Assembly (NCBI RefSeq): GCF_963675165.1
Contig: NC_087377.1
Span: forward strand, 17,216,518 to 17,280,517
Origin: Halichondria panicea
Taxonomy: Eukaryota; Porifera; Demospongiae; Suberitida; Halichondriidae
Length of the DNA: 64,000 bases
Direction of reading: 5' to 3'
Under the pieces are notes generated by a model that was given only the letters and a program-made list of their open reading frames with translations, did not search any database and was not told where the DNA came from. Shown piece after piece: positions 1-64,000 of this stretch (within the stretch, counting starts at the first letter, position 1; each line of letters begins with the position of its first letter). The position numbers were made by a program, and so were the translations under genes.

Positions 1-74
1 TTGTAGAATTTCCACTAATGATATTCACGTCTGTGTTTTAATTCAAAGATTTCCACCAACGTTCCCCTGTACAG

Positions 75-1293
75 GCTCACAGTGAACAGATTATGCACAA
101 AGATGCTGAGCTGGTCAGGAGAGACGCCATCATTCAACAGCAGAGACAGGTGAGACAAAATGCACCATTATATTATTGCAGAGCTATAGTAGAAGCTTTG
201 ATCTCTTATAATCGTACTGTACATTCTATTAGACTGGTGGGCGTGGCCTCTTAAGCTAATTAAAGAAAGTGATTTAGTGTGCATGCAATTATTGCTACAA
301 GTAACACTTGCTTGTTAGTAGACACTATCCTAATTACACTCATTCATTATTCAGGGTCCCCCTCCCAGAGAGTTGAGACCTTCACTCACTCTGAAATGGA
401 GAAGAGGAAATGACATGCCAATCAAGATGGGTGCCACGGTACAGAGTGTTGTTATCGGTGACACGGTGTATGTTGGTGGAGGGTTTGCAGGCAATGATCG
501 TGACGCGTGTACAGTGATGAAGCTCGAGCAAGATCAATGGACCAAACTACCAAAGTACACTGCCAAGTACTTCGCTATGACATCACTCGCTAATCGACTA
601 GTGCTGGTGGGAGGAATTGATGTAAGAAACAACAAACGCACCAATCAGCTTGCAGTGTTTGAGTCAGGGGAATGGACTCACCCGTACCCACCAATGAACA
701 TTGCTCGTTATTCCTCAACAGCTGTCTCCTTCAACAACCACATCATTGTAGCTGGTGGGCGTGATGATAAAGAAAGCACCTCCTCTGTGGAGGTGTTGGA
801 CGTGGCATCAAGAAGATGGTACATTGCTCAGTCACTACCTAACCCACGATCAGTACTGAAATCGACTCTCATAGGAAACACCCTCTACCTAATGGGAGGT
901 TACGATTACACTGGGATGCCAACCAAGACAGTGTACCACGTCGACCTCGATGAACTAATCGCAAAAGCCCTTTCCCACCAGGACACACCCACTCTCTGGC
1001 AGACCTTACAGGAAGTACCACTCGTGTGGTCAGCTCCTCTCAGTATTGGGAGGTCACTATTAGCCGTTGGTGGACGGGGCGACAGAGGCAACCCAAGTTC
1101 ATCGATCCACCTCTACCAGCCTGACACCAGGAGGTGGGTGAAAGTGGGAGACCTGCCTACTGCACGATATCGCAGCACATGCTCAGTACTTCCTAGTGGA
1201 GAGGTCATTGTAGCCGGAGGACAGACAAAACTAGGAGGATATACAGTTGGTAATTTTGTTCAAACAGTTGATTTCTTTTGTATAAGCGATTAA
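75..1293 (+). CDS. Kelch copy A: C-terminal part of a coiled-coil/Kelch protein, 5' part outside window
   Basis: Two exons are visible: 75-149 (25 residues, coiled coil, core HKDAELVRRDAIIQQQ) and 355-1293, joined by a GT-AG intron in phase 0. The second exon begins GPPPRELRPSLTLKW and encodes a six-blade Kelch beta-propeller. Blade signatures in order are VYVGGG, VLVGGI, IIVAGG, LYLMGG, LLAVGG and VIVAGG, with W anchors in WTKLP, WTHPY, WYIAQ, WQTLQ and WVKVG. The frame is open to the TAA at 1291-1293. Kelch propellers are protein-binding domains, so a recognition role is inferred. By comparison with copies B-F, an N-terminal death-fold or kinase half should lie before base 1. The exon is 939 nt, 9-12 nt longer than in the other copies, because of extra residues in the last blade. 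Confidence 0.85.
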
Positions 1294-1405
1294 TTAGTCA
1301 TTGTAATATGTTGTGCATTGTTAACAATCTTTTTGAAAAAAGTTTTCTAATTAAGTTCGCATATTTCGTTTATTTCTATTGATTTCTTCTCTATAAGTGC
1401 TAATT

Positions 1406-1560
1406 ACCGTATAGCGCGAAATTTTTAAAGCATTTATAATTATTTTGTGGATAGGCCTCTTTTCGTTGCACAATGTTCGCGGAATGACTGCTTACCGGAA
1501 GCCATGCCTTAAATATTTGCACGTTATAAGCAGGTAAGAGAAAATTAAGTTGCAACAGAA
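1406..1560. repeat. Truncated MITE of the ACCGTATAGCG family
   Basis: It begins ACCGTATAGCGCGAAATTTT and continues through an internal stretch that also occurs at 20839-21052 (GTTCGCGGAATGACTGCTTA), but the second terminal inverted repeat is missing. The same truncated copy recurs at about 58600-58735 in the duplicated block. Confidence 0.6.
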
Positions 1561-1665
1561 TTTTATCGCATATAATTATAGTTATTATGATGACATGAAG
1601 TGGTACATACATAATTACATTGCCAGAAAATAGTACAAAAACAGACAAAATAATATTTAACAGTC

Positions 1666-2260
1666 TCATAACAAGTTCAAGTCCTTGGTTGGGGTCTTGT
1701 CCGAGGGTAGGGTGGACGCCTTCTCCCAGAATACAAAGTCTATCTCCTCTTCCGAGTCAGACAGTGAGGGGTGGGGCTCGGGAACTGAGGGGTTAAAGAG
1801 TCACATGATCATAGTCACACTGAGTGGCCAGTTTACGTGAGGCCCCTCTCTTTCTTAGCAGCATAGTAGGCTTATCTTTTCCGGCCCCCAGTTATCCTAA
1901 TGGAACTGAGGGGTTAAAGAGTCACACGGTCATAGTCACACTGAGTGGCCTTCTTAGCAGCATAGTACGCCTAAAGGTGTGTGTGTGTGTGTGGGGGGGG
2001 GGGGTCGTACATGATTGTACATTGCACACCTCAAATAGGACACACTATAGCTGACCTTGAATGACTTTAAGGAACTCTACAAAGTATGACACAAATGCAT
2101 TTTCCAGCTAATGTACTCTGTACCTCTACCTCCATTCTCAGTGCCTCTTCTTGTCTCCTCAACACTTGGCCGGGCTGAAAAATGGCCGCATAACTGGGGG
2201 CCGGAAAAATCAAACAATAGTACAGAAGACAAATCGATCAGTCAATCTACAATTAGAACT
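1666..2260 (-). pseudogene. Minus-strand coiled-coil gene fragment, unit 1
   Basis: Read on the minus strand, 1784-1666 is a terminal exon: acceptor CCCCTCAG, then PEPHPSLSDSEEEIDFVFW and on to KDLNLL-stop (TGA at 1668-1666). A second exon near 2215-2120 reads YAAIFQPGQVLRRQEEALRM, a charged helical segment, and carries small differences from other units. Both recur behind the other Kelch copies. Near 2290 the unit is joined directly to part of another exon (the GYRTLTQDEEDFDKF exon seen whole in unit 8). It is therefore a recombined fragment and not a complete gene. Function not recognised. Confidence 0.55.
1977..2004. repeat. GT microsatellite followed by poly-G
   Basis: A run of GT dinucleotides changes into about 10 G, followed by TCGTACATGATTGTAC. 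The same compound repeat sits at the same place in most other minus-strand units (17765, 23188, 30720, 47088, 53796) with different lengths. Confidence 0.85.
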
Positions 2261-4673
2261 AGAGCACTGAAGTGCTACCCTCGGCAGTGTCCTGTAGCCA
2301 GGATAAACAACACATGGACACATTCAAACTGGTAGTGTGATGAAGGGTCTGGTACACGTACTGTACAATGTCATGTACAAATATTGTGAGCTAGTGTTCT
2401 CAATTGACACACGTTTCCCTGTACACACCTAAACTGCATACATTGAAGCATACCTTGTATACAAGTGCATGTACATACAGACTAGTAAGCATGCTAGGTT
2501 CCCATTCTTTGTACTGTACATTCAATAGTACACAGTCAACTCATTGCACTGCATAACTACACATTATACACACGTACCTTGTTCTTGATGAAGGTTCTTC
2601 TCAATGCCAGCTAATGGTTAGCTCATGCACAAGCAGTCGATTACCAGGCCAACTTTCTAGGAAGTGCTTGAGATGGAGGCTAGGCTGCACATAATTATAA
2701 TGGGCGTGGTTACATATAAATGGGCTTTGCTACAATATTTTTCTCAAAGAGCTCCACACAAATATCATGTATAAAAACTATGTATACATAATAATACTGA
2801 CAATGTAGCTATAGTAAGTGAAGGAGAGATTACTAAAAAACACACGTTAAAACTAGAACAGTATAAACAGTCCACAATTATAATATACTGTACACTACTG
2901 TTGAGAGGATTGGTCCACCGTTTCCATAGACATTGAATCTTGCCCGGGGCTACCAGCACTTGAGTTGCTTGTGAGCACATTCTGAGCCAGAATCAGAGTG
3001 TTGAGCAGACTAGCAGCAGCCGCGGCAGAGAGACCACCACCACCACCACCCCCGCCATTGTTGTTGGCTTGTGACAGCATGGAGGATTTCGGTACAGGAG
3101 TGGACGGAGAAGTGGTCGTGCTCGCAATGGAGGATAGAGTTTGTACGAGTGAGCTTAAGAGTGGTGTGTTTGGATTAGAGGCTCCAGTCGGCAGCGATGA
3201 TTGTAAGAGGGGAGAGAATTGTGACGAAGCTGACAAGTGCATAGGTTGTGCTTGCGAAGGTGCCAGACTGTCTTGTCCAGTACCGTTCCCTTGCTGTACA
3301 CATACTGCAGTCAAGGAAACATGACGTGAGGGTGAGACATGAACGTGGAGATAACAAAAAAACATGCTTAGCTATTAAAAAATAGCATAAATTATTAATT
3401 TTATGTACAACTAACTACATGTGTTATATACGATGGCCTCTGCTGGATTCTATGCTACTAGTAGTAACTAACATAACACTGTGCTCTACAATAATGCATG
3501 CTTAGCAATAATATTAGGAAATTTAGGCTTAAAAAAAACCAAGTTAGTAGATATTTCGATGGCTTTCAATAGTACTTTAGTACACACATGAACAGACACA
3601 CACACTAAGACGTTTACAGCATGGATGGATAGCCTCCACACAAATATGTTATTAGTTTTAGAAGTGGCAGATTTGATATTAAAGCTTCGTTAACTGTATT
3701 TTGTGGGAAATGCTTCTATTTGATTATGACCACATAAGTACATGTACATCTGTTGTACATTATAACTTTCAGTATTGAATTTGCAGCACCTTCATTGTGT
3801 GTAGCCTTCCTCTGAGCTTCCCTGTTGGCGGCCATATCCCCAGACCTGCAAACCAACCACCATAATAACAACACTCCTCACAGTTACCGTATTACTAGAA
3901 TGTTTTGCAAGCATATGCACATTTTGCGAGGGTTGATCAATTCGCAACAATAAAATCGCAAAACCTAAAGTATGACTATAAATACACACGATTATTGCCA
4001 GAACGCAATAGTTAGCACAATCGCAAAGGATCAACTTTGTTGCTGATTGGTAAAGGTTTTTCACCAACAGCAAAATATTCTAGTAATACGATATGTAGCA
4101 AGAATGATGCTTTCCCTAACACATACTGTCATACATGTTATGCAGAGGTAGGCAATCACATGAACTGTGTACTCACAACTGCATTTGAACGATGGGGTCG
4201 GCCGTGTGATAATCCATAGTTGATATCCCGCTCATCTTGGGTGCTATAGGTCAACCCATTGCATGCAGTATCTCAGCACTACTGGATGGTGGGATCATCA
4301 CATACAGAGGACCTGAACACACACAACAACATAGTAAAAACTCAACACCACTTCCAAGAAACCTCAAACATTAGCAATAATACTCATGGTTCTACATGTA
4401 ATTAGTATGTACAAGCACTTGGATAACTTATCGAGGACTATAACTTCTGGATTTGGCAAAAAAGCAATCGTCACACTGATAAATTTGGCCTTCTTTATTC
4501 ACCATTAATTTTTGGCCAGACTCTGAAAGGGGGTGGTCTGTCCACCATGCTGCATTTGGATGAGGGCGTGGCATATAGCGTTGAGGGTGGAGCCATCCTC
4601 AGAGGTCATGTCAGAGGGCAAACCATCATCGCTAGTTAGCGTGTGGACCTCCTGTGTGAGTGGGCAGGAACAA

Positions 4674-4676
<3 letters not shown>

Positions 4677-4706
<30 letters not shown>
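4677..4706. repeat. TG microsatellite in a USF-like intron
   Basis: A (GT)n tract lies just upstream (minus-strand sense) of the 3' splice site of the 4651-4546 exon. It is longer in copy 2 (61903-61946) and is also kept in the truncated third copy (35771-35804). Confidence 0.9.
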
Positions 4707-4707
<1 letters not shown>

Positions 4708-5164
4708 CGTTATTTGGGAGGTAGTTACCATCATGCAAATTCTAACCATGTAATAAGAAAGGGAAAATAATACGAAAACGAAACGTCTTAGAAGCCGGAT
4801 ACCTTTAAAAAAGCGTTTTTAAGTGCTAGTTTTTATATGTTACTTGGTGTGAAGTGTGTGTGTGTGTATTACCTGGGTATCATGCACAAGGCCAAAGTTA
4901 GGGCCCAAGTCACTGGCCTGTAGCTGCTCCACACTCTCCCCATCATCACTCTGACTTATCTCTATCTCAAACTGTGAACTGGGTACCACCTCTTCAGTAG
5001 CGATAGTAACCGTCTCCACGTCGGTCGGCTCTGTTCCTACGTGTAGTATCTCTGTATTAAAAAAGTTTTTAAGTGTTTGCTTTTATGTTACTTGGTGTGA
5101 ACTCTGTGTGGGTACATACCTGGGTATCATGCACAAGACCAAAGTTAGGGCCCACATTATAACC

Positions 5165-5480
5165 AACTACACATTATACACAAGTACCGTACTTGTTCAA
5201 TTTAAGGCCACCCTCCAAATATGCGACACCCTCGATCTTAGGTAATATTCTGACCTCTAAAAGTAGCGACTGCTGCGTGTGACAATTATATTTTTATGTC
5301 GCGTCCTAAATAGAGGTCAAACCACAGCCTCGATTCCAGGCCGCTAGAAACAATATAATTTTAAGCATCCTATAATCGAGGATAGTAGAGTAACCTCCAA
5401 TTAGATGCGACCCTCTAAATATTCAATACCAGGAATTTTTCTAAACCTCCAAAAAGAAATGACCTCTCGCTTTGTAATTT
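5165..5480. repeat. AT-rich repeat with recurring ATGCGACAC / CTCGAT motifs
   Basis: A non-coding stretch between USF-like exon 1 and exon 2 has repeated elements such as CCCTCCAAATATGCGACACC and CTCGAT pairs in both orientations. It occurs in all three duplicated copies (also about 35940-36200 and 62440-62690). Probably an old foldback element; its ends are not clear. Confidence 0.45.
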
Positions 5481-5554
5481 AATATTTATGAATAACTGTA
5501 CCTTGTTAATGTTCTTGATGAAGGTTCCTCAGTAGTCCCTGTCCATGGACTCAT

Positions 5555-5966
5555 GTCTTCAGCCTCCACCAATACAGACAAATAGTTTGACCACTTGCTC
5601 AGAGCTTCAAAATTGACAGCATAATTTCTTCTTCTCTCTAGCTAGTGCAGTGAAAGACCAGCCACGTGGTTTAGCAATGTTATCGCACGTGACAGCTATT
5701 GTTTATTCCTGCAGAGAAAGAGGGAGGGTCTCGTTGTAGCTGAGCTAGCTGTTGTCCTGTATTTCTGTATCGTGCCTGATATCAAGCTGTGAAGATACTG
5801 TAGCTCTGGATTATTATCAGTAAGTGCAGACAGCACTGTTTTATTTTCTGCATATAGATCTATGGTACATGGTTTTGATGATATAATTTGCACACACCAA
5901 ATATTTATACATAATTACATGTACCTTCATATCATTGCTTATCTTATTCCACACTCTACAGAGAAG
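5555..5966. promoter_or_regulatory. Shared head-to-head promoter region with two CACGTG E-boxes
   Basis: The interval lies between the ATG of the minus-strand USF-like gene (5554) and the ATG of the plus-strand Death-kinase gene (5967). It holds two palindromic E-boxes: CACGTG at 5663-5668 within GCCACGTGGT, and CACGTG at 5686-5691 within GCACGTGAC. CACGTGAC is the classical site preferred by USF-family proteins, which is established knowledge. Both boxes are kept in the copies at 36402/36425 and 62906/62929. A splice acceptor (CTCTACAG) just before the Death-domain ATG suggests that a 5' non-coding exon starts within this interval. Confidence 0.55.
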
Positions 5967-6385
5967 ATGTCTGACTATCTCACAATAGCAGATCTAGGAG
6001 ATCTATACACATAGCTGCGTTTGATGCTCGAATCAAGTGGAGAAACTTCTTGCTAGTTCTTAAAATACCCTCGGATATCATTGACAGAATTGGGAAAGAT
6101 TGGAGCAACAATCCTGATGACTGCTATCGTGAGGGTTTGAAAGAATGGCTGAAGGGTGAAGAGAGACGCTGGGAAGATGTTGTCAAAGCTTTGTCCAGTC
6201 CCATTGTGGGCCACGTTCACATAGCTAATACCATCGAGAAAGATCATCTACAGTCTACTGATGCAAGCAATCCTACTGATGTGAAGTCAGAGGGTAAGCA
6301 CTAGTTCAGCACAGGAATGCATATCTCATACATGATGCTTAGTTTATTAGCTAGCTACTATAATATTCACCCGGGTCCCTCTCAT

Positions 6386-6422
<37 letters not shown>

Positions 6423-9157
6423 GTTTTTTTGACGAAAATCACCAGAAGATCAACGATGATTTGACTGTTTTCCTAGACGAGCTACTAGTCTTCAAAGGTA
6501 CGAGCTACTAGTCTTCAAAGGTAGCTACAAGGGCGAGATTTGTGCAGTCACACTTCTAATTTACGAGGCTGTAGAAATGCAGACAGGTTTCCCTACAGGA
6601 AAAAGTGAAGAAGCCAGCAAAGCATTTGATCGTGAGTGTGAGTATCTCCAGTCACTCCAGCACCCAAACGTTGTTCTGTATTTGTCGACTGCCAAGCATC
6701 CCAAATCAGGTGGTACAATCCTCGTTGTTGAGCTGATGGATTGCAATATCTGAGATCCTATTTCTCTAGCCTTGATGAAGAGTATCTCACTAGCAAATGG
6801 GAAATTAGCCTCTCCAAAGACATGGCTTGTGGTCTGGCCTACATTCACAGCAAGAAGATTATCCACCGTGACCTCTGTGGTGATAACGTCTTGCTGAAGC
6901 TTACACGACCAGTGCCTGTCGCAAAGATATCCGACTTTGGCATGTCACGGCTATACGATCCCTCCAAGTTTAGCCACACCCTCACAGCCATTGGTCACCG
7001 TATGGGGTATCTACCTCTCGAGGCTATTCGATTGGGCAAGGAGAATTACGATAATAGCATCGATGTTTTTTCCCTTGGGGTGATTATGGTACAGATTGTT
7101 TGCAAGCTGAAGACGATCAAATCTGTGGAAGATCGATCATTCCATGTTGCCCAGATACCTCACACACACAGGTTGAGGAAGCTTATCGACAGTTGCTTGC
7201 AAGAAGACATGAGGAGGAGACCATCTGCCAGGGACATCTGTGAGTTAATTAAATAATTAATGTGTTTTACATTATAATAATACCGCAAATAATTTGTGAG
7301 TCAATTGTATCTTGTACGATTTCGAAATTTTGTTCAGAAAAAGTTCCTTATTGAAGATTTAACTTTTACTTTAGATGCTTCACTGACAAGTGACTCTGAC
7401 ACAGTGGAGGCAGCAAAGAGGGAGTCCAAGGACACTCAAGTAAAACATCAAGTATCTGAGAAAGACACTCATTCACAAGCATCTATCGATCGGCTTCAAG
7501 CTAAGCAAGTTTGTGGACTAGAAGAAGTGATCACTCCTCAACAAGAACAGTTTGAAGTTCAACCCAGAGAAATTGACCATCTAGTGAAGTCTCTACAGAT
7601 ACAACCTCGGGAGGACACTCAACCAGATAATAACTTGATTGCAGATGTTGACCTGACAAGTGGCTCGGACACAGTGGAGGCAACAAAGAGGGAGTCAAAG
7701 GACACTCAACCAGTCAAGAAGGTGCGTACATGTAGTGTGTGAATGAGATTCCCACAGCAATATTGTACCTTAACATGCATGGATGCTGTCTCATGTGTTA
7801 AGCCGTAACTACACATCCGTTTGAGTGTGCTTATAATTATGTACTTCCTTTAGTAAAAATTGTTTCTTCAGTTCTCGTCCTGTTGTAGAATTTCGATATT
7901 AACGTCAGTGTTTTAATTCAAAGATTTCCACCAACGTTCCCCTGTACAGGCATACAGGGAACGGATTGAGCACAAAGATGCTGAGCTGGTCAGGAGAGAC
8001 GCCATCATTCAACATCAACATACCAGTAAGAAAGTGCCGTTTGGTCGACAGGTTATGATCATTAATTTGTCCTGTGCCTGATCATGTTAATCCTCGTGTA
8101 TAATTCAGTGCCTGTGTAGTTGATGTAATTGTAGCACCAACTCAGACTTAACAGTTTATAATATCTCCAATGGTTGGTTTTTTATGTCGCTTATAAAGAA
8201 TACTTTTACTTTTTGGCCCAATATTTTTCTTGAGGTGAATTGTCCTCTGTTACAGTAACGGAAGATGTGTGTAAGAAGACTGGAGTGAGGGACCAACAAC
8301 TAGATCAAGAAATCGCTGAGAGTGACATCATTCTAATCGCGGAGAAATTTCCTCACCTGCTGAACGTGCACAAGGTAGGCAGTACTCTAAATCTTGTATC
8401 TACTTATCCTCCTGACATTTTGGCAAGGGGAGCAAATGGTGCACTAGCCTCCTTCACAAGGCCTCAAAAAGGAGGCCTGCTACTGACTGTTTGCGCATGC
8501 GCAAAATAATTGGATAATTTCCCCGTAATGTTTCTGAAATATTACCCGAAAAATATCCTGAATAACATAATACACACAAAGAATACTACATACACAGAGC
8601 TATATAGCTAGCTAGCTAGAGACAGAGCTGTACACGTTTGGTTACAGCAGCTATTTCTTCTGATAGAGTCTACATGTAGACTTTCACCAAGGTTAATGTC
8701 AGATGGGCATGGCCTGTCCATTTAGGCTATTGTCAGCCTTCCCTCCATTCAGACGATTGTCATCCACACTGTTGCAGGCTGTGAGTTCTTTGTTAACATA
8801 GCAGGCTAAGGGTATAGCTATCAGAATGCTATCACAGGAGCTAGAAGCCTTCACAATCTCCACTTTCTTCAATCCACTTTTGTTTGTTGTGACGTCATTG
8901 TTTTACTGAGCATTATACGATAATATCCGGAGTCCCCAATTTCTGGGGATTATGTGGCGCATGCGCAAACAGTCGAGGAAGAGCGGCCTGGGATTGAGGC
9001 TAATGGTGCACGTGCATGATATTAGGGTGTTGATGACATGTATATCTCTTTCCTTGGCAATCTGTTGTAGAAATTACAACAATGGGTAAGGAATCGTTAT
9101 GATGAATTAGATGAAGTTGTATGTGAGCTCCTCCCTGACAAACAAACTGTAGTCTAG
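5967..9157 (+). pseudogene. Death domain-kinase-coiled-coil pseudogene with a non-Kelch 3' end
   Basis: This is a paralogue of gene D. Exon 5967-6293 would encode the Death domain, but a 2-bp insertion at about 6008 gives a stop at 6012-6014. The acceptor before the kinase exon (about 6431-7239) is lost (TTTTTTTGACG replaces TTCTACAGTTGAC). The glycine loop is destroyed by a tandem duplication of about 23 bp at 6479-6524, the VAIK lysine is replaced (AVKVLL in D, AVTLLI here), and a 2-bp insertion at about 6748 shifts the frame. The C-lobe is still readable (HRDLCGDNVLL, DFGMSR). Linker exon 7375-7721 contains two copies of a SDTVEATKRESKDTQ-type segment. Coil exon 7950-8025 then splices in phase not to Kelch but to 8256-8374 (ITEDVCKKTGVRDQQ, EIAESDIILIAEKFPHLL) and 9071-9157, ending PDKQTVV-stop. 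This tail resembles part of a death-fold helix bundle. Confidence 0.7.
6388..6420. repeat. CA microsatellite at the kinase-exon 3' splice region
   Basis: A (CA)n tract lies in the intron before the kinase exon. The same place in gene D (37109-37155) and in the last copy (63664-63674) also carries CA runs of different length and purity. Confidence 0.9.
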
Positions 9158-10131
9158 GTAACCGCCTTATCAGTCAAGTAGGCTAAAAATCTGTGTCCTT
9201 TGATGTAAGCTTTGATGTCTCTTTGTGCATATGTAGTTATAAAAAAAAAAAAAAAAAAAAAAGAAACCTTTGACTAGCTAGGAAGAGTAGCAGCAGTAGG
9301 CAGCAGTAGTAGTAGCAGTGCAAGCAGGACTAGACTAGATTAAAAAGTTGGTGGAAAGAATAACTGACCGTTTGGACGTCACCTGGCTGCCAGACTTTCA
9401 TCTGGACTCTTCCCCCTGAGTAGCTGGCCTTTCTCTAAGCCACAAAACTGAGCAAGAAGCTGAAGAAGCAGCTAGACAGAGACATGTACCTAGCCTTGAG
9501 AATTGGGAGGCGTGGCTCAACTAGTTAGCCCAGCCCAGAGGAATTGTTACCGTGGGTACTGAACAACCGTAGAAGTAGGGCTACCCCTGGCTTTACTGAA
9601 TTAACTAGCTGTGTCTGCTGTCTAGTTGGACCAGATTTAGCTAGATAATGGGGTAGAGAATAGTTGAGCGGTGCTGTGTGTAGCTTGAACTGTACTGGCT
9701 GGCAAGAATCTAGTAAGCACCCTATGCACTGATAACTCGTCAGAATGGAGGGTATGTTCTAGGGATCTGGACAGCTGTACATCCAAAGGAGCCAGGGAGT
9801 GCCAATCATCTTCTCCCAGTCTCTGACACGCTAAACAAAAGGAGCTAGAACTGGGAGTCCCAGCTAGAATTGCTAGCCGGATCTAGACTAATAGAATGAC
9901 TTGGAGGCGTGGTGAGGCCGGATCCACACTAATTGATCGACCTAAAGACGCTCCTGTTCCAGATTTCACGAATGGCAAGGAAAGGGATATATCTAGAGGG
10001 TTCGACCCCCAGGAATTCATTACTATATCTGCCCTGTTAAGAATATTATTCACCAGAAACCCCTCAATTGTATTCCCATTGAGTTTCTTCTAGAATGTAT
10101 TTCCGAGGGGGTACCCCCACCAAATGAAACC
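9158..10131. other. Spacer with poly-A tract; no gene I can support
   Basis: A run of about 22 A at 9240-9262 is followed by CAG/TAG-rich sequence and many stop codons. A stretch at about 10030-10125 can be read as CIPIEFLLECISEGVPPP in one frame, but I see no splice sites that join it confidently to the death-domain exons downstream. Confidence 0.4.
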
Positions 10132-10853
10132 TTGGTGATTGTTGTTTTTGTACAGGCTTTGAATATTAATGATCTACAACATGTTTACGAGAAACTACAT
10201 GAAAGTGCCAGCCCTCACTGGTTCAATCTGGGATTGGCTCTAGGTCTAACTTATCCTGTTCTCACCAATATATCGATAGCGAGCATCATGGAAATAATGT
10301 ATCGTGCTTGCGTGAAATGTTGGCCAAGCTCCTGAGTACACAACATGTAACATGGAGTCTCCTGTCAGATGCTCTCAAAAGGCCCACTGTGGATCTCATC
10401 AATTTGGCTGATAGCATCACAGGTAACTGTTTGTGCATTTTTTTTATTCGCCATTTTTAGTGATTGATATAAACTACCACAAAAATTATAGGTAACTGTT
10501 TTCAGTGTGCATTTTTTTTATTCGCCTGTGTGTCATTTTTAATAAGACTATCACGAAAATTGTAAATTGTCATTTTATTGATTTCTTTATTTCTTTATGC
10601 AGTGAATCAATCCACAACTCCTAACCTGCTGGATCAACTCAACCTCACCCCAGCCGACCTCGGTGATGTAACTGATGTTACAAGTCGTTATGGCAATCAA
10701 GCTGGAGTGGCTCATGCATTGAGAATGTGGCAAAGAGTAAATCCTTCCAGAGCTACCTTCAGGGCCTTGGTGGAAATTACCGTAGGACTGAGAAGAGGAG
10801 ACACTGCTACAGACATTTGTAGATTCATTGTAGACAATACTGACCGAAACTGA
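10132..10853 (+). pseudogene. Tandem death-domain gene fragment, frameshifted
   Basis: The first exon, up to the donor at 10422, encodes ALNINDLQHVYEKLHES and then HWFNLGLALGLTYPVL, a death-fold pattern. Near 10275 the frame changes: the ORF runs into CWPSS-stop, while another frame continues as CLREMLAKLLSTQHVTWSLL and then DLINLADSIT. Exon 10603-10853 encodes a second bundle (DQLNLTPADLGDVTDV, VAHALRMWQRVNPSRATF, ending DNTDRN-stop), the typical helix 3-6 signature of a Death domain with its central W. Two adjacent death folds usually act in homotypic assembly with other death-fold proteins. The frameshift suggests decay, though a sequencing error is possible. I could not find a convincing start exon. 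Confidence 0.6.
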
Positions 10854-11327
10854 AACTGATAAATAATGAACTGATCTTTACTTTGATGTTGTTTGTGTCT
10901 CTGTAATTATAATGTGTGAGCTTTTTATTGATGCTGTTTTTTTCATACATTGTTGTGGTAGTCTGTGAAAAGTTAAACTGAGCATGCGCAGTATATACAC
11001 GTACTTAGCAACACCCACACAATCAACTGGAGTTCAACACCCACACAATCAACTGGAGTTCAAAGGTCAATGCTTGTTTCAATATTACTGAGACACCTTC
11101 AAATCTAATAACAGGACTGAACACATGGACAGCAAGTTGTCTTTAATTAATATGCACACCGTAATTCTGGGCTCCTGGAGAGAGTTTTGGACAAGGCCTT
11201 GAGAAAAGACAGGTGAAAGCAGCTCCTTCAATATAGCACAATCACACCTACCCTAAACATTCTATGTTGTGTGTGCGTTTGTTCAATGTCCGTATGTATA
11301 GTATTGATCATGTGATCCTCGTGTGCA
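10854..11327. other. Intergenic spacer
   Basis: AT-rich sequence with a short direct repeat at about 11008-11060 (two copies of CAACACCCACACAATCAACT, about 28 bp apart). No coding signal seen. Confidence 0.5.
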
Positions 11328-12771
11328 GGCTTTCAGTGGTGGACATTGAGGTACCTACATACGAGCTACCATTACCAGAGGGTGTGGGTGAGGAAAAACT
11401 TCACCAAGACAACCTGAGCGCCCGTCAGATTGAGGAGACGTGGAGAGAACTACTACTCGAGAGTGAGCCCACTAATCAGTCACATCTTAATTATAGACAG
11501 TCGTGTTCATTTGACCTAAGTTATGGAGAGTGACCTTCACAGTGACCTCTGGGAGTGGATAGCGGACCATCTAGCAGCCGATTGGACGACTGTCACTCAA
11601 CTCAAGATGGAGGAGAGTAAGAGAGATCCATCAGAGGAACCATTTCGCTCCCTCTACACCGCCAGGGAGTTGCTGTCAGGTGATGATAGTTGTCTTAATT
11701 GTAGTAGCTCAGTTTAGGGCTCTTTATTAAACAGTGCTCCTTTTATATAGCTTTCCAAAAGTGGTTGAAATTAGATCATTGTAACAAGTTATGGGCGTCT
11801 GAAGACGCTACACTAGACAATGGTTCCATGCGTTAAATATCTGTTAGGGCTCTTTAATTAATGTACAAGCTCCTTCACTAATTGCTTTGCTTAGTACACA
11901 AGTATGAAGGCCTGCCTACACTGTACCTATACATGTATTGATTAATCCACTTTAATTGAGACTCTTGTTTTCCCACTGCAGGTATGAGGGCTAAACTGGA
12001 TGCCTGTCCTCTCAAAGAGCTCGAGGATTTCACTATTTTCTCGTGTTTTGTTGGACTGGAAATGGCCCTACCCCCCACATAGTATCGCATGTTGAGCAGT
12101 CACGAGGTGGACACGTACGGTAGTAACGAGCACCACTTCAGTCTGGCCCACAAAACTGCCCTCCATGGCCGCCTGCCCATCATACAGTTCCTAGTGGAGA
12201 GTGGACTGCCCTCCTCCGCACTGCAGATACCAGATGACTCATTCACCACACCCGCCATGCTCGCTATACAGGTACAGGGAACACACTTACTAATAGGCAG
12301 TTACTGGTTGTCCGTTTGACACCAACATTTCTGTATATCGTCGAAAATCTCGAAATGTTTAGTTTGGGAAATCTGTGAAATCTGTGAAAAATTAATGCCT
12401 TGAAAATAACCCGCTATCATAAAATTAATGTGTTTGAAAATTGAGAATATTATTTTGCAATTTGCGTTCAGTCTCCTAATAATTGACTACCATTGCCCCC
12501 TCCACTAGGTGGTTCAGTGGAGTGTCTCCAATGGCTAGTGGAGGAGGCTAAGATCCCCTTCCAAGTGAGGGACACTAGGGGAGAGACTCTCATGCATCAC
12601 GCTGCGTTATAGGGGTGGGCGGATGTATGCTGTTAGTGTAATAAGTGCTATCTAAAATGTGTGTATCGCATTAGCTACTGTAGCAACGATAACTGAAAAT
12701 AATGCTGTCATATTGTTGATTTTTAGATATTTAGTTTCTAAGTCTAGCTGTATCACTCCCCTACCCCACAC

Positions 12772-13517
12772 CATAGATTGAAAAGGAAGGGGATTGGAAA
12801 TGACCAGGCCGCCCTGTGTAAACTGGTGAAACACTCCGCGTTATGATTTCGCGCTAGCGAATATTTACCGTACTCTGGTTGTATTTCAACTGTTTCTAGC
12901 TATCCTATCCACTAGCAATCACTCAGGAGCTGGGAGGTATTCTAGAGAAGTAAGTTTACACCACTGACAAGCTCTAAGTCCCTTGTCTTTACTTTGTTTT
13001 TACTTTTTGTTGAGTTTAGCTTGAAATACTCCATGTCAACTTTTCTCTTTCCCTGCTGTGAAACCGAAACAGCAAAGGACATTGCTTGACTTGGTTATTA
13101 TGTATCTAAGTGCTATATAGGATGGTTTCATGCTATGGATAAGCTGTACTGTTCATAAACGTTTGCAGTATAGCCCTTCAAACTGCTTTAGTATACTTTT
13201 AGAGACACCACGGGCCTTGACCTCCCACGACTTCATAGTAAGAGCTATTCCTTCTTGTATAGCATTTATTTGTTTAGTGATAGTGGCTGCGTTGCTTAGT
13301 CTACCTTTTGAGCTAGATTCTCTTTACTTTTTAGAATAATCAACATTAAAAGTGATCAATTTCACCATTTCTATGTACAACACATTGTATGGCAGCAAGA
13401 CAGGTAATGAGCATGCTGACTATAAATTTAATCCTTTGTAGTTTTAACCACACCCTATAACGCGGAGTGTTTCACGCAAACATTTTCGTTTTCAGTCCCC
13501 TTCCTTTTCAATCTATG
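12772..13517. mobile_element. Nested inverted-repeat element inside the ankyrin gene
   Basis: CATAGATTGAAAAGGAAGGG at 12772 is matched in inverse orientation by the sequence ending CCTTTTCAATCTATG at 13517. Inside these, TGAAACACTCCGCGTTAT (12827) pairs with ATAACGCGGAGTGTTTCA (13457). It sits between two ankyrin exons, and a GCGTTATAGGGGTG stretch at 12607 resembles the inner repeat, so the insertion may have damaged that exon. No transposase is seen. Confidence 0.6.
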
Positions 13518-13841
13518 CCCACACACACCACACACACACACACACACACACCACCCACACACAGCTGCTCATGGACTTTGGCTACAGCATGGTCCACACG
13601 GACAGGGAGAACCAGAAGCCGGTGGATTGGGCTGATGCTATGGGTCAGAATATCTGTGTCCTCTATCTCATGATGTACGAGACTTGTTGGGCACTCTCCG
13701 GAGAACTGACACACATGGCCGAGCAGCTCGCTATGTAAGTGGAGGGTCTTTAATTAAGGATTGTGTAGTGTGTGTGTATGGTGGTGTGTGTGCAAGTCTG
13801 TATGAGAGTGTGTCACTGGGAGAATTGCTACTGCTAGTGTC

Positions 13842-14041
13842 TACCGTATAGCCGGTAATTTTCGTGGTTGAGCAATATTTAGTCACTTTGTGGATAGTAT
13901 GTTCGTAGTTGCTGCTTTCACTGCAGGTAAAGGTAGTCAAGGTCGCTTCATTTGTGGGTAAAATATTCGTGATCCAGCTATAGTGTTCAACCACGAAAAC
14001 CACGAATATTTTGCCCCACGAAAATTACCCGCTATACGGTA
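13842..14041. mobile_element. MITE, ACCGTATAGCG family, 200 bp
   Basis: The terminal inverted repeats are about 26 bp with one mismatch: TACCGTATAGCCGGTAATTT on the left, and the complement of TACCGTATAGCGGGTAATTT on the right. Non-coding and non-autonomous. It lies in an intron of the ankyrin/coiled-coil gene. Confidence 0.8.
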
Positions 14042-14516
14042 TTAGATATTTAATTGTTGATAACCTAACTACACCACTCAATTGTCTGCACTGTTACTGT
14101 AATAAGCCCCTCCCCCTTGCCACACCCACCCACCCCCTCAGTGTACAGAAGGAGAATGGACAGTTACGAGATGCATTCTCCAGTCTAGAGAAAGAGCATG
14201 AATCTGCCATTACTAAACTGCTGACTAGTCACGAGGAGAGACTGACTAAGATGAGGGAACATCACGTCGACCTCATGGGCATCGATACTGCACATGAATC
14301 AGGACACTCCGCCCACTGGAGGGGGAGGGGCTACTTCACCATCAGCCAATAAGAAGTAAGTGCAATCACTCTGTAATGATTATTCTACACACGTAATTAT
14401 TTCCTTGTGTTCGTATATATAACCGTGGGTGTATGTCAGAAATTATTTTGTGCCCAAAGTTAGTAATTATCCGTGGTCCGTTTGACCCAATTTTATCAAA
14501 CAAAAGCACTCTTGTA

Positions 14517-14915
14517 TTACCGTATATGCTCGATCAGAGGCCGCTCTGGTATAAAGGACGCACTCAAATAGTAGCCTCCCTTGCTGGCAAAATGAACATT
14601 TAGTAGCCGCTCTCAAATAGTAGCCTCAGTGAACTTTGGCTCTAGCATTTCTGCACGTGGCAGCCAAAAAAATTATTACTATATAGCAGCTAGCTACATG
14701 TACGTAGCTATGAGTAGCAGCTTGTTAGTGCTTCACAAAGACTTTCTCATAGCAGAGTTCAAGTTTATAAACAACAATTTAATGACAAACTAAATATTTT
14801 GGAGCTAATAAACGCCGCTCTTGAACAGTACGTGTCCTCTCTTGAATTGTAGCCTCCTCTTCCAGCAAAATGAAACATTTAGTAGCCGCGGCTCCTGATC
14901 AAGCATATATGGTAA
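14517..14915. mobile_element. MITE with TTACCGTATATGCT termini, 399 bp
   Basis: The left end TTACCGTATATGCTCGATCA is matched in inverse by the right end CTGATCAAGCATATATGGTA plus A. The interior has repeated blocks rich in TAGCCGC and CAAATAGTAGCCTC in both halves. No ORF of note. Confidence 0.7.
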
Positions 14916-15249
14916 TTGTCGTTTTCTGTAGCAGCTCTCTTTATATCCTATCAAATGATGCGAAAAGTGAATTATCAACCCCCTCCCCCCAGCAGGGGTC
15001 AAGTGCCTGTGCGGAAGGCGCCCCCTGAACCACCCACTACCCCTCAACGATCCTCCAATCGTCCCCCTGTACCCCCGGATCCTGCCGCTAAGAAGAGGTC
15101 GCAAGAGTCAAAGGACAGAGGTCATGAGGCGGCAGATAAAGGGGAGGACTATAATACCATTGACTATCGAACAGCCACCCCCCAAGAAGTGTTAGAGTGA
15201 GTGAATAGTATAAATTAATGTGCAGGTATGTACTACATGTACATGTCCC

Positions 15250-15540
15250 CCGTTTAATCAATTGGTTAGTGGACTCGTTCAGTCGCCATAACTTGAATTC
15301 CATGGATCCAATTTTATGATTCTCCCAGAAAGCTTAGAAAAAAAGACCTTTCAAATGGTACCAGATATTTGGGAGATGACAGATTTAGCACGATACCATG
15401 TAATAATAGCCCATGGTTCAAAGTTGAATTATGGCCACATCTGGATTGAAATACATCATTTCTTTCTGAAAATCATCAAATTTTTGAAATTGGGGTCACG
15501 GTACTAAAGTTATGGCTGCTGAAAGATGTTCAACTACTGT
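15250..15540. repeat. Dispersed foldback repeat (AAAGCTTAGAAA / CCTTTCAAATG family)
   Basis: Contains GCCATAACTTGAATTCCATG near its left end, AGACCTTTCAAATGG in the middle, and ACTAAAGTTATGGCTGCTGA near the right end. Related sequence occurs at 31950-32210 and 33175-33560. It lies in an intron of the ankyrin-type gene. Confidence 0.6.
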
Positions 15541-15589
15541 AACATGTCCGTGCTTGAATTATAACTAGGTACCTATACACACACTATGA

Positions 15590-15666
15590 CTGCACCCCCC
15601 CCCCACACACACACACACACACACACACACTATGACTGCACCCCCCCCCCCACACACACACACACC
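15590..15666. repeat. Tandemly duplicated poly-C/CA block
   Basis: Two copies of CTATGACTGCACCCCCCCCC followed by CA repeats, directly before the exon that starts near 15683. Confidence 0.85.
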
Positions 15667-16522
15667 CTCCCACGACACACAGGAAGCAGATGACGTCAGT
15701 AGCTCAGCGTATGAATGCTAATGGAGAGGCTCGTAAACGTGGTGGTGGTATGACCCGAACCTTCTCCCCCCTCACTCCTATCATACAGCGCCTCTACAGC
15801 AAGTCAGATGAGGTGAGAGACACTGTACATGTGTGTAGCTTGTGTGCAATACAGTAGAGTTACGTACGCACTGTATCATACCTGTTTGGTAGTGGCCATG
15901 CACCAGGCAGAGGTTTGGGGGCTCATTAACCTGGCTGTATTATAGTGGGACACATGCTATGGAGACTTTGGGGTCCATTAACCTGGCTGTATTATAGAGG
16001 CTGCATGTACTTGTAGGGTATAGACAGGTTTCAATGTAGCCAACAGTATAGACTTTAGTATAGCCACCTACATTGTTTGATTTCTGTGCCCAGGCTGATA
16101 GCAAGAGTGAGAGGTCCTCCAGGAGCCAGAGACACACAGAGTGAGTTATCCCTACACTTTACTGGGAGACCACTCGGCGATTGCATACACTTGCTAGTGT
16201 CACTGTGTATTACCAATCGTGTGTGTACACTGTAGCAGTCACTTTAGTTGTAGCATTATTTCTGTTCTTTATAAATTACCCCCACCCACACACGCCCACG
16301 CACTGTAGAGACGCTAGGAGATCGGCTCCGAAAGTCAAGTTCTCTAAAACTATTACCGAGTTTCCAGACTACAGTCACTATGACAACCCGACAGAGATGA
16401 AATCAGTATCAAGCCCAGGTCAAAGTCCGTCCCATAGTCACCATGGCAAGTTGGTTGGGGACTCGCTGAGGGTCAAAGGTGAAAGCTCGGAACACAATTC
16501 TAGGAAATCATCAGAAAAATAA

Positions 16523-17400
16523 TAGCACAAACTTATTGCATTGTTTTTATCATAGATAGTAGAGGAAGGGATTGGAAACGGGATCACGTGAGCTTATACT
16601 TGCAACGTGAGGCCTCTGGGACCGTGCGCGTTGCAACCAATAGAAACCTTGAGGTGTGATTTTACTGGTTTTGAGGTCAAGAGAAGCTTTTGAAAAGAAA
16701 CAAATGAGAGGATACTAGGTAAGTAAATGTATAAATAGCCCTAAAATTTGTCTTGAGGTATGGCTAGGTACAAAATGAAACATTATTACTAGCTAGAAGT
16801 CATGTTCACTCTGGTAGCACACAAAATTTGAAGATTTTACAACACTTAGCTTTTTTTTTGTGGGGTAAGAACTGACATATGAATTGCATCTATTGTAAAT
16901 GAATGGTGGTCACAGTAGTAGTATATGATGGTATTTTATTGCTTCAGCTGTATATTGGAAGTTGGCCGATATGTTGATTTCCACTAGCCATCTTTGCGGG
17001 GTAGTATCTCCATAACTAAGCTGAGTTTATATTAGAGACTCGGCAATATTAAAGATCAATGTCCATATTATTGCTTCCAATCCATTAGATTTTGAAAATC
17101 ACTATTCATGCTCTGATTTTGTCACCGCAGTGTCGATGTGTGGCAAGAACTTGGACTGAGAAATCACTGGAAGAACATTGATAGATAAAAATTCATGTAT
17201 AATTATGTTTAGACCATGCTTATACCTTTTATTGATTGTTCATTGTTGTCTATGCATGATCGTAAGCTTTTAGTTTAGCATAAACTGCCATTATAATTAT
17301 TAGTGCACAAAAAGTTTATTGCAAGCTCAGCACTTTACCAATATTCAAACTGTGGAGTGCTAATTAGTTATTTTGTTAATTGTAATTGTGCGAAGAGTTT
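16523..17400. other. Intergenic region with one end of a GGGATTGG element
   Basis: GGAAGGGATTGGAAACGGGA followed by TCACGTGAG at about 16565 resembles the termini of the 48802-49501 element, but I cannot place a matching second end. No coding signal otherwise. Confidence 0.35.
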
Positions 17401-17548
17401 ATAACGATATTGATATTTTTTATCGTGTTGAGTTGCAACAAAATTTTATTGCATATAATTATAGTTATTATGATGACATGAAGTGGTACATACATAATTA
17501 CATTGCCAGAAAATAGTACAAAAACAGACAAAATAATATTTAACAGTC

Positions 17549-19200
17549 TCATAACAAGTTCAAGTCCTTGGTTGGGGTCTTGTCCGAGGGTAGGGTGGAC
17601 GCCTTCTCCCAGAATACAAAGTCTATCTCCTCTTCCGAGTCAGACCAGTGAGGGGTAGGGCTCGGGAACTGAGGGGTTAAACAGTCACATGGTCATAGTC
17701 ACACTGAGTGGCCAGTTTACGTGAGGCCCCTCTCTTTTTTAGCAGCATAGTAGGCCTAAAGATGTGTGTGTGTGGGGGGGGGGGTCGTACATGATTGTAC
17801 ATTGCACACCTTCAAATAGGACACACTATAGCTGACCTTGAATGACTTTAAGGGACTCTACAAAGTATGACACAAATGCAATTTCCAGCTAATGTACTCT
17901 GTACCTCTACCTCCATTCTCAGTGCCTCTTCTTGTCTCCTCAACACTTGGCCGGGCTGAAAAATGGCCGCATAACTGGGGGCCGGAAAAGATGAGGGGTG
18001 GAAAAATCAAACAATAGTACAGAAGACAAATCAATCAGTCAATCTACAATTAGAACTAGAGCACTGAAGTGCTACCCTCGGCTGTTGACATAAATAATAA
18101 AGATCTATAGAAACCAGAGGAGTGTTATACAATAGTATATATGATCTGGCTAAGCAGCAAGTAACGGGAGCAATAAAATAAAACCAGACTAGAGGTGAGA
18201 AGGGAGTGTTAGCATAACATCATAGACACGTACTTTATTGCACTAATATTATAATGAAACAGTAGGTGGTGGCACAGGTCCAAACACATACTATGAAGGT
18301 TATAGCTTAGCTGGTTATTTTCAAGTACAATTTGGGCCTGAAATAAATACTATTATTGATCTAAGCACACTATAATTATTGCAGCACTATTAAAGATGCT
18401 ATTAAATACGATAAAATCAGAGGTTTGCAACACAAGATGACTACACAAGTCAACAAAGCTCTCAGAAAGAGACCTACAATGTGTGTAGTTGTCTGACATG
18501 CTATCACTCACTTCTCCAGCATTAGTTTCTCATTGTCTATAATGATCTGATCCACTCCGGGTGCGTTGCTACCGCTGGTTGCTAGGTGGAGCTCCGCTAG
18601 TAAGCTCTCCTCATTGGGGTCAAAGTCCACCTCACCTGGTCGGTACAAATCCTCAGGTCTAGTAGGGAGAAAACACGTGAACAGTACTTACTACGAATTA
18701 TGGCCAAACAATAATAACTGTACACACACAAGCACGTCTTCAAACACTGCACATGTAGCCAAGGCAATGGCTATAATAGTCTCAAGCAACTTCACCATAA
18801 CACGACCCCTGGCTATAAGGTCAAATACTCGTGTCATTAGAGCCCTTGTCAGAGCTTGCTACATGATGGTAGTCTACTGGCGCACTCTTCAACATACTAT
18901 TTAAAAGTTTCAAACAGCTTTCCGGACCATCCAAACAAAATTAAATGCGTCCTATAGGAACAGTGTACATGAAAATGTTGGCAGTAGGTATATCCTATCA
19001 GGCTATTAAATAACAACACTATCACTCACTCATCATCCTGAGTTTGTCATCAGACTTGCATCTTTACGAGCAGCTTCGTCATGTAGGATCATCTGATTGG
19101 CCAGGAACTTGCCATTCCCACCTCCTCAGCAATGGTCTCTCTCCATGGTCCTGGCTATGTCACTGTGGCCCACAATGACACTGGACAAAGCCTCCAAGAT
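17549..19200 (-). pseudogene. Minus-strand coiled-coil gene fragment, unit 2
   Basis: Exons found, in plus order: the terminal exon (stop at 17551-17549), which carries one extra base in the stretch encoding SLSDSE and so is frameshifted; the YAAIFQPGQ coil exon at about 17900-17985; an exon at about 18500-18660 reading PEDLYRPGEVDFDPNEE then IIIDNEKLMLEK; and about 19030-19175 reading KFLANQMILHDEAARKD. The last needs a frame change from the ETIAEEVG segment before it. No Kelch exon precedes this unit directly, so it may have been displaced. Function unknown. Confidence 0.5.
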
Positions 19201-19605
19201 CCAGGCAATAGATTTTGGCCACGCTTCAAACGTGATTTGCTGATTCAGCATTGTTATTGCAGAAAAGGGGGAGTATCTCGGTAGAGATGTGCTGATAATA
19301 CAGCAGATAATAGGGAGATTATCAGTGGTTTTGTTGGTCCTTCACACTTCCTATCTAATCACATGACTTTATATAGAGCTAGCTAGGGCCGGCCTATAAG
19401 TGTATAAGGTTAAGGAGTGAGTAGCCACCAAGGTGAGTGCGTGATTCATATCTCATTCTATAGCCCATCTCAAAGTTGCAATAGTCTAGTCTCAGTTTAA
19501 CTTCACTGAGTAATATTTTAGATTGTACATGCTAAAATTGATGTGCACCATATGCCATTGTACAATTGTATGAAATGCCCTGGTCCACTCACAGGCTAAC
19601 TGTCA

Positions 19606-22600
19606 ATGGCCACTCAAGCAACCCCCGACCATTCTCCAGAGTATCTGTCCTTCCAAGATAACTTTGAAGCATTGGTGTCCACATTCAAAGCTCAACCTGC
19701 TGCATACGCTGATAGCCTCTTCTCCAATGGCTACATACCAGATGAAGTTCTCGAGTACTCTAGACTGAATGGAGTTATGGACTCGGATAAATCTCGAAAG
19801 ATTCTGGATACTATCATCCATCGAATTAAGCTCAATCCCAGTGTATTCCACGGCTTTATTGCTGCCATCGCTGGCCCTTCTACTGACGATGTTGTCAAGA
19901 AGCTACACGATAGTTACGAGCGTCACAAGACTGCGACCAGCCGTGTTGAACAGCCGCAACTCTCTCCACCCACACACCAGCAACCTCCACCAGAGGCTCC
20001 GACGTCCTTCAGTTTCCCGTACCTTGACACCTCTAGCCTTGATGAGGATGATAGAATTGAAATGGAGGATCGGCTCATAGCGGATACAACGAAAATGATG
20101 ATTAGGTTCACTGCTTTTACTCTAATTATACAAGAGTCATTTGAAAAACGTATCCCATTGGATAAGATTAAAGATTTTGTTCTCAGCCTCGACGCTTTCA
20201 ACAACGGGATTGGAGTCAAAGTGCTTGATCCACAAGATAAGCAAGAAATCAAAAATGCCAAAAATTTGGCCCAGGTCTTCATGACTCTACGTGATTACAT
20301 CTCCTTCTTCAACTATGAGATAGTGCAGTACCTCATCGAGCTGCTGGGATCACCAGACGACCAAACACAACTGCGTGAGTATTGCTCTGCACTTGATCAG
20401 TTCTGTAAGCGAAATGTGTTTGAAGTTCCGGCCGAAGCTTTCTCTTCAAAATCTCGTATCAAAACGGCTAAAGTGTTTGTTCTCAAGCTCACTGAGCGAT
20501 CGCGAGTAACCACACTGGAGTATGTAAGAAGGCTGACACGAAGAATTGCTGAAGCCCTTGGTCTACAAAGAGCAGCGCTACAACTCTGTTCAATCAAACA
20601 AGGCTGCTTGGAGCTCCACTTTCTCGTCACTGTAGCTGTTGCCAAGTGTATCTACCCAGTGTCCCCTACTGTACAGGCAGCTCTCAGTGCGATGGGGGTC
20701 AAAGTTCTCACCTGTGGAAGTACGGATGAGGTGGAGACATTTCTGCTGGAACAGTAAGTTCTTGAAGAGGCACTATAATTATACCCGTACTCCTGGCATA
20801 ATTATAATAATTATACCGTAACAAGCATGGGCCCTATATACCGTATAGCGCGAAATTTTCGAGGCACTTATATTTCGTGGATTGGCCTCTAAAAGCCATT
20901 TCGTTGTGCAATGTTCGCGGAATGACTGCTTACCGGAAGCCACGCCTTTAAATATTTGCATGATAGCAGGTAATTCTAATTAAAGAACAATATTTAATTT
21001 TCGTGTAGAATTCTAACCCACGAAATCCTCGAAAATTTCACACTATACGGTATATAATTTAAATTACATGAATATAATATTCGTATTATTATAATAATTA
21101 CAAGTATGTACATGTCACGTACAGGGATCTGAACAAACTCAAACTAGAAGGTGTTGAGGAGATGTCTAAAGACACAAGAACGAGCACGACAACCTTCACT
21201 CAAATGAAGGACACTAAAGGTGAGTATTTGGCCAACTTGATTTCCTATAATCTCTCTTTTAGATACAAGAGACTCGGACCCAGTGGAGGCAACAAAGAGG
21301 GAGTCAAAGGACACTCAACCAGTCAAGAAGGTGCGTACATGTAGTGTGATAATGAGATTCCCACAGCAACAATAGTATTGTACCTTAACATGCATGGATG
21401 CTGTCTCATGTGTTAAGCCGTAACTACACATCCGTTTGAGTGTGCCTATAATTATGTACTTCCTTTAGCAGAAATTGTTGTTTGTTCTCGTTCTGTTGTA
21501 GAATTTTCTCTAATGTTATTCATGTCTGTGTTTGATTTCCACCAACGTTCCCCTGTACAGGCACACAGGGAACAAATTGGGCACAAAGATGCTGAGCTGG
21601 TCAGGAGAGACGCCATCATTCAACAGCTGAGACTGGTGAGACAAAATGCACCATTATATTATTGCAGAGCTATAGTAGAAGCTTTGATCTCTTATAATCG
21701 TACTGTACATTCTATTAGACTGGTGGGCGTGGCCTCTTAAGCTAATTAGAGAAAGTGATTTAGTGTGCATGCAATTATTGCTACAAGTAACACTCGCTTG
21801 TTAGTAGACACTATCCTAATTACACTCATTCATTATTCAGGGTCCCCCTCCCAGAGAGTTGAGACCTCCACTCACTCTGAAATGGAGAAGAGGAAAAGAC
21901 ATGCCAATCAAGATGGGTGCCATGGCACAGAGTGTTGTTATCGGTGACACGGTGTATGTTGGTGGAGGTGAGGCAGTCAATGATCGTGACAGGTGTACAG
22001 TGATGAAGCTCGAGCAAGATCAATGGACCAAACTACCAGAGTACACTGCCATGTACTTCGCTATGACATCACTCGCTAATCGACTAGTGCTGGTGGGAGG
22101 ACTTGATCTAAGAAACAACAAACGCACCAATCAACTTGCAGTTTTTGAAGCAGGGGAATGGACTCACCCGTACCCACCAATGAACATTGCTCGTGATTCC
22201 TCAACAGCTGTCTCCTTCAACAACCACATCATTGTAGCTGGTGGGGATGATGATAAAGTACGTACCTCCTCTGTGGAGGTGTTGGACGTGGCATCAAGAA
22301 GATGGTACATTGCTCAGTCACTACCTAGCCCACGATCAATGCTGAAATCGACTCTCATGGGAAACACCCTCTACCTAATGGGAGGGATGGATCACACTTG
22401 GAGTTCAATCAAGACAGTGCACCACGTCGACCTCAATGAACTCATTGCAAAGGCCCTTTCCAACCTGGACACACCCACTCTCTGGCAGACCTTACCGGAA
22501 GTACCACTCGTGTATTCAGCTCCTCTCAGTATTGGGAGGTCACTATTAGCCGTTGGTGGACGGGACGACAGACGCAACCCAAGATCATCGATCCACCTCT

Positions 22601-22770
22601 ACCAGCCTGACACCAGGAGGTGGGTGAAAGTGGGAGACCTGCCTACTGCACGATACAACTGCACATGCTCAGTACTTCCTAGTGGAGAGGTCATTGTAGC
22701 CGGAGGACAGACAAGTGCATATATTAATTATATTCCAACTGTTGATTTCTTCTCTATAAGTGCTAATTAG
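19606..22770 (+). CDS. Gene B: CARD-like/helical domain-coiled coil-Kelch protein (about 771 aa)
   Basis: Five exons with consensus GT-AG borders and consistent phases: 19606-20753, 21125-21219, 21263-21330, 21561-21635 and 21841-22770. Residues about 15-105 look like a death-fold, CARD-type bundle (FKAQPAAYADSLFSNGYIP, MDSDKSRKILDTIIHRIKLN). After a proline-rich linker, residues 145-380 form a helical domain (MTLRDYISFFNYEIVQYLIE, RNVFEVPAEAF, LCSIKQGCLELHFLV). I believe this recurs in sponge and cnidarian death-fold proteins, but that is from memory and unchecked. Residues 438-462 are the shared coil, and 463-771 the six-blade Kelch propeller. The ATG was chosen because it opens the long exon, with no in-frame extension of similar quality. 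No lesion seen. Inferred role: adaptor or receptor coupling ligand recognition by Kelch to death-fold assembly in the cytoplasm; no signal peptide or membrane segment is visible. Confidence 0.8.
20839..21052. mobile_element. MITE, ACCGTATAGCG family, 214 bp, in intron 1 of gene B
   Basis: TACCGTATAGCGCGAAATTT at the left pairs with the complement of TACCGTATAGTGTGAAATTT at the right. The flanks read TATA on both sides, consistent with a TA target duplication. Truncated relatives lie at 1406 and 58600. Confidence 0.8.
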
Positions 22771-22970
22771 TTATTTTGTTAATTGTTTCTCTTTAATTGT
22801 GCGATGAGTTTATAACGATATTGATATTCTTTTTATCATGTTGAGACAATTAAGTTGCAACAGAATTTTATCGCATATAATTATAGTTATTATGATGACA
22901 TGAAGTGGTACATACATAATTACATTGCCAGAAAATAGTACAAAAACAGACAAAATAATATTTAACAGTC

Positions 22971-25900
22971 TCATAACAAGTTCAGGTCCTTGGTTGGGGT
23001 CTTGTCCTCGGGTAGGGTGGACGCCTTCTCCCAGAATCCAAAGTGTATCTCCTCTTCCGAGTCAGACAGTGAGGGGTGGGGCTCGGGAACTGAGGGGTTA
23101 AAGAGTCACATGGTCATAGTCACACTGAGTGGTCAGTTTACGTGAGGCCCCTCTCTTTCTTAGCAGCATATATAGTAGGCCTAAAGGTGTGTGTGTGTGT
23201 GTGGGGGGGGGGTCGTACATAATTGTACATTGCACACCTTCAAATAGGACACACTATAGCTGACCTTGAATGACTTTAAGGGACTCTACAAAGTATAAAC
23301 ACAAATGCATTTTCCAGCTAATGTACTCTGTACCTCTACCTCCATTCTCAGTGCCTCTTCTTGTCTCCTCAACACTTGGCCGGGCTGAAAAATGGCCGCA
23401 TAACTGGGGGCTGGAAAAGATGAGGGGTGGAAAAATCAAACAATAGTACAGAAGACAAATCAATCAGTTAATCTTCTACAATTAGAACTAGAGCACTGAA
23501 GTGCTACCCTCGGCTGTTGACATAAATAATAAAGATCTATAGAAACCAGAAGAGTGTTATACAATAGTATATATGATCTGGCTAAGCAGCAAGTAACGGG
23601 AGTAATAAAATAAAACTAGACTATAGGCTGAAACTTTTGAGAATGAGTTTTAGTAGAATCATAACACTAATAGTATCTTATTGCACTAGATTATAATCTT
23701 ACTTCAAGATATACAGTGAAACAGTATAGCTGTACTCTAGAGGTGGCATAGGTCCGCTATGGAGTCCATTAATTAACCTGACTGTATTCTATAATAATCT
23801 CTATAGAGTGACTAGAATAAGAAAAGCTTCACTACAACTCTACACACTAACTGACGTGACACAACTCACTAGTCGAGCCACTTTGATTTCTTGCTCTTGG
23901 ACTTAAACAGAGCCGAATCAGCACTCATCCTGTGCAACAGAGAACAGTTAGCTACTTAACTTCTTGGGAGACAATAAAGAGAGTGATTGTGCTTTATCTG
24001 CATTCAAGTGGTTGTATAGTGATATACAGTGTTAGCATGTACTGTAGCAGGTAAGGTGCAAAATTTCGGGTTTTCGAGGGCAGAGCAGCTAACGTGAATA
24101 TTAAAACTGGGATAAAGCTATTGATGGGTGTGGTTTCCCAACATTGAAACGTGAATATTAGAACCCATGAACATTTCTGATAGCTCAAGAGCCGCTATAA
24201 TTACGGTATTATACAAAACTAAGGATTATGATGACTATTTTACAAAACACTACACGATGACCCTTTACCTAGTATGCTCCAATATAATACTAAGATCTTA
24301 CCTAACATAACACGTTATAATAACAGTAAGTAAATTACATGACCTTTACCTACTATGCTCTAATAGCGAGAGGTACTTCTCTTTGTACTCATTTTCCCGC
24401 TCCTTCTCAAAGTCCTTACGTAAACTTTTACCTCCAGTTTGGTGACACACGCAGAAACGGAATTATTTTGCTCTTGTAGGGCAGAGGCTGAGGACTCTAT
24501 AGTCGCCTTGTCTCTGTGGCAGGAGTGAGTGAGGGGGCGTGTGTGCAGAGAAACGAGGGTAACTAGTAAAATCATGAATTCAATTATGACATGAAATTAT
24601 AGGAAGGAATACAGATGACCTTAATCAAAACTTGCAGTTATTATAAGCATGGGCTTATAATCGAGTAAGCGCTAATAATCCAGTTTCTACAGGTACAACA
24701 ACCAATACTCTAGCCTTTATAGGAGTACTAAAACAGGCCCACACTAGTTGGTGGCAACATTCCTGTCCTATGAATTGCATTTTATTACGTGTTCAAATAG
24801 TTATTCATGGACACAGACACGTAAACCACAAATTAGAACTATAGTAACTAACAAACGCATATAAATAGCAATTTGCAGAACAGAGCTTTGACTCCACCAT
24901 GCTGACAAGGCTCAAGGCTACAGCCCAAAGGCCCAGTCAGGCAGAAATATGACTTGTGCATAAACAAATGGCTCTGGCCAAACACAAAAAGTGTGAAAAC
25001 TCCTAATATTGATTCCAGTAGGACACTTCTAGGGGAGTTGTCCTTTTGGGTACTACAGAGAATTTATAAAGTCCACTGCTAGACAACAATTATACAACCA
25101 ACTGAAAATGCATTCTCAGTATGCAATAATAATTAGACGTCACTTTTTGCTAGCTAGTTTCGTAGTTCTGGATGGGGATGAATCCCGTACATGTACAATG
25201 CTAATACTAAGATCATCATGGCAGATTGTTCATGCATGCACGAGCTCAAAGACAGATTATTATGGCCTGGGGGTATGCACATTTTGACATTCGAAATTCG
25301 GGAAAAGCTATTTCACAATTATAATATGATTGCATTTACCGGAGAGGTGTGGAGGAGGCAGTGACCACTGGAGAGAAGCTTGCTCTCGGAAGTTTGAACT
25401 CTTGGGCATTCAGATTGAACTTGACGTCTCTGCATTGGGGTTCAGCTTGAGCACGGCCCTGAGGAATTGCAAACTCAATACACGTACACATGCATGTACT
25501 AAACTATGCGTGTTATTTAAATATTGTCCACGCTTTATTTTCCACAATTTGGGCATGAATTTCATATTGATTTAAGCACACTATGCACTATAAAGAAGCT
25601 ACCGTATATAGCGGGTATATTTCGAGGGTATTAAAAAGGTAGACTGGCGCGTAGTGTGAGCGACTGGCCAACTGCTTATCAGTCACTCGTCTCAGCGGAA
25701 TATATGGATCATAATTATGACACTACCAAACATAAATATCATTATAGATAATGTGGTTATACTTTGCTATGAGATTTAGCTACTATGGAATAGTACGAAT
25801 CCCCTGAAGTGTAAGTGTGGTTACAATTACAGAGCTAATATGACGTTGAGCAATCTGATAGGCTGCAATGCTCGTTGCAGCTGAGACGAGTGACTGATAG

Positions 25901-26205
25901 GCAGTTTGCCAGTCCCTCGCGTGCGTAGGCTCCTCTACATACATGTACTATTTACTAGTTTACAACAGTTTTTCCGGACCATCCAAATACAATACTTGGG
26001 TACAGTGAACATGAAAATGTTGGCAGTAGGTATATCCTATCAGGCTATTAAATAACAACACTATCACTCACTCATCCTGAGTTTGTCATCAGACTTGCAT
26101 CTTTACGAGCAGCTTCGTCATGTAGGATCATCTGATTGGCCAGGAACTTGCCATTCCCACCTCCTCAGCAATGGTCTCTCTCCATGGTCCTGGCTATGTC
26201 ACTGT
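22971..26205 (-). pseudogene. Minus-strand coiled-coil gene, unit 3 (most complete exon set)
   Basis: In plus order: terminal exon at 22971 (SDSEEEIDF, KDLNLL-stop); coil exon about 23330-23410 (YAAIFQPGQVLRRQEEA); about 23880-23935 (SADSALFKSKSKKSKWLD, donor GTGAGT, phase fitting the coil exon); about 24360-24425 (KDFEKERENEYKEKYLSLL); about 24440-24515 (RDKATIESSASALQEQNNS); about 25345-25460 (KFNLNAQEFKLPRASF); and about 26070-26190 (KFLANQMILHDEAARKD). Most segments are charged and helical. KFNLNAQEFKLP resembles the PAM2 peptide that binds the MLLE domain of poly(A)-binding protein, which is a motif-level guess. The 5' exons show frame changes, so this copy too may be broken. I do not recognise the protein. 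Confidence 0.5.
25655..25935. repeat. Foldback repeat, about 270 bp
   Basis: CCAACTGCTTATCAGTCACT followed by CGTCTCAGC on the left is matched in inverse by GCTGAGACGAGTGACTGATA on the right. It is preceded at 25604 by a single ACCGTATATAGCGGG terminus. The same structure is present at about 42155-42440 in unit 5. Confidence 0.7.
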
Positions 26206-26410
26206 GGTCTACAAATTATAGTACTGGACAAAGCCTCCACCTAACACTGAGACAATAGTTAGCCACTTGCTCCATGTTCCATGGGTGCTGGGTGACTACA
26301 TGGTTTGCTGATTCAGCTGTTATTGCATGTGATTGGACATTGGAATAGGAAAAAGGGCGTATCTTGTACATCTTGTAGCTAGATAGCTGAGTCAACGTAC
26401 TTAACTACCA

Positions 26411-29400
26411 ATGTTTTCTTTGCGAGATGATGCTGACTTGAGGGAGTTTGTGCTGGAGAATGTGGAGCACTTTGGAGAGGAGAGAGTTCTAGGAACTGGT
26501 TCCTATGGCTCTGTTCAAGAGGTCAGTCACTGCATGCTCTGTTTTTGTGCACTGAGTGTATCTGCTAGCTATTCAAGTGTGACTGCCTCCATGCACAGGT
26601 GATGATCAATGGTGAAGTGTATGCAGCCAAGAAGATCCACGAGGTTCTCCTGGAGACGGACGAGCGTGGTGGAGTGGCCAACCTAGCTGGGAACTACCGC
26701 CGAGAGTGTCGACTCATGGCTCGCATCCGTCACCCCAACATCACCCAGTTTATTGGGCTGTGTTTCGTTACTGGCTCTCGACTGCCCCTCCTGGTCATGG
26801 AGAGGCTAGACTCAAGTCTGGACGATCTCCTGGAGTCCACCCCCAACATCCCCCTCTCTGTCACCCAGTACATTTTGGTCTGTGTGGCTCGAGGGCTGCT
26901 CCACCTGCATCGTGAATCCGTGGTCCATCGTGACCTCACTGCCAGGAACGTCCTACTGACGGCATCTCTGAGAGCCAAGATCACAGACTTTGGTAACTCT
27001 CGTATCGTGAATCTGGAGCCTGGTCGACTTGCCAGGACTCTGACGAGGTTTCCTGGGACACTGGTGTACATGCCGCCCGAGGCCCTCTCTGACAGAGGCC
27101 ACAGTGTGTACGGACCCAGTCTGGACGTCTTCTCTTTCGGAGTGCTACAACTGTTTGCACTCACACAAGTATGTGTGTAGTTAATGATATTCATAGGTTA
27201 GATTCCTGGTGACCATTCATGCAGTGAATTACCTTATAAGTATTGTGGTTGTATGTGTTGGGGAGATCCCCCTTTAATATTGTTGACCTTCAGCAAATGC
27301 ATTTTGTATGTATGATTGTGAATATACGTGCACTCATTTTCTCCAGACATACATAAAAACAATCATGACAGTCAGTATTCACATGTTCTTTCACTCGTGT
27401 CATTGGACTAGGTGTTTCCAGGAGATCTCCTTGCCCCCACGTACAGCGACCCCAACAACCCAGACCACCTCCTGGCTCGCTCAGAGTTTGAGCGTCGAGG
27501 TCCCTACACGGCTCTCCTTGAGAGGAGTCTGGCGGGTGGACGTGAGCACCCTCTGTTTGGTCTGGTGAGGGAGTGTCTGGCCAACACCCCAGAGAGAAGA
27601 CCGACCACCGCTGAGCTCCTCTCGTCTCTGGAGGAGGTGGGGAGGGAGATGGACGGAGGACTGCTCCAGCTGGATATTGCACGAGTGAAGACTGCCAGGA
27701 CCCTCAGGGCAAAGGAGAAGAGGATAGAGGCTCTACAGGTGAGTCCAGTCCAGTGAGCTAGTAGGTGCAAGGGTCTGACACTGCATGCTGTACTCTGTTT
27801 TCAGAGAGAGGTGGTCCAGAAGGACAGGATACTGGAGAGGAAAGATGAGCAAATAGTACAGAAAGATGAGCAACTTACTGAGAAAGATGCACTTCTAGTG
27901 CAAAAAGACAACCAACTCGAACAGAGTGTTGCACTACTGGCACAAAAAGACGATCAACTTGTTCAAAAAGATGAGGAAGTAGCGGACAACGATACTCAGC
28001 TGGCTAGACAGCAACAGGTCAGCAGAACCAGTTTATTTTGTTTATTATAAGCTATTTTGTTCAACAAGCTAGCATGTTGATAATCTTTTTTTATACAGAT
28101 ATTGAATAGTGTCCGTGCTAATGCTGCCACCAAAGATGGTTTGATTGCTGACAAGGACAGACGACTCAGTGAACAAGAGTCAACGATCACTGATCTCATT
28201 TCCCAGAGAGAGGCTGCTCTAGTTGAGAGGGCCGCTCTCTTACAGGTATTATAGTAGTCACCAAATGCACACACTCTTATACGCTAGTATTATACTACAA
28301 TAATGATATTTGTTTGCGTACATGTAGCTAAGTGTGTCGATGAGATTCCAACAATAGTAGTATACCTCAACAATTGATGCTATTGTATAAATCATGTTAA
28401 GCTGCTAAATACACATCCGTTTGAGTGTGCCTATAATTATGTACTTCCTTTAGCGGAAATTGTTGTTCGTTCTTGTTCTGTTGTAGAATTTTCTCTAATG
28501 TTATTCATGTCTGTGTTTCATTTCCACCAACGTTCCCCTGTACAGGCACACAGGGAACAAATTGGCCACAAAGATGCTGAGCTGGTCAGGAGAGACGCCA
28601 TCATTCAACAGCAGAGACAGGTGAGACAAAATGCACCATTATATGTGACAGGCTCTGGGAAAACCAGACTATTGGAGCAGACTAAAATTTTGGTGATTAA
28701 TGTACCAAGTGATAGAGCAGAGCATTGCCTACACAATGATATGCTTAGTGTTCACATACCTAGTTTCATACCCAAGTTATGCGCGTTGGAAACTTGAAGC
28801 CGTAAAATGTAGTATCGAGAAAAACGGCTCTCAAAGATTGCTTAATTAGGAAAAATAAGGTAATAGCGAAAGTTTGGACGAAGCGTTTCGATGGAAAGAG
28901 TTGGACTTAGCGCATCAGATTTTACAGAGAGGTAGTAGGAGGACTGCAGATACTTATACACCAATAACATTTTATTTGAGATTTTATACTGTAGGCATAA
29001 ATTTAGCTGTAGCTCAATACTAAATTCTGCTCCAATAGTCTGGTTTTCCCAGAGCCTGTCACATATTATTGCAGAGCTATAGTAGAAGCTTTGATCTCTT
29101 ATAATCGTACTGTACATTCTATTAGACTGGTGGGCGTGGCCTCTTAAGCTAATTAGAGAAAGTGATTTAGTGTGCATGCAATTATTGCTACAAGTAACAC
29201 TCGCTTGTTAGTAGACACTATCCTAATTACACTCATTCATTATTCAGGGTCCCCCTCCCAGAGAGTTGAGACCTCCACTCACTCTGAAATGCAGAAGGGG
29301 AAAAGACATGCCAATCAAGATGGGTACCTCGGTACAGAGTGTTGTTATCGGTGACACGGTGTACATGTATGTTGGTGGAGGGTTTGCAGACAATGATCGT

Positions 29401-30177
29401 GACATGTGTACAGTGATGAAGCTCGAGCAAGATCAATGGACCAAACTACCAGAGTACACTGCTCAGTGGTTCGCTATGACATCACTCGCTAATCGACTAG
29501 TGCTGGTGGGAGGACGTGATCCAAGAAACAACAAACCCACCAATCAGCTTGCAGTGTTTGAATCAGGGGAATGGACTCACCCGTACCCACCAATGAACAT
29601 TGCTCGTGATTACTCAACTGCTGTCTCCTTCAACAACCACATCATTGTAGCTGGTGGGAATGATGATAAAGGACGTACCTCCTCTGTGGAGGGGTTGGAC
29701 GTGGCATCAAGAAGATGGTACATTGCTCAGTCACTACCTTACCCACGATCAGATCTGAAATCGACTCTCATTGGAAACACCCTCTACCTAATGGGAGGGT
29801 TCGATGACACTAGGGCAATCAAGACAGTGCATCACGTCGACCTCAATGAACTCATCGCAAAGGCCCTTTCCAACCTGGACACACCCACTCTCTGGCAGAC
29901 CTTACAGGAAGTACCACTCGTGTTCTCAGCTCCTCTCAGTATTGGGAGGTCACTATTAGCCGTTGGTGGACGGGACGGAGACAACTCAAGTTCATCGATC
30001 TACCTCTACCAGCCTGACACCAGGCGGTGGGTGAAAGTAGGAGACCTGCCTACTGCACGATACCGCTGCACATGCTCAGTACTTCCTAGTGGAGAGGTCA
30101 TTGTAGCCGGAGGAGAGACAAAACCATTTTATGGTAATTATGTTCAAACAGTTGATTTCTTTTGTATAAGCGATTAA
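26411..30177 (+). CDS. Gene C: kinase-coiled coil-Kelch protein (about 790 aa)
   Basis: Seven exons, all phase 0: 26411-26521, 26599-27168, 27412-27738, 27805-28017, 28099-28245, 28546-28620 and 29248-30177. Residues 20-300 are a protein kinase: glycine loop GTGSYGSVQE, lysine in YAAKKIHE, HRDLTARNVLL, DFGNSR, and PPEALSDRG in place of APE. The HRDLTARN loop points to the tyrosine-kinase-like/tyrosine kinase side. Residues 337-456 form a heptad coiled coil with QKDEQL-type repeats, 457-481 the shared coil, and 482-790 the Kelch propeller. All catalytic residues seen are present, so activity is expected. The coil predicts self-association, and proximity-induced kinase activation by Kelch ligand binding is an inference. 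The last intron holds a 420-bp Tc1/mariner-like insertion, but the splice sites remain. Confidence 0.85.
28644..29063. mobile_element. Tc1/mariner-like MITE, 420 bp, in the last intron of gene C
   Basis: Inverted repeats of 37 bp begin TGTGACAGGCTCTGGGAAAA and end with the exact complement at 29063. TA dinucleotides flank both sides (28642-28643 and 29064-29065). Removing the element plus one TA restores the intron sequence found in all other Kelch copies (CACCATTATATTATTGCAGA). No transposase ORF. Confidence 0.93.
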
Positions 30178-30508
30178 TTAGTTATTGTAATATGTTGTGC
30201 ATTGTTAACAATCTTTTTGAAAAAAGTTTTCTAATGAAGTTTGCATATTTCGTTTATTTTTATAATATTATTCAAACTGTTGATTTCTTCACTATAAGTG
30301 CTAATTAGTTATTTTGTTAATTGTTTCTCTTTAATTGTGCGATGAGTTTATAACGATATTGATATTCTTTTTATCATGTTGAGAAAATTAAGTTGCAACA
30401 GAATTTTATCGCAAATAATTATAGTTATTATGATGACATGAAGTGGTACATACATAATTACATTGCCAGAAAATAGTACAAAAACAGACAAAATAATATT
30501 TAACAGTC

Positions 30509-31715
30509 TCATAACAAGTTCAGGTCCTTGGTTGGGGTCTTGTCCGAGGGTAGGGTGGACGCCTTCTCCCAGAATCCAAAGTCTATCTCCTCTTCCGAGT
30601 CAGGTAGTGAGGGATGGGGCTCGGGAACTGAGGGGTAAAAGAGTCACATGGTCATAGTCACACTGAGTGGCCAGTTTACGTGAGACCCTCTCTTTCTTAG
30701 CAGCATAGTAGGTCTAAAGGTGTGTGTGTGTGGGGGGGGGGGGGTCGTACATGATTGTACATTGCACACCTTCAAATAGGACACACTATAACCAGGAACC
30801 CATAAATAAGAGAAGGAGCGGCTAACTTCAACGTATACTCGGGGATCACATCTCGTAATTGCCAGTGAAACCGCACTTCCTTGTTTGGAAGCGACTAAGT
30901 GCTTGCAAACCGCAGCCCTGTATAACACGTGTAGGGATTCAACCACAAGTGACTCTGCATATAAGGAAATGCGGTCATAACCACTTACGAAACGTGATCC
31001 CCGTAGTCAGCCGCTCCTTCTCTTATTTATGGGCTCCTGCTATAATTGACCTTGAATGACTTTAAGGGACGCTACAAAGTATGACACAAATGCATTTTCC
31101 AGCTATTATACTCTGTACCTCTACCTCCATTCTCAGTGCCTCTTCTTGTCTCCTCAACACTTGGCCGGGCTGAAAAATGGCCGCATAACTGGGGGCCAGA
31201 AAAGATGAGGGGTGGAAAAATCAAACAATAGTACAGAAGACAATCGATCAGTCAATCTACAATTAGAACTAGAGCACTAAAGTGCTACCCTTGGCTGTTG
31301 ACATAAATAATAAAGATCTATAGAAACCAGAGGAGTGTTAACAATAGTATATATGATCTGGCTAAGCAGCAAGTAACGGGAGCAATAAAATAAACCTAGA
31401 CTATAGGCTGAAACTTTTGAGAATGAGTTTTAGTAGAATCATAACACTAATAGTATCTTATTGCACTAGATTATAATCTTACTTCAAGATATACAGTGAA
31501 ACAGTATAGCTGTACTCTAGAGGTGGCATAGGTCCGCTATGGAGTCCATTAATTAACCTGACTGTATTCTATAATAATCTCTATAGAGTGACTAGAATAA
31601 GAAAACCTTCACTACAACTCTACACACTAACTGACGTGACACAACTCACTAGTCGAGCCACTTTGATTCTTGCTCTTGGACTTAAACAGAGCCGAGTCAG
31701 CACTCATCCTGTGCA
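30509..31715 (-). pseudogene. Minus-strand coiled-coil gene fragment, unit 4
   Basis: Carries the terminal exon (stop at 30511-30509, changed near SLSDSE), the YAAIFQPGQ coil exon at about 31120-31200 and the SADSALFKSKSK exon at about 31660-31712. After about 31730 the similarity to units 3 and 7 ends, and unrelated sequence leads to the gene-fragment cluster. The unit is interrupted by the 30793-31039 insertion. Confidence 0.5.
30793..31039. mobile_element. MITE, 247 bp, 34-bp inverted repeats
   Basis: The left end CAGGAACCCATAAATAAGAG continues AAGGAGCGGCT. The right end is the complement of CAGGAGCCCATAAATAAGAG with the same continuation, giving two mismatches in 34 bp. CTATA flanks both sides (30786-30790, then AC; and 31040-31044). 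Other units read straight through ACACACTATAGCTGACC, so this is an insertion specific to unit 4. Confidence 0.88.
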
Positions 31716-31949
31716 ACAGAGAAACATTATTATTAATCCAACTAACATTGTTAGTACAAATACACAGTGTTAGTATGTATTAGCCTTTGATTGCATGAAC
31801 ACTAATTTACGTTATTACACTCATACAATGTCACCCTCCATGTTAACAACACTCCATACCATGTTGAAATTGATCTCACATCATGCACCCAATGCACACA
31901 CACAAGATCACAAAATGTGGAGCTTACCAGCTCTACAGCATATATAGAT

Positions 31950-32210
31950 AGAAGCGTTTTTTAACAAGGAATCGAATGGTATATAAGATATACCTTTCAA
32001 ACGTCGCCATCAAAGTTCATATTATTTTGAGCTACAAAGCTAATTTGGACACAACCAAGGATAATAGCTGATGGTCCAAGGCCGAAAAATTACACCAAAG
32101 AAATTTTGGATTGAAGCACATTATTTGAAAGTCTGTTTCTAAGCTTTAAGCAAATAATATAAATTTTGACATTGGATCAACGGTAATAAAGTTATGGCTG
32201 TTTAAAATAA
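31950..32210. repeat. Dispersed repeat related to 15250 and 33175
   Basis: Contains GATATACCTTTCAAACG, AGTCTGTTTCTAAGCTTTAA and ATTGGATCAACGGTAATAAA, then GTTATGGCTG, the same ordered blocks as the other two copies. Non-coding. Confidence 0.55.
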
Positions 32211-32449
32211 TGTGTTTAACTACCCCTCCCCTCAAGAAGAGTATGTTAGATCTTTAATGGTTACTAAAGCACCCTAACTACAAACAAAAGGATTATATGT
32301 ACTAGCCTCGTTCACCGGCCTACCCTGGGATCCAGGCTATAATTATATGTACATGACATAATTATGTACAGTACATGACCTTGCAGTATTGACCCTAAAC
32401 ACACACCTGGGTACATACTGTCAAGGAGGTCATGATGAACACACACTAA

Positions 32450-33060
32450 CCTGAGGAGATAGGTTCTCCCTGGAGAGTACGGAGCGCAGGTACTGGTTGG
32501 AGGAGGCCGTGAGAACAGCTGCACCAGACACACCTCCCAGTCTCACACACACTAGAGCTGCACAACAGACACACCAGGATGGAGCATGCCCAGTTTCCCA
32601 ATCACCTTCCCACGTACACACATCTCCGCACAACGGCCCGGGAACTAGGTAGAGTCTGTGGAGTGTGTGTGCAGGGGAGGGGGCGGTAAACACAAGCAGG
32701 GCAGAAGTGTGGGCAGTGAGCAAGTGAGTTGTAGGAATAAATTTTATGACAAAATAATCTTCCAGTGGATTCAACACATACACTTCAAAAACCTCACGGC
32801 CACTAATTCCCAACAAACTGGACTGAATGCATATGTAGTTCCTTCACAAGTCCCTAACACACATACACAGCTGTGCTTATGCAACCCTCACCTTCAGCTG
32901 CCTTGAGGAAGTATCCACTGCCATCTTTGGTGAAGGACACCTCCAGCAGCTACATGACACGGTCCAGTAGTCCATGGATCACTTCAAACCCGGGGGTACG
33001 ACTATAATACACTGCACACAACCGACGATGGTTCCGTGTTCCCACATCTACAGCATAGGA
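32450..33060 (-). pseudogene. FARSB: Fragment of phenylalanyl-tRNA synthetase beta subunit gene (C-terminal part)
   Basis: Minus strand from about 33053: DVGTRNHRRLCAVYYSRTPG, then FEVIHGLLDRVM-stop-LLEV and DGSGYFLKAAE. This follows the order of the C-terminal B5/core region of cytosolic PheRS beta (family motif [20 protein letters not shown], recalled from the family). A TAG interrupts VM-stop-LLE at about 32955. Downstream (about 32640-32560) a decayed stretch still shows traces of [21 protein letters not shown] in changing frames. The next ORF piece (GVSGAAVLTASSNQYLRSVL, about 32540-32455) I cannot assign. No N-terminal half is present, so this is a fragment and not a working enzyme gene. 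Confidence 0.7.
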
Positions 33061-33174
33061 CACACAAATTAGTGAGCTTTGGCACTGCGAGCAATTAGTG
33101 GTTTTAAGACACTTTAATTGTATACAATAGTGCTTTCTCAGAGCTACAGAATGCGTCTTTGATAGGACGTTCCT

Positions 33175-33560
33175 AACACAAGTTATGGCCTCTAAAAGAT
33201 AGCTCTAAAAACAAACCTGATTTTTCAACAGCCATTAACTTTAATACCGTTGATCCAATGTCAAAAATGTTATGATTTTCTGAAAGCTTAGAATTAAAGA
33301 GACCTTTCAAATGATGCATGTGTTTCGATCCAAAATTTTGTTGGGGCCCTAATTTGTAATTTTCCGCCTTGGACCCCATGGGCTATTTCATTCATGGTAT
33401 GGCCAAATTGGCAAATACTTTTATCTCTCAAATATAAACTTTGATGACACCATTTGAAAGGTCTCTTTCTAAGCTTTCAGAAAATCAGAAAATCATTGAA
33501 ATTGTATCCACGGAATTCAAGTTATGGCAGCTAAAAGATAGCTCTGAAAACAAGCCTGAT
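33175..33560. repeat. Foldback repeat with flanking direct repeats
   Basis: The centre is inverted: GATTTTCTGAAAGCTTAGAA on the left pairs with the sequence ending CTAAGCTTTCAGAAAATC on the right. The outer parts are direct copies: AAGTTATGGCCTCTAAAAGA (33180) and AAGTTATGGCAGCTAAAAGA (about 33521). Same family as 15250 and 31950. Confidence 0.7.
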
Positions 33561-33679
33561 TCTGAAAAAACACCCACGCCTTCCCCTAGAAAACAGAAGA
33601 TTAATTAATGTCAGCACTTCCGTCTCACAAAAACTGCTTACCTTGCAAATAGTGTCTTAGCTAGATAAAATCTCATTCC

Positions 33680-34304
33680 TCTGTGGAGTGAACCCCAGAC
33701 CAGCCAGAATACAGCCAGCTCTGTGAGTGAGTGAGCACAGTGTGTAAGATGGTACTTGATCTACTGGGTACAGTTACCTTGCTGGTGCTTTGTCAGCGTC
33801 TATCTCCTGTAGTGGAAGGTATACCTCAGCCAGCTCATCAGAAGCGCTATACATACAGAGAGAGGGGCAGATGAAAGGTAAATAAAGTACTGAAAATAAC
33901 TACTGAAAATATACACACAAACCATAATCATACGAATGCTGACTAGCAGTCAAACACACAGTACACTACACACTAGGACACCTACACACTGGTAACCCTA
34001 ATTATAGCTGGACACAAATTTGGTAATAAAATTCTAATTTTACTGTACTTAAAACACCTCCCCCCACCCCTAGTATACAGACCTGCCTGCTGCTGTGTTC
34101 TTGTCCCCAGAGGCCATGAAGTAGCTCCCCCTCTCTAGCGAGCAGCTGTACTCTCTCAGTGTCACACTCAAGTACACTATCCAGTGCTAATGTGTTGTCC
34201 CCGGTGACCTCTTGCTCCACGTGTAGTACACTCACACCAGCTGGTAGACGCAGCTCATGACACGCCATAGAGCGGAGGGTGGACTTGCCAACACCTGCAC
34301 GTGT
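33680..34304 (-). pseudogene. ABCF3: Fragment of an ABCF3-type ATPase gene
   Basis: Three consecutive minus-strand exons: 34298-34083 (GVGKSTLRSMACHELRLPAG, then VSVLHVEQEVTGDNTLALDS), about 33842-33780 (ASDELAEVYLPLQEIDADKA, then PAR) and about 33720-33672 (GCILAGLGFTPQRNE). They match in order the start of the first ABC domain of ABCF3: Walker A, the HVEQEV stretch, the ELAEIY-LEEIEADKAPAR linker and ILAGLGF. The rest of the protein is absent here. Introns are retained, so it came by DNA duplication and not by retroposition. The end of the first exon (LLHGLWGQEHSSRQ) departs from the family. ABCF proteins act in translation; this piece alone should not. Confidence 0.8.
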
Positions 34305-34928
34305 GTGAGGGGGTGTGGTTAGGGCAGGGGAGAGACACACATGTATCACTACAAGTATGCTAGCTGCATGGTTAGATATCTGACACTATGTCTGGTTTAA
34401 TGCTCAACCTGTGTGTGTGAACGTGGCATAATAATTATACGTGATCATTAATTATTTTTATTGCACTATAATTATATAATAATTATTGGACGCTGGAATT
34501 CACCGAGCAATATTAAGCCACGTTAAAATTGTTTTTAGGCCTAAATCTTTGCACCAAGCTTAATTAACTATTGACTGTAACTCAGGGTCACAGCTTACAC
34601 CAGTATCCCCCCTCCCCTACACACACACAGTAGGTACACTGACCAAGAGAAGCAACTTTGAGGGGAGCTCGATCAGAGTGAAATTGACCTTGACTCCAGA
34701 GAGCTGGCTTTATGAAGGGAGCAGACAAGTGTGAGGACCGTGGCTGCTATCAAGGCTGCCTTCATCTTGCATGATATCTAGTACAGTTTTCAGTGAGTCC
34801 ACATGGCTTTCTGATCTCTGACCCCATATGCAACACCCCCTCATCTTGAGCAGCCCCTCCCCCACTTTGTTTGCAAGAATAATTTTTACACAAATTAATA
34901 ATAACACACTCATGCACCAATGCTAAGA

Positions 34929-35133
34929 CTCAGAGTCCAATTGTTTGATGTGGTGTAACACAGTGTCCATGGAGGGTCTGTCCTGAGGTGATGAGTGGGT
35001 GGAGCTCCCGCCATACACCTTCCATACTCGATAGCAGACCAAGAAATACAGCAGCTTCAGGAAATCTGGCATTCACCACTTCACAAGCAAGCACTCTAAA
35101 ACTGTACACATCATCTTTGTCCATGCACGAGAC
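34929..35133 (-). pseudogene. Protein-kinase C-lobe fragment
   Basis: On the minus strand, after acceptor CCCCCCACAG, the exon reads VSCMDKDDVYSFRVLACEVV, then NARFPEAAVFLGLLSSM. The DVYSFRVLACEVV block is the helix F/E signature of a tyrosine-kinase-like kinase (normally DVYSFGVL). After ELHPLITS the sensible continuation QDRPSMDTVLHHIKQLDSES-stop is in another frame, so there is at least one frameshift. No N-lobe is found upstream on this strand. Confidence 0.65.
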
Positions 35134-35579
35134 TGTGGGGGGAGGGAAAATTGGTTCAGGAAATTGATCACATAAACATAAATAACACAATCTACAATTA
35201 AATAGACAGTAGTGTACAACACAGGAATAGGGACAGTACTATCCAATGAGAGGTTAATGGATTGTGAATGACACTGTACAAGCTTGATTGTGTTGTAACT
35301 ATAAATGGGAAATTGCATGACCAATCTATTGAGCGAATTTCGTAATTCGTAATTGAAAAGTCGCTGTATTTTAAACCCGATAATAATTATTATAGTACCA
35401 GGAGTTCATGCACTCCTGATGTAGTACAAAATGGGATATCATCATAATTATACACGTATAATAATTATTATTACAAGCCATGTACAAGACTATGTAGCTG
35501 GTACCCTACACAGGTTTAGAATTTAATATCGCATGCATGCATGCTGCAGAAAGGCTGCTATTCCGTGAAAATTAGATCC

Positions 35580-35636
35580 GCGAAAACCTTTCAACGGTCA
35601 TTCTACGAAAGTTTATACCCTACCCGCTATACGGTA
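35580..35636. repeat. Single terminus of an ACCGTATAGCG-family MITE
   Basis: The complement of TACCGTATAGCGGGTAGGGT lies at about 35617-35636 without a partner end nearby. It sits next to the left limit of the duplicated USF/Death-kinase block. Confidence 0.5.
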
Positions 35637-35767
35637 TACAGTACACACTGACAGTGGTGTGCCCGGAATATCTTAATTTTTCAATCCTCCATCTCATAAA
35701 TGATCCTAGTAAACTATAGGCCTTATTCTGTGGGCACATCTCTGAGTACAAGTATGGGCGGGAACAA

Positions 35768-35770
<3 letters not shown>

Positions 35771-35807
<37 letters not shown>

Positions 35808-36300
35808 TTATTTGGGAGGTAGTTACCATCATGCAAATTCTAACCATGTAATACGAAAGCGAAAATAATACGAAAACGAAACGTCCAAAGTTAGGGCCCA
35901 CATTATAACCAACTACACATTATACACAAGTACCGTACTTGTTCAATTTAAGGTGACCCTCCAAATATGCGACACCCTCGATCTTAGGTAATATTCTGAC
36001 CTCTAAAAGTAGACAATTATTTTTTTATGTTGCGTCCTAAATAGAGGTCAAACCACGGCCTCGATTCCAGGCCGCTAGAAACAATATAATTTTAAGCATC
36101 CTATAATCGAGGATAGTAGAGTAACCTCCAATTAGATGTGACCCTCTAAATATGCGACACCAGGAATTTTTCTCAACCTCCAAAAAGAAATGACCTCTCG
36201 CTTTGTAATTTAATATTTATGAATAACTGTACCTTGTTAATGTTCTTGATGAAGGTTCCTCAGTAGTCCCTGTCCATGGACTCATGTCTTCAGCCTCCAC
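35771..36300 (-). pseudogene. USF-like gene, third copy: only the 5' remnant left
   Basis: A (GT)n tract at 35771-35804, then sequence identical to the USF-like introns, joined at about 35886 to the AAAGTTAGGGCCCAC end of the repeated exon tail. The ATG exon follows at about 36288-36236 (minus strand, MSPWTGTTEEPSS, donor GTACAG). All exons encoding the bHLH and activation regions are missing. It marks where the duplicated block was cut, directly upstream of gene D. Confidence 0.7.
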
Positions 36301-36704
36301 CAATACAGACAAATAGTTTGACCACTTGCTCAGAGCTTCAAGATTGACAGCGCAATTTCTTCTTCTCTCTAGCTAGCTAGCTATGGAAGTGAAAGACCAG
36401 CCACGTGGTTTAGCAATGTTATCGCACGTGACAGCTATTGTTTATTCTGCAGAGAAAGAGGGGGGGTCTCGTTGTAGCTGAGCTAGCTGTTGTCCTGTAT
36501 TTCTGTATCGTGCCTGGTATCAAGCTGTGAAGACACTGTAGCTCTGGATTATTATCAGTAAGTGCAGACAGCACTGTTTTATTTTCTGCATATAGATCTA
36601 CGGTACATGGTTTTGATGATATAATTTGCACACACCAAATATTTATACATAATTACATGTACCTTCATATCATTGTTTATCTTATTCCACACTCTACAGA
36701 GAAG
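36301..36704. promoter_or_regulatory. Promoter region of gene D with the conserved E-box pair
   Basis: CACGTG at 36402-36407 (CCACGTGGTT) and at 36425-36430 (GCACGTGAC), with the same spacing as in the 5' copy. The acceptor CTCTACAG at 36693-36700 lies just before the ATG at 36705, so a non-coding first exon and a short intron are likely. Confidence 0.5.
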
Positions 36705-37107
36705 ATGTCTGACTATCTCACAATAGCAGATCTAGGAGATCTATACATAGCTACGTTTGATGCTCGAATCAAGTGGAGAAACTTCTTGCTAGTTCTTAAA
36801 ATACCCTCGGATACCATCGACAGCATTGGTACAAAATGGAGAGATGATCCTGATGACTGCTATCGTGAGGGTTTGAAAGAATGGCTGAAAGGTAGTGAGA
36901 GACGCTGGGAAGATGTTGTCAAAGCTTTGTCCAGTCCCATTGTGGGCCACGTTCACATAGCTAATACCATCGAGAAAGATCATCTACAGTCTACTGATGC
37001 AAGCAATCCTACTGATGTGAAGTCAGAGGGTAAGCACTAGTTCAGCACAGGAATCATACAGTCATAATGCTTAGTTCGTTAGCTGCTATAATATTCACCC
37101 CCCCCTC

Positions 37108-37141
<34 letters not shown>

Positions 37142-39595
37142 TATACACACACACAATGTTCTACAGTTGACCAAAACTGCCAGAAGATCAACGATGATTT
37201 GACTGTTTTCTTAGACGAACCTCTCGGTAAAGGTGCATTTGGAGCAGTCTTCAAAGGCAGCTACAAGGGCGAGATATGTGCAGTCAAAGTGCTGCTTCAC
37301 GACGCTATGGAGATGCAGGCAAGTATTCCAATCGGCAAAAACGAAGAAGCTAGCAATGCAATTGATCGTGAGAGTGATTTTCTCAAGTCGTTCCAGCACC
37401 CAAACGTTGTTCAGTTTTTGTCGACTGCCAAGCACCCCAAATCAGGGAGTACAATCCTCGTTGTTGAGCTGATGGATTGCAATCTGAGATCCTATTTCTC
37501 CGGCCTTGATGAAGAGTCCCTCACTAGCGAATGTGAAATTAGCCTCTCCAAAGACATGGCTTGTGGTCTGGCCTACATTCACAGCAAGCAGATTATCCAT
37601 CGTGACCTCTGTGGTGATAATGTCTTGCTGAAGCTTACACGACCAGTGCCTGTCGCAAAGATATCCGACTTTGGCATGTCACGGCTATACGATCCCTCCA
37701 AGCTTAGCCACACCCTCACAGCCATTGGTCACCGTATGGGGTATCTACCTCTCGAGGCTATTCGATTGGACAAGGATAATTACGATGATAGCCTGGATGT
37801 GTTTTCCCTTGGGGTGATTATGGTACAGATTGTTCGCAAGCTAAAGACGATCAAATCTGTGGAAGATCGATCATTCCATGTTGCCCAGATCCCTCACACA
37901 CACAGGTTGAGGAAGCTTATCGACAGTTGCTTGCAAGAAGACATGAGGAGGAGACCATCTGCCAGGGACATCTGTAAGTCAATGATAAGTATGTGTTTTA
38001 CATTTCAGCTAACCGTAACCCTAACGAAAAAATCATATCCGTCTATTAATGTTGGTATCGATTTTCTTTTACTTTAGATGCGGACCTGACAAGGGGCTTA
38101 GACACAGTGGAGGCAACAAAGAGGGAGTCAAAGGACGCTCAACCAGTCAAGAAGGTGCTTACATGTAGTGTGATAATGAGATTCCCACAGCAACAATAGT
38201 ATTGTACCTTAACATACATGGATGCTGTCTCATGTGTTAAGCCGTAACTACACATCCGTTTGAGTGTGCCTATAATTATCTACTTCCTTTAGCGCAAATT
38301 GTTGATTGTTCTCGTTCTGTTGTACAATTTCCACAATGATATTCACGTCTGTGTTTTAGATTTCCACCAACGTTCCCCTGTACAGGCTCACAGGGAGCAG
38401 ATTGAGCACAAAGATGCTGAGCTGGTCAGGAGAGACGCCATCATTCAACAGCAGAGACAGGTGAGACAAAATGCACCATTATATTATTGCAGAGCTATAG
38501 TAGAAGCTTTGATCTCTTATAATCGTACTGTACATTCTATTAGACTGGTGGGCGTGGCCTCTTAAGCTAATTAGAGAAAGTGATTTAGTGTGCATGCAAT
38601 TATTGCTACAAGTAACACTCGCTTGTTAGTAGACACTATCCTAATTACACTCATTCATTATTCAGGGTCTCCCTCCCAGAGAGTTGGGACTTCCACTCAC
38701 TCTGAAATGGAGAAGAGGAAAAGACATGCCAATCGAGATGGGCTACTCGGTACAGAGTGTTGTTATCGGTGACACGGTGTATGTTGGTGCAGGTGGTGGT
38801 GCAGGCAATAATCGTGACATGTGTACAGTGATGAAGCTCGAGCAAGATCAATGGACCAAACTACCAGAGTACACTGCCAAGTACTTCGCTATGACATCAC
38901 TCGCTAATCGACTAGTGCTGGTGGGAGGACGTTATCCAAGAAACAACAAACGCACCAATCAGCTTGCAGTGTTTGAGTCAGGGGAATGGACTCACCCGTA
39001 CCCACCAATGAACATTGCTCGTCATTCCTCAACAGCTGTCTCCTTCAACAACCACATCATTGTAGCTGGTGGGTATGATGATAAAGTACGTATCTCCTCT
39101 GTGGAGGTGTTGGACGTGGCATCAAGAAGATGGTACATTGCTCAGTCACTACCTAACCCACGATCAGATCTGAAATCAACTCTCATAGGAAACACCCTCT
39201 ACCTAATGGGAGTGTTCGATCACACTGGGAGGCCAACCAAGACAGTGCACCACGTCGACCTCAATGAACTCGTTGCAAAGGCCCATTCGAACCTAAACAC
39301 ACCCACTCTCTGGCAGACCTTACAGGAATTACCACTCGTGTATTCAGCTCCTCTCAGTATTGGGAGGTCACTATTAGCCGTTGGTGGATGGGACGACAGA
39401 GGCAACCCAAGTTCATCGATCCACCTCTACCAGCCTGACACAAGGAGGTGGGTGAAAGTGGGAGACCTGCCTACTGAACGATACTACTGCACATGCTCAG
39501 TACTTCCTAGTGGAGAGCTCATTGTAGCCGGAGGAGAGACAATTAATTATAATGTTATTCAAACTGTTGATTTCTTCTCTATTAGTGCTAATTAG
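36705..39595 (+). CDS. Gene D: Death domain-kinase-coiled coil-Kelch protein (about 737 aa)
   Basis: Five exons with consistent phases: 36705-37029, 37167-37973, 38078-38154, 38386-38460 and 38666-39595. Residues 5-95 are a Death domain (LGDLYIATFDARIKWRNFLL, YREGLKEWLKGSERRWEDVV). Residues 125-377 are a kinase: GKGAFGAVFKG, lysine in CAVKVLL, HRDLCGDNVLL, DFGMSR, and PLEAI in place of APE. The HRDLCGDN loop differs from the HRDLTARN of gene C, so this is a separate kinase lineage. Residues 378-403 are a short polar linker (KRESKDAQPVKK), 404-428 the shared coil and 429-737 the Kelch propeller. The Death domain next to a kinase recalls RIPK1/IRAK-type signalling proteins (known families), with Kelch as the sensor (inference). 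The reading frame is intact. Confidence 0.85.
37106..37156. repeat. Interrupted CA/TACA microsatellite
   Basis: CACACACA tracts alternate with ATATACAC just before the kinase-exon acceptor of gene D. Confidence 0.85.
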
Positions 39596-39795
39596 TTATT
39601 TTGTTAATTGTTTCTCTTTAATTGTGCGATGAGTTTATAACGATATTGATATTCTTTTTATTATGTTGAGAAAATTAAGTTGCAACAGAATTTTATCGCA
39701 TATAATTATAGTTATTATGATGACATGAAGTGGTACATACATAATTACATTGCCAGAAAATAGTACAAAAACAGACAAAATAATATTTAACAGTC

Positions 39796-42720
39796 TCATA
39801 ACAAGTTCAGGTCCTTGGTTGAGGTCTTGTCCGAGGGTAGGGTGGACGCCTTCTCCCAGAATACAAAGTCTATCTCCTCTTCCGAGTCAGACAGTGAGGG
39901 GTGGGGCTCGGGAACTGAGGGGTTAAAGAGTCACATGATCATAGTCACACTGCATGAGTGAAAGTTTGAGGGCTTAGGAAGTAAGGGGTGAGAAAATCAC
40001 ATGATAATAGTGGCTATAATTTATACTGGCTAAATGCAAAATGGCTCAACTATGATAAAGGGACACCACACAACACATGTACTGGTATACAATATGTACG
40101 TACTTACATGCTGAAGTGCCTACCCACACAAATAATCAAAGTGTTATATAGTAAGCAGTGTACAATAGTATGTATGATCTGGCTAAGCAAGTAACGGGAG
40201 TAATAAAATAAAACTAGACTATAGGCTGAAACTTTTGAGAAAAGAGTTTTAGTAGAATCATAGACACGTACTTTATTGCACTACATAATTATACTTCCAG
40301 TGAAACAGTAAAACTGTACTCTATAATTTATAAAACCTCTATAGAGTGACAAGATTAAGTAGGCAATTGCAAGAAAACGTATGTACAGGTATCGATCACT
40401 GCAACTCTACACACTAACTGACGTGACACAACTCACTAGTCGAGCCACTTTGATTTCTTGCTCTTGGACTTAAACAGAGCCGAGTCAGCACTCATCCTGT
40501 GCAACAGAGAACAGTTAGCTACTTAACTTCTTGGGAGACAATAAAAAGAGTGATTGTGCTTTATCTGCATTCAAGTGGTTGTATAGTGGTATACAGTGTT
40601 AGCATGTACCGTAGCAGGTGAGGTGCAACATTTCACGTTTTTCGGGGCAGAGCAGCTAACGTGAACATTAAAACTGGGATAAAGCTATTGATGGGTGTGG
40701 TTTCCTAACATTGAAACGTGAATATTAGACCCCATGAACATTTCTGATAGCCCAAGAGCCGCTATACAGCAAAACTAAGGATTATGATGACTGTTTTACA
40801 AAACACTACACGATGACCCTTTACCTAGTATGCTCCACTAAGATCTTACCTAACATAACACGTTATAATAACAGTAAGTAAATTACAGGACCTTTACCTA
40901 ATAGCGAGAGGTACTTCTCTTTGTACTCATTTTCCCGCTCCTTCTCAAAGTCCTTACGTAAACTTTTACCTCCAGTTTGGTGAAACAAGCAAAAACGGAA
41001 TTATTTTGCTCCTGTAGGGTAGAGGCTGAGGACTCTATAGTCGCCTTGTCTCTGTGGCAGGGGTGAGTGAGGGGGCGTGTGTTTGCGTGTGTGCAGAGAA
41101 ACGAGGGTAACTAGTAAAATCAATAATTCAATTATGATATGAGAGAATACAGATGACCTTAATCAAAACTTGCAGTTAAGGGCTTATAATCGAGTAAGTG
41201 CTAACAATACAGTTTCTACAGGTACAATAACCAATACTCTAGCCTTTATAGGAGTACTAAAACAGGGCCCACACTGGTTGGTGGCAACATTCCTGTCCTA
41301 TGAATTGCATTTTTATGACGTGTTCAAATATTTATTCATGGACACAGACACGTAAACCACAAATTAGAACTAACAATTAACAAACGCACATAAATAGCAA
41401 TTTGCAGAACGGAGCTTTGACTCCACCATGGTCTCAGACAAGGCCCAAGGCTACGACCCAAAGGCCCTGTCAGGCAGAAATATGACTTGTGCATAAACAA
41501 ATGGCTCTGGCCAAACACAAAAAGTGTGAAAACTCCTAATATTGATTCCAGTAGGACACTTCTAGGGGAGTTGTCCTTTTGGGTACTACAGAGCATTTAT
41601 AAAGTCCACTGCTAAGCAACAATTATACAACCAACTGAAAATGCATTCTCAATATGCAATAATAATTAGATGTCCTTTTTGCCAGCTAGTTTCGTAGTTC
41701 TGGATGGGGATCAATCCCGTACATGTACAATGATAATACTAAGATCATCATGGCAGATTGTACATGCATGCACGAGCTCAAAGACAGATTATTATGGCCT
41801 GGGGGTATGCACATTTTGACATTCGAAATTTGGGAAAAGCTATTTCACAATTATAATATGATTGCATTTACCGGAGAGGTGTGGAGGAGGCAGTGACCAC
41901 TGGAGAGAAGCTTGCTCTCGGAGGTTTGAACTCTTGGGCATTCAGGTTGAACTTGACGTCTTTGCATTGGAGGAATTGCAAACTCAGTACACGTACACGT
42001 ACATGTACTAAACTATGCGTGTTATTTAAATATTGTCTACGCTTATTTTCCACAATTTGGGCATGAATTTCATACTGATTAAAGCACACTATGCACTATA
42101 AAGAAGCTACCGTATATAGCGGGTATATTTCGAGGGTATTAAAAAGGTAGACTGGCGCGTAGCGCGAGCGACTGGCCAACTGCTTATCAGTCACTCGTCT
42201 CAGCGGAATATATGGATCATAATTATGACACTACCAAACATGAATATCATTATAGATAATGTGGTTAAATTTTGCTATGAGATTCAGCTACTATGGAATG
42301 CACTGAATCCCCTAAAGTGTAAGTGCGGTTACAATTACAGGGATAATATGACGTTGAGCAATATCTGATAGGCTGCAATGCTCGTTTCAGCTGAGACAAG
42401 TGACTGATAGGCAGTTTGCCAGTCCCTCGCGTGCGTAGGCTCCTCTACATACTATTTACTAGTTTACATGCTATTCCAGACCATCCAAATACAATACTTG
42501 GGTACAGTGAACATGAAAATGTTGGCAGTAGGTATATCCTATCAGGCTATTAAATAACAACACTATCACTCACTCATCATCCTGAGTTTGTCATCAGACT
42601 TGCATCTTTACGAGCAGCTTCGTCATGTAGGATCATCTGATTGGCCAGGAACTTGCCATTCCCACCTCCTCAGCAATGGTCTCTCTCCATAGTCCTGGCT
42701 ATGTCACTGTGGTCTACAAA
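39796..42720 (-). pseudogene. Minus-strand coiled-coil gene, unit 5
   Basis: Same exon order as unit 3, but lacking the YAAIFQPGQ coil exon, which is replaced by the AGTTTGAGGGCTTAGGAAGT sequence shared with unit 8. Present: terminal exon at 39796 (stop), SADSALFKSKSK at about 40440-40497, KDFEKEREN at about 40900-40965, RDKAT-type coil at about 40980-41060, the PAM2-like exon at about 41880-41975 (shorter by a deletion) and KFLANQMILHDEA at about 42590-42660. Confidence 0.5.
42155..42442. repeat. Foldback repeat, second copy
   Basis: GCCAACTGCTTATCAGTCAC pairs in inverse with GTGACTGATAGGCAGTTTGC. It is the same element at the same position as 25655-25935, so it was already present before units 3 and 5 separated. 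Confidence 0.7.
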
Positions 42721-42893
42721 TTATAGGACTGGACAAAGCCTTCACCTAACACTGAGACAATAGTTAGCCACTTGCTCTATGTTCCATGGGTGCTGGGTGA
42801 CCACGTGGTTTGCTGATTCAGCTGTTATTGCATGTGATTGGACATTGGAATAGGAAAAAGGGCGTATCTTGTACATCTTGTAGCTAGCTGGAG

Positions 42894-43179
42894 TAGTCTC
42901 GTGGACCAGCCGATATATTATCGTCTGGCAAATACAATGAGCTACTTGTGCAGCGGTCTAAGTAGCTGTTTGCATTGATAAGTGGTTAGTGGTTGGAGGA
43001 CAGATGTGTGAAACCACATAATTAAATCTACTTTTAGCTAGTAATGCAGCTGTGTGGTTTCACAACTTACTACAAACACTTATCAGCCACTTAGAGCGCC
43101 ATGATATTTGTGGCATGGTCAACACAACTTTCTACGGTGAAATTGGCCAGACCTCTTTCAGGCTGGGTCCGCGAGACTA
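42894..43179. mobile_element. hAT-like MITE, 286 bp, in the gene E promoter region
   Basis: The inverted termini are TAGTCTCGTGGACC and the complement of TAGTCTCGCGGACC. An 8-bp direct repeat AGCTGGAG flanks both sides (42886-42893 and 43180-43187), the target-duplication length of hAT elements. The equivalent interval before gene C lacks it. Confidence 0.85.
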
Positions 43180-43221
43180 AGCTGGAGTGAGTCGCTAGCT
43201 AGCTAGCTGAGTCAACTAGCA

Positions 43222-46200
43222 ATGTTTTCTTTGCGAGATGATGCTAACTTGAGGGAGTTTGTGCTGGAGAATGTGGAGCACTTTGGAGAGGAGAGAGTTC
43301 TAGGAACTGGCTCCTATGGCTCTGTTCAAGAGGTCAGTCACTGCATGCTCTGTTTTTGTGCACTGTCTCTAGTGTATCTGCTAGCTATTCAAGTGTGACT
43401 GCCTCCATGCACAGGTGATGATCAATGGTGAAGTGTATGCAGCCAAGAAGATCCACGAGGTTCTCCTGGAGACGGACGAGCGTGGTGGAGTGGCCAACCT
43501 AGCTGGGAACTACCGCCGAGAGTGTCGACTCATGGCTCGCATCCGTCACCCCAACATCACCCAGTTCATTGGGCTGTGTTTCGTGACTGGCTCTCGACTG
43601 CCCCTCCTGGTCATGGAGAGGTTGGACTCAAGTCTGGACGATCTCCTGGAGTCCACCCCCAACATCCCCCTCTCTGTCACCCAGTACATTCTGGTCTGTG
43701 TGGCTCGAGGGCTGCTCCACCTGCATCGTGAATCCGTGGTCCATCGTGACCTCACTGCCAGGAACGTCCTACTGACGGCATCTCTGAGAGCCAAGATCAC
43801 AGACTTTGGTAACTCTCGTATCGTGAATCTGGAGCCTGGTCGACTGGCCAGGACTCTGACGAGGTTTCCTGGGACACTGGTGTACACGCCGCCCGAGGCC
43901 CTCTCTGACAGAGGCCACAGTGTGTACGGACCCAGTCTGGACGTCTTCTCTTTCGGAGTGCTGCAACTGTTTGCACTCACACAAGTATGTGTGTAGTTAA
44001 TGATATTCATAGGTTAGATTCCTGGTGACCTTTTATGCAGTGAATTACCTTATAAGTAGTGTGGTTGTATGTGTTGGGGAGATCCCCCTTTAATATTGTT
44101 GACCTTCAGCAAATGCATTTTATATGTATGATTGTGAATATACGTGCACTCATTTTCTCCATACATACAGACATACATAAAAACAATCATGACAGTCAGT
44201 ATTCACATGTTCTTCCACTCGTGTCATTGGACTAGGTGTTTCCAGGAGATCTCCTTGCCCCCACGTACAGCGACCCCAACAACCCAGACCACCTCCTGGC
44301 TCGCTCAGAGTTTGAGCGTCGAGGTCCCTACACGGCTCTCCTTGAGAGGAGTCTGGCGGGTGGACGTGAGCACCCTCTGTTTGGTCTGGTGAGGGAGTGT
44401 CTGGCCAACACCCCAGAGAGAAGACCGACCACCGCTGAGCTCCTCTCATCTCTGGAGGAGGTGGGGAGGGAGATGGACGGAGGACTGCTCCAGCTGGACA
44501 TTGCACGAGTGAAGACTGCCAGGACCCTCAGGGCAAAGGAGAAGAGGATAGAGGCTCTACAGGTGAGTCCAGTCTAGTGAGCTAGTGGGTGCAAGGGTCT
44601 GACACTGCATGCTGTATACTCTGTTCTCAGAGAGAGGTGGTCCAGAAGGACAGGATACTGGAGAGGAAAGATGAGCAAATAGTACAGAAAGATGAACAAC
44701 TTACTGAGAAAGATGAGCAACTTACTGAGAAAGATGTACTTCTTGTGCAAAAAGACGATCAACTAGATCAAAAAGACGGACTTCTGGCACAAAAAGATGA
44801 GCTACTTGTTCAAAAAGATGAGGAAGTAGCAGACAAATATACTCAGCTGGCTAGACTGCAACAGGTCAGCAGAATCAGTTTATTTCGTTTATTATAAGCT
44901 ATTTTGTTCCACGAGCTAGCATGTTAATAACCTTTTTTTATACAGATATTGAATAGTGTCCGTGCTAATGCTGCCACCAAAGATGGTGTGATTGCTGACA
45001 AGGACAGACAACTCAATGAACAAGAGTCAAGGATCACTGATTTCATTTCCCAGAGAGAGGCTGCTCTAGGTGAGAGGGCCGCTCTCTTACAGGTATTATA
45101 GTAGTCACCAAATGCACACACTCTTATACGCTAGTATTATACTACAATAATGATATTTGTTTGCGTACATGTAGCTAAGTGTGTCGATGAGATTCCAACA
45201 ATAGTAGTATACCTCAACAATTGATGCTATTGTATAAATCATGCTAAGCTGCTAAATACACATCCGTTTGAGTGTGCCTATAATTATGTACTTCCTTTAG
45301 CGGAAATTGTTGTTCTCGTTCTGTTGTAGAATTTCCACAATGTTATTCACGTCTGTGTTTTAATTCAAAGATTTCCACCAACGTTCCCCTGTACAGGCAC
45401 ACAGGGAACAGATTGGGCACAAAGATGCTGAGCTGGTCAGGAGAGACGCCATCATTCAACAGCAGAGACTGGTGAGACAAAATGCACCATTATATTATTG
45501 CAGAGCTATAGTAGAAGCTTTGATCTCTTATAATCGTACTGTACATTCTATTAGACTGATGGGCGTGGCCTCTTAAGCTAATTAGAGAAAGTGATTTAGT
45601 GTGCATGCAATTATTGCTACAAGTAACACTCGCTTGTTAGTAGACACTATCCTAATTACACTCATTCATTATTCAGGGTCCCCCTCCCAGAGAGTTGAGA
45701 CCTCCACTCACTCTGAAATGGAGAAGAAGAAAATACATGCCAATCAAGATGGGTACCTCGGTACAGAGTGTTGTTATCGGTGACACGGTGTATGTTGGTG
45801 GAGGTAGTGCAGACAATGATCGTGACAGGTGTACAGTGATGAAGCTCGAGCAAGATCAATGGACCAAACTACCAGGGTACACCACCAAGTGGTTTGCTAT
45901 GACATCACTCGCTAATCGACTAGTGCTGGTGGGAGGACATGATCCAAGAAACAACAAACGCACCAATCAGCTTGCAGTGTTTGAATCAGGGAAATGGACT
46001 CACCCGTACCTACCAATGAACATTGCTCGTTCTTCCTCAACAGTTGTCTCCTTCAACAACCACATCATTGTAGCTGGTGGGCGTAATGAAGAACCTACCT
46101 CCTCTGTGGAGGTGTTGGACGTGGCATCGAGAAGATGGTACATTGCTCAGTCACTACCTAACCCACGATCAGGACTTAAATCGACTCTCATAGGAAACAC

Positions 46201-46603
46201 CCTCTACCTAATGGGAGGGTGGGATCACACTGGGTGTGCAACCAAGACAGTGCACCACGTCGACCTCAATGAACTGATTGCAAAGGCCCATTCGAACCTG
46301 GACACACCCACTCTCTGGCAGACCTTACAGGAAGTACCACTCATGTGGTCAGCTCCTCTCAGTATTGGGAGGTCACTATTAGCCGTTAGTGGACGAGACG
46401 ACAGACGCAACCCAAGATCATCGATCCACCTCTACCAGCCTGACACCAGGAGGTGGGTGAAAGTGGGAGACCTGCCTACTGCACGATACTGCTGCACATG
46501 CTCAGTAGTTCCTAGTGGAGAGGTCATTGTAGCCGGAGGACAGACAAAACTGTTTACTGCATATACTCCAACTGTTGATTTCTTCTCTATAAGTGCTAAT
46601 TAG
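43222..46603 (+). CDS. Gene E: kinase-coiled coil-Kelch protein (about 796 aa)
   Basis: Seven phase-0 exons: 43222-43332, 43415-43984, 44236-44562, 44631-44864, 44946-45092, 45397-45471 and 45677-46603. The kinase half is nearly identical to gene C, with glycine loop, lysine, HRDLTARN and DFGNSR all kept; the activation-end motif is VYTPPEAL where C and F have VYMPPEAL. Exon 4 is 234 nt, one heptad (21 nt) longer than in C and two longer than in F, with extra QLTEKDE and QKD units. The Kelch exon keeps the frame but differs from C at the exposed positions (GGH, ARS, AGGR, MGGW, PLMW, RYCC) and has a three-base shorter loop (RNEEPTSS). Inferred role as for gene C. Confidence 0.85.
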
Positions 46604-46875
46604 TTAATTTGTTAAAAATTGCTTCTCTTTGATATTGTGCGTTAACGATATGAATTTTTTTATTATGTTCTAAAGTTGCAACAGAATTTCATCATACATA
46701 GTTAATACGATGGCATGAAGTGGTACGTACAAGAACAAACAAAGTAATATTTAACAGTTGGTTTCTCTTTGCAATCTTGATATTATTATCTTGCATGTCG
46801 GAAAAAAAGCTTTTTTATTAAGTCCAACAAAATGTCTGATGACATGAAGTACATACAAAATAATATTTAACAGTC

Positions 46876-48490
46876 TCATAACAAGTTCAGGTCCTTGGTT
46901 GGGGTCTTGTCCGAGGGCAGGGTGGACGCCTTCTCCCAGAATACAAAGTCTATCTCCTCTTCCGAGTCAGACATTGAGGGGTGGGGCTCGGGAACTGAGG
47001 GGTTAAAGAGTCACATGGTCACAGTCACACTGAGTGGCCAGTTTACGTGAGGCCCCTCTCTTTCTTAGCAGCATAGTAGGCCTAAATGTGTGTGTGTGGG
47101 GGGGGGGTCGTACATGATTGTACATTGCACACCTTCAAATAGGACACACTATAGCTGACCATGAATGACTTTAAGGGACTCTACAAAGTATGACACAAAT
47201 GCATTTTCCAGCTAATGTACTCTGTACCTCTACCTCCATTCTCAGTGCCTCTTCTTGTCTCCTCAACACCTGGCCAGGCTGAAAAATGGCCGCATAACTG
47301 GGGGCCAGAAAAGATGAGGGGTGGAAAAATCAAACAATAGTACAGAAGACAAATCGATCAGTCAATCTACAATTAGAACTAGAGCACTGAAGTGCTACCC
47401 TCGGCTGTTGACATAAATAATAAAGATCTATAGAAACCAGAGGAGTGTTATACAATAGTATATATGATCTGGCTAAGCAGCAAGTAACGGGAGCAATAAA
47501 AAAACTAGACTATATAGGTGAGAAGGGAGTTTTAGCATAACATCATAGACACGTACTTTATTGCACTAATATTATAATGAAACAGTAGGTGGTGGCACAG
47601 GTCCAAACACATACTATGAAGGTTATAGCTTAGCTGGTTATTTTCAAGTACAATTTGGGCCTGAAATAAATACTATTATTGATCTAAGCACACTATAATT
47701 ATTGCAGCACTATTAAAGATGCTATTAAATATGATAAAATCGGAGGTTTGCAACACAAGATGACTACACAAGTCAACAAAGCTCTCAGAAAGAGACCTAC
47801 AATGTGTGTAGTTGTCTGACATGCTATCACTCACTTCTCCAGCATTAGTTTCTCATTGTCTATAATGATCAGATCCACTCCGGGTGCGTTGCTACCGCTG
47901 GTTGCTAGGTGGAGCTCCGCTAAATAAGCTCTCCTCGTTGGAGTCCACCTCACCTGGTTGGTACAAATCCTCAGGTCTAGTAGGGAGAAAACACGTGAAC
48001 AGTACTTACTACGAATTATGGCCAAACAATAATAACTATACACACACAAGCACGTCTTCAAACACTGCACATGTAACCAAGGTAATGGCTATAATAGTCT
48101 TAAGCAACTTCACCATAACACGACCCCTGGCTATAAGGTCAAATACTCGTGTCATTAGAGCCCTTGTCAGAGCTTGCTACATGACGGTAGTCTACTGGTG
48201 CACTCTTCAACATACTACACGTATATAAAAGTTTCAAACAGTCTTCTGGACCATCCAAACAAAATCAAATGCGTCCTATAGGAACAGTGTACATGAAAAT
48301 GTTGGCAGTAGGTATATCCTATCAGGCTATTAAATAACAACACTATCACTCACTCATCATCCTGAGTTTGTCATCAGACTTGCATCTTTACGAGCAACTT
48401 CGTCATGTAGGATCATCTGATTGGACAGGAACTTGCCCTCCCCACCTCCTCAGCAATGGTCTCTCTCCATGGTCCTGGCTATGTCACTGA
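46876..48490 (-). pseudogene. Minus-strand coiled-coil gene fragment, unit 6
   Basis: Terminal exon at 46876 (stop), YAAIFQPGQ coil exon at about 47230-47310 (with a changed codon: CACCTGGCCAGGC here versus CACTTGGCCGGGC elsewhere), an exon at about 47850-47975 where the PEDLY-type sequence has lost bases around AAATAAGCTCTCCTCGTTGG, and KFLANQ-type sequence at about 48370-48430. Upstream of the terminal exon the 3' flank is rearranged, with ACAGTTGGTTTCTCTTTG inserted. Confidence 0.5.
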
Positions 48491-48600
48491 CAGTCTGTGG
48501 TCTACGATCCACTCTTGATAGGATCAAGGACTGCAAACTGTCCCATAATCTGTACAAAGTCTCTTCTTGATCATAACATATTCATAATAATAGTTGGCCA

Positions 48601-48650
48601 CTAGCCTCGAATCCACGCCGATTAAAATATCGGGGTGGATTCGAGGCTAG
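48601..48650. repeat. Near-perfect hairpin, 22-bp stem
   Basis: CTAGCCTCGAATCCACGCCG followed by AT, a 6-base loop TAAAAT, then the complement with one mismatch (CACG versus CACC). It lies in the spacer before gene F and is absent from the equivalent spacer of genes C and E. Confidence 0.85.
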
Positions 48651-48659
48651 TTAGCCACT

Positions 48660-48690
48660 TGCTCACGTGGCCACGTGGTTTGCATTGCTG
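48660..48690. promoter_or_regulatory. Paired CACGTG E-boxes upstream of gene F
   Basis: CTCACGTGGCCACGTGGTTT holds two CACGTG palindromes. The corresponding site before gene E (about 42801) has one, in CCACGTGGTTTGCTG, and before gene C it is mutated to ACTACATGGTTTGC. This is the same CCACGTGGTTT core as in the Death-kinase promoters. A functional link is inference only. Confidence 0.35.
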
Positions 48691-48801
48691 AATGAATTTT
48701 GGCTCATTCCAAACCAATTTTTTTCCAATAGAGCGTATTCATTTTTGTTAATTAAACTGGGAAAACATCGACTTACATCAGAAAGCTAAGAGCCTTTGGT
48801 C

Positions 48802-49501
48802 AGAGATAAAGTAAGGAAAGGGATTGGCAACGGTCGAAAAAATGTGACTATCTGTGATGCGCTACGTCATCGACTTTTTTCATCTTTTGTAGCCTCCATT
48901 TATAGCTAAAAGTAAAAAAACATGCTTAAGAAAATCAAAATCAAGAATTTATGCAGCCTAGTTGATAAACAGAGACACAACAAAACAAGATATGTAGGTA
49001 AAACATCATAGGCTTACAGTAGTGCTTCTTAAAAGGGGCACAAACTAATATAACACTTTCTTGTCTTTTACAGCCTCCATTTTAGCTATAAATGTAAAAA
49101 ACATACAAAATAGATTTAACCAAGGAAATGTATGCAGGCCAGTTTGTCAACATAGACACAAATAAGCAGGATCTGTAGGCAAAACATCATTTGGCTACGG
49201 CAGTGCTTCTTAAAAGGGGGCACAGACCAATAATAACTAGTTTTCAAGCTCTAGAGCACCACAGTCAATTCTTCCACGCTTGGACTTCACTTTAAATAAA
49301 GCACAGGACACGTGTAGCCTTACTATACGCAATTCTAAAGTCTCATGAGACTAATAACTAACTAAAAGTAATATTACTTCGCGGGCGTTGTGCCAGGAAA
49401 TAATGCGCATCAAGGATGGTTGAGAGGAAATCAATATGAAATCAATGTGAAATGATCACGTGAGTTACTCCCGTTGCCAATCCCTCTATTACTCTATCTC
49501 T
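48802..49501. mobile_element. Inverted-repeat element, 700 bp, upstream of gene F
   Basis: The left end AGAGATAAAGTAAGGAAAGG leads into GATTGGCAACGG. The right end is the complement of AGAGATAGAGTAATAGAGGG plus the same continuation. Inside are two direct copies of a module containing CAGTGCTTCTTAAAAGGGG and CAGCCTCCATTT. No transposase ORF. Related ends occur at 16560 and perhaps 12780. Confidence 0.75.
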
Positions 49502-49507
49502 GCTTTC

Positions 49508-49735
49508 GTAAAGGCTTTGCACCACAGCAGGTTGTCAGCTGAAGCTATCCTTGAGATTCTAATCGTTTTGTGAGCTACTACTTGCCCCAGCCTGCCCGTA
49601 AGCTGTTGAAAGTGTATCACTAGTCTCAGTAAAATCTCTCTTAGGCTAGCTCCAGCTGGATACACGACAGACTAATAGTAGTAGCTCACGATTGGGCTCA
49701 AGCTTTAGCTGTGGTGCAAAGGCTTGCAGATAATT
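49508..49735. repeat. Foldback structure upstream of gene F
   Basis: AGGCTTTGCACCACAG (about 49512) pairs with CTGTGGTGCAAAGGCT (about 49709), and GTGAGCTACTACTTG (about 49571) with TAGTAGTAGCTCAC (about 49675). It follows directly after the 48802-49501 element, so the two may be one compound insertion. Confidence 0.65.
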
Positions 49736-49926
49736 ATATGCAGAGTAAAGCCTCTTGTATAGGTCGATTTTTTCACAAAATAAACAGGCCTAAAGGCTTT
49801 ATTGGAGAAAGATTGGTTTGAAATGAGCCATAATTACGTAACTGTTCACGTGACAGGTACTTCCGCTCTCGACATTGCAGTTGCAAGAACTCCTCAAATC
49901 CCTGTAGCTAGCTAGCTGCAAAAGCA

Positions 49927-52900
49927 ATGTTTTCTTTGCAAGATGATGCTGACTTGAGGGAGTTTGTGCTGGAGAATGTGGAGCACTTTGGAGAGGAGAG
50001 AGTTCTAGGAACTGGCTCCTATGGCTCTGTTCAAGAGGTCAGTCACTGCATGCTCTATTTCTGTGCACTGTCTCTAGTGTATCTGCTAGCTATTCAAGTG
50101 TGACTGCCTCCATGCACAGGTGATGATCAATGGTGAGGTGTATGCAGCCAAGAAGATCCACGAGGTTCTCCTGGAGACGGATGAGCGTGGTGGAGTGGCC
50201 AACCTAGCTGGGAACTACCGCCGAGAGTGTCGACTCATGGCTCGCATCCGTCACCCCAACATCACCCAGTTCATTGGGCTGTGTTTCGTGACTGGCTCTC
50301 GACTGCCTCTCCTGGTCATGGAGAGGCTGGACTCAAGTCTGGACGATCTCCTGGAGTCCACCCCCAACATCCCCCTCTCTGTCACCCAGTACATTCTGGT
50401 CTGTGTGGCTCGAGGGCTGCTCCACCTGCATCGTGAGTCCGTGGTCCATCGTGACCTCACTGCCAGGAACGTCCTGCTGACGGCATCTCTGAGAGCCAAG
50501 ATCACTGACTTTGGTAACTCTCGTATCGTGAATCTGGAGCCTGGTCGACTGGCCAGGACTCTAACGAGGTTTCCTGGGACACTGGTGTACATGCCGCCCG
50601 AGGCCCTCTCTGACAGAGGTCACAGTGTGTACGGACCCAGTCTGGACGTCTTCTCTTTCGGAGTGCTGCAATTGTTTGCACTCACACAAGTATGTTGATG
50701 TTATTTATAGTCATGATGACCTTTCATCAGTAAATTATCTTTCAATATACCTTATAAGTATTGTGGTTGTATGTGTTGGGGAGATCCCCCTTTAATATTG
50801 TTGACCTTCAGCAAATGCATTTTGTATGTATGATTGTGAATATACGTGCACTCATTTTCTCCATACATACAGACATACATAAAAACAATCATGACAGTCA
50901 GTATTCACATGTTCTTCCACTCGTGTCATTGGACTAGGTGTTTCCAGGAGATCTCCTTGCCCCCACGTACAGCGACCCCAACAACCCAGACCACCTCCTG
51001 GCTCGCTCAGAGTTTGAGCGTCGAGGTCCCTACACGGCTCTCCTTGAGAGGAGTCTGGCGGGTGGACGTGAGCACCCTCTGTTTGGTCTGGTGAGGGAGT
51101 GTCTGGCCAACACCCCAGAGAGAAGACCGACCACCACTGAGCTCCTCTCGTCTCTGGAGGAGGTGGGGAGGGAGATGGACGGAGGACTGCTCCAGCTGGA
51201 CATTGGACGAGTAAAGACTGCCAGGACCCTCAGGGCAAAGGAGAAGAGGATAGAGGCTCTACAGGTGAGTCCAGTCCAGTGAGCTAGTGGGTGCAAAGGT
51301 CTGACACTGCATGCTGTACTCTGTTCTCAGAGAGAGGTGGTCCAGAAGGACAGGATACTGGAGAGGAAAGATGAGCAACTTACTGAGAAAGATGTACTTC
51401 TAGTGCAAAAAGACAACCAACTTGAACAGAGCGTTGCACTACTGGCACAAAAAGATGAGCTACTTGTTCAAAAAGATGAGGAAGTAGTGGACAAAGATAC
51501 TCAGCTTGCTAGACAGCAACAGGTCAGCAGAACCAGTTTATTTTGTTCATTATAAGCTATTTTATTCAACGAGCTAACATGTTGATAACCTTTTTTTCAC
51601 TTTATACAGATATTGAATAGTGTCCGTGCTAATGCTGCCACCAAAGATGGTATGATTGCTGACAAGGACAGACAACTCAGTGAACAAGAGTCAACGATCG
51701 CTAATCTCATTTCCCAGAGAGAGGCTGCTCTAGTTGAGAGGGCCGCTCTCTTACAGGTATTATAGTAGTCACCAAATGCACACACTCTTATACGCTAGTA
51801 TTATACTACAATAATGATATTTGTTTGCGTACATGTAGCTAAGTGTGTCGATGAGATTCCAACAATAGTAGTATACCTCAACAATTGATGCTATTGTATA
51901 AATCATGCTAAGCTGCTAAATACACATCCGTTTGAGTGTGCCTATAATTATGTACTTCCTTTAGCGGAAATTGTTGTTTATTCTCGTTCTGTTGTAGAAT
52001 TTCCACTAATGATATTCACGTCTGTGTTTTAATTTAAAGATTTCCACCAACGTTCCCCTGTACAGGCTCACAGGGAACAAATTGAACACAAAGATGCTGA
52101 GCTGGTCAGGAGAGACGCCATCATTCAACAGCAGAGACAGGTGAGACAAAATGCACCATTATATTATTGCAGAGCTATAGTAGAAGCTTTGATCTCTTAT
52201 AATCGTACTGTACATTCTATTAGACTGGTGGGCGTGGCCTCTTAAGCTAATTAGAGAAAGTGATTTAGTGTGCATGCAATTATTGCTACAAGTAACACTC
52301 GCTTGTTAGTAGACACTATCCTAATTACACTCATTCATTATTCAGGGTCCCCCTCCCAGAGAGTTGAGACCTCCACTCACTCTGAAATGGAGAAAAGGAA
52401 AAGACATGCCAATCAAGATGGGTCACTCGGTACAGAGTGTTGTTATCGGTGACACGGTGTATGTTGGTGGAGGGTTTGCAGACAATGATCGTGACATGTG
52501 TACAGTGATGAAGCTCGAGCAAGATCAATGGACCAAACTACCAGAGTACACTGCCAAGTACTTCGCTATGACATCACTCGCTAATCGACTAGTGCTGGTG
52601 GGAGGGAAAGATCCAAGAAACAGCAAACCCACCAATCAACTAGCAGTGTTTGAATCAGGGGAATGGCCTCACCCGTACCCACCAATGAACATTGCTCATT
52701 CTCACTCAACAGCTGTCTCCTTTAACAACCACATCATTGTAGCTGGTGGGTGGGATGATAAAAAACGTATCTCCTCTGTGGAGGTGTTGGACGTGGCATC
52801 AAGAAGATGGTACATTGCTCAGTCACTACCTAACCCACGATCAGTACTGAAATCGACTCTCATAAGAAACACCCTCTACCTAATGGGAGGGTTCGATCAC

Positions 52901-53272
52901 ACTCTGAGTGCAACCAAGACAGTGTACCACGTCGACCTCACTGAACTCGTTGCAAAGGCCCATTCGAACCTGGACACACCCACTCTCTGGCAGACCTTAC
53001 AGGAAGTACCACTCGTGTTCTCAGCTCCTCTCAGTATTGGGAGGTCACTATTAGCTATTGGTGGACGGGACGACAGATACAACTCAAGTTCATCGATCTA
53101 CCTCTACCAGCCTGACACCAGGCGGTGGGTGAAAGTAGGAGACCTGCCTACTGCACGATACTACTGCACATGCTCAGTACTTCCTAGTGGAGAGGTCATT
53201 GTAGCCGGAGGACGGACAAAACCATTTGGTAATTTTGTTCAAAGAGTTGATTTCTTTCGTATAAGCGATTAA
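49927..53272 (+). CDS. Gene F: kinase-coiled coil-Kelch protein (about 782 aa)
   Basis: Seven phase-0 exons: 49927-50037, 50120-50689, 50938-51264, 51331-51522, 51610-51756, 52066-52140 and 52346-53272. The kinase motifs are identical to gene C (GTGSYGSVQE, YAAKK, HRDLTARN, DFGNSR, MPPEAL). Exon 4 is 192 nt, the shortest of the three; it lacks the EQIVQKD heptad. The promoter region is unlike that of C and E because of the inverted-repeat elements and E-boxes at 48600-49735. The Kelch face differs again (GGK, AHSHS, AGGW, MGGF, PLVF, RYYC). The protein ends in SISD/RISD-type sequence (VDFFRISD), as A, C and G do, whereas B, D and E end in SISAN. Confidence 0.85.
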
Positions 53273-55059
53273 TTAGTTATTGTAATATGTTGTGCATTGT
53301 TAACGATTTTTTTGAACAAGGACAATTAATTTTCGTTTATAATTAATTTTATTCAAACTGTTGATTTCTTCTCTATAAGTGCTATTTATATTTAGTTATT
53401 GTTTCTCTTTAATTGTGCGATGAGTTTATAACGATATTGATATTTTTTATCATGTTGAGAAAATTAAGTTGCAACAGAATTTTATCGCATATAATTATAG
53501 TTATTATGATGACATGAAGTGGTACATACATAATTACATTGCCAGAAAATAGTACAAAAACAGACAATAATATTTAACAGTCTCATAACAAGTTCAGGTC
53601 CTTGGTTGGGGTCTTGTCCGAGGGTAGGGTGGACGCCTTCTCCCAGAATCCAAAGTCTATCTCCTCTTCCGAGTCAGACAGTGAGGGGTGGGGCTCGGGA
53701 ACTGAGGGGTTAAAGAGTCACATGGTCATAGTCACACTGAGTGGTCAGTTTACGTGAGGCCCCTCTCTTTCTTAGCAGCATAGTAGGCCTAAAGGTGTGT
53801 GTGTGTGTGTGGGGGGGGGGTCGTACATGATTGTACATTGCACACCTTCAAATAGGACACACTATAGCTGACCTTGAATGACTTTAAGGGACTCTACAAA
53901 GTATGACACAAATGCATTTTCCAGTTAATGTACTCTGTACCTCTACCTCCATTCTCAGTGCCTCACCTTGTCTCCTCAACACTTGGCCGGGCTGAAAAAT
54001 GGCCGCATAACTGGGGGCCGGAAAAGATGAGGGGTGGAAAAATCAAACAATAGTACAGAAGACATGCAAATCGATCAGTCAATCTACAATTAGAACTAGA
54101 GCACTGAAGTGCTACCCTCGGCTGTTGACATAAATAATAAAGATCTATAGAAACCAGAGTAGTGTTATACAATAGTATATATGATCTGGCTAAGCAGCAA
54201 GTAACGGGAGCAATAAAATAAAACTAGACTATAGGCTGAAACTTTTGAGAACGAGTTTTAGTAGAATCATAACACTAATAGTATCTTATCGCACTAGATT
54301 ATAATCTTACTTCAAGGTATACAGTGAAACAGTATAGCTGTACTCTAGAGGTGGCATAGGTCCGCTATGGAGTCCATTAATTAACCTGACTGTATTCTAT
54401 AATAATCTCTATAGAGTGACTAGAATAAGAAAAGCTTCACTACAACTCTACACACTAACTGACGTGACACAACTCACTAGTCGAGCCACTTTGATTTCTT
54501 GCTCTTGGACTTAAACAGAGCCGAGTCAGCACTCGTCCTGTGCAACAGAGAAACATTTATTAATCAACTAACATTGTTAGTACAAATACAATAAAATCGG
54601 AGGTTCGCAACACAAGATGACTATACAAGTCAACAAAGCTCTCAGAAAGAGACTTACAATGTGTGTAGTTGTCTGACATGCTATCACTCACTTCTCCAGC
54701 ATCAGTTTCTCATTGTTTATAATGATCTGATCCACTCCAGGTGCGTTGCTACTGCTGGTTGCTAGGTGGAGCTCCGCTAGTAAGCTCTCCTCATTGGGGT
54801 CAAAGTCCACCTCACCTGGTTGGTACAAATCCTCAGGTCTAGTAGGGAGAAAACACGTGAACAGTACTTACTACGAATTATGGCAAAACAATAATAACTC
54901 TATACACACACAAGCACGTCTTCAAACACTGCACACGTAGCCAAGGCAATGGCTATAATAGTCTCAAGCAACTTCACCATAACACGACCCCTGGCTATAA
55001 GGTCAAATACTCGTGTCATTAGAGCCCTTGTCAGAGCTTGCTACATGATGGTAGTCTAC

Positions 55060-56838
55060 CTCTGCGCACTTAAGGCCCGGGTCCAGATTTTAATACCAAA
55101 ATTTACACTATGTTCATACTGCTGTATTATTTGCAATATACAGTGTATGCTGCATCAAAATGATCCAAAATGAAGCTCAATGTTTTCTTTTTCCAAAAAA
55201 CTAATTAGATTAATTCAATTATGCTAATTAGTCCCGTAAATGGTGATGACGTCATGCCACTTTCAGAAAGAGAAGTGCAAATACGGCGTTGAAGATGCCA
55301 AGATTAAGCTTCAAAAACAAGGCTAGATGAACATCTCATAGCTAGGTACTAGTATCCTTGATGGGAAGAGTAGGAGTTATTGTATTCTTGAGATACACAA
55401 AATAGCCTACCTCTAGGGTGGCTGTCAGAGCTAAAGAAGCTAGCATAGCTAAGAAAGTTTTGGACATTTTTACTTCCCATCAAGGAAACATAATCATAAC
55501 AACATACTCTATCTTTTGAGGGCCTAAACAGCTACTCTTACCTTGTTTAAGTCCGCCGTATTTGTTGCCAAAGATAATCTATAATAGTTCTAGCAGCTAG
55601 CTAAGCAAATACATTGACCTTATGACGTCACATGCAATGAATAACATTAATAAACATTATGAATCTTATTAACACTATAGTGCATGTCAGCATGCATGGC
55701 CATATTGCATAATATGCAACTTAGGAATGTAAACTAAATAGGACTTGACAATTAATTTTTAAACTTACGGCATATTATATATTACATATTTATCTACAGT
55801 TTGGCTGATTCAGTTTCCATGGAAACTCTTGTAATTACAAACCACGACTATAATTAAAGAAGTAATTGATTTTCAAACTTTCTTGAATAACCGACATTGT
55901 ATTATGTTTGGTATCATAATATTTGGGGTATACTGACTTATAGCACATGTACTTACACTTTATAGAGAGATTTTATTGAAAACATGCAGTAAAGATATTT
56001 TACAATTATTAATTAACTTTATGGGTACATATTTTGAATTTATATCATGTTCAATAAGGATTATGATATCAACTTCAAACCAGGGTGATTAATTCAATTA
56101 ACTGCTAATAGACAACACTATAGAGAGTTTTTATCATTTGTACAAAAGAAATGAAAAAAAAGTGGGAGTACAAAGATAAAATTACTCATTGATACTTATG
56201 CGTCTATGGGACAAGCATGCCTTCTTGTATTTCTTAACTTGTTCATCAGAAACTTGGAGTCTAATGAAAGCTCATCAGTTTCAGTTGAAACATTAAGATC
56301 AGGAAGTGAGGAATCACCATCATCAGATCGTGAACTTTGTGAGAGTTTTGCCTTCTTTGTAGCTCTGGCTTGCTGCAGATGCTTGCTTCTCTTGTTTGTA
56401 CGAGGCATGAATAGCTCAGGAGACAATGGATTAATGGCAGAAATAGCTAGCTAGCTAGAAATAGCTATTAAATCAGAGCTAGTGAAAAACATCTATTTTG
56501 TATCTAAAAAGAAAAAATACGTTGCCATGGCGATGACGTCAATCGCGTCATAATTGCCCACACATTTTTGCCTTTTTTGGTGGGCCACTCTATATCTCCA
56601 GAAATACTTACTCAAATGAAATTTCGAAAAAACCATTAAATAGAGCTCTGCAAAAGCTGATGATTGACACTAACTTTACCACAAAAATGTGTTTACTACG
56701 TGAATGACATGCAATGCAAATTATGGCCACTTATGGTGAATTGCACTATACATGATCTTCTACATGATCTACATAAAATGTTGGCAATGAATAAAATTAA
56801 TCTTATCAGTGCCTGACCCAGGCCTTAACTGCGCAGAG
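55060..56838. mobile_element. DNA-transposon-like insertion, 1.78 kb
   Basis: The termini CTCTGCGCACTTAAGGCCCG and the complement of CTCTGCGCAGTTAAGGCCTG are inverted repeats of about 24 bp. The flanks AC (55058-55059 and 56839-56840) suggest a 2-bp duplication. Units 2 and 6 read continuously through the site (GTAGTCTACTGG), so the insertion is specific to this unit. The interior has no recognisable transposase. It carries one small basic ORF (next entry) and long AT-rich stretches. Superfamily not assigned. Confidence 0.85.
56196..56408 (-). CDS. Small basic protein inside the 1.78-kb element (70 aa)
   Basis: It starts MPRTNKRSKHLQQARATKKA, then SQSSRSDDGDSSLPDLNV, and ends RRHACPIDA-stop. 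An in-frame ATG six codons upstream exists, but MPRTNKRS is the more likely start. The N-terminus is strongly basic and looks like a nuclear or nucleic-acid-binding tail, followed by a serine/aspartate-rich acidic part. I recall MPR-K-R-HL--AR starts in ORFs of invertebrate DNA transposons but cannot name the family. It may be the remaining first exon of a transposon gene. Confidence 0.45.
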   Translation of the reverse strand: MPRTNKRSKHLQQARATKKAKLSQSSRSDDGDSSLPDLNVSTETDELSLDSKFLMNKLRNTRRHACPIDA

Positions 56839-57279
56839 ACTGGCGCACTCTTCAACATACTATTTAAAAGTTTCAAACAGCTTTCCAGACCATCCAAACA
56901 AAATCAAATGCGTCCTATAGGAACAGTGTACATGAAAATGTTGGCAGTAGGTATATCCTATCAGGCTATTAAATAACAACACTATCACTCACTCATCATC
57001 CTGAGTTTGTCATCAGACTTGCATCTTTACGAGCAGCTTCGTCATGTAGGATCATCTGATTGGCCAGGGACTTGCCCTCTGCACCTCCTCAGCAATGGTC
57101 TCTCTCCATGGTCCTGGCTATGTCACTGTGGCCCACAATGGGACTGGACAAAGCCTCCAGGCAATAGATTTTGGCCATGCTTCAAAATGTGATTTGCTGA
57201 TTCAGCATTGTTATTGCAGAAAAGGGGGCGTATCTTGGTAGAGATCCAACCCTCTGCGCTGCGTAGGTTGGTTGGACCG

Positions 57280-58486
57280 GCACACAGGAAATAGATTGAG
57301 CACAAAGATGCTGAGCTGGTCAGGAGAGACGCCATCATTCAACAGCAGAGACAGGTGAGACAAAATGCACCATTATATTATTGCAGAGCTATAGTAGAAG
57401 CTTTGATCTCTTATAATCGTACTGTACATTCTATTAGACTAGTGGGCGTGGCCTCTTAAGCTAATTAGAGAAAGTGATTTAGTGTGCATGCAATTATTGC
57501 TACAAGTAACACTCGCTTGTTAGTAGACACTATCCTAATTACACTCATTCATTATTCAGGGTCCCCCTCCCAGAGAGTTGAGACCTCCACTCACTCTGAA
57601 ATGGAGAAGAGGAAAAGACATGCCAATCAAGATGGGCATCTCGGTACAGAGTGTTGTTATCGGTGACACGGTGTATGTTGGTGGAGGGTTTGCAGACAAT
57701 AATCGTGACAGGTGTACAGTGATGAAGCTCGAGCAAGATCAATGGACCAAACTACCAAAGTACACTGCCAGGTGGTTCGCTATGACATCACTCGCTAATC
57801 GACTAGTGCTGGTGGGAGGAATTGATCCAAGTAACAACAAACCCACCAATCAACTAGCAGTGTTTGAATCAGGGGAATGGACTCACCCGTACCCACCAAT
57901 GAACATTGCTCGCCATTCCTCAACAGCTGTCTCCTTCAACAACTACATCATTGTAGCTGGTGGGCGTGATGATAAAGTACGTATCTCCTCTGTGGAGGTG
58001 TTGGACGTGGCATCAAGAAGATGGTACATTGCTCAGTCACTACCTAACCCACAATCAGAACTGAAATCGACTCTCATAGGAAACACCCTCTACCTAATGG
58101 GAGGGTGGGATCACACTAGGGGGGCAATCAAGACAGTGCACCACGTCGACCTCAATGAACTCATTGCAAAGGCCCTTTCCAACCTGGACACACCCACTCT
58201 CTGGCAGATTTTACAAGAAGTACCACTCAAGTTCTCAGCTCCTCTCAGTATTGGGAGGTCACTATTAGCCGTTGGTGGACGGGACGACAGAGACAACTCA
58301 AGTTCATCGATCCACCTCTACCAGCCTGACACCAGGAGGTGGGTGAAAGTGGGAGACCTGCCTACTGCACGAGACTGCTGCACATGCTCAGTACTTCCTA
58401 GTGGAGAGGTCATTGTAGCCGGAGGACAGACAAAACTATTTGGTAATTATCTTCAAACAGTTGATATCTTTTGTATAAGCGATTAA
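57280..58486 (+). pseudogene. Kelch copy G: 5'-truncated coil/Kelch module
   Basis: Coil exon 57280-57354 has a TAG at codon 5 (GCA CAC AGG AAA TAG, 57292-57294), where the other copies have GAACAG. Before it there is no kinase, death fold or linker: sequence of minus-strand unit 7 runs to about 57250 and then a short CCAACCCTCTGCGCTGCG stretch leads straight into the exon. The Kelch exon 57560-58486 itself is fully open (302 codons from an internal ATG, six blades, GGI, ARH, AGGR, MGGW, PLKF, RDCC). A Kelch-only protein from an internal start is conceivable. Otherwise it could act as a donor of sequence for gene conversion. Confidence 0.7.
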
Positions 58487-58594
58487 TTAGTTATTGTAAT
58501 ATGTTGTGCATTGTTAACGATCTTTTTGAAAAAAGTTTTCTAATTAAGTTCGCATATTTCGTTTATTTTTATTCGAACTGTTGATCTATAAGTG

Positions 58595-58740
58595 CTAAAT
58601 ACCGTATAGCGCGAAATTTTTGAGGCATTTATATTTTGTGGATAGGCCTCTTTTCGTTGCACAATGTTCGCGGAATGACTGCTTACCGGAAGCCACGCCT
58701 TAAATATTTGCACGTTATAAGCAGGTAAGGGAAAATTAAG
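58595..58740. repeat. Truncated MITE of the ACCGTATAGCG family, second copy
   Basis: Same truncated element as at 1406-1560, following Kelch G as that one follows Kelch A. It is part of the large end-to-end duplication. Confidence 0.6.
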
Positions 58741-58852
58741 TTGCAATAGAATTTTATCGCATATAAAGTTATTATGATGACATGAAGTGGTACATACATA
58801 ATTACATTGCCAGAAAATAGTACAAAAACAAACAAAATAATATTTAACAGTC

Positions 58853-59290
58853 TCATAACAAGTTCAGGTCCTTGGTTGGGGTCTTGTCCGAGGGTAGGGT
58901 GGACGCCTTATCCCAGAATCCAAAGTCTATCTCCTCTTCCAAGTCAGACAGTGAGGGGTGGGGCTCGGGAACAGAGAGTCACATGGTCATAGTCATACTG
59001 AGTGGAAGTTTGAGGGCTTAGGAAGTAAGGGGTGAGAAAATCACAAGATAACAGTAGCTATAATTTATACAGGCTAAATGCAAAATGGCTCAACTATGAT
59101 AAAGGGACACCACACACAACACATGTACTGGTATACAATATGTACGTACTTACATTATGAATACTAGAATAATCGTAAGAGTCAGTTGAAGTGATACCTT
59201 TTGTGAAGAATGAGAGCTGCTGAGCTTTGACACTCTCCAGGAACTTGTCAAAGTCCTCCTCGTCCTGAGTCAGTGTTCTGTAGCCAGGAT
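58853..59290 (-). pseudogene. Minus-strand coiled-coil gene fragment, unit 8
   Basis: Terminal exon at 58853 (stop; DSEEEIDF-type, with CCAAGTCAG in place of CCGAGTCAG and a short deletion at its 5' end). A further exon at about 59288-59202 reads GYRTLTQDEEDFDKFLESVK, then AQQLSFF, with donor GTATCAC. In unit 1 only a scrap of that exon is left. From its position it should lie between the coil exon and the terminal exon of the intact ancestral gene. Confidence 0.5.
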
Positions 59291-59891
59291 AAACAACACA
59301 TGGACACATTCAAACTGGTAGTGTGCTGAAGGGTCTGGTACACGTACTGTACAATGTCATGTACAAATATTGTGAGCTAGTGTTCTCAATTGACACACGT
59401 TTCCCTGTACACACCTAAACTGCATACATTGAAGCATACCTTGTATACAAATGCATGTACATACAGACTAGTGAGCATGCTAGGTTCCCATTCTTTGTAC
59501 TGTACATTCAATAGTACACAGTCAACTCATTGCACTGCATAACTACACATTATACACACGTACCTTGTTCTTGATGAAGGTTCTTCTCAATGCCAGCTAA
59601 TGGTTAGCTCATGCACAAGCAGTCGATTACCAGGCCAACTTTCTAGGAAGTGCGGCTTGAGATGGAGGCTAGGCTGCACATAATTATAATGGGCGTGGTT
59701 ACATATAAATGGGCTTTGCTACAATATTTTTCTCAAAGAGCTCCACACAAATATCATGTATAAAAACTATGTATACATAATAATACTGACAATGTAGCTA
59801 TAGTAAGTGAAGGAGAGATTACTAAAAAACACACGTTAAAACTAGAACAGTATAAACAGTCCACAATTATAATATACTGTACACTACTGTT

Positions 59892-61900
59892 GAGAGGATT
59901 GGTCCACCGTTTCCATAGACATTGAATCTTGCCCGGGCTACCAGCACTTGAGTTGCTTGTGAGCACATTCTGAGCCAGAATCAGAGTGTTGAGCAGACTA
60001 GCAGCAGCCGCGGCAGAGAGACTACCACCACCACCCCCGCCATTGTTGTTGGCTTGTGACAGCATGGAGGATTTCGGTACAGGAGTGGACGGAGAAGTGG
60101 TCGTGCTCGCAATGGAGGATAGAGTTTGTACGAGTGAGGTTAAGAGTGGTGTGTTTGGATTAGAGGCTCCAGTCGGCAGCGATGATTGTAAGAGGGGAGA
60201 GAATTGTGACGAAGCTGACAAGTGCATAGGTTGTGCTTGCGAAGGTGCCAGACTGTCTTGTCCAGTACCGTTCCCTTGCTGTACACATATTGCAGTCAGG
60301 GAAACATGACGTGAGGGTGAGACATGTACGTGGAGATAACAAAAAAACATGCTTAGCTATTAAAAAATAGCATAAATTATTAATTTTATGTGCAACTAAC
60401 TACATGTGTTATATACGATGGCCTCTGCTGGATTCTATGATACTAGTAACTAACATAACACTGTGCTCTACACTAATGCATGCTTAGCAATAATATTAGG
60501 AAATTTAGGCTTAAAAAAAAACCAAGTTAGTAGATATTTCGATGGCTTTCAATAGTACTTTAGTACACACATGAACAGACACACACACTCACCCCGACAA
60601 TGGAACCAGTAGTTGCGTCTTTCTTCTGACAAGCAGGCGCTATCTGAGCCAGTACCTTGATGAGCTCGTTGATCCTGTCCCGACGTCGACGCTCAACTGG
60701 GCGTGGGAAGAACAACAACAACTGGTAATTATCGTGTTTAGGGCATGTACAATGAAGCTGAGCCAATTGGCAAAATGAATGAACCTTGACCTCACACACA
60801 CACACGTACACCTACTGTACAGTCAAGGCATACTTAATTATTAAGACGTTACAGCATGGATGAATAGCCTCCATACAACAAATAATGTTTTAGAAGTGGC
60901 AAATTCGATGTTAAAGTTTCGTAACTGTACTTTGTGGGAAATGCTTCTATTTGATTATGACCACGTAAGTACATGTACATCTGTTGTTCACTATAACTTT
61001 CAGTATTGAATTTGCAGCACCTTCATTGTGTGTAGCCTTCCTCTGAGCTTCCCTGTTGGCGGCCATATCCCCAGACCTGCAAACCAACCACCATAATAAC
61101 AACCTCACAGTTACCGTATTACTAGAATGTTTTGCAAGCATATGCACATTTTGCGAGGGTTGATCAATTCGCAACAATAAAATCGCAAAACCTAAAGTAT
61201 GACTATAAATACACACGATTATTGCCAGAACGCAATAGTTAGCACAATCGCAAAGGATTAACTTTGTTGCTGATTGGTAAAGGTTTTTCACCAACAGCAA
61301 AATATTCTAGTAATACGGTATGTAGCAAGAATGATGCTTTCCCTAACACATACTGTCATACATGTTATGCAGAGGTAGGCAATCACATGAACTGTGTACT
61401 CACAACTGCATTTGAACGATGGGGTCGGCCGTGTGATAATCCATAGTTGATATCCCACTCATCTTGGGTGCTATAGGTCGACCCATTGCATGCAGTATCT
61501 CAGCACTACTGGATGGTGGGATCATCACATACAGAGGACCTGAACACACACAACAACATAGTAAAAACTCAACACCACTTCCAAGAAACCTCAAACATTA
61601 GCAATAATACTCATGGTTCTACATGTAATTAGTATGTACAAGCACTTGGATAACTTATCGAGGACTATAACTTCTGGATTTGGCAAAAAAGCAATCGTCA
61701 CACTGATAAATTTGGCCTTCTTTATTCACCATTAATTTTTGGCCAGACTCTGAAAGGGGGTGGTCTGTCCACCATGCTGCATTTGGATGAGGGCGTGGCA
61801 TATAGCGTTGAGGGTGGAGCCATCCTCAGAGGTCATGTCAGAGGGCAAACCATCATCGCTAGTTAGCGTGTGGACCTCCTGTGTGAGTGGGCAGGAACAA

Positions 61901-61946
<46 letters not shown>

Positions 61947-62792
61947 CGTTATTTGGGAGGTAGTTACCATCATGCAAATTCTAACCATGTAATAAGAAAG
62001 GGAAAATAATACGAAAACGAAACGTCTTAGAAGCCGGATACCTTTAAAAAAGCGTTTTTAAGTGCTAGTTTTTATATGTTACTTGGTGTGAAGTGTGTGT
62101 GTGTGTATTACCTGGGTATCATGCACAAGGCCAAAGTTAGGGCCCAAGTCACTGGCCTGTAGCTGCTCCACACTCTCCCCATCATCACTCTGACTTATCT
62201 CTATCTCAAACTGTGAACTGGGTACCACCTCTTCAGTAGCGATAGTAACCGTCTCCACGTCGGTCGGCTCTGTTCCTACGTGTAGTATCTCTGTATTAAA
62301 ACAGTTTTTAAGTGTTTGCTTTTATGTTACTTGGTGTGAACTCTGTGTGGGTACATACCTGGGTATCATGCACAAGACCAAAGTTAGGGTCCACATTATA
62401 ACCAACTACACATTATACACAAGTACCGTACTTGTTCAATTTAAGGCCACCCTCCAAATATGCGACACCCTCGATCTTAGGTAATATTCTGACCTCTAAA
62501 AGTAGCGACTGCTGTGTGTGACAATTATTTTTTTATGTTGCGTCCTAAATAGAGGTCAGACCACAGCCTCGATTCCAGGCCGCTAGAAACAATATAATTT
62601 TAAGCATCCTATAATCGAGGATAGTAGAGTAACCTCCAATTAGATGCGACCCTCTAAATATGCGACACCAGGAATTTTTCTCAACCTCCAAAAGAAATGA
62701 CCTCTCGCTTTGTAATTTAATATTTATGAATAACTGTACCTTGTTAATGTTCTTGATGAAGGTTCCTCAGTAGTCCCTGTCCATGGACTCAT
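59892..62792 (-). CDS. USF-like bHLH transcription factor, copy 2
   Basis: Minus-strand exons: 62792-62740 (ATG), 62290-62112, 61878-61773, 61539-61404, 61076-61021, 60696-60593 and 60278-59892. From the third exon on the phases fit and give GPLYVMIPPSSSAEI, IAPKMSGIS, then ANREAQRKATHNE joined to VERRRRDRINELIKVLAQIA. USF1/2 share HNEVERRRRDKIN and a YVMMTP-type USF-specific region before it, hence the assignment. The exon ends at TTGSIVG. I find no exon for helix 2 or the leucine zipper; the next exon is a Q/S/A/G-rich tail (SLAPSQAQPMHLSASSQFSP). One base is missing versus copy 1 near 59936 (GCCCGGGC versus GCCCGGGGC), which changes the last 17 residues and extends the frame to 59754. It should bind E-boxes only if dimerisation is supplied in some other way. 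The ATG-exon phase does not fit, as in copy 1. Confidence 0.7.
61903..61946. repeat. TG microsatellite in USF-like intron, copy 2
   Basis: (GT)n, about 14 bp longer than its counterpart in copy 1 (4677-4706). Confidence 0.9.
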
Positions 62793-63210
62793 GTCTTCAG
62801 CCTCCACCAATACAGACAAATAGTTTGACCACTTGCTCAGAGTTTCAAAATTGACAGCATAATTTCTTCTTCTCTCTAGCTAGTATAGTGCAGTGAAAGA
62901 CCAGCCACGTGGTTTAGCAATGTTATAGCACGTGACAGCTATTGTTATATTCCTGCAGAGAAAGAGGGAGGGTCTCGTTGTAGCTGAGCTAGCTGTTGTC
63001 CTGTACTTCTGTATCGTGCCTGGTATCAAGCTGTGAAGATACTGTAGCTCTGGATTATTATCAGTAAGTGCAGACAGCACTGTTTTATTTTCTGCATATA
63101 GATCTATGGTACATGGTTTTGATGATATAATTTGCACACACCAAATATTTATACATAATTACATGTACCTTCATATCATTGCTTATCTTATTCCACTCTC
63201 TACAGAGAAG
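62793..63210. promoter_or_regulatory. Shared head-to-head promoter region, copy 2
   Basis: Lies between the USF-like ATG (62792) and the Death-kinase ATG (63211). It contains CACGTG at 62906-62911 and at 62929-62934 (AGCACGTGAC), and the acceptor CTCTACAG just before 63207. Confidence 0.5.
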
Positions 63211-64000
63211 ATGTCTGACTATCTCACAATAGCAGATCTAGGAGATCTATACATAGCTACGTTTGATGCTCGAATCAAGTGGCGAAACTTCTTGCTGGTT
63301 CTTAAAATATCCTCGGATACCATCGACAGCATTGGTACAAAATGGAGAGATGATCCTGATGACTGCTATCGTGAGGGTTTGAAAGAATGGCTGAAAAGTG
63401 GTGAGAGAAGCTGGGAAGATGTTTTCAAAGCTTTGTCAAGTCCTATCGTAGGCCACGTTCACATAGCCAGGACCATCAAGAAAGATCATCTACAGTCTAC
63501 TGATGCAAGCAATCCTACTGATGTGAAGTCAGAGGGTAAGCACTAGTTTAGCACTGAGGAATCACACATGATGCTTATATAGTTTGTTAGCTACTATAAT
63601 ATTCACCCCCCCCCCAGAAAGCCCGATCCCACCCCCTATACTTCTGTATATACCATTCTCAAACACACACACAATATTCCACAGTTGACCAAAACCGCCA
63701 GAAGATCAACGATGATTTGACTGTTTTCCTAGATGAGCGTCTCGGTAAAGGTGCATTTGGAGCAGTCTTCAAAGGCAGCTACAAGGGCGAGATATGTGCA
63801 GTCAAAGTGCTGCTTCACGATGCTATGGAGATGCAGGCAAGTATTCCAATCGGCAAAAACGAAGAAGCTAGCAATGCAATTGATCGTGAAAGTGATTTTC
63901 TCAAGTCGTTCCAGCACCCAAACGTTGTTCAGTTTTTGTCGACTGCCAAGCACCCTAAATCAGGGAGTACAATCCTCGTTGTTGAGCTGATGGATTGCAA
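63211..64000 (+). CDS. Death domain-kinase gene, 3' part outside window
   Basis: Exon 63211-63535 encodes a Death domain close to gene D (DARIKWRNFLLVLKISSDTI, KEWLKSGERSWEDVFKAL). Exon 63685 onward starts VDQNRQKINDDLTVFLDERL, with glycine loop GKGAFGAVFKG and lysine in CAVKVLL, and runs off the window end before the catalytic loop. Unlike the pseudogene at 5967, it is intact as far as seen: no 2-bp insertion, and the acceptor is kept. By analogy with gene D a coil and a Kelch exon should follow. Confidence 0.85.

What the first reader, a model, noticed from the sequence alone, without database searches (positions are those of the whole stretch)
355..58486. Seven Kelch exons vary at the ligand-contact positions of each blade while the rest is nearly frozen
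Seen: across copies A-G the residue right after the GG pair changes while neighbouring codons stay the same. In blade 2 the codon is ATT, CTT, CGT, CGT, CAT, AAA, ATT (I, L, R, R, H, K, I). In blade 3 it is R, D, N, Y, R, W, R; in blade 4, Y, M, F, F, W, F, W. The residues before the next strand also vary: AR followed by Y, D, D, H, S, (AH)S, H; PL followed by VW, VY, VF, VY, MW, VF, KF; and RY followed by R, N, R, Y, C, Y (RDC in G). Most changes are replacements and few are silent. Known: in the KEAP1 Kelch domain these same two places per blade (for example Y334, R415, R483, S508, Y525, Y572) contact the substrate. Inference: the propeller face is under diversifying selection, as in an immune or self/non-self recognition system.
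Basis: partly seen in the sequence, partly recalled or inferred. Interest (0 to 1): 0.92.

Follow-up and report, generated by a model that had tools for sequence, protein, structure and literature searches.

The report
Hypervariable Kelch receptors with swappable kinases
A genome, perhaps of a sponge, carries over a hundred closely related genes whose propeller-shaped Kelch domains differ mostly at the positions expected to touch a target, which looks like an inherited repertoire of recognition receptors built on a scaffold not known for that job.

Summary
The seven Kelch exons belong to at least 126 copies in this 131 Mb genome; 102 lie in one 1.9 Mb array. In 66 fetched copies (59 unique), 37 of 315 codons evolve under positive selection (2dlnL 402; with one tree per blade 35 codons, 243), mostly at the two registers per blade that contact ligands in KEAP1. 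Tree-free, dN at those 37 is 0.58, against 0.080 in the adjoining intron and 0.082 at silent sites of the rest. Kinase exons of these genes show almost none of it. Of 126 Kelch exons, 119 follow one of three N-terminal modules: Death-like domain plus kinase (69), kinase plus coiled coil (38), unknown domain (12). Module type does not track Kelch phylogeny, and one near-identical Kelch pair carries different modules. Best reading: a cytosolic, NLR-like repertoire of recognition receptors on a Kelch scaffold. Immune function, ligand, expression, structure and species are unproven.

The parts
355..1293 (+). Kelch exon A (six blades, ends at stop)
   Evidence: a K1 kinase exon lies before the window start at C1:17214689
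21841..22770 (+). Kelch exon B
29248..30177 (+). Kelch exon C
38666..39595 (+). Kelch exon D
45677..46603 (+). Kelch exon E
52346..53272 (+). Kelch exon F
57560..58486 (+). Kelch exon G (no effector module found upstream)
26411..28245 (+). K1 module of gene C: kinase (3 exons) plus two coiled-coil exons
   Evidence: Pfam for the F copy
43222..45092 (+). K1 module of gene E
49927..51756 (+). K1 module of gene F
36705..37984 (+). DK module of gene D: Death-like domain exon plus kinase exon
19606..20754 (+). NT module of gene B: single-exon domain without Pfam or PDB match; GTAAGT donor that can join CC3 in frame
21564..21632 (+). CC3 linker exon, gene B
28549..28620 (+). CC3 linker exon, gene C
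38389..38460 (+). CC3 linker exon, gene D
45400..45468 (+). CC3 linker exon, gene E
52069..52140 (+). CC3 linker exon, gene F
57283..57333 (+). CC3-like stretch before Kelch exon G
57821..57823 (+). hypervariable codon 95 of copy G (first residue after GG, blade 2)
57914..57916 (+). hypervariable codon 126 of copy G (residue after AR, KEAP1 Ser508 register)
57965..57967 (+). hypervariable codon 143 of copy G (first residue after GG, blade 3)
58292..58294 (+). hypervariable codon 252 of copy G (loop after GG, blade 5)
63211..64000 (+). DK module of the next gene, cut by the window end (its Kelch exon is in L010)

Best explanation
A very large, germline-encoded family of probably cytosolic recognition receptors. 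Most genes join a C-terminal six-bladed Kelch propeller, through a short coiled-coil linker, to one of three interchangeable N-terminal signalling modules. The upper face of the propeller binds a target. Selection keeps changing the face residues while the scaffold is held moderately constant. Exchange of short tracts between copies mixes face residues and moves Kelch sensors between effector types. Binding would bring the kinase or Death-like modules together and start a defence response, most likely against intracellular microbial or viral ligands. Shown: the family, the selection, its place in the loop registers, the modular layout, the mixing. Inferred: the face as binding site, cytosolic location, one transcript per gene, signalling by proximity, immune function.
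For: At least 126 copies, 123 without in-frame stop in the matched part. 37/315 codons with PP>0.95, 2dlnL 402; 35 and 243 with per-blade trees, 33 shared; 10 of 12 KEAP1-register codons hot (p 4.5e-9); 32 of 35 hot codons among the 66 post-GG-loop or pre-strand codons. Hot dN 0.584 against intron 0.080 and silent 0.082. Codons 1-285 only: 2dlnL 360, 29 hot; the 260 of these without any gap: 229, 22 hot. Twelve register codons in 65 unique copies outside the window: dN 0.703, dS 0.143; 18 register shifts from -6 to +23 give dN 0.018-0.214. Controls: DK kinase exons, 16 unique, 2dlnL 8.5 and 1/276, against 98.2 and 19/315 for Kelch exons of DK-bearing loci (19 unique, overlapping but not identical loci); K1 kinase exon 0.0 against 23.6 in the same 6 genes. 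C6/C28 copies alone: 10 hot codons, 8 of them among the 33. 119/126 Kelch exons have a module upstream on the same strand. Module type on the Kelch tree: 19 changes, shuffles 20.2; L020 (DK) and L028 (K1) have Kelch exons that differ at 6 codons. Linkage under 40 bp r2 0.112, permuted 0.032, 0/1000 as high. The Death-like profile finds FADD Death domains (E 0.004). In-frame splice paths exist for one gene of each module type.
Against: No expression, ligand, polymorphism or phenotype data. Splice joins are predictions. DK kinases are not strongly constrained (omega 0.71), nor K1c (0.63); only K1b is (0.24). The Death match is under Pfam's cut-off (13.9 against 22.6 bits). NT is unidentified. 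Seven Kelch exons have no recognised module, and 44 of 113 DK copies have no scored Kelch exon within 9 kb downstream. A Spearman test of linkage against distance was not significant, 50/500. Lack of fit between module and Kelch tree could partly reflect a poorly resolved tree. Codons from about 297 on lie where copies fall into different 3' end classes, so hot codons there are less certain. Fungal self/non-self proteins show the same face selection, so microbes are not the only possible target.
Confidence: 0.6

Rival explanations
1. Allorecognition: the Kelch faces recognise polymorphic self proteins or each other, and the kinase modules trigger rejection of foreign tissue or fused cells.
For: The closest evolutionary parallel is the Podospora NWD family, whose propeller-face loops are under positive selection and which contains allorecognition genes (passages of PMC1805685, and PMC4986451).
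Against: No signal peptide or membrane segment is apparent by hydropathy in three models, and at least 126 copies in one genome is more than allorecognition loci usually need (recalled). No polymorphism data.
Confidence: 0.15
2. Symbiont or environment sensing rather than defence: the repertoire recognises ligands of resident bacteria or diet and tunes signalling.
For: Genes named only 'Kelch motif containing' change strongly after exposure to microbial ligands in two sponges (PMC6208332, passages).
Against: Those genes went down, may be unrelated, and the species here is unproven. Near-saturated replacement at face codons points to conflict rather than stable partners (inference).
Confidence: 0.1
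3. Not selection: relaxed constraint, alignment error or gene conversion between copies produces false signals.
For: Exchange is extensive (four-gamete failures in 1367 of 2775 site pairs; per-blade trees raise lnL by about 1439). Loop-length variants make some columns uncertain. The 120 bases after the stop differ much more overall (0.359).
Against: Relaxation cannot exceed the neutral rate: hot dN 0.584 against intron 0.080, tree-free. The downstream figure mixes non-homologous 3' end classes; within a class it is 0.075, with intron 0.071 in the same pairs. Columns without any gap keep the signal. Kinase exons nearly lack it.
Confidence: 0.03
4. A targeted mutator (as in diversity-generating retroelements) rewrites the face codons, rather than selection on ordinary mutation.
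For: At several hot codons bases 1 and 2 vary widely while base 3 is fixed (for example codons 34 and 53).
Against: Codon-model simulation with the estimated rates gives a similar third-base entropy (observed 0.468, simulated 0.525 +/- 0.056; 14% of runs as low). The common third base differs between sites (A, C, G or T). Fourfold sites at hot codons vary as elsewhere (0.059 and 0.058).
Confidence: 0.04

Closest known systems
Podospora NWD family (HET/NACHT/WD40; het-d, het-e, het-r)
   Same: Propeller sensors; positive selection at four positions per repeat, in the b-c turn and d-a loop on the upper face; exchange between family members; different N-terminal modules (PMC1805685 and PMC4986451, passages).
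   Different: Kelch instead of WD40, no NACHT found, kinase and Death-like effectors, at least 126 copies instead of ten members, exchange between genes rather than among near-identical internal repeats.
Animal NLRs (general features recalled)
   Same: Multicopy, variable C-terminal sensor with alternative N-terminal effectors; intracellular if the hydropathy reading is right.
   Different: No NACHT found in these genes; the 102 scored NACHT hits of this genome lie outside the C1 array.
KEAP1 and other KLHL proteins
   Same: Six-bladed Kelch domain (best solved relatives are Kelch proteins); the variable positions match KEAP1 ligand-contact registers (residue numbers from PMC6891428 passages).
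   Different: No BTB or BACK found; kinase effectors; hypervariable within one genome.
IRAK/Pelle and RIP-type kinases (recalled)
   Same: The DK module pairs a Death-like domain with a kinase.
   Different: Followed by a Kelch sensor and multicopy.

Membership tests
KLHL (BTB-BACK-Kelch) | six Kelch blades with GG pairs | tested here: met
KLHL (BTB-BACK-Kelch) | BTB and BACK domains before Kelch | tested here: not met
   Pfam finds kinase, a weak Death match or nothing in one window copy of each of the three modules
NLR / STAND receptors | NACHT or NB-ARC domain | tested here: not met
   absent in Pfam scans of the window modules; none of 102 scored NACHT hits (265 candidates) lies at C1:15.48-17.39 Mb
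NLR / STAND receptors | variable sensor joined to alternative N-terminal effectors | tested here: inconclusive
   alternative modules lie upstream in 119 of 126 and can be spliced in frame, but no transcript was seen
Podospora NWD type | positive selection at propeller upper-face loop positions | tested here: inconclusive
   selection in the loop registers shown; face position by register only, no structure
Podospora NWD type | WD40 repeats and NACHT | tested here: not met
Death-kinase (IRAK/Pelle-like) | Death domain | tested here: inconclusive
   Pfam Death 13.9 bits, cut-off 22.6; 3 of 7 members match Pfam Death, best E 0.031; profile hits FADD at E 0.004
Death-kinase (IRAK/Pelle-like) | kinase domain with lysine, HRD and DFG motifs | tested here: met
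   Pkinase E 1.5e-37; motifs read in the translation
innate immune receptor | ligand binding and a defence response | not testable with these tools
   needs experiments

The most novel reading that the evidence does not exclude
An animal lineage evolved its own NLR-like system with no NOD module: a repertoire of well over a hundred Kelch propellers, hypervariable at the KEAP1-type pocket and exchanged among kinase, Death-like and unknown effectors. It would work as an inherited, antibody-like library of intracellular binders.
Probability: 0.5. Interest if true: 0.95.

Novelty: new variant of a known kind. Interest (0 to 1): 0.87.

Why it matters
If true, the Kelch propeller joins LRR, WD40, immunoglobulin and lectin folds as a scaffold for a large recognition repertoire, probably in an animal without adaptive immunity. 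The KEAP1 pocket is a well-studied drug target, so ligands of these receptors could be sought with existing assays. Strong selection, gene exchange and effector swapping in one locus make it a natural laboratory for how receptor repertoires are built. The parallel with fungal non-self receptors suggests that propeller faces are recruited repeatedly for recognition.

Tried and rejected
A special mutator was considered because third bases are often fixed; simulation gives similar third-base entropy, though codons per amino acid were lower than simulated (1.138 against 1.246 +/- 0.029), which fits copying of existing codons between genes. Mutually exclusive splicing of Kelch cassettes (Dscam-like) was rejected: 119 of 126 Kelch exons have their own upstream module. 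Haplotype duplication as the source of copies was considered: 7 pairs among the 59 unique sequences differ at 1-6 codons, but all others differ at 13 or more. Identifying the species by assembly size in the literature failed. A paper search for sponge Kelch expansion found nothing.

The selection test is my own grid empirical-Bayes implementation (MG94-type, kappa 2.03, global omega 0.905), not PAML or HyPhy; its 2dlnL has no calibrated null. The hot list is post hoc; the seven reader sites are the cleanest prior set. My 12-codon set used the KEAP1 spacing of 17 residues, but I had already seen the entropy table; its blade-4 member (173) is not variable, its neighbour 174 is. The short-range linkage test was chosen after the Spearman test failed. 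Rows dropped: 7 near-duplicates for the mixing tests (52 of 59 kept), and near-duplicates plus module-less copies for the module test (50 of 59 kept). Confidence in the best explanation was lowered from 0.62 to 0.60 at that check, because DK and K1c are only weakly constrained.
Full report
What was claimed. Seven Kelch exons in the window were said to differ mainly at the two positions per blade that contact substrate in KEAP1.

The family. The window is C1:17216518-17280517 of an unnamed 131 Mb genome. A search with exon G scored 126 homologous exons, a lower bound because 126 of 458 candidates were scored; 3 have an in-frame stop. On C1, 102 copies occupy 15.48-17.39 Mb: 53 on the minus strand (15.48-16.13 Mb), then 49 on the plus strand (16.71-17.39 Mb), median spacing 9.1 kb. 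Another 18 lie on C6 at 0.48-0.80 Mb, 2 on C1 near 11 Mb and 4 on C28.

Selection. I fetched 66 distinct copies (59 unique) and built a 315-codon alignment. A grid empirical-Bayes test gave 2dlnL 402 for allowing beta above alpha and 37 codons with PP>0.95. Copies exchange tracts, so I repeated it with one tree per blade: 2dlnL 243, 35 codons, 33 shared. Tree-free counting agrees: the 37 codons have dN 0.584 and dS 0.120, the rest dN 0.040 and dS 0.082, the intron before the exon 0.080. The 120 bases after the stop give 0.359, but they fall into different 3' end classes; within a class they diverge by 0.075, with 0.071 in the introns of the same pairs, so the intron is a fair yardstick. Hot codons from about 297 on lie near that class boundary and are less certain; codons 1-285 alone give 2dlnL 360 and 29 hot codons (dN 0.640, dS 0.103 at the 26 of them hot in both treatments), and the 260 of these without any gap give 229 and 22. 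For twelve KEAP1-register codons in 65 unique non-window copies, dN is 0.703 and dS 0.143, against 0.073 and 0.101 elsewhere; 18 register shifts give dN 0.018-0.214.

Where the variable residues lie. KEAP1 contacts Phe478/Tyr525/Tyr572 and Ser508/Ser555/Ser602 recur every 47 residues, with 17 between the two series (residue numbers from PMC6891428, passages; arithmetic). In the query the residue after GG is at 51, 95, 143, 190, 248, 297; counting back 17 gives 34, 78, 126, 173, 231, 280. Ten of these twelve are hot with per-blade trees; 297 (PP 0.93) and 173 are not, 174 is. That the GG and pre-strand residues correspond as I align them rests on the alignments to solved Kelch proteins and on recall of the KEAP1 sequence. 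In Podospora WD40 propellers the selected sites lie in the b-c turn and the d-a loop on the upper face (PMC1805685, passages), the same kinds of loop (my reading of the Kelch registers).

Controls. DK kinase exons (16 unique) have similar divergence (8.8%) but 2dlnL 8.5 and 1 of 276 codons, omega 0.71; Kelch exons of DK-bearing loci (19 unique; overlapping, not identical loci) give 98.2 and 19 of 315. The K1b kinase exon (6 unique) gives omega 0.24 and 2dlnL 0.0, Kelch exons of the same six genes 23.6. The Death-like exon (5 unique, omega 0.71) and K1c (16 unique, omega 0.63) give 0.5 and 0.0 with no hot codon. Of 48 K1 kinase copies at 85% or more protein identity, 31 are on C1, at 97-100%. 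The 15 unique C6/C28 copies alone, 5 of whose 16 copies were also in the main set, give 2dlnL 27.7 and 10 codons, 8 of them in the list of 33; codons 8 and 303 are not.

Architecture. In the loci with enough upstream DNA, the Kelch exon is usually preceded by a small coiled-coil exon (CC3) and one of three modules: K1 (kinase from the first residues, then coiled coil), DK (Death-like domain, kinase) or NT (single exon, no Pfam or PDB match). Genome-wide, 119 of 126 Kelch exons have a module within 9 kb upstream on the same strand with no other scored Kelch exon between: DK 69 (median 661 bp), K1 38 (1652 bp), NT 12 (862 bp); 7 have none. In one window gene of each type the module can be spliced in frame to CC3; this is prediction. 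No 19-residue stretch reaches a Kyte-Doolittle mean of 1.6 in three joined models, the highest being 1.57 in NT, so the proteins are probably cytosolic.

Mixing. Pairwise distances in different blades correlate weakly (Spearman -0.19 to 0.37). Chimeras occur: L018 matches window B at the hot sites of blades 2, 4 and 5 and window C at blade 6. Half of the backbone site pairs fail the four-gamete test (1367 of 2775). Linkage is confined to about 40 bp, although a rank correlation over all distances was not significant. Module type changes 19 times on the Kelch tree of 50 tips; shuffled labels give 20.2 (327 of 1000 as low); a poorly resolved tree could contribute. More direct: L020 and L028 have Kelch exons that differ at 6 codons, yet L020 follows a DK and L028 a K1 module; the other 10 closest pairs (up to 34 differing codons) share their module. 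All 52 copies kept after removing near-duplicates have different hot-site strings.

Interpretation. A constrained scaffold, a hypervariable face, exchange among copies and interchangeable signalling ends are what an intracellular recognition repertoire needs. I put immune recognition first because of copy number, probable cytosolic location and kinase and Death-like modules. Allorecognition and symbiont sensing remain open. In two sponges, genes named only 'Kelch motif containing' dropped strongly after exposure to microbial ligands (PMC6208332, passages); whether they are related is unknown. The species was not identified; 'sponge' is a guess from genome size and large kinase and NACHT families.

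Novelty. The listings of six literature searches showed no title or abstract start on a hypervariable Kelch receptor family. The evolutionary mode is known from fungal NWD genes; I know of no precedent for the scaffold, effectors and scale.

Noticed in passing
G000:C3:0.87-1.73 Mb: A further dense array of kinase genes (45-50% identical to the K1 kinase, open frames mostly 460-590 aa), possibly another receptor family with its own variable part.
   Followed up: no
G000:C13:4.06-6.31 Mb, C7:1.5-4.2 Mb, C14:5.39-5.48 Mb: Clusters of NACHT-domain matches, so the genome probably has a large conventional NLR-like set beside the Kelch family.
   Followed up: no
G000:C6:0.49-0.53 and 0.65-0.69 Mb: Kinase exons recur with an offset of about 159 kb, with matching scores: a recent segmental duplication or an assembly duplicate.
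   Followed up: no
window 5967-8018: A DK module and CC3 with no Kelch exon behind it; the matches lie in different frames, so this copy looks broken. Genome-wide 44 of 113 DK copies have no scored Kelch exon within 9 kb.
   Followed up: partly
window 19606-20754 and G000:C5:2.73-3.09 Mb: The NT domain has many 27-49% relatives outside the array, mainly over its residues 130-370: a widespread unnamed domain family.
   Followed up: no
G000:C1:15.48-17.39 Mb: The array is two arms of opposite strand around a 0.57 Mb middle part with no scored Kelch exon.
   Followed up: no
3' ends of the Kelch exons: Copies fall into two main 3' end classes (ends ISD and SAN, 24 and 25 of 59 unique copies at the 0.15 threshold) whose downstream sequences are unlike.
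   Followed up: partly
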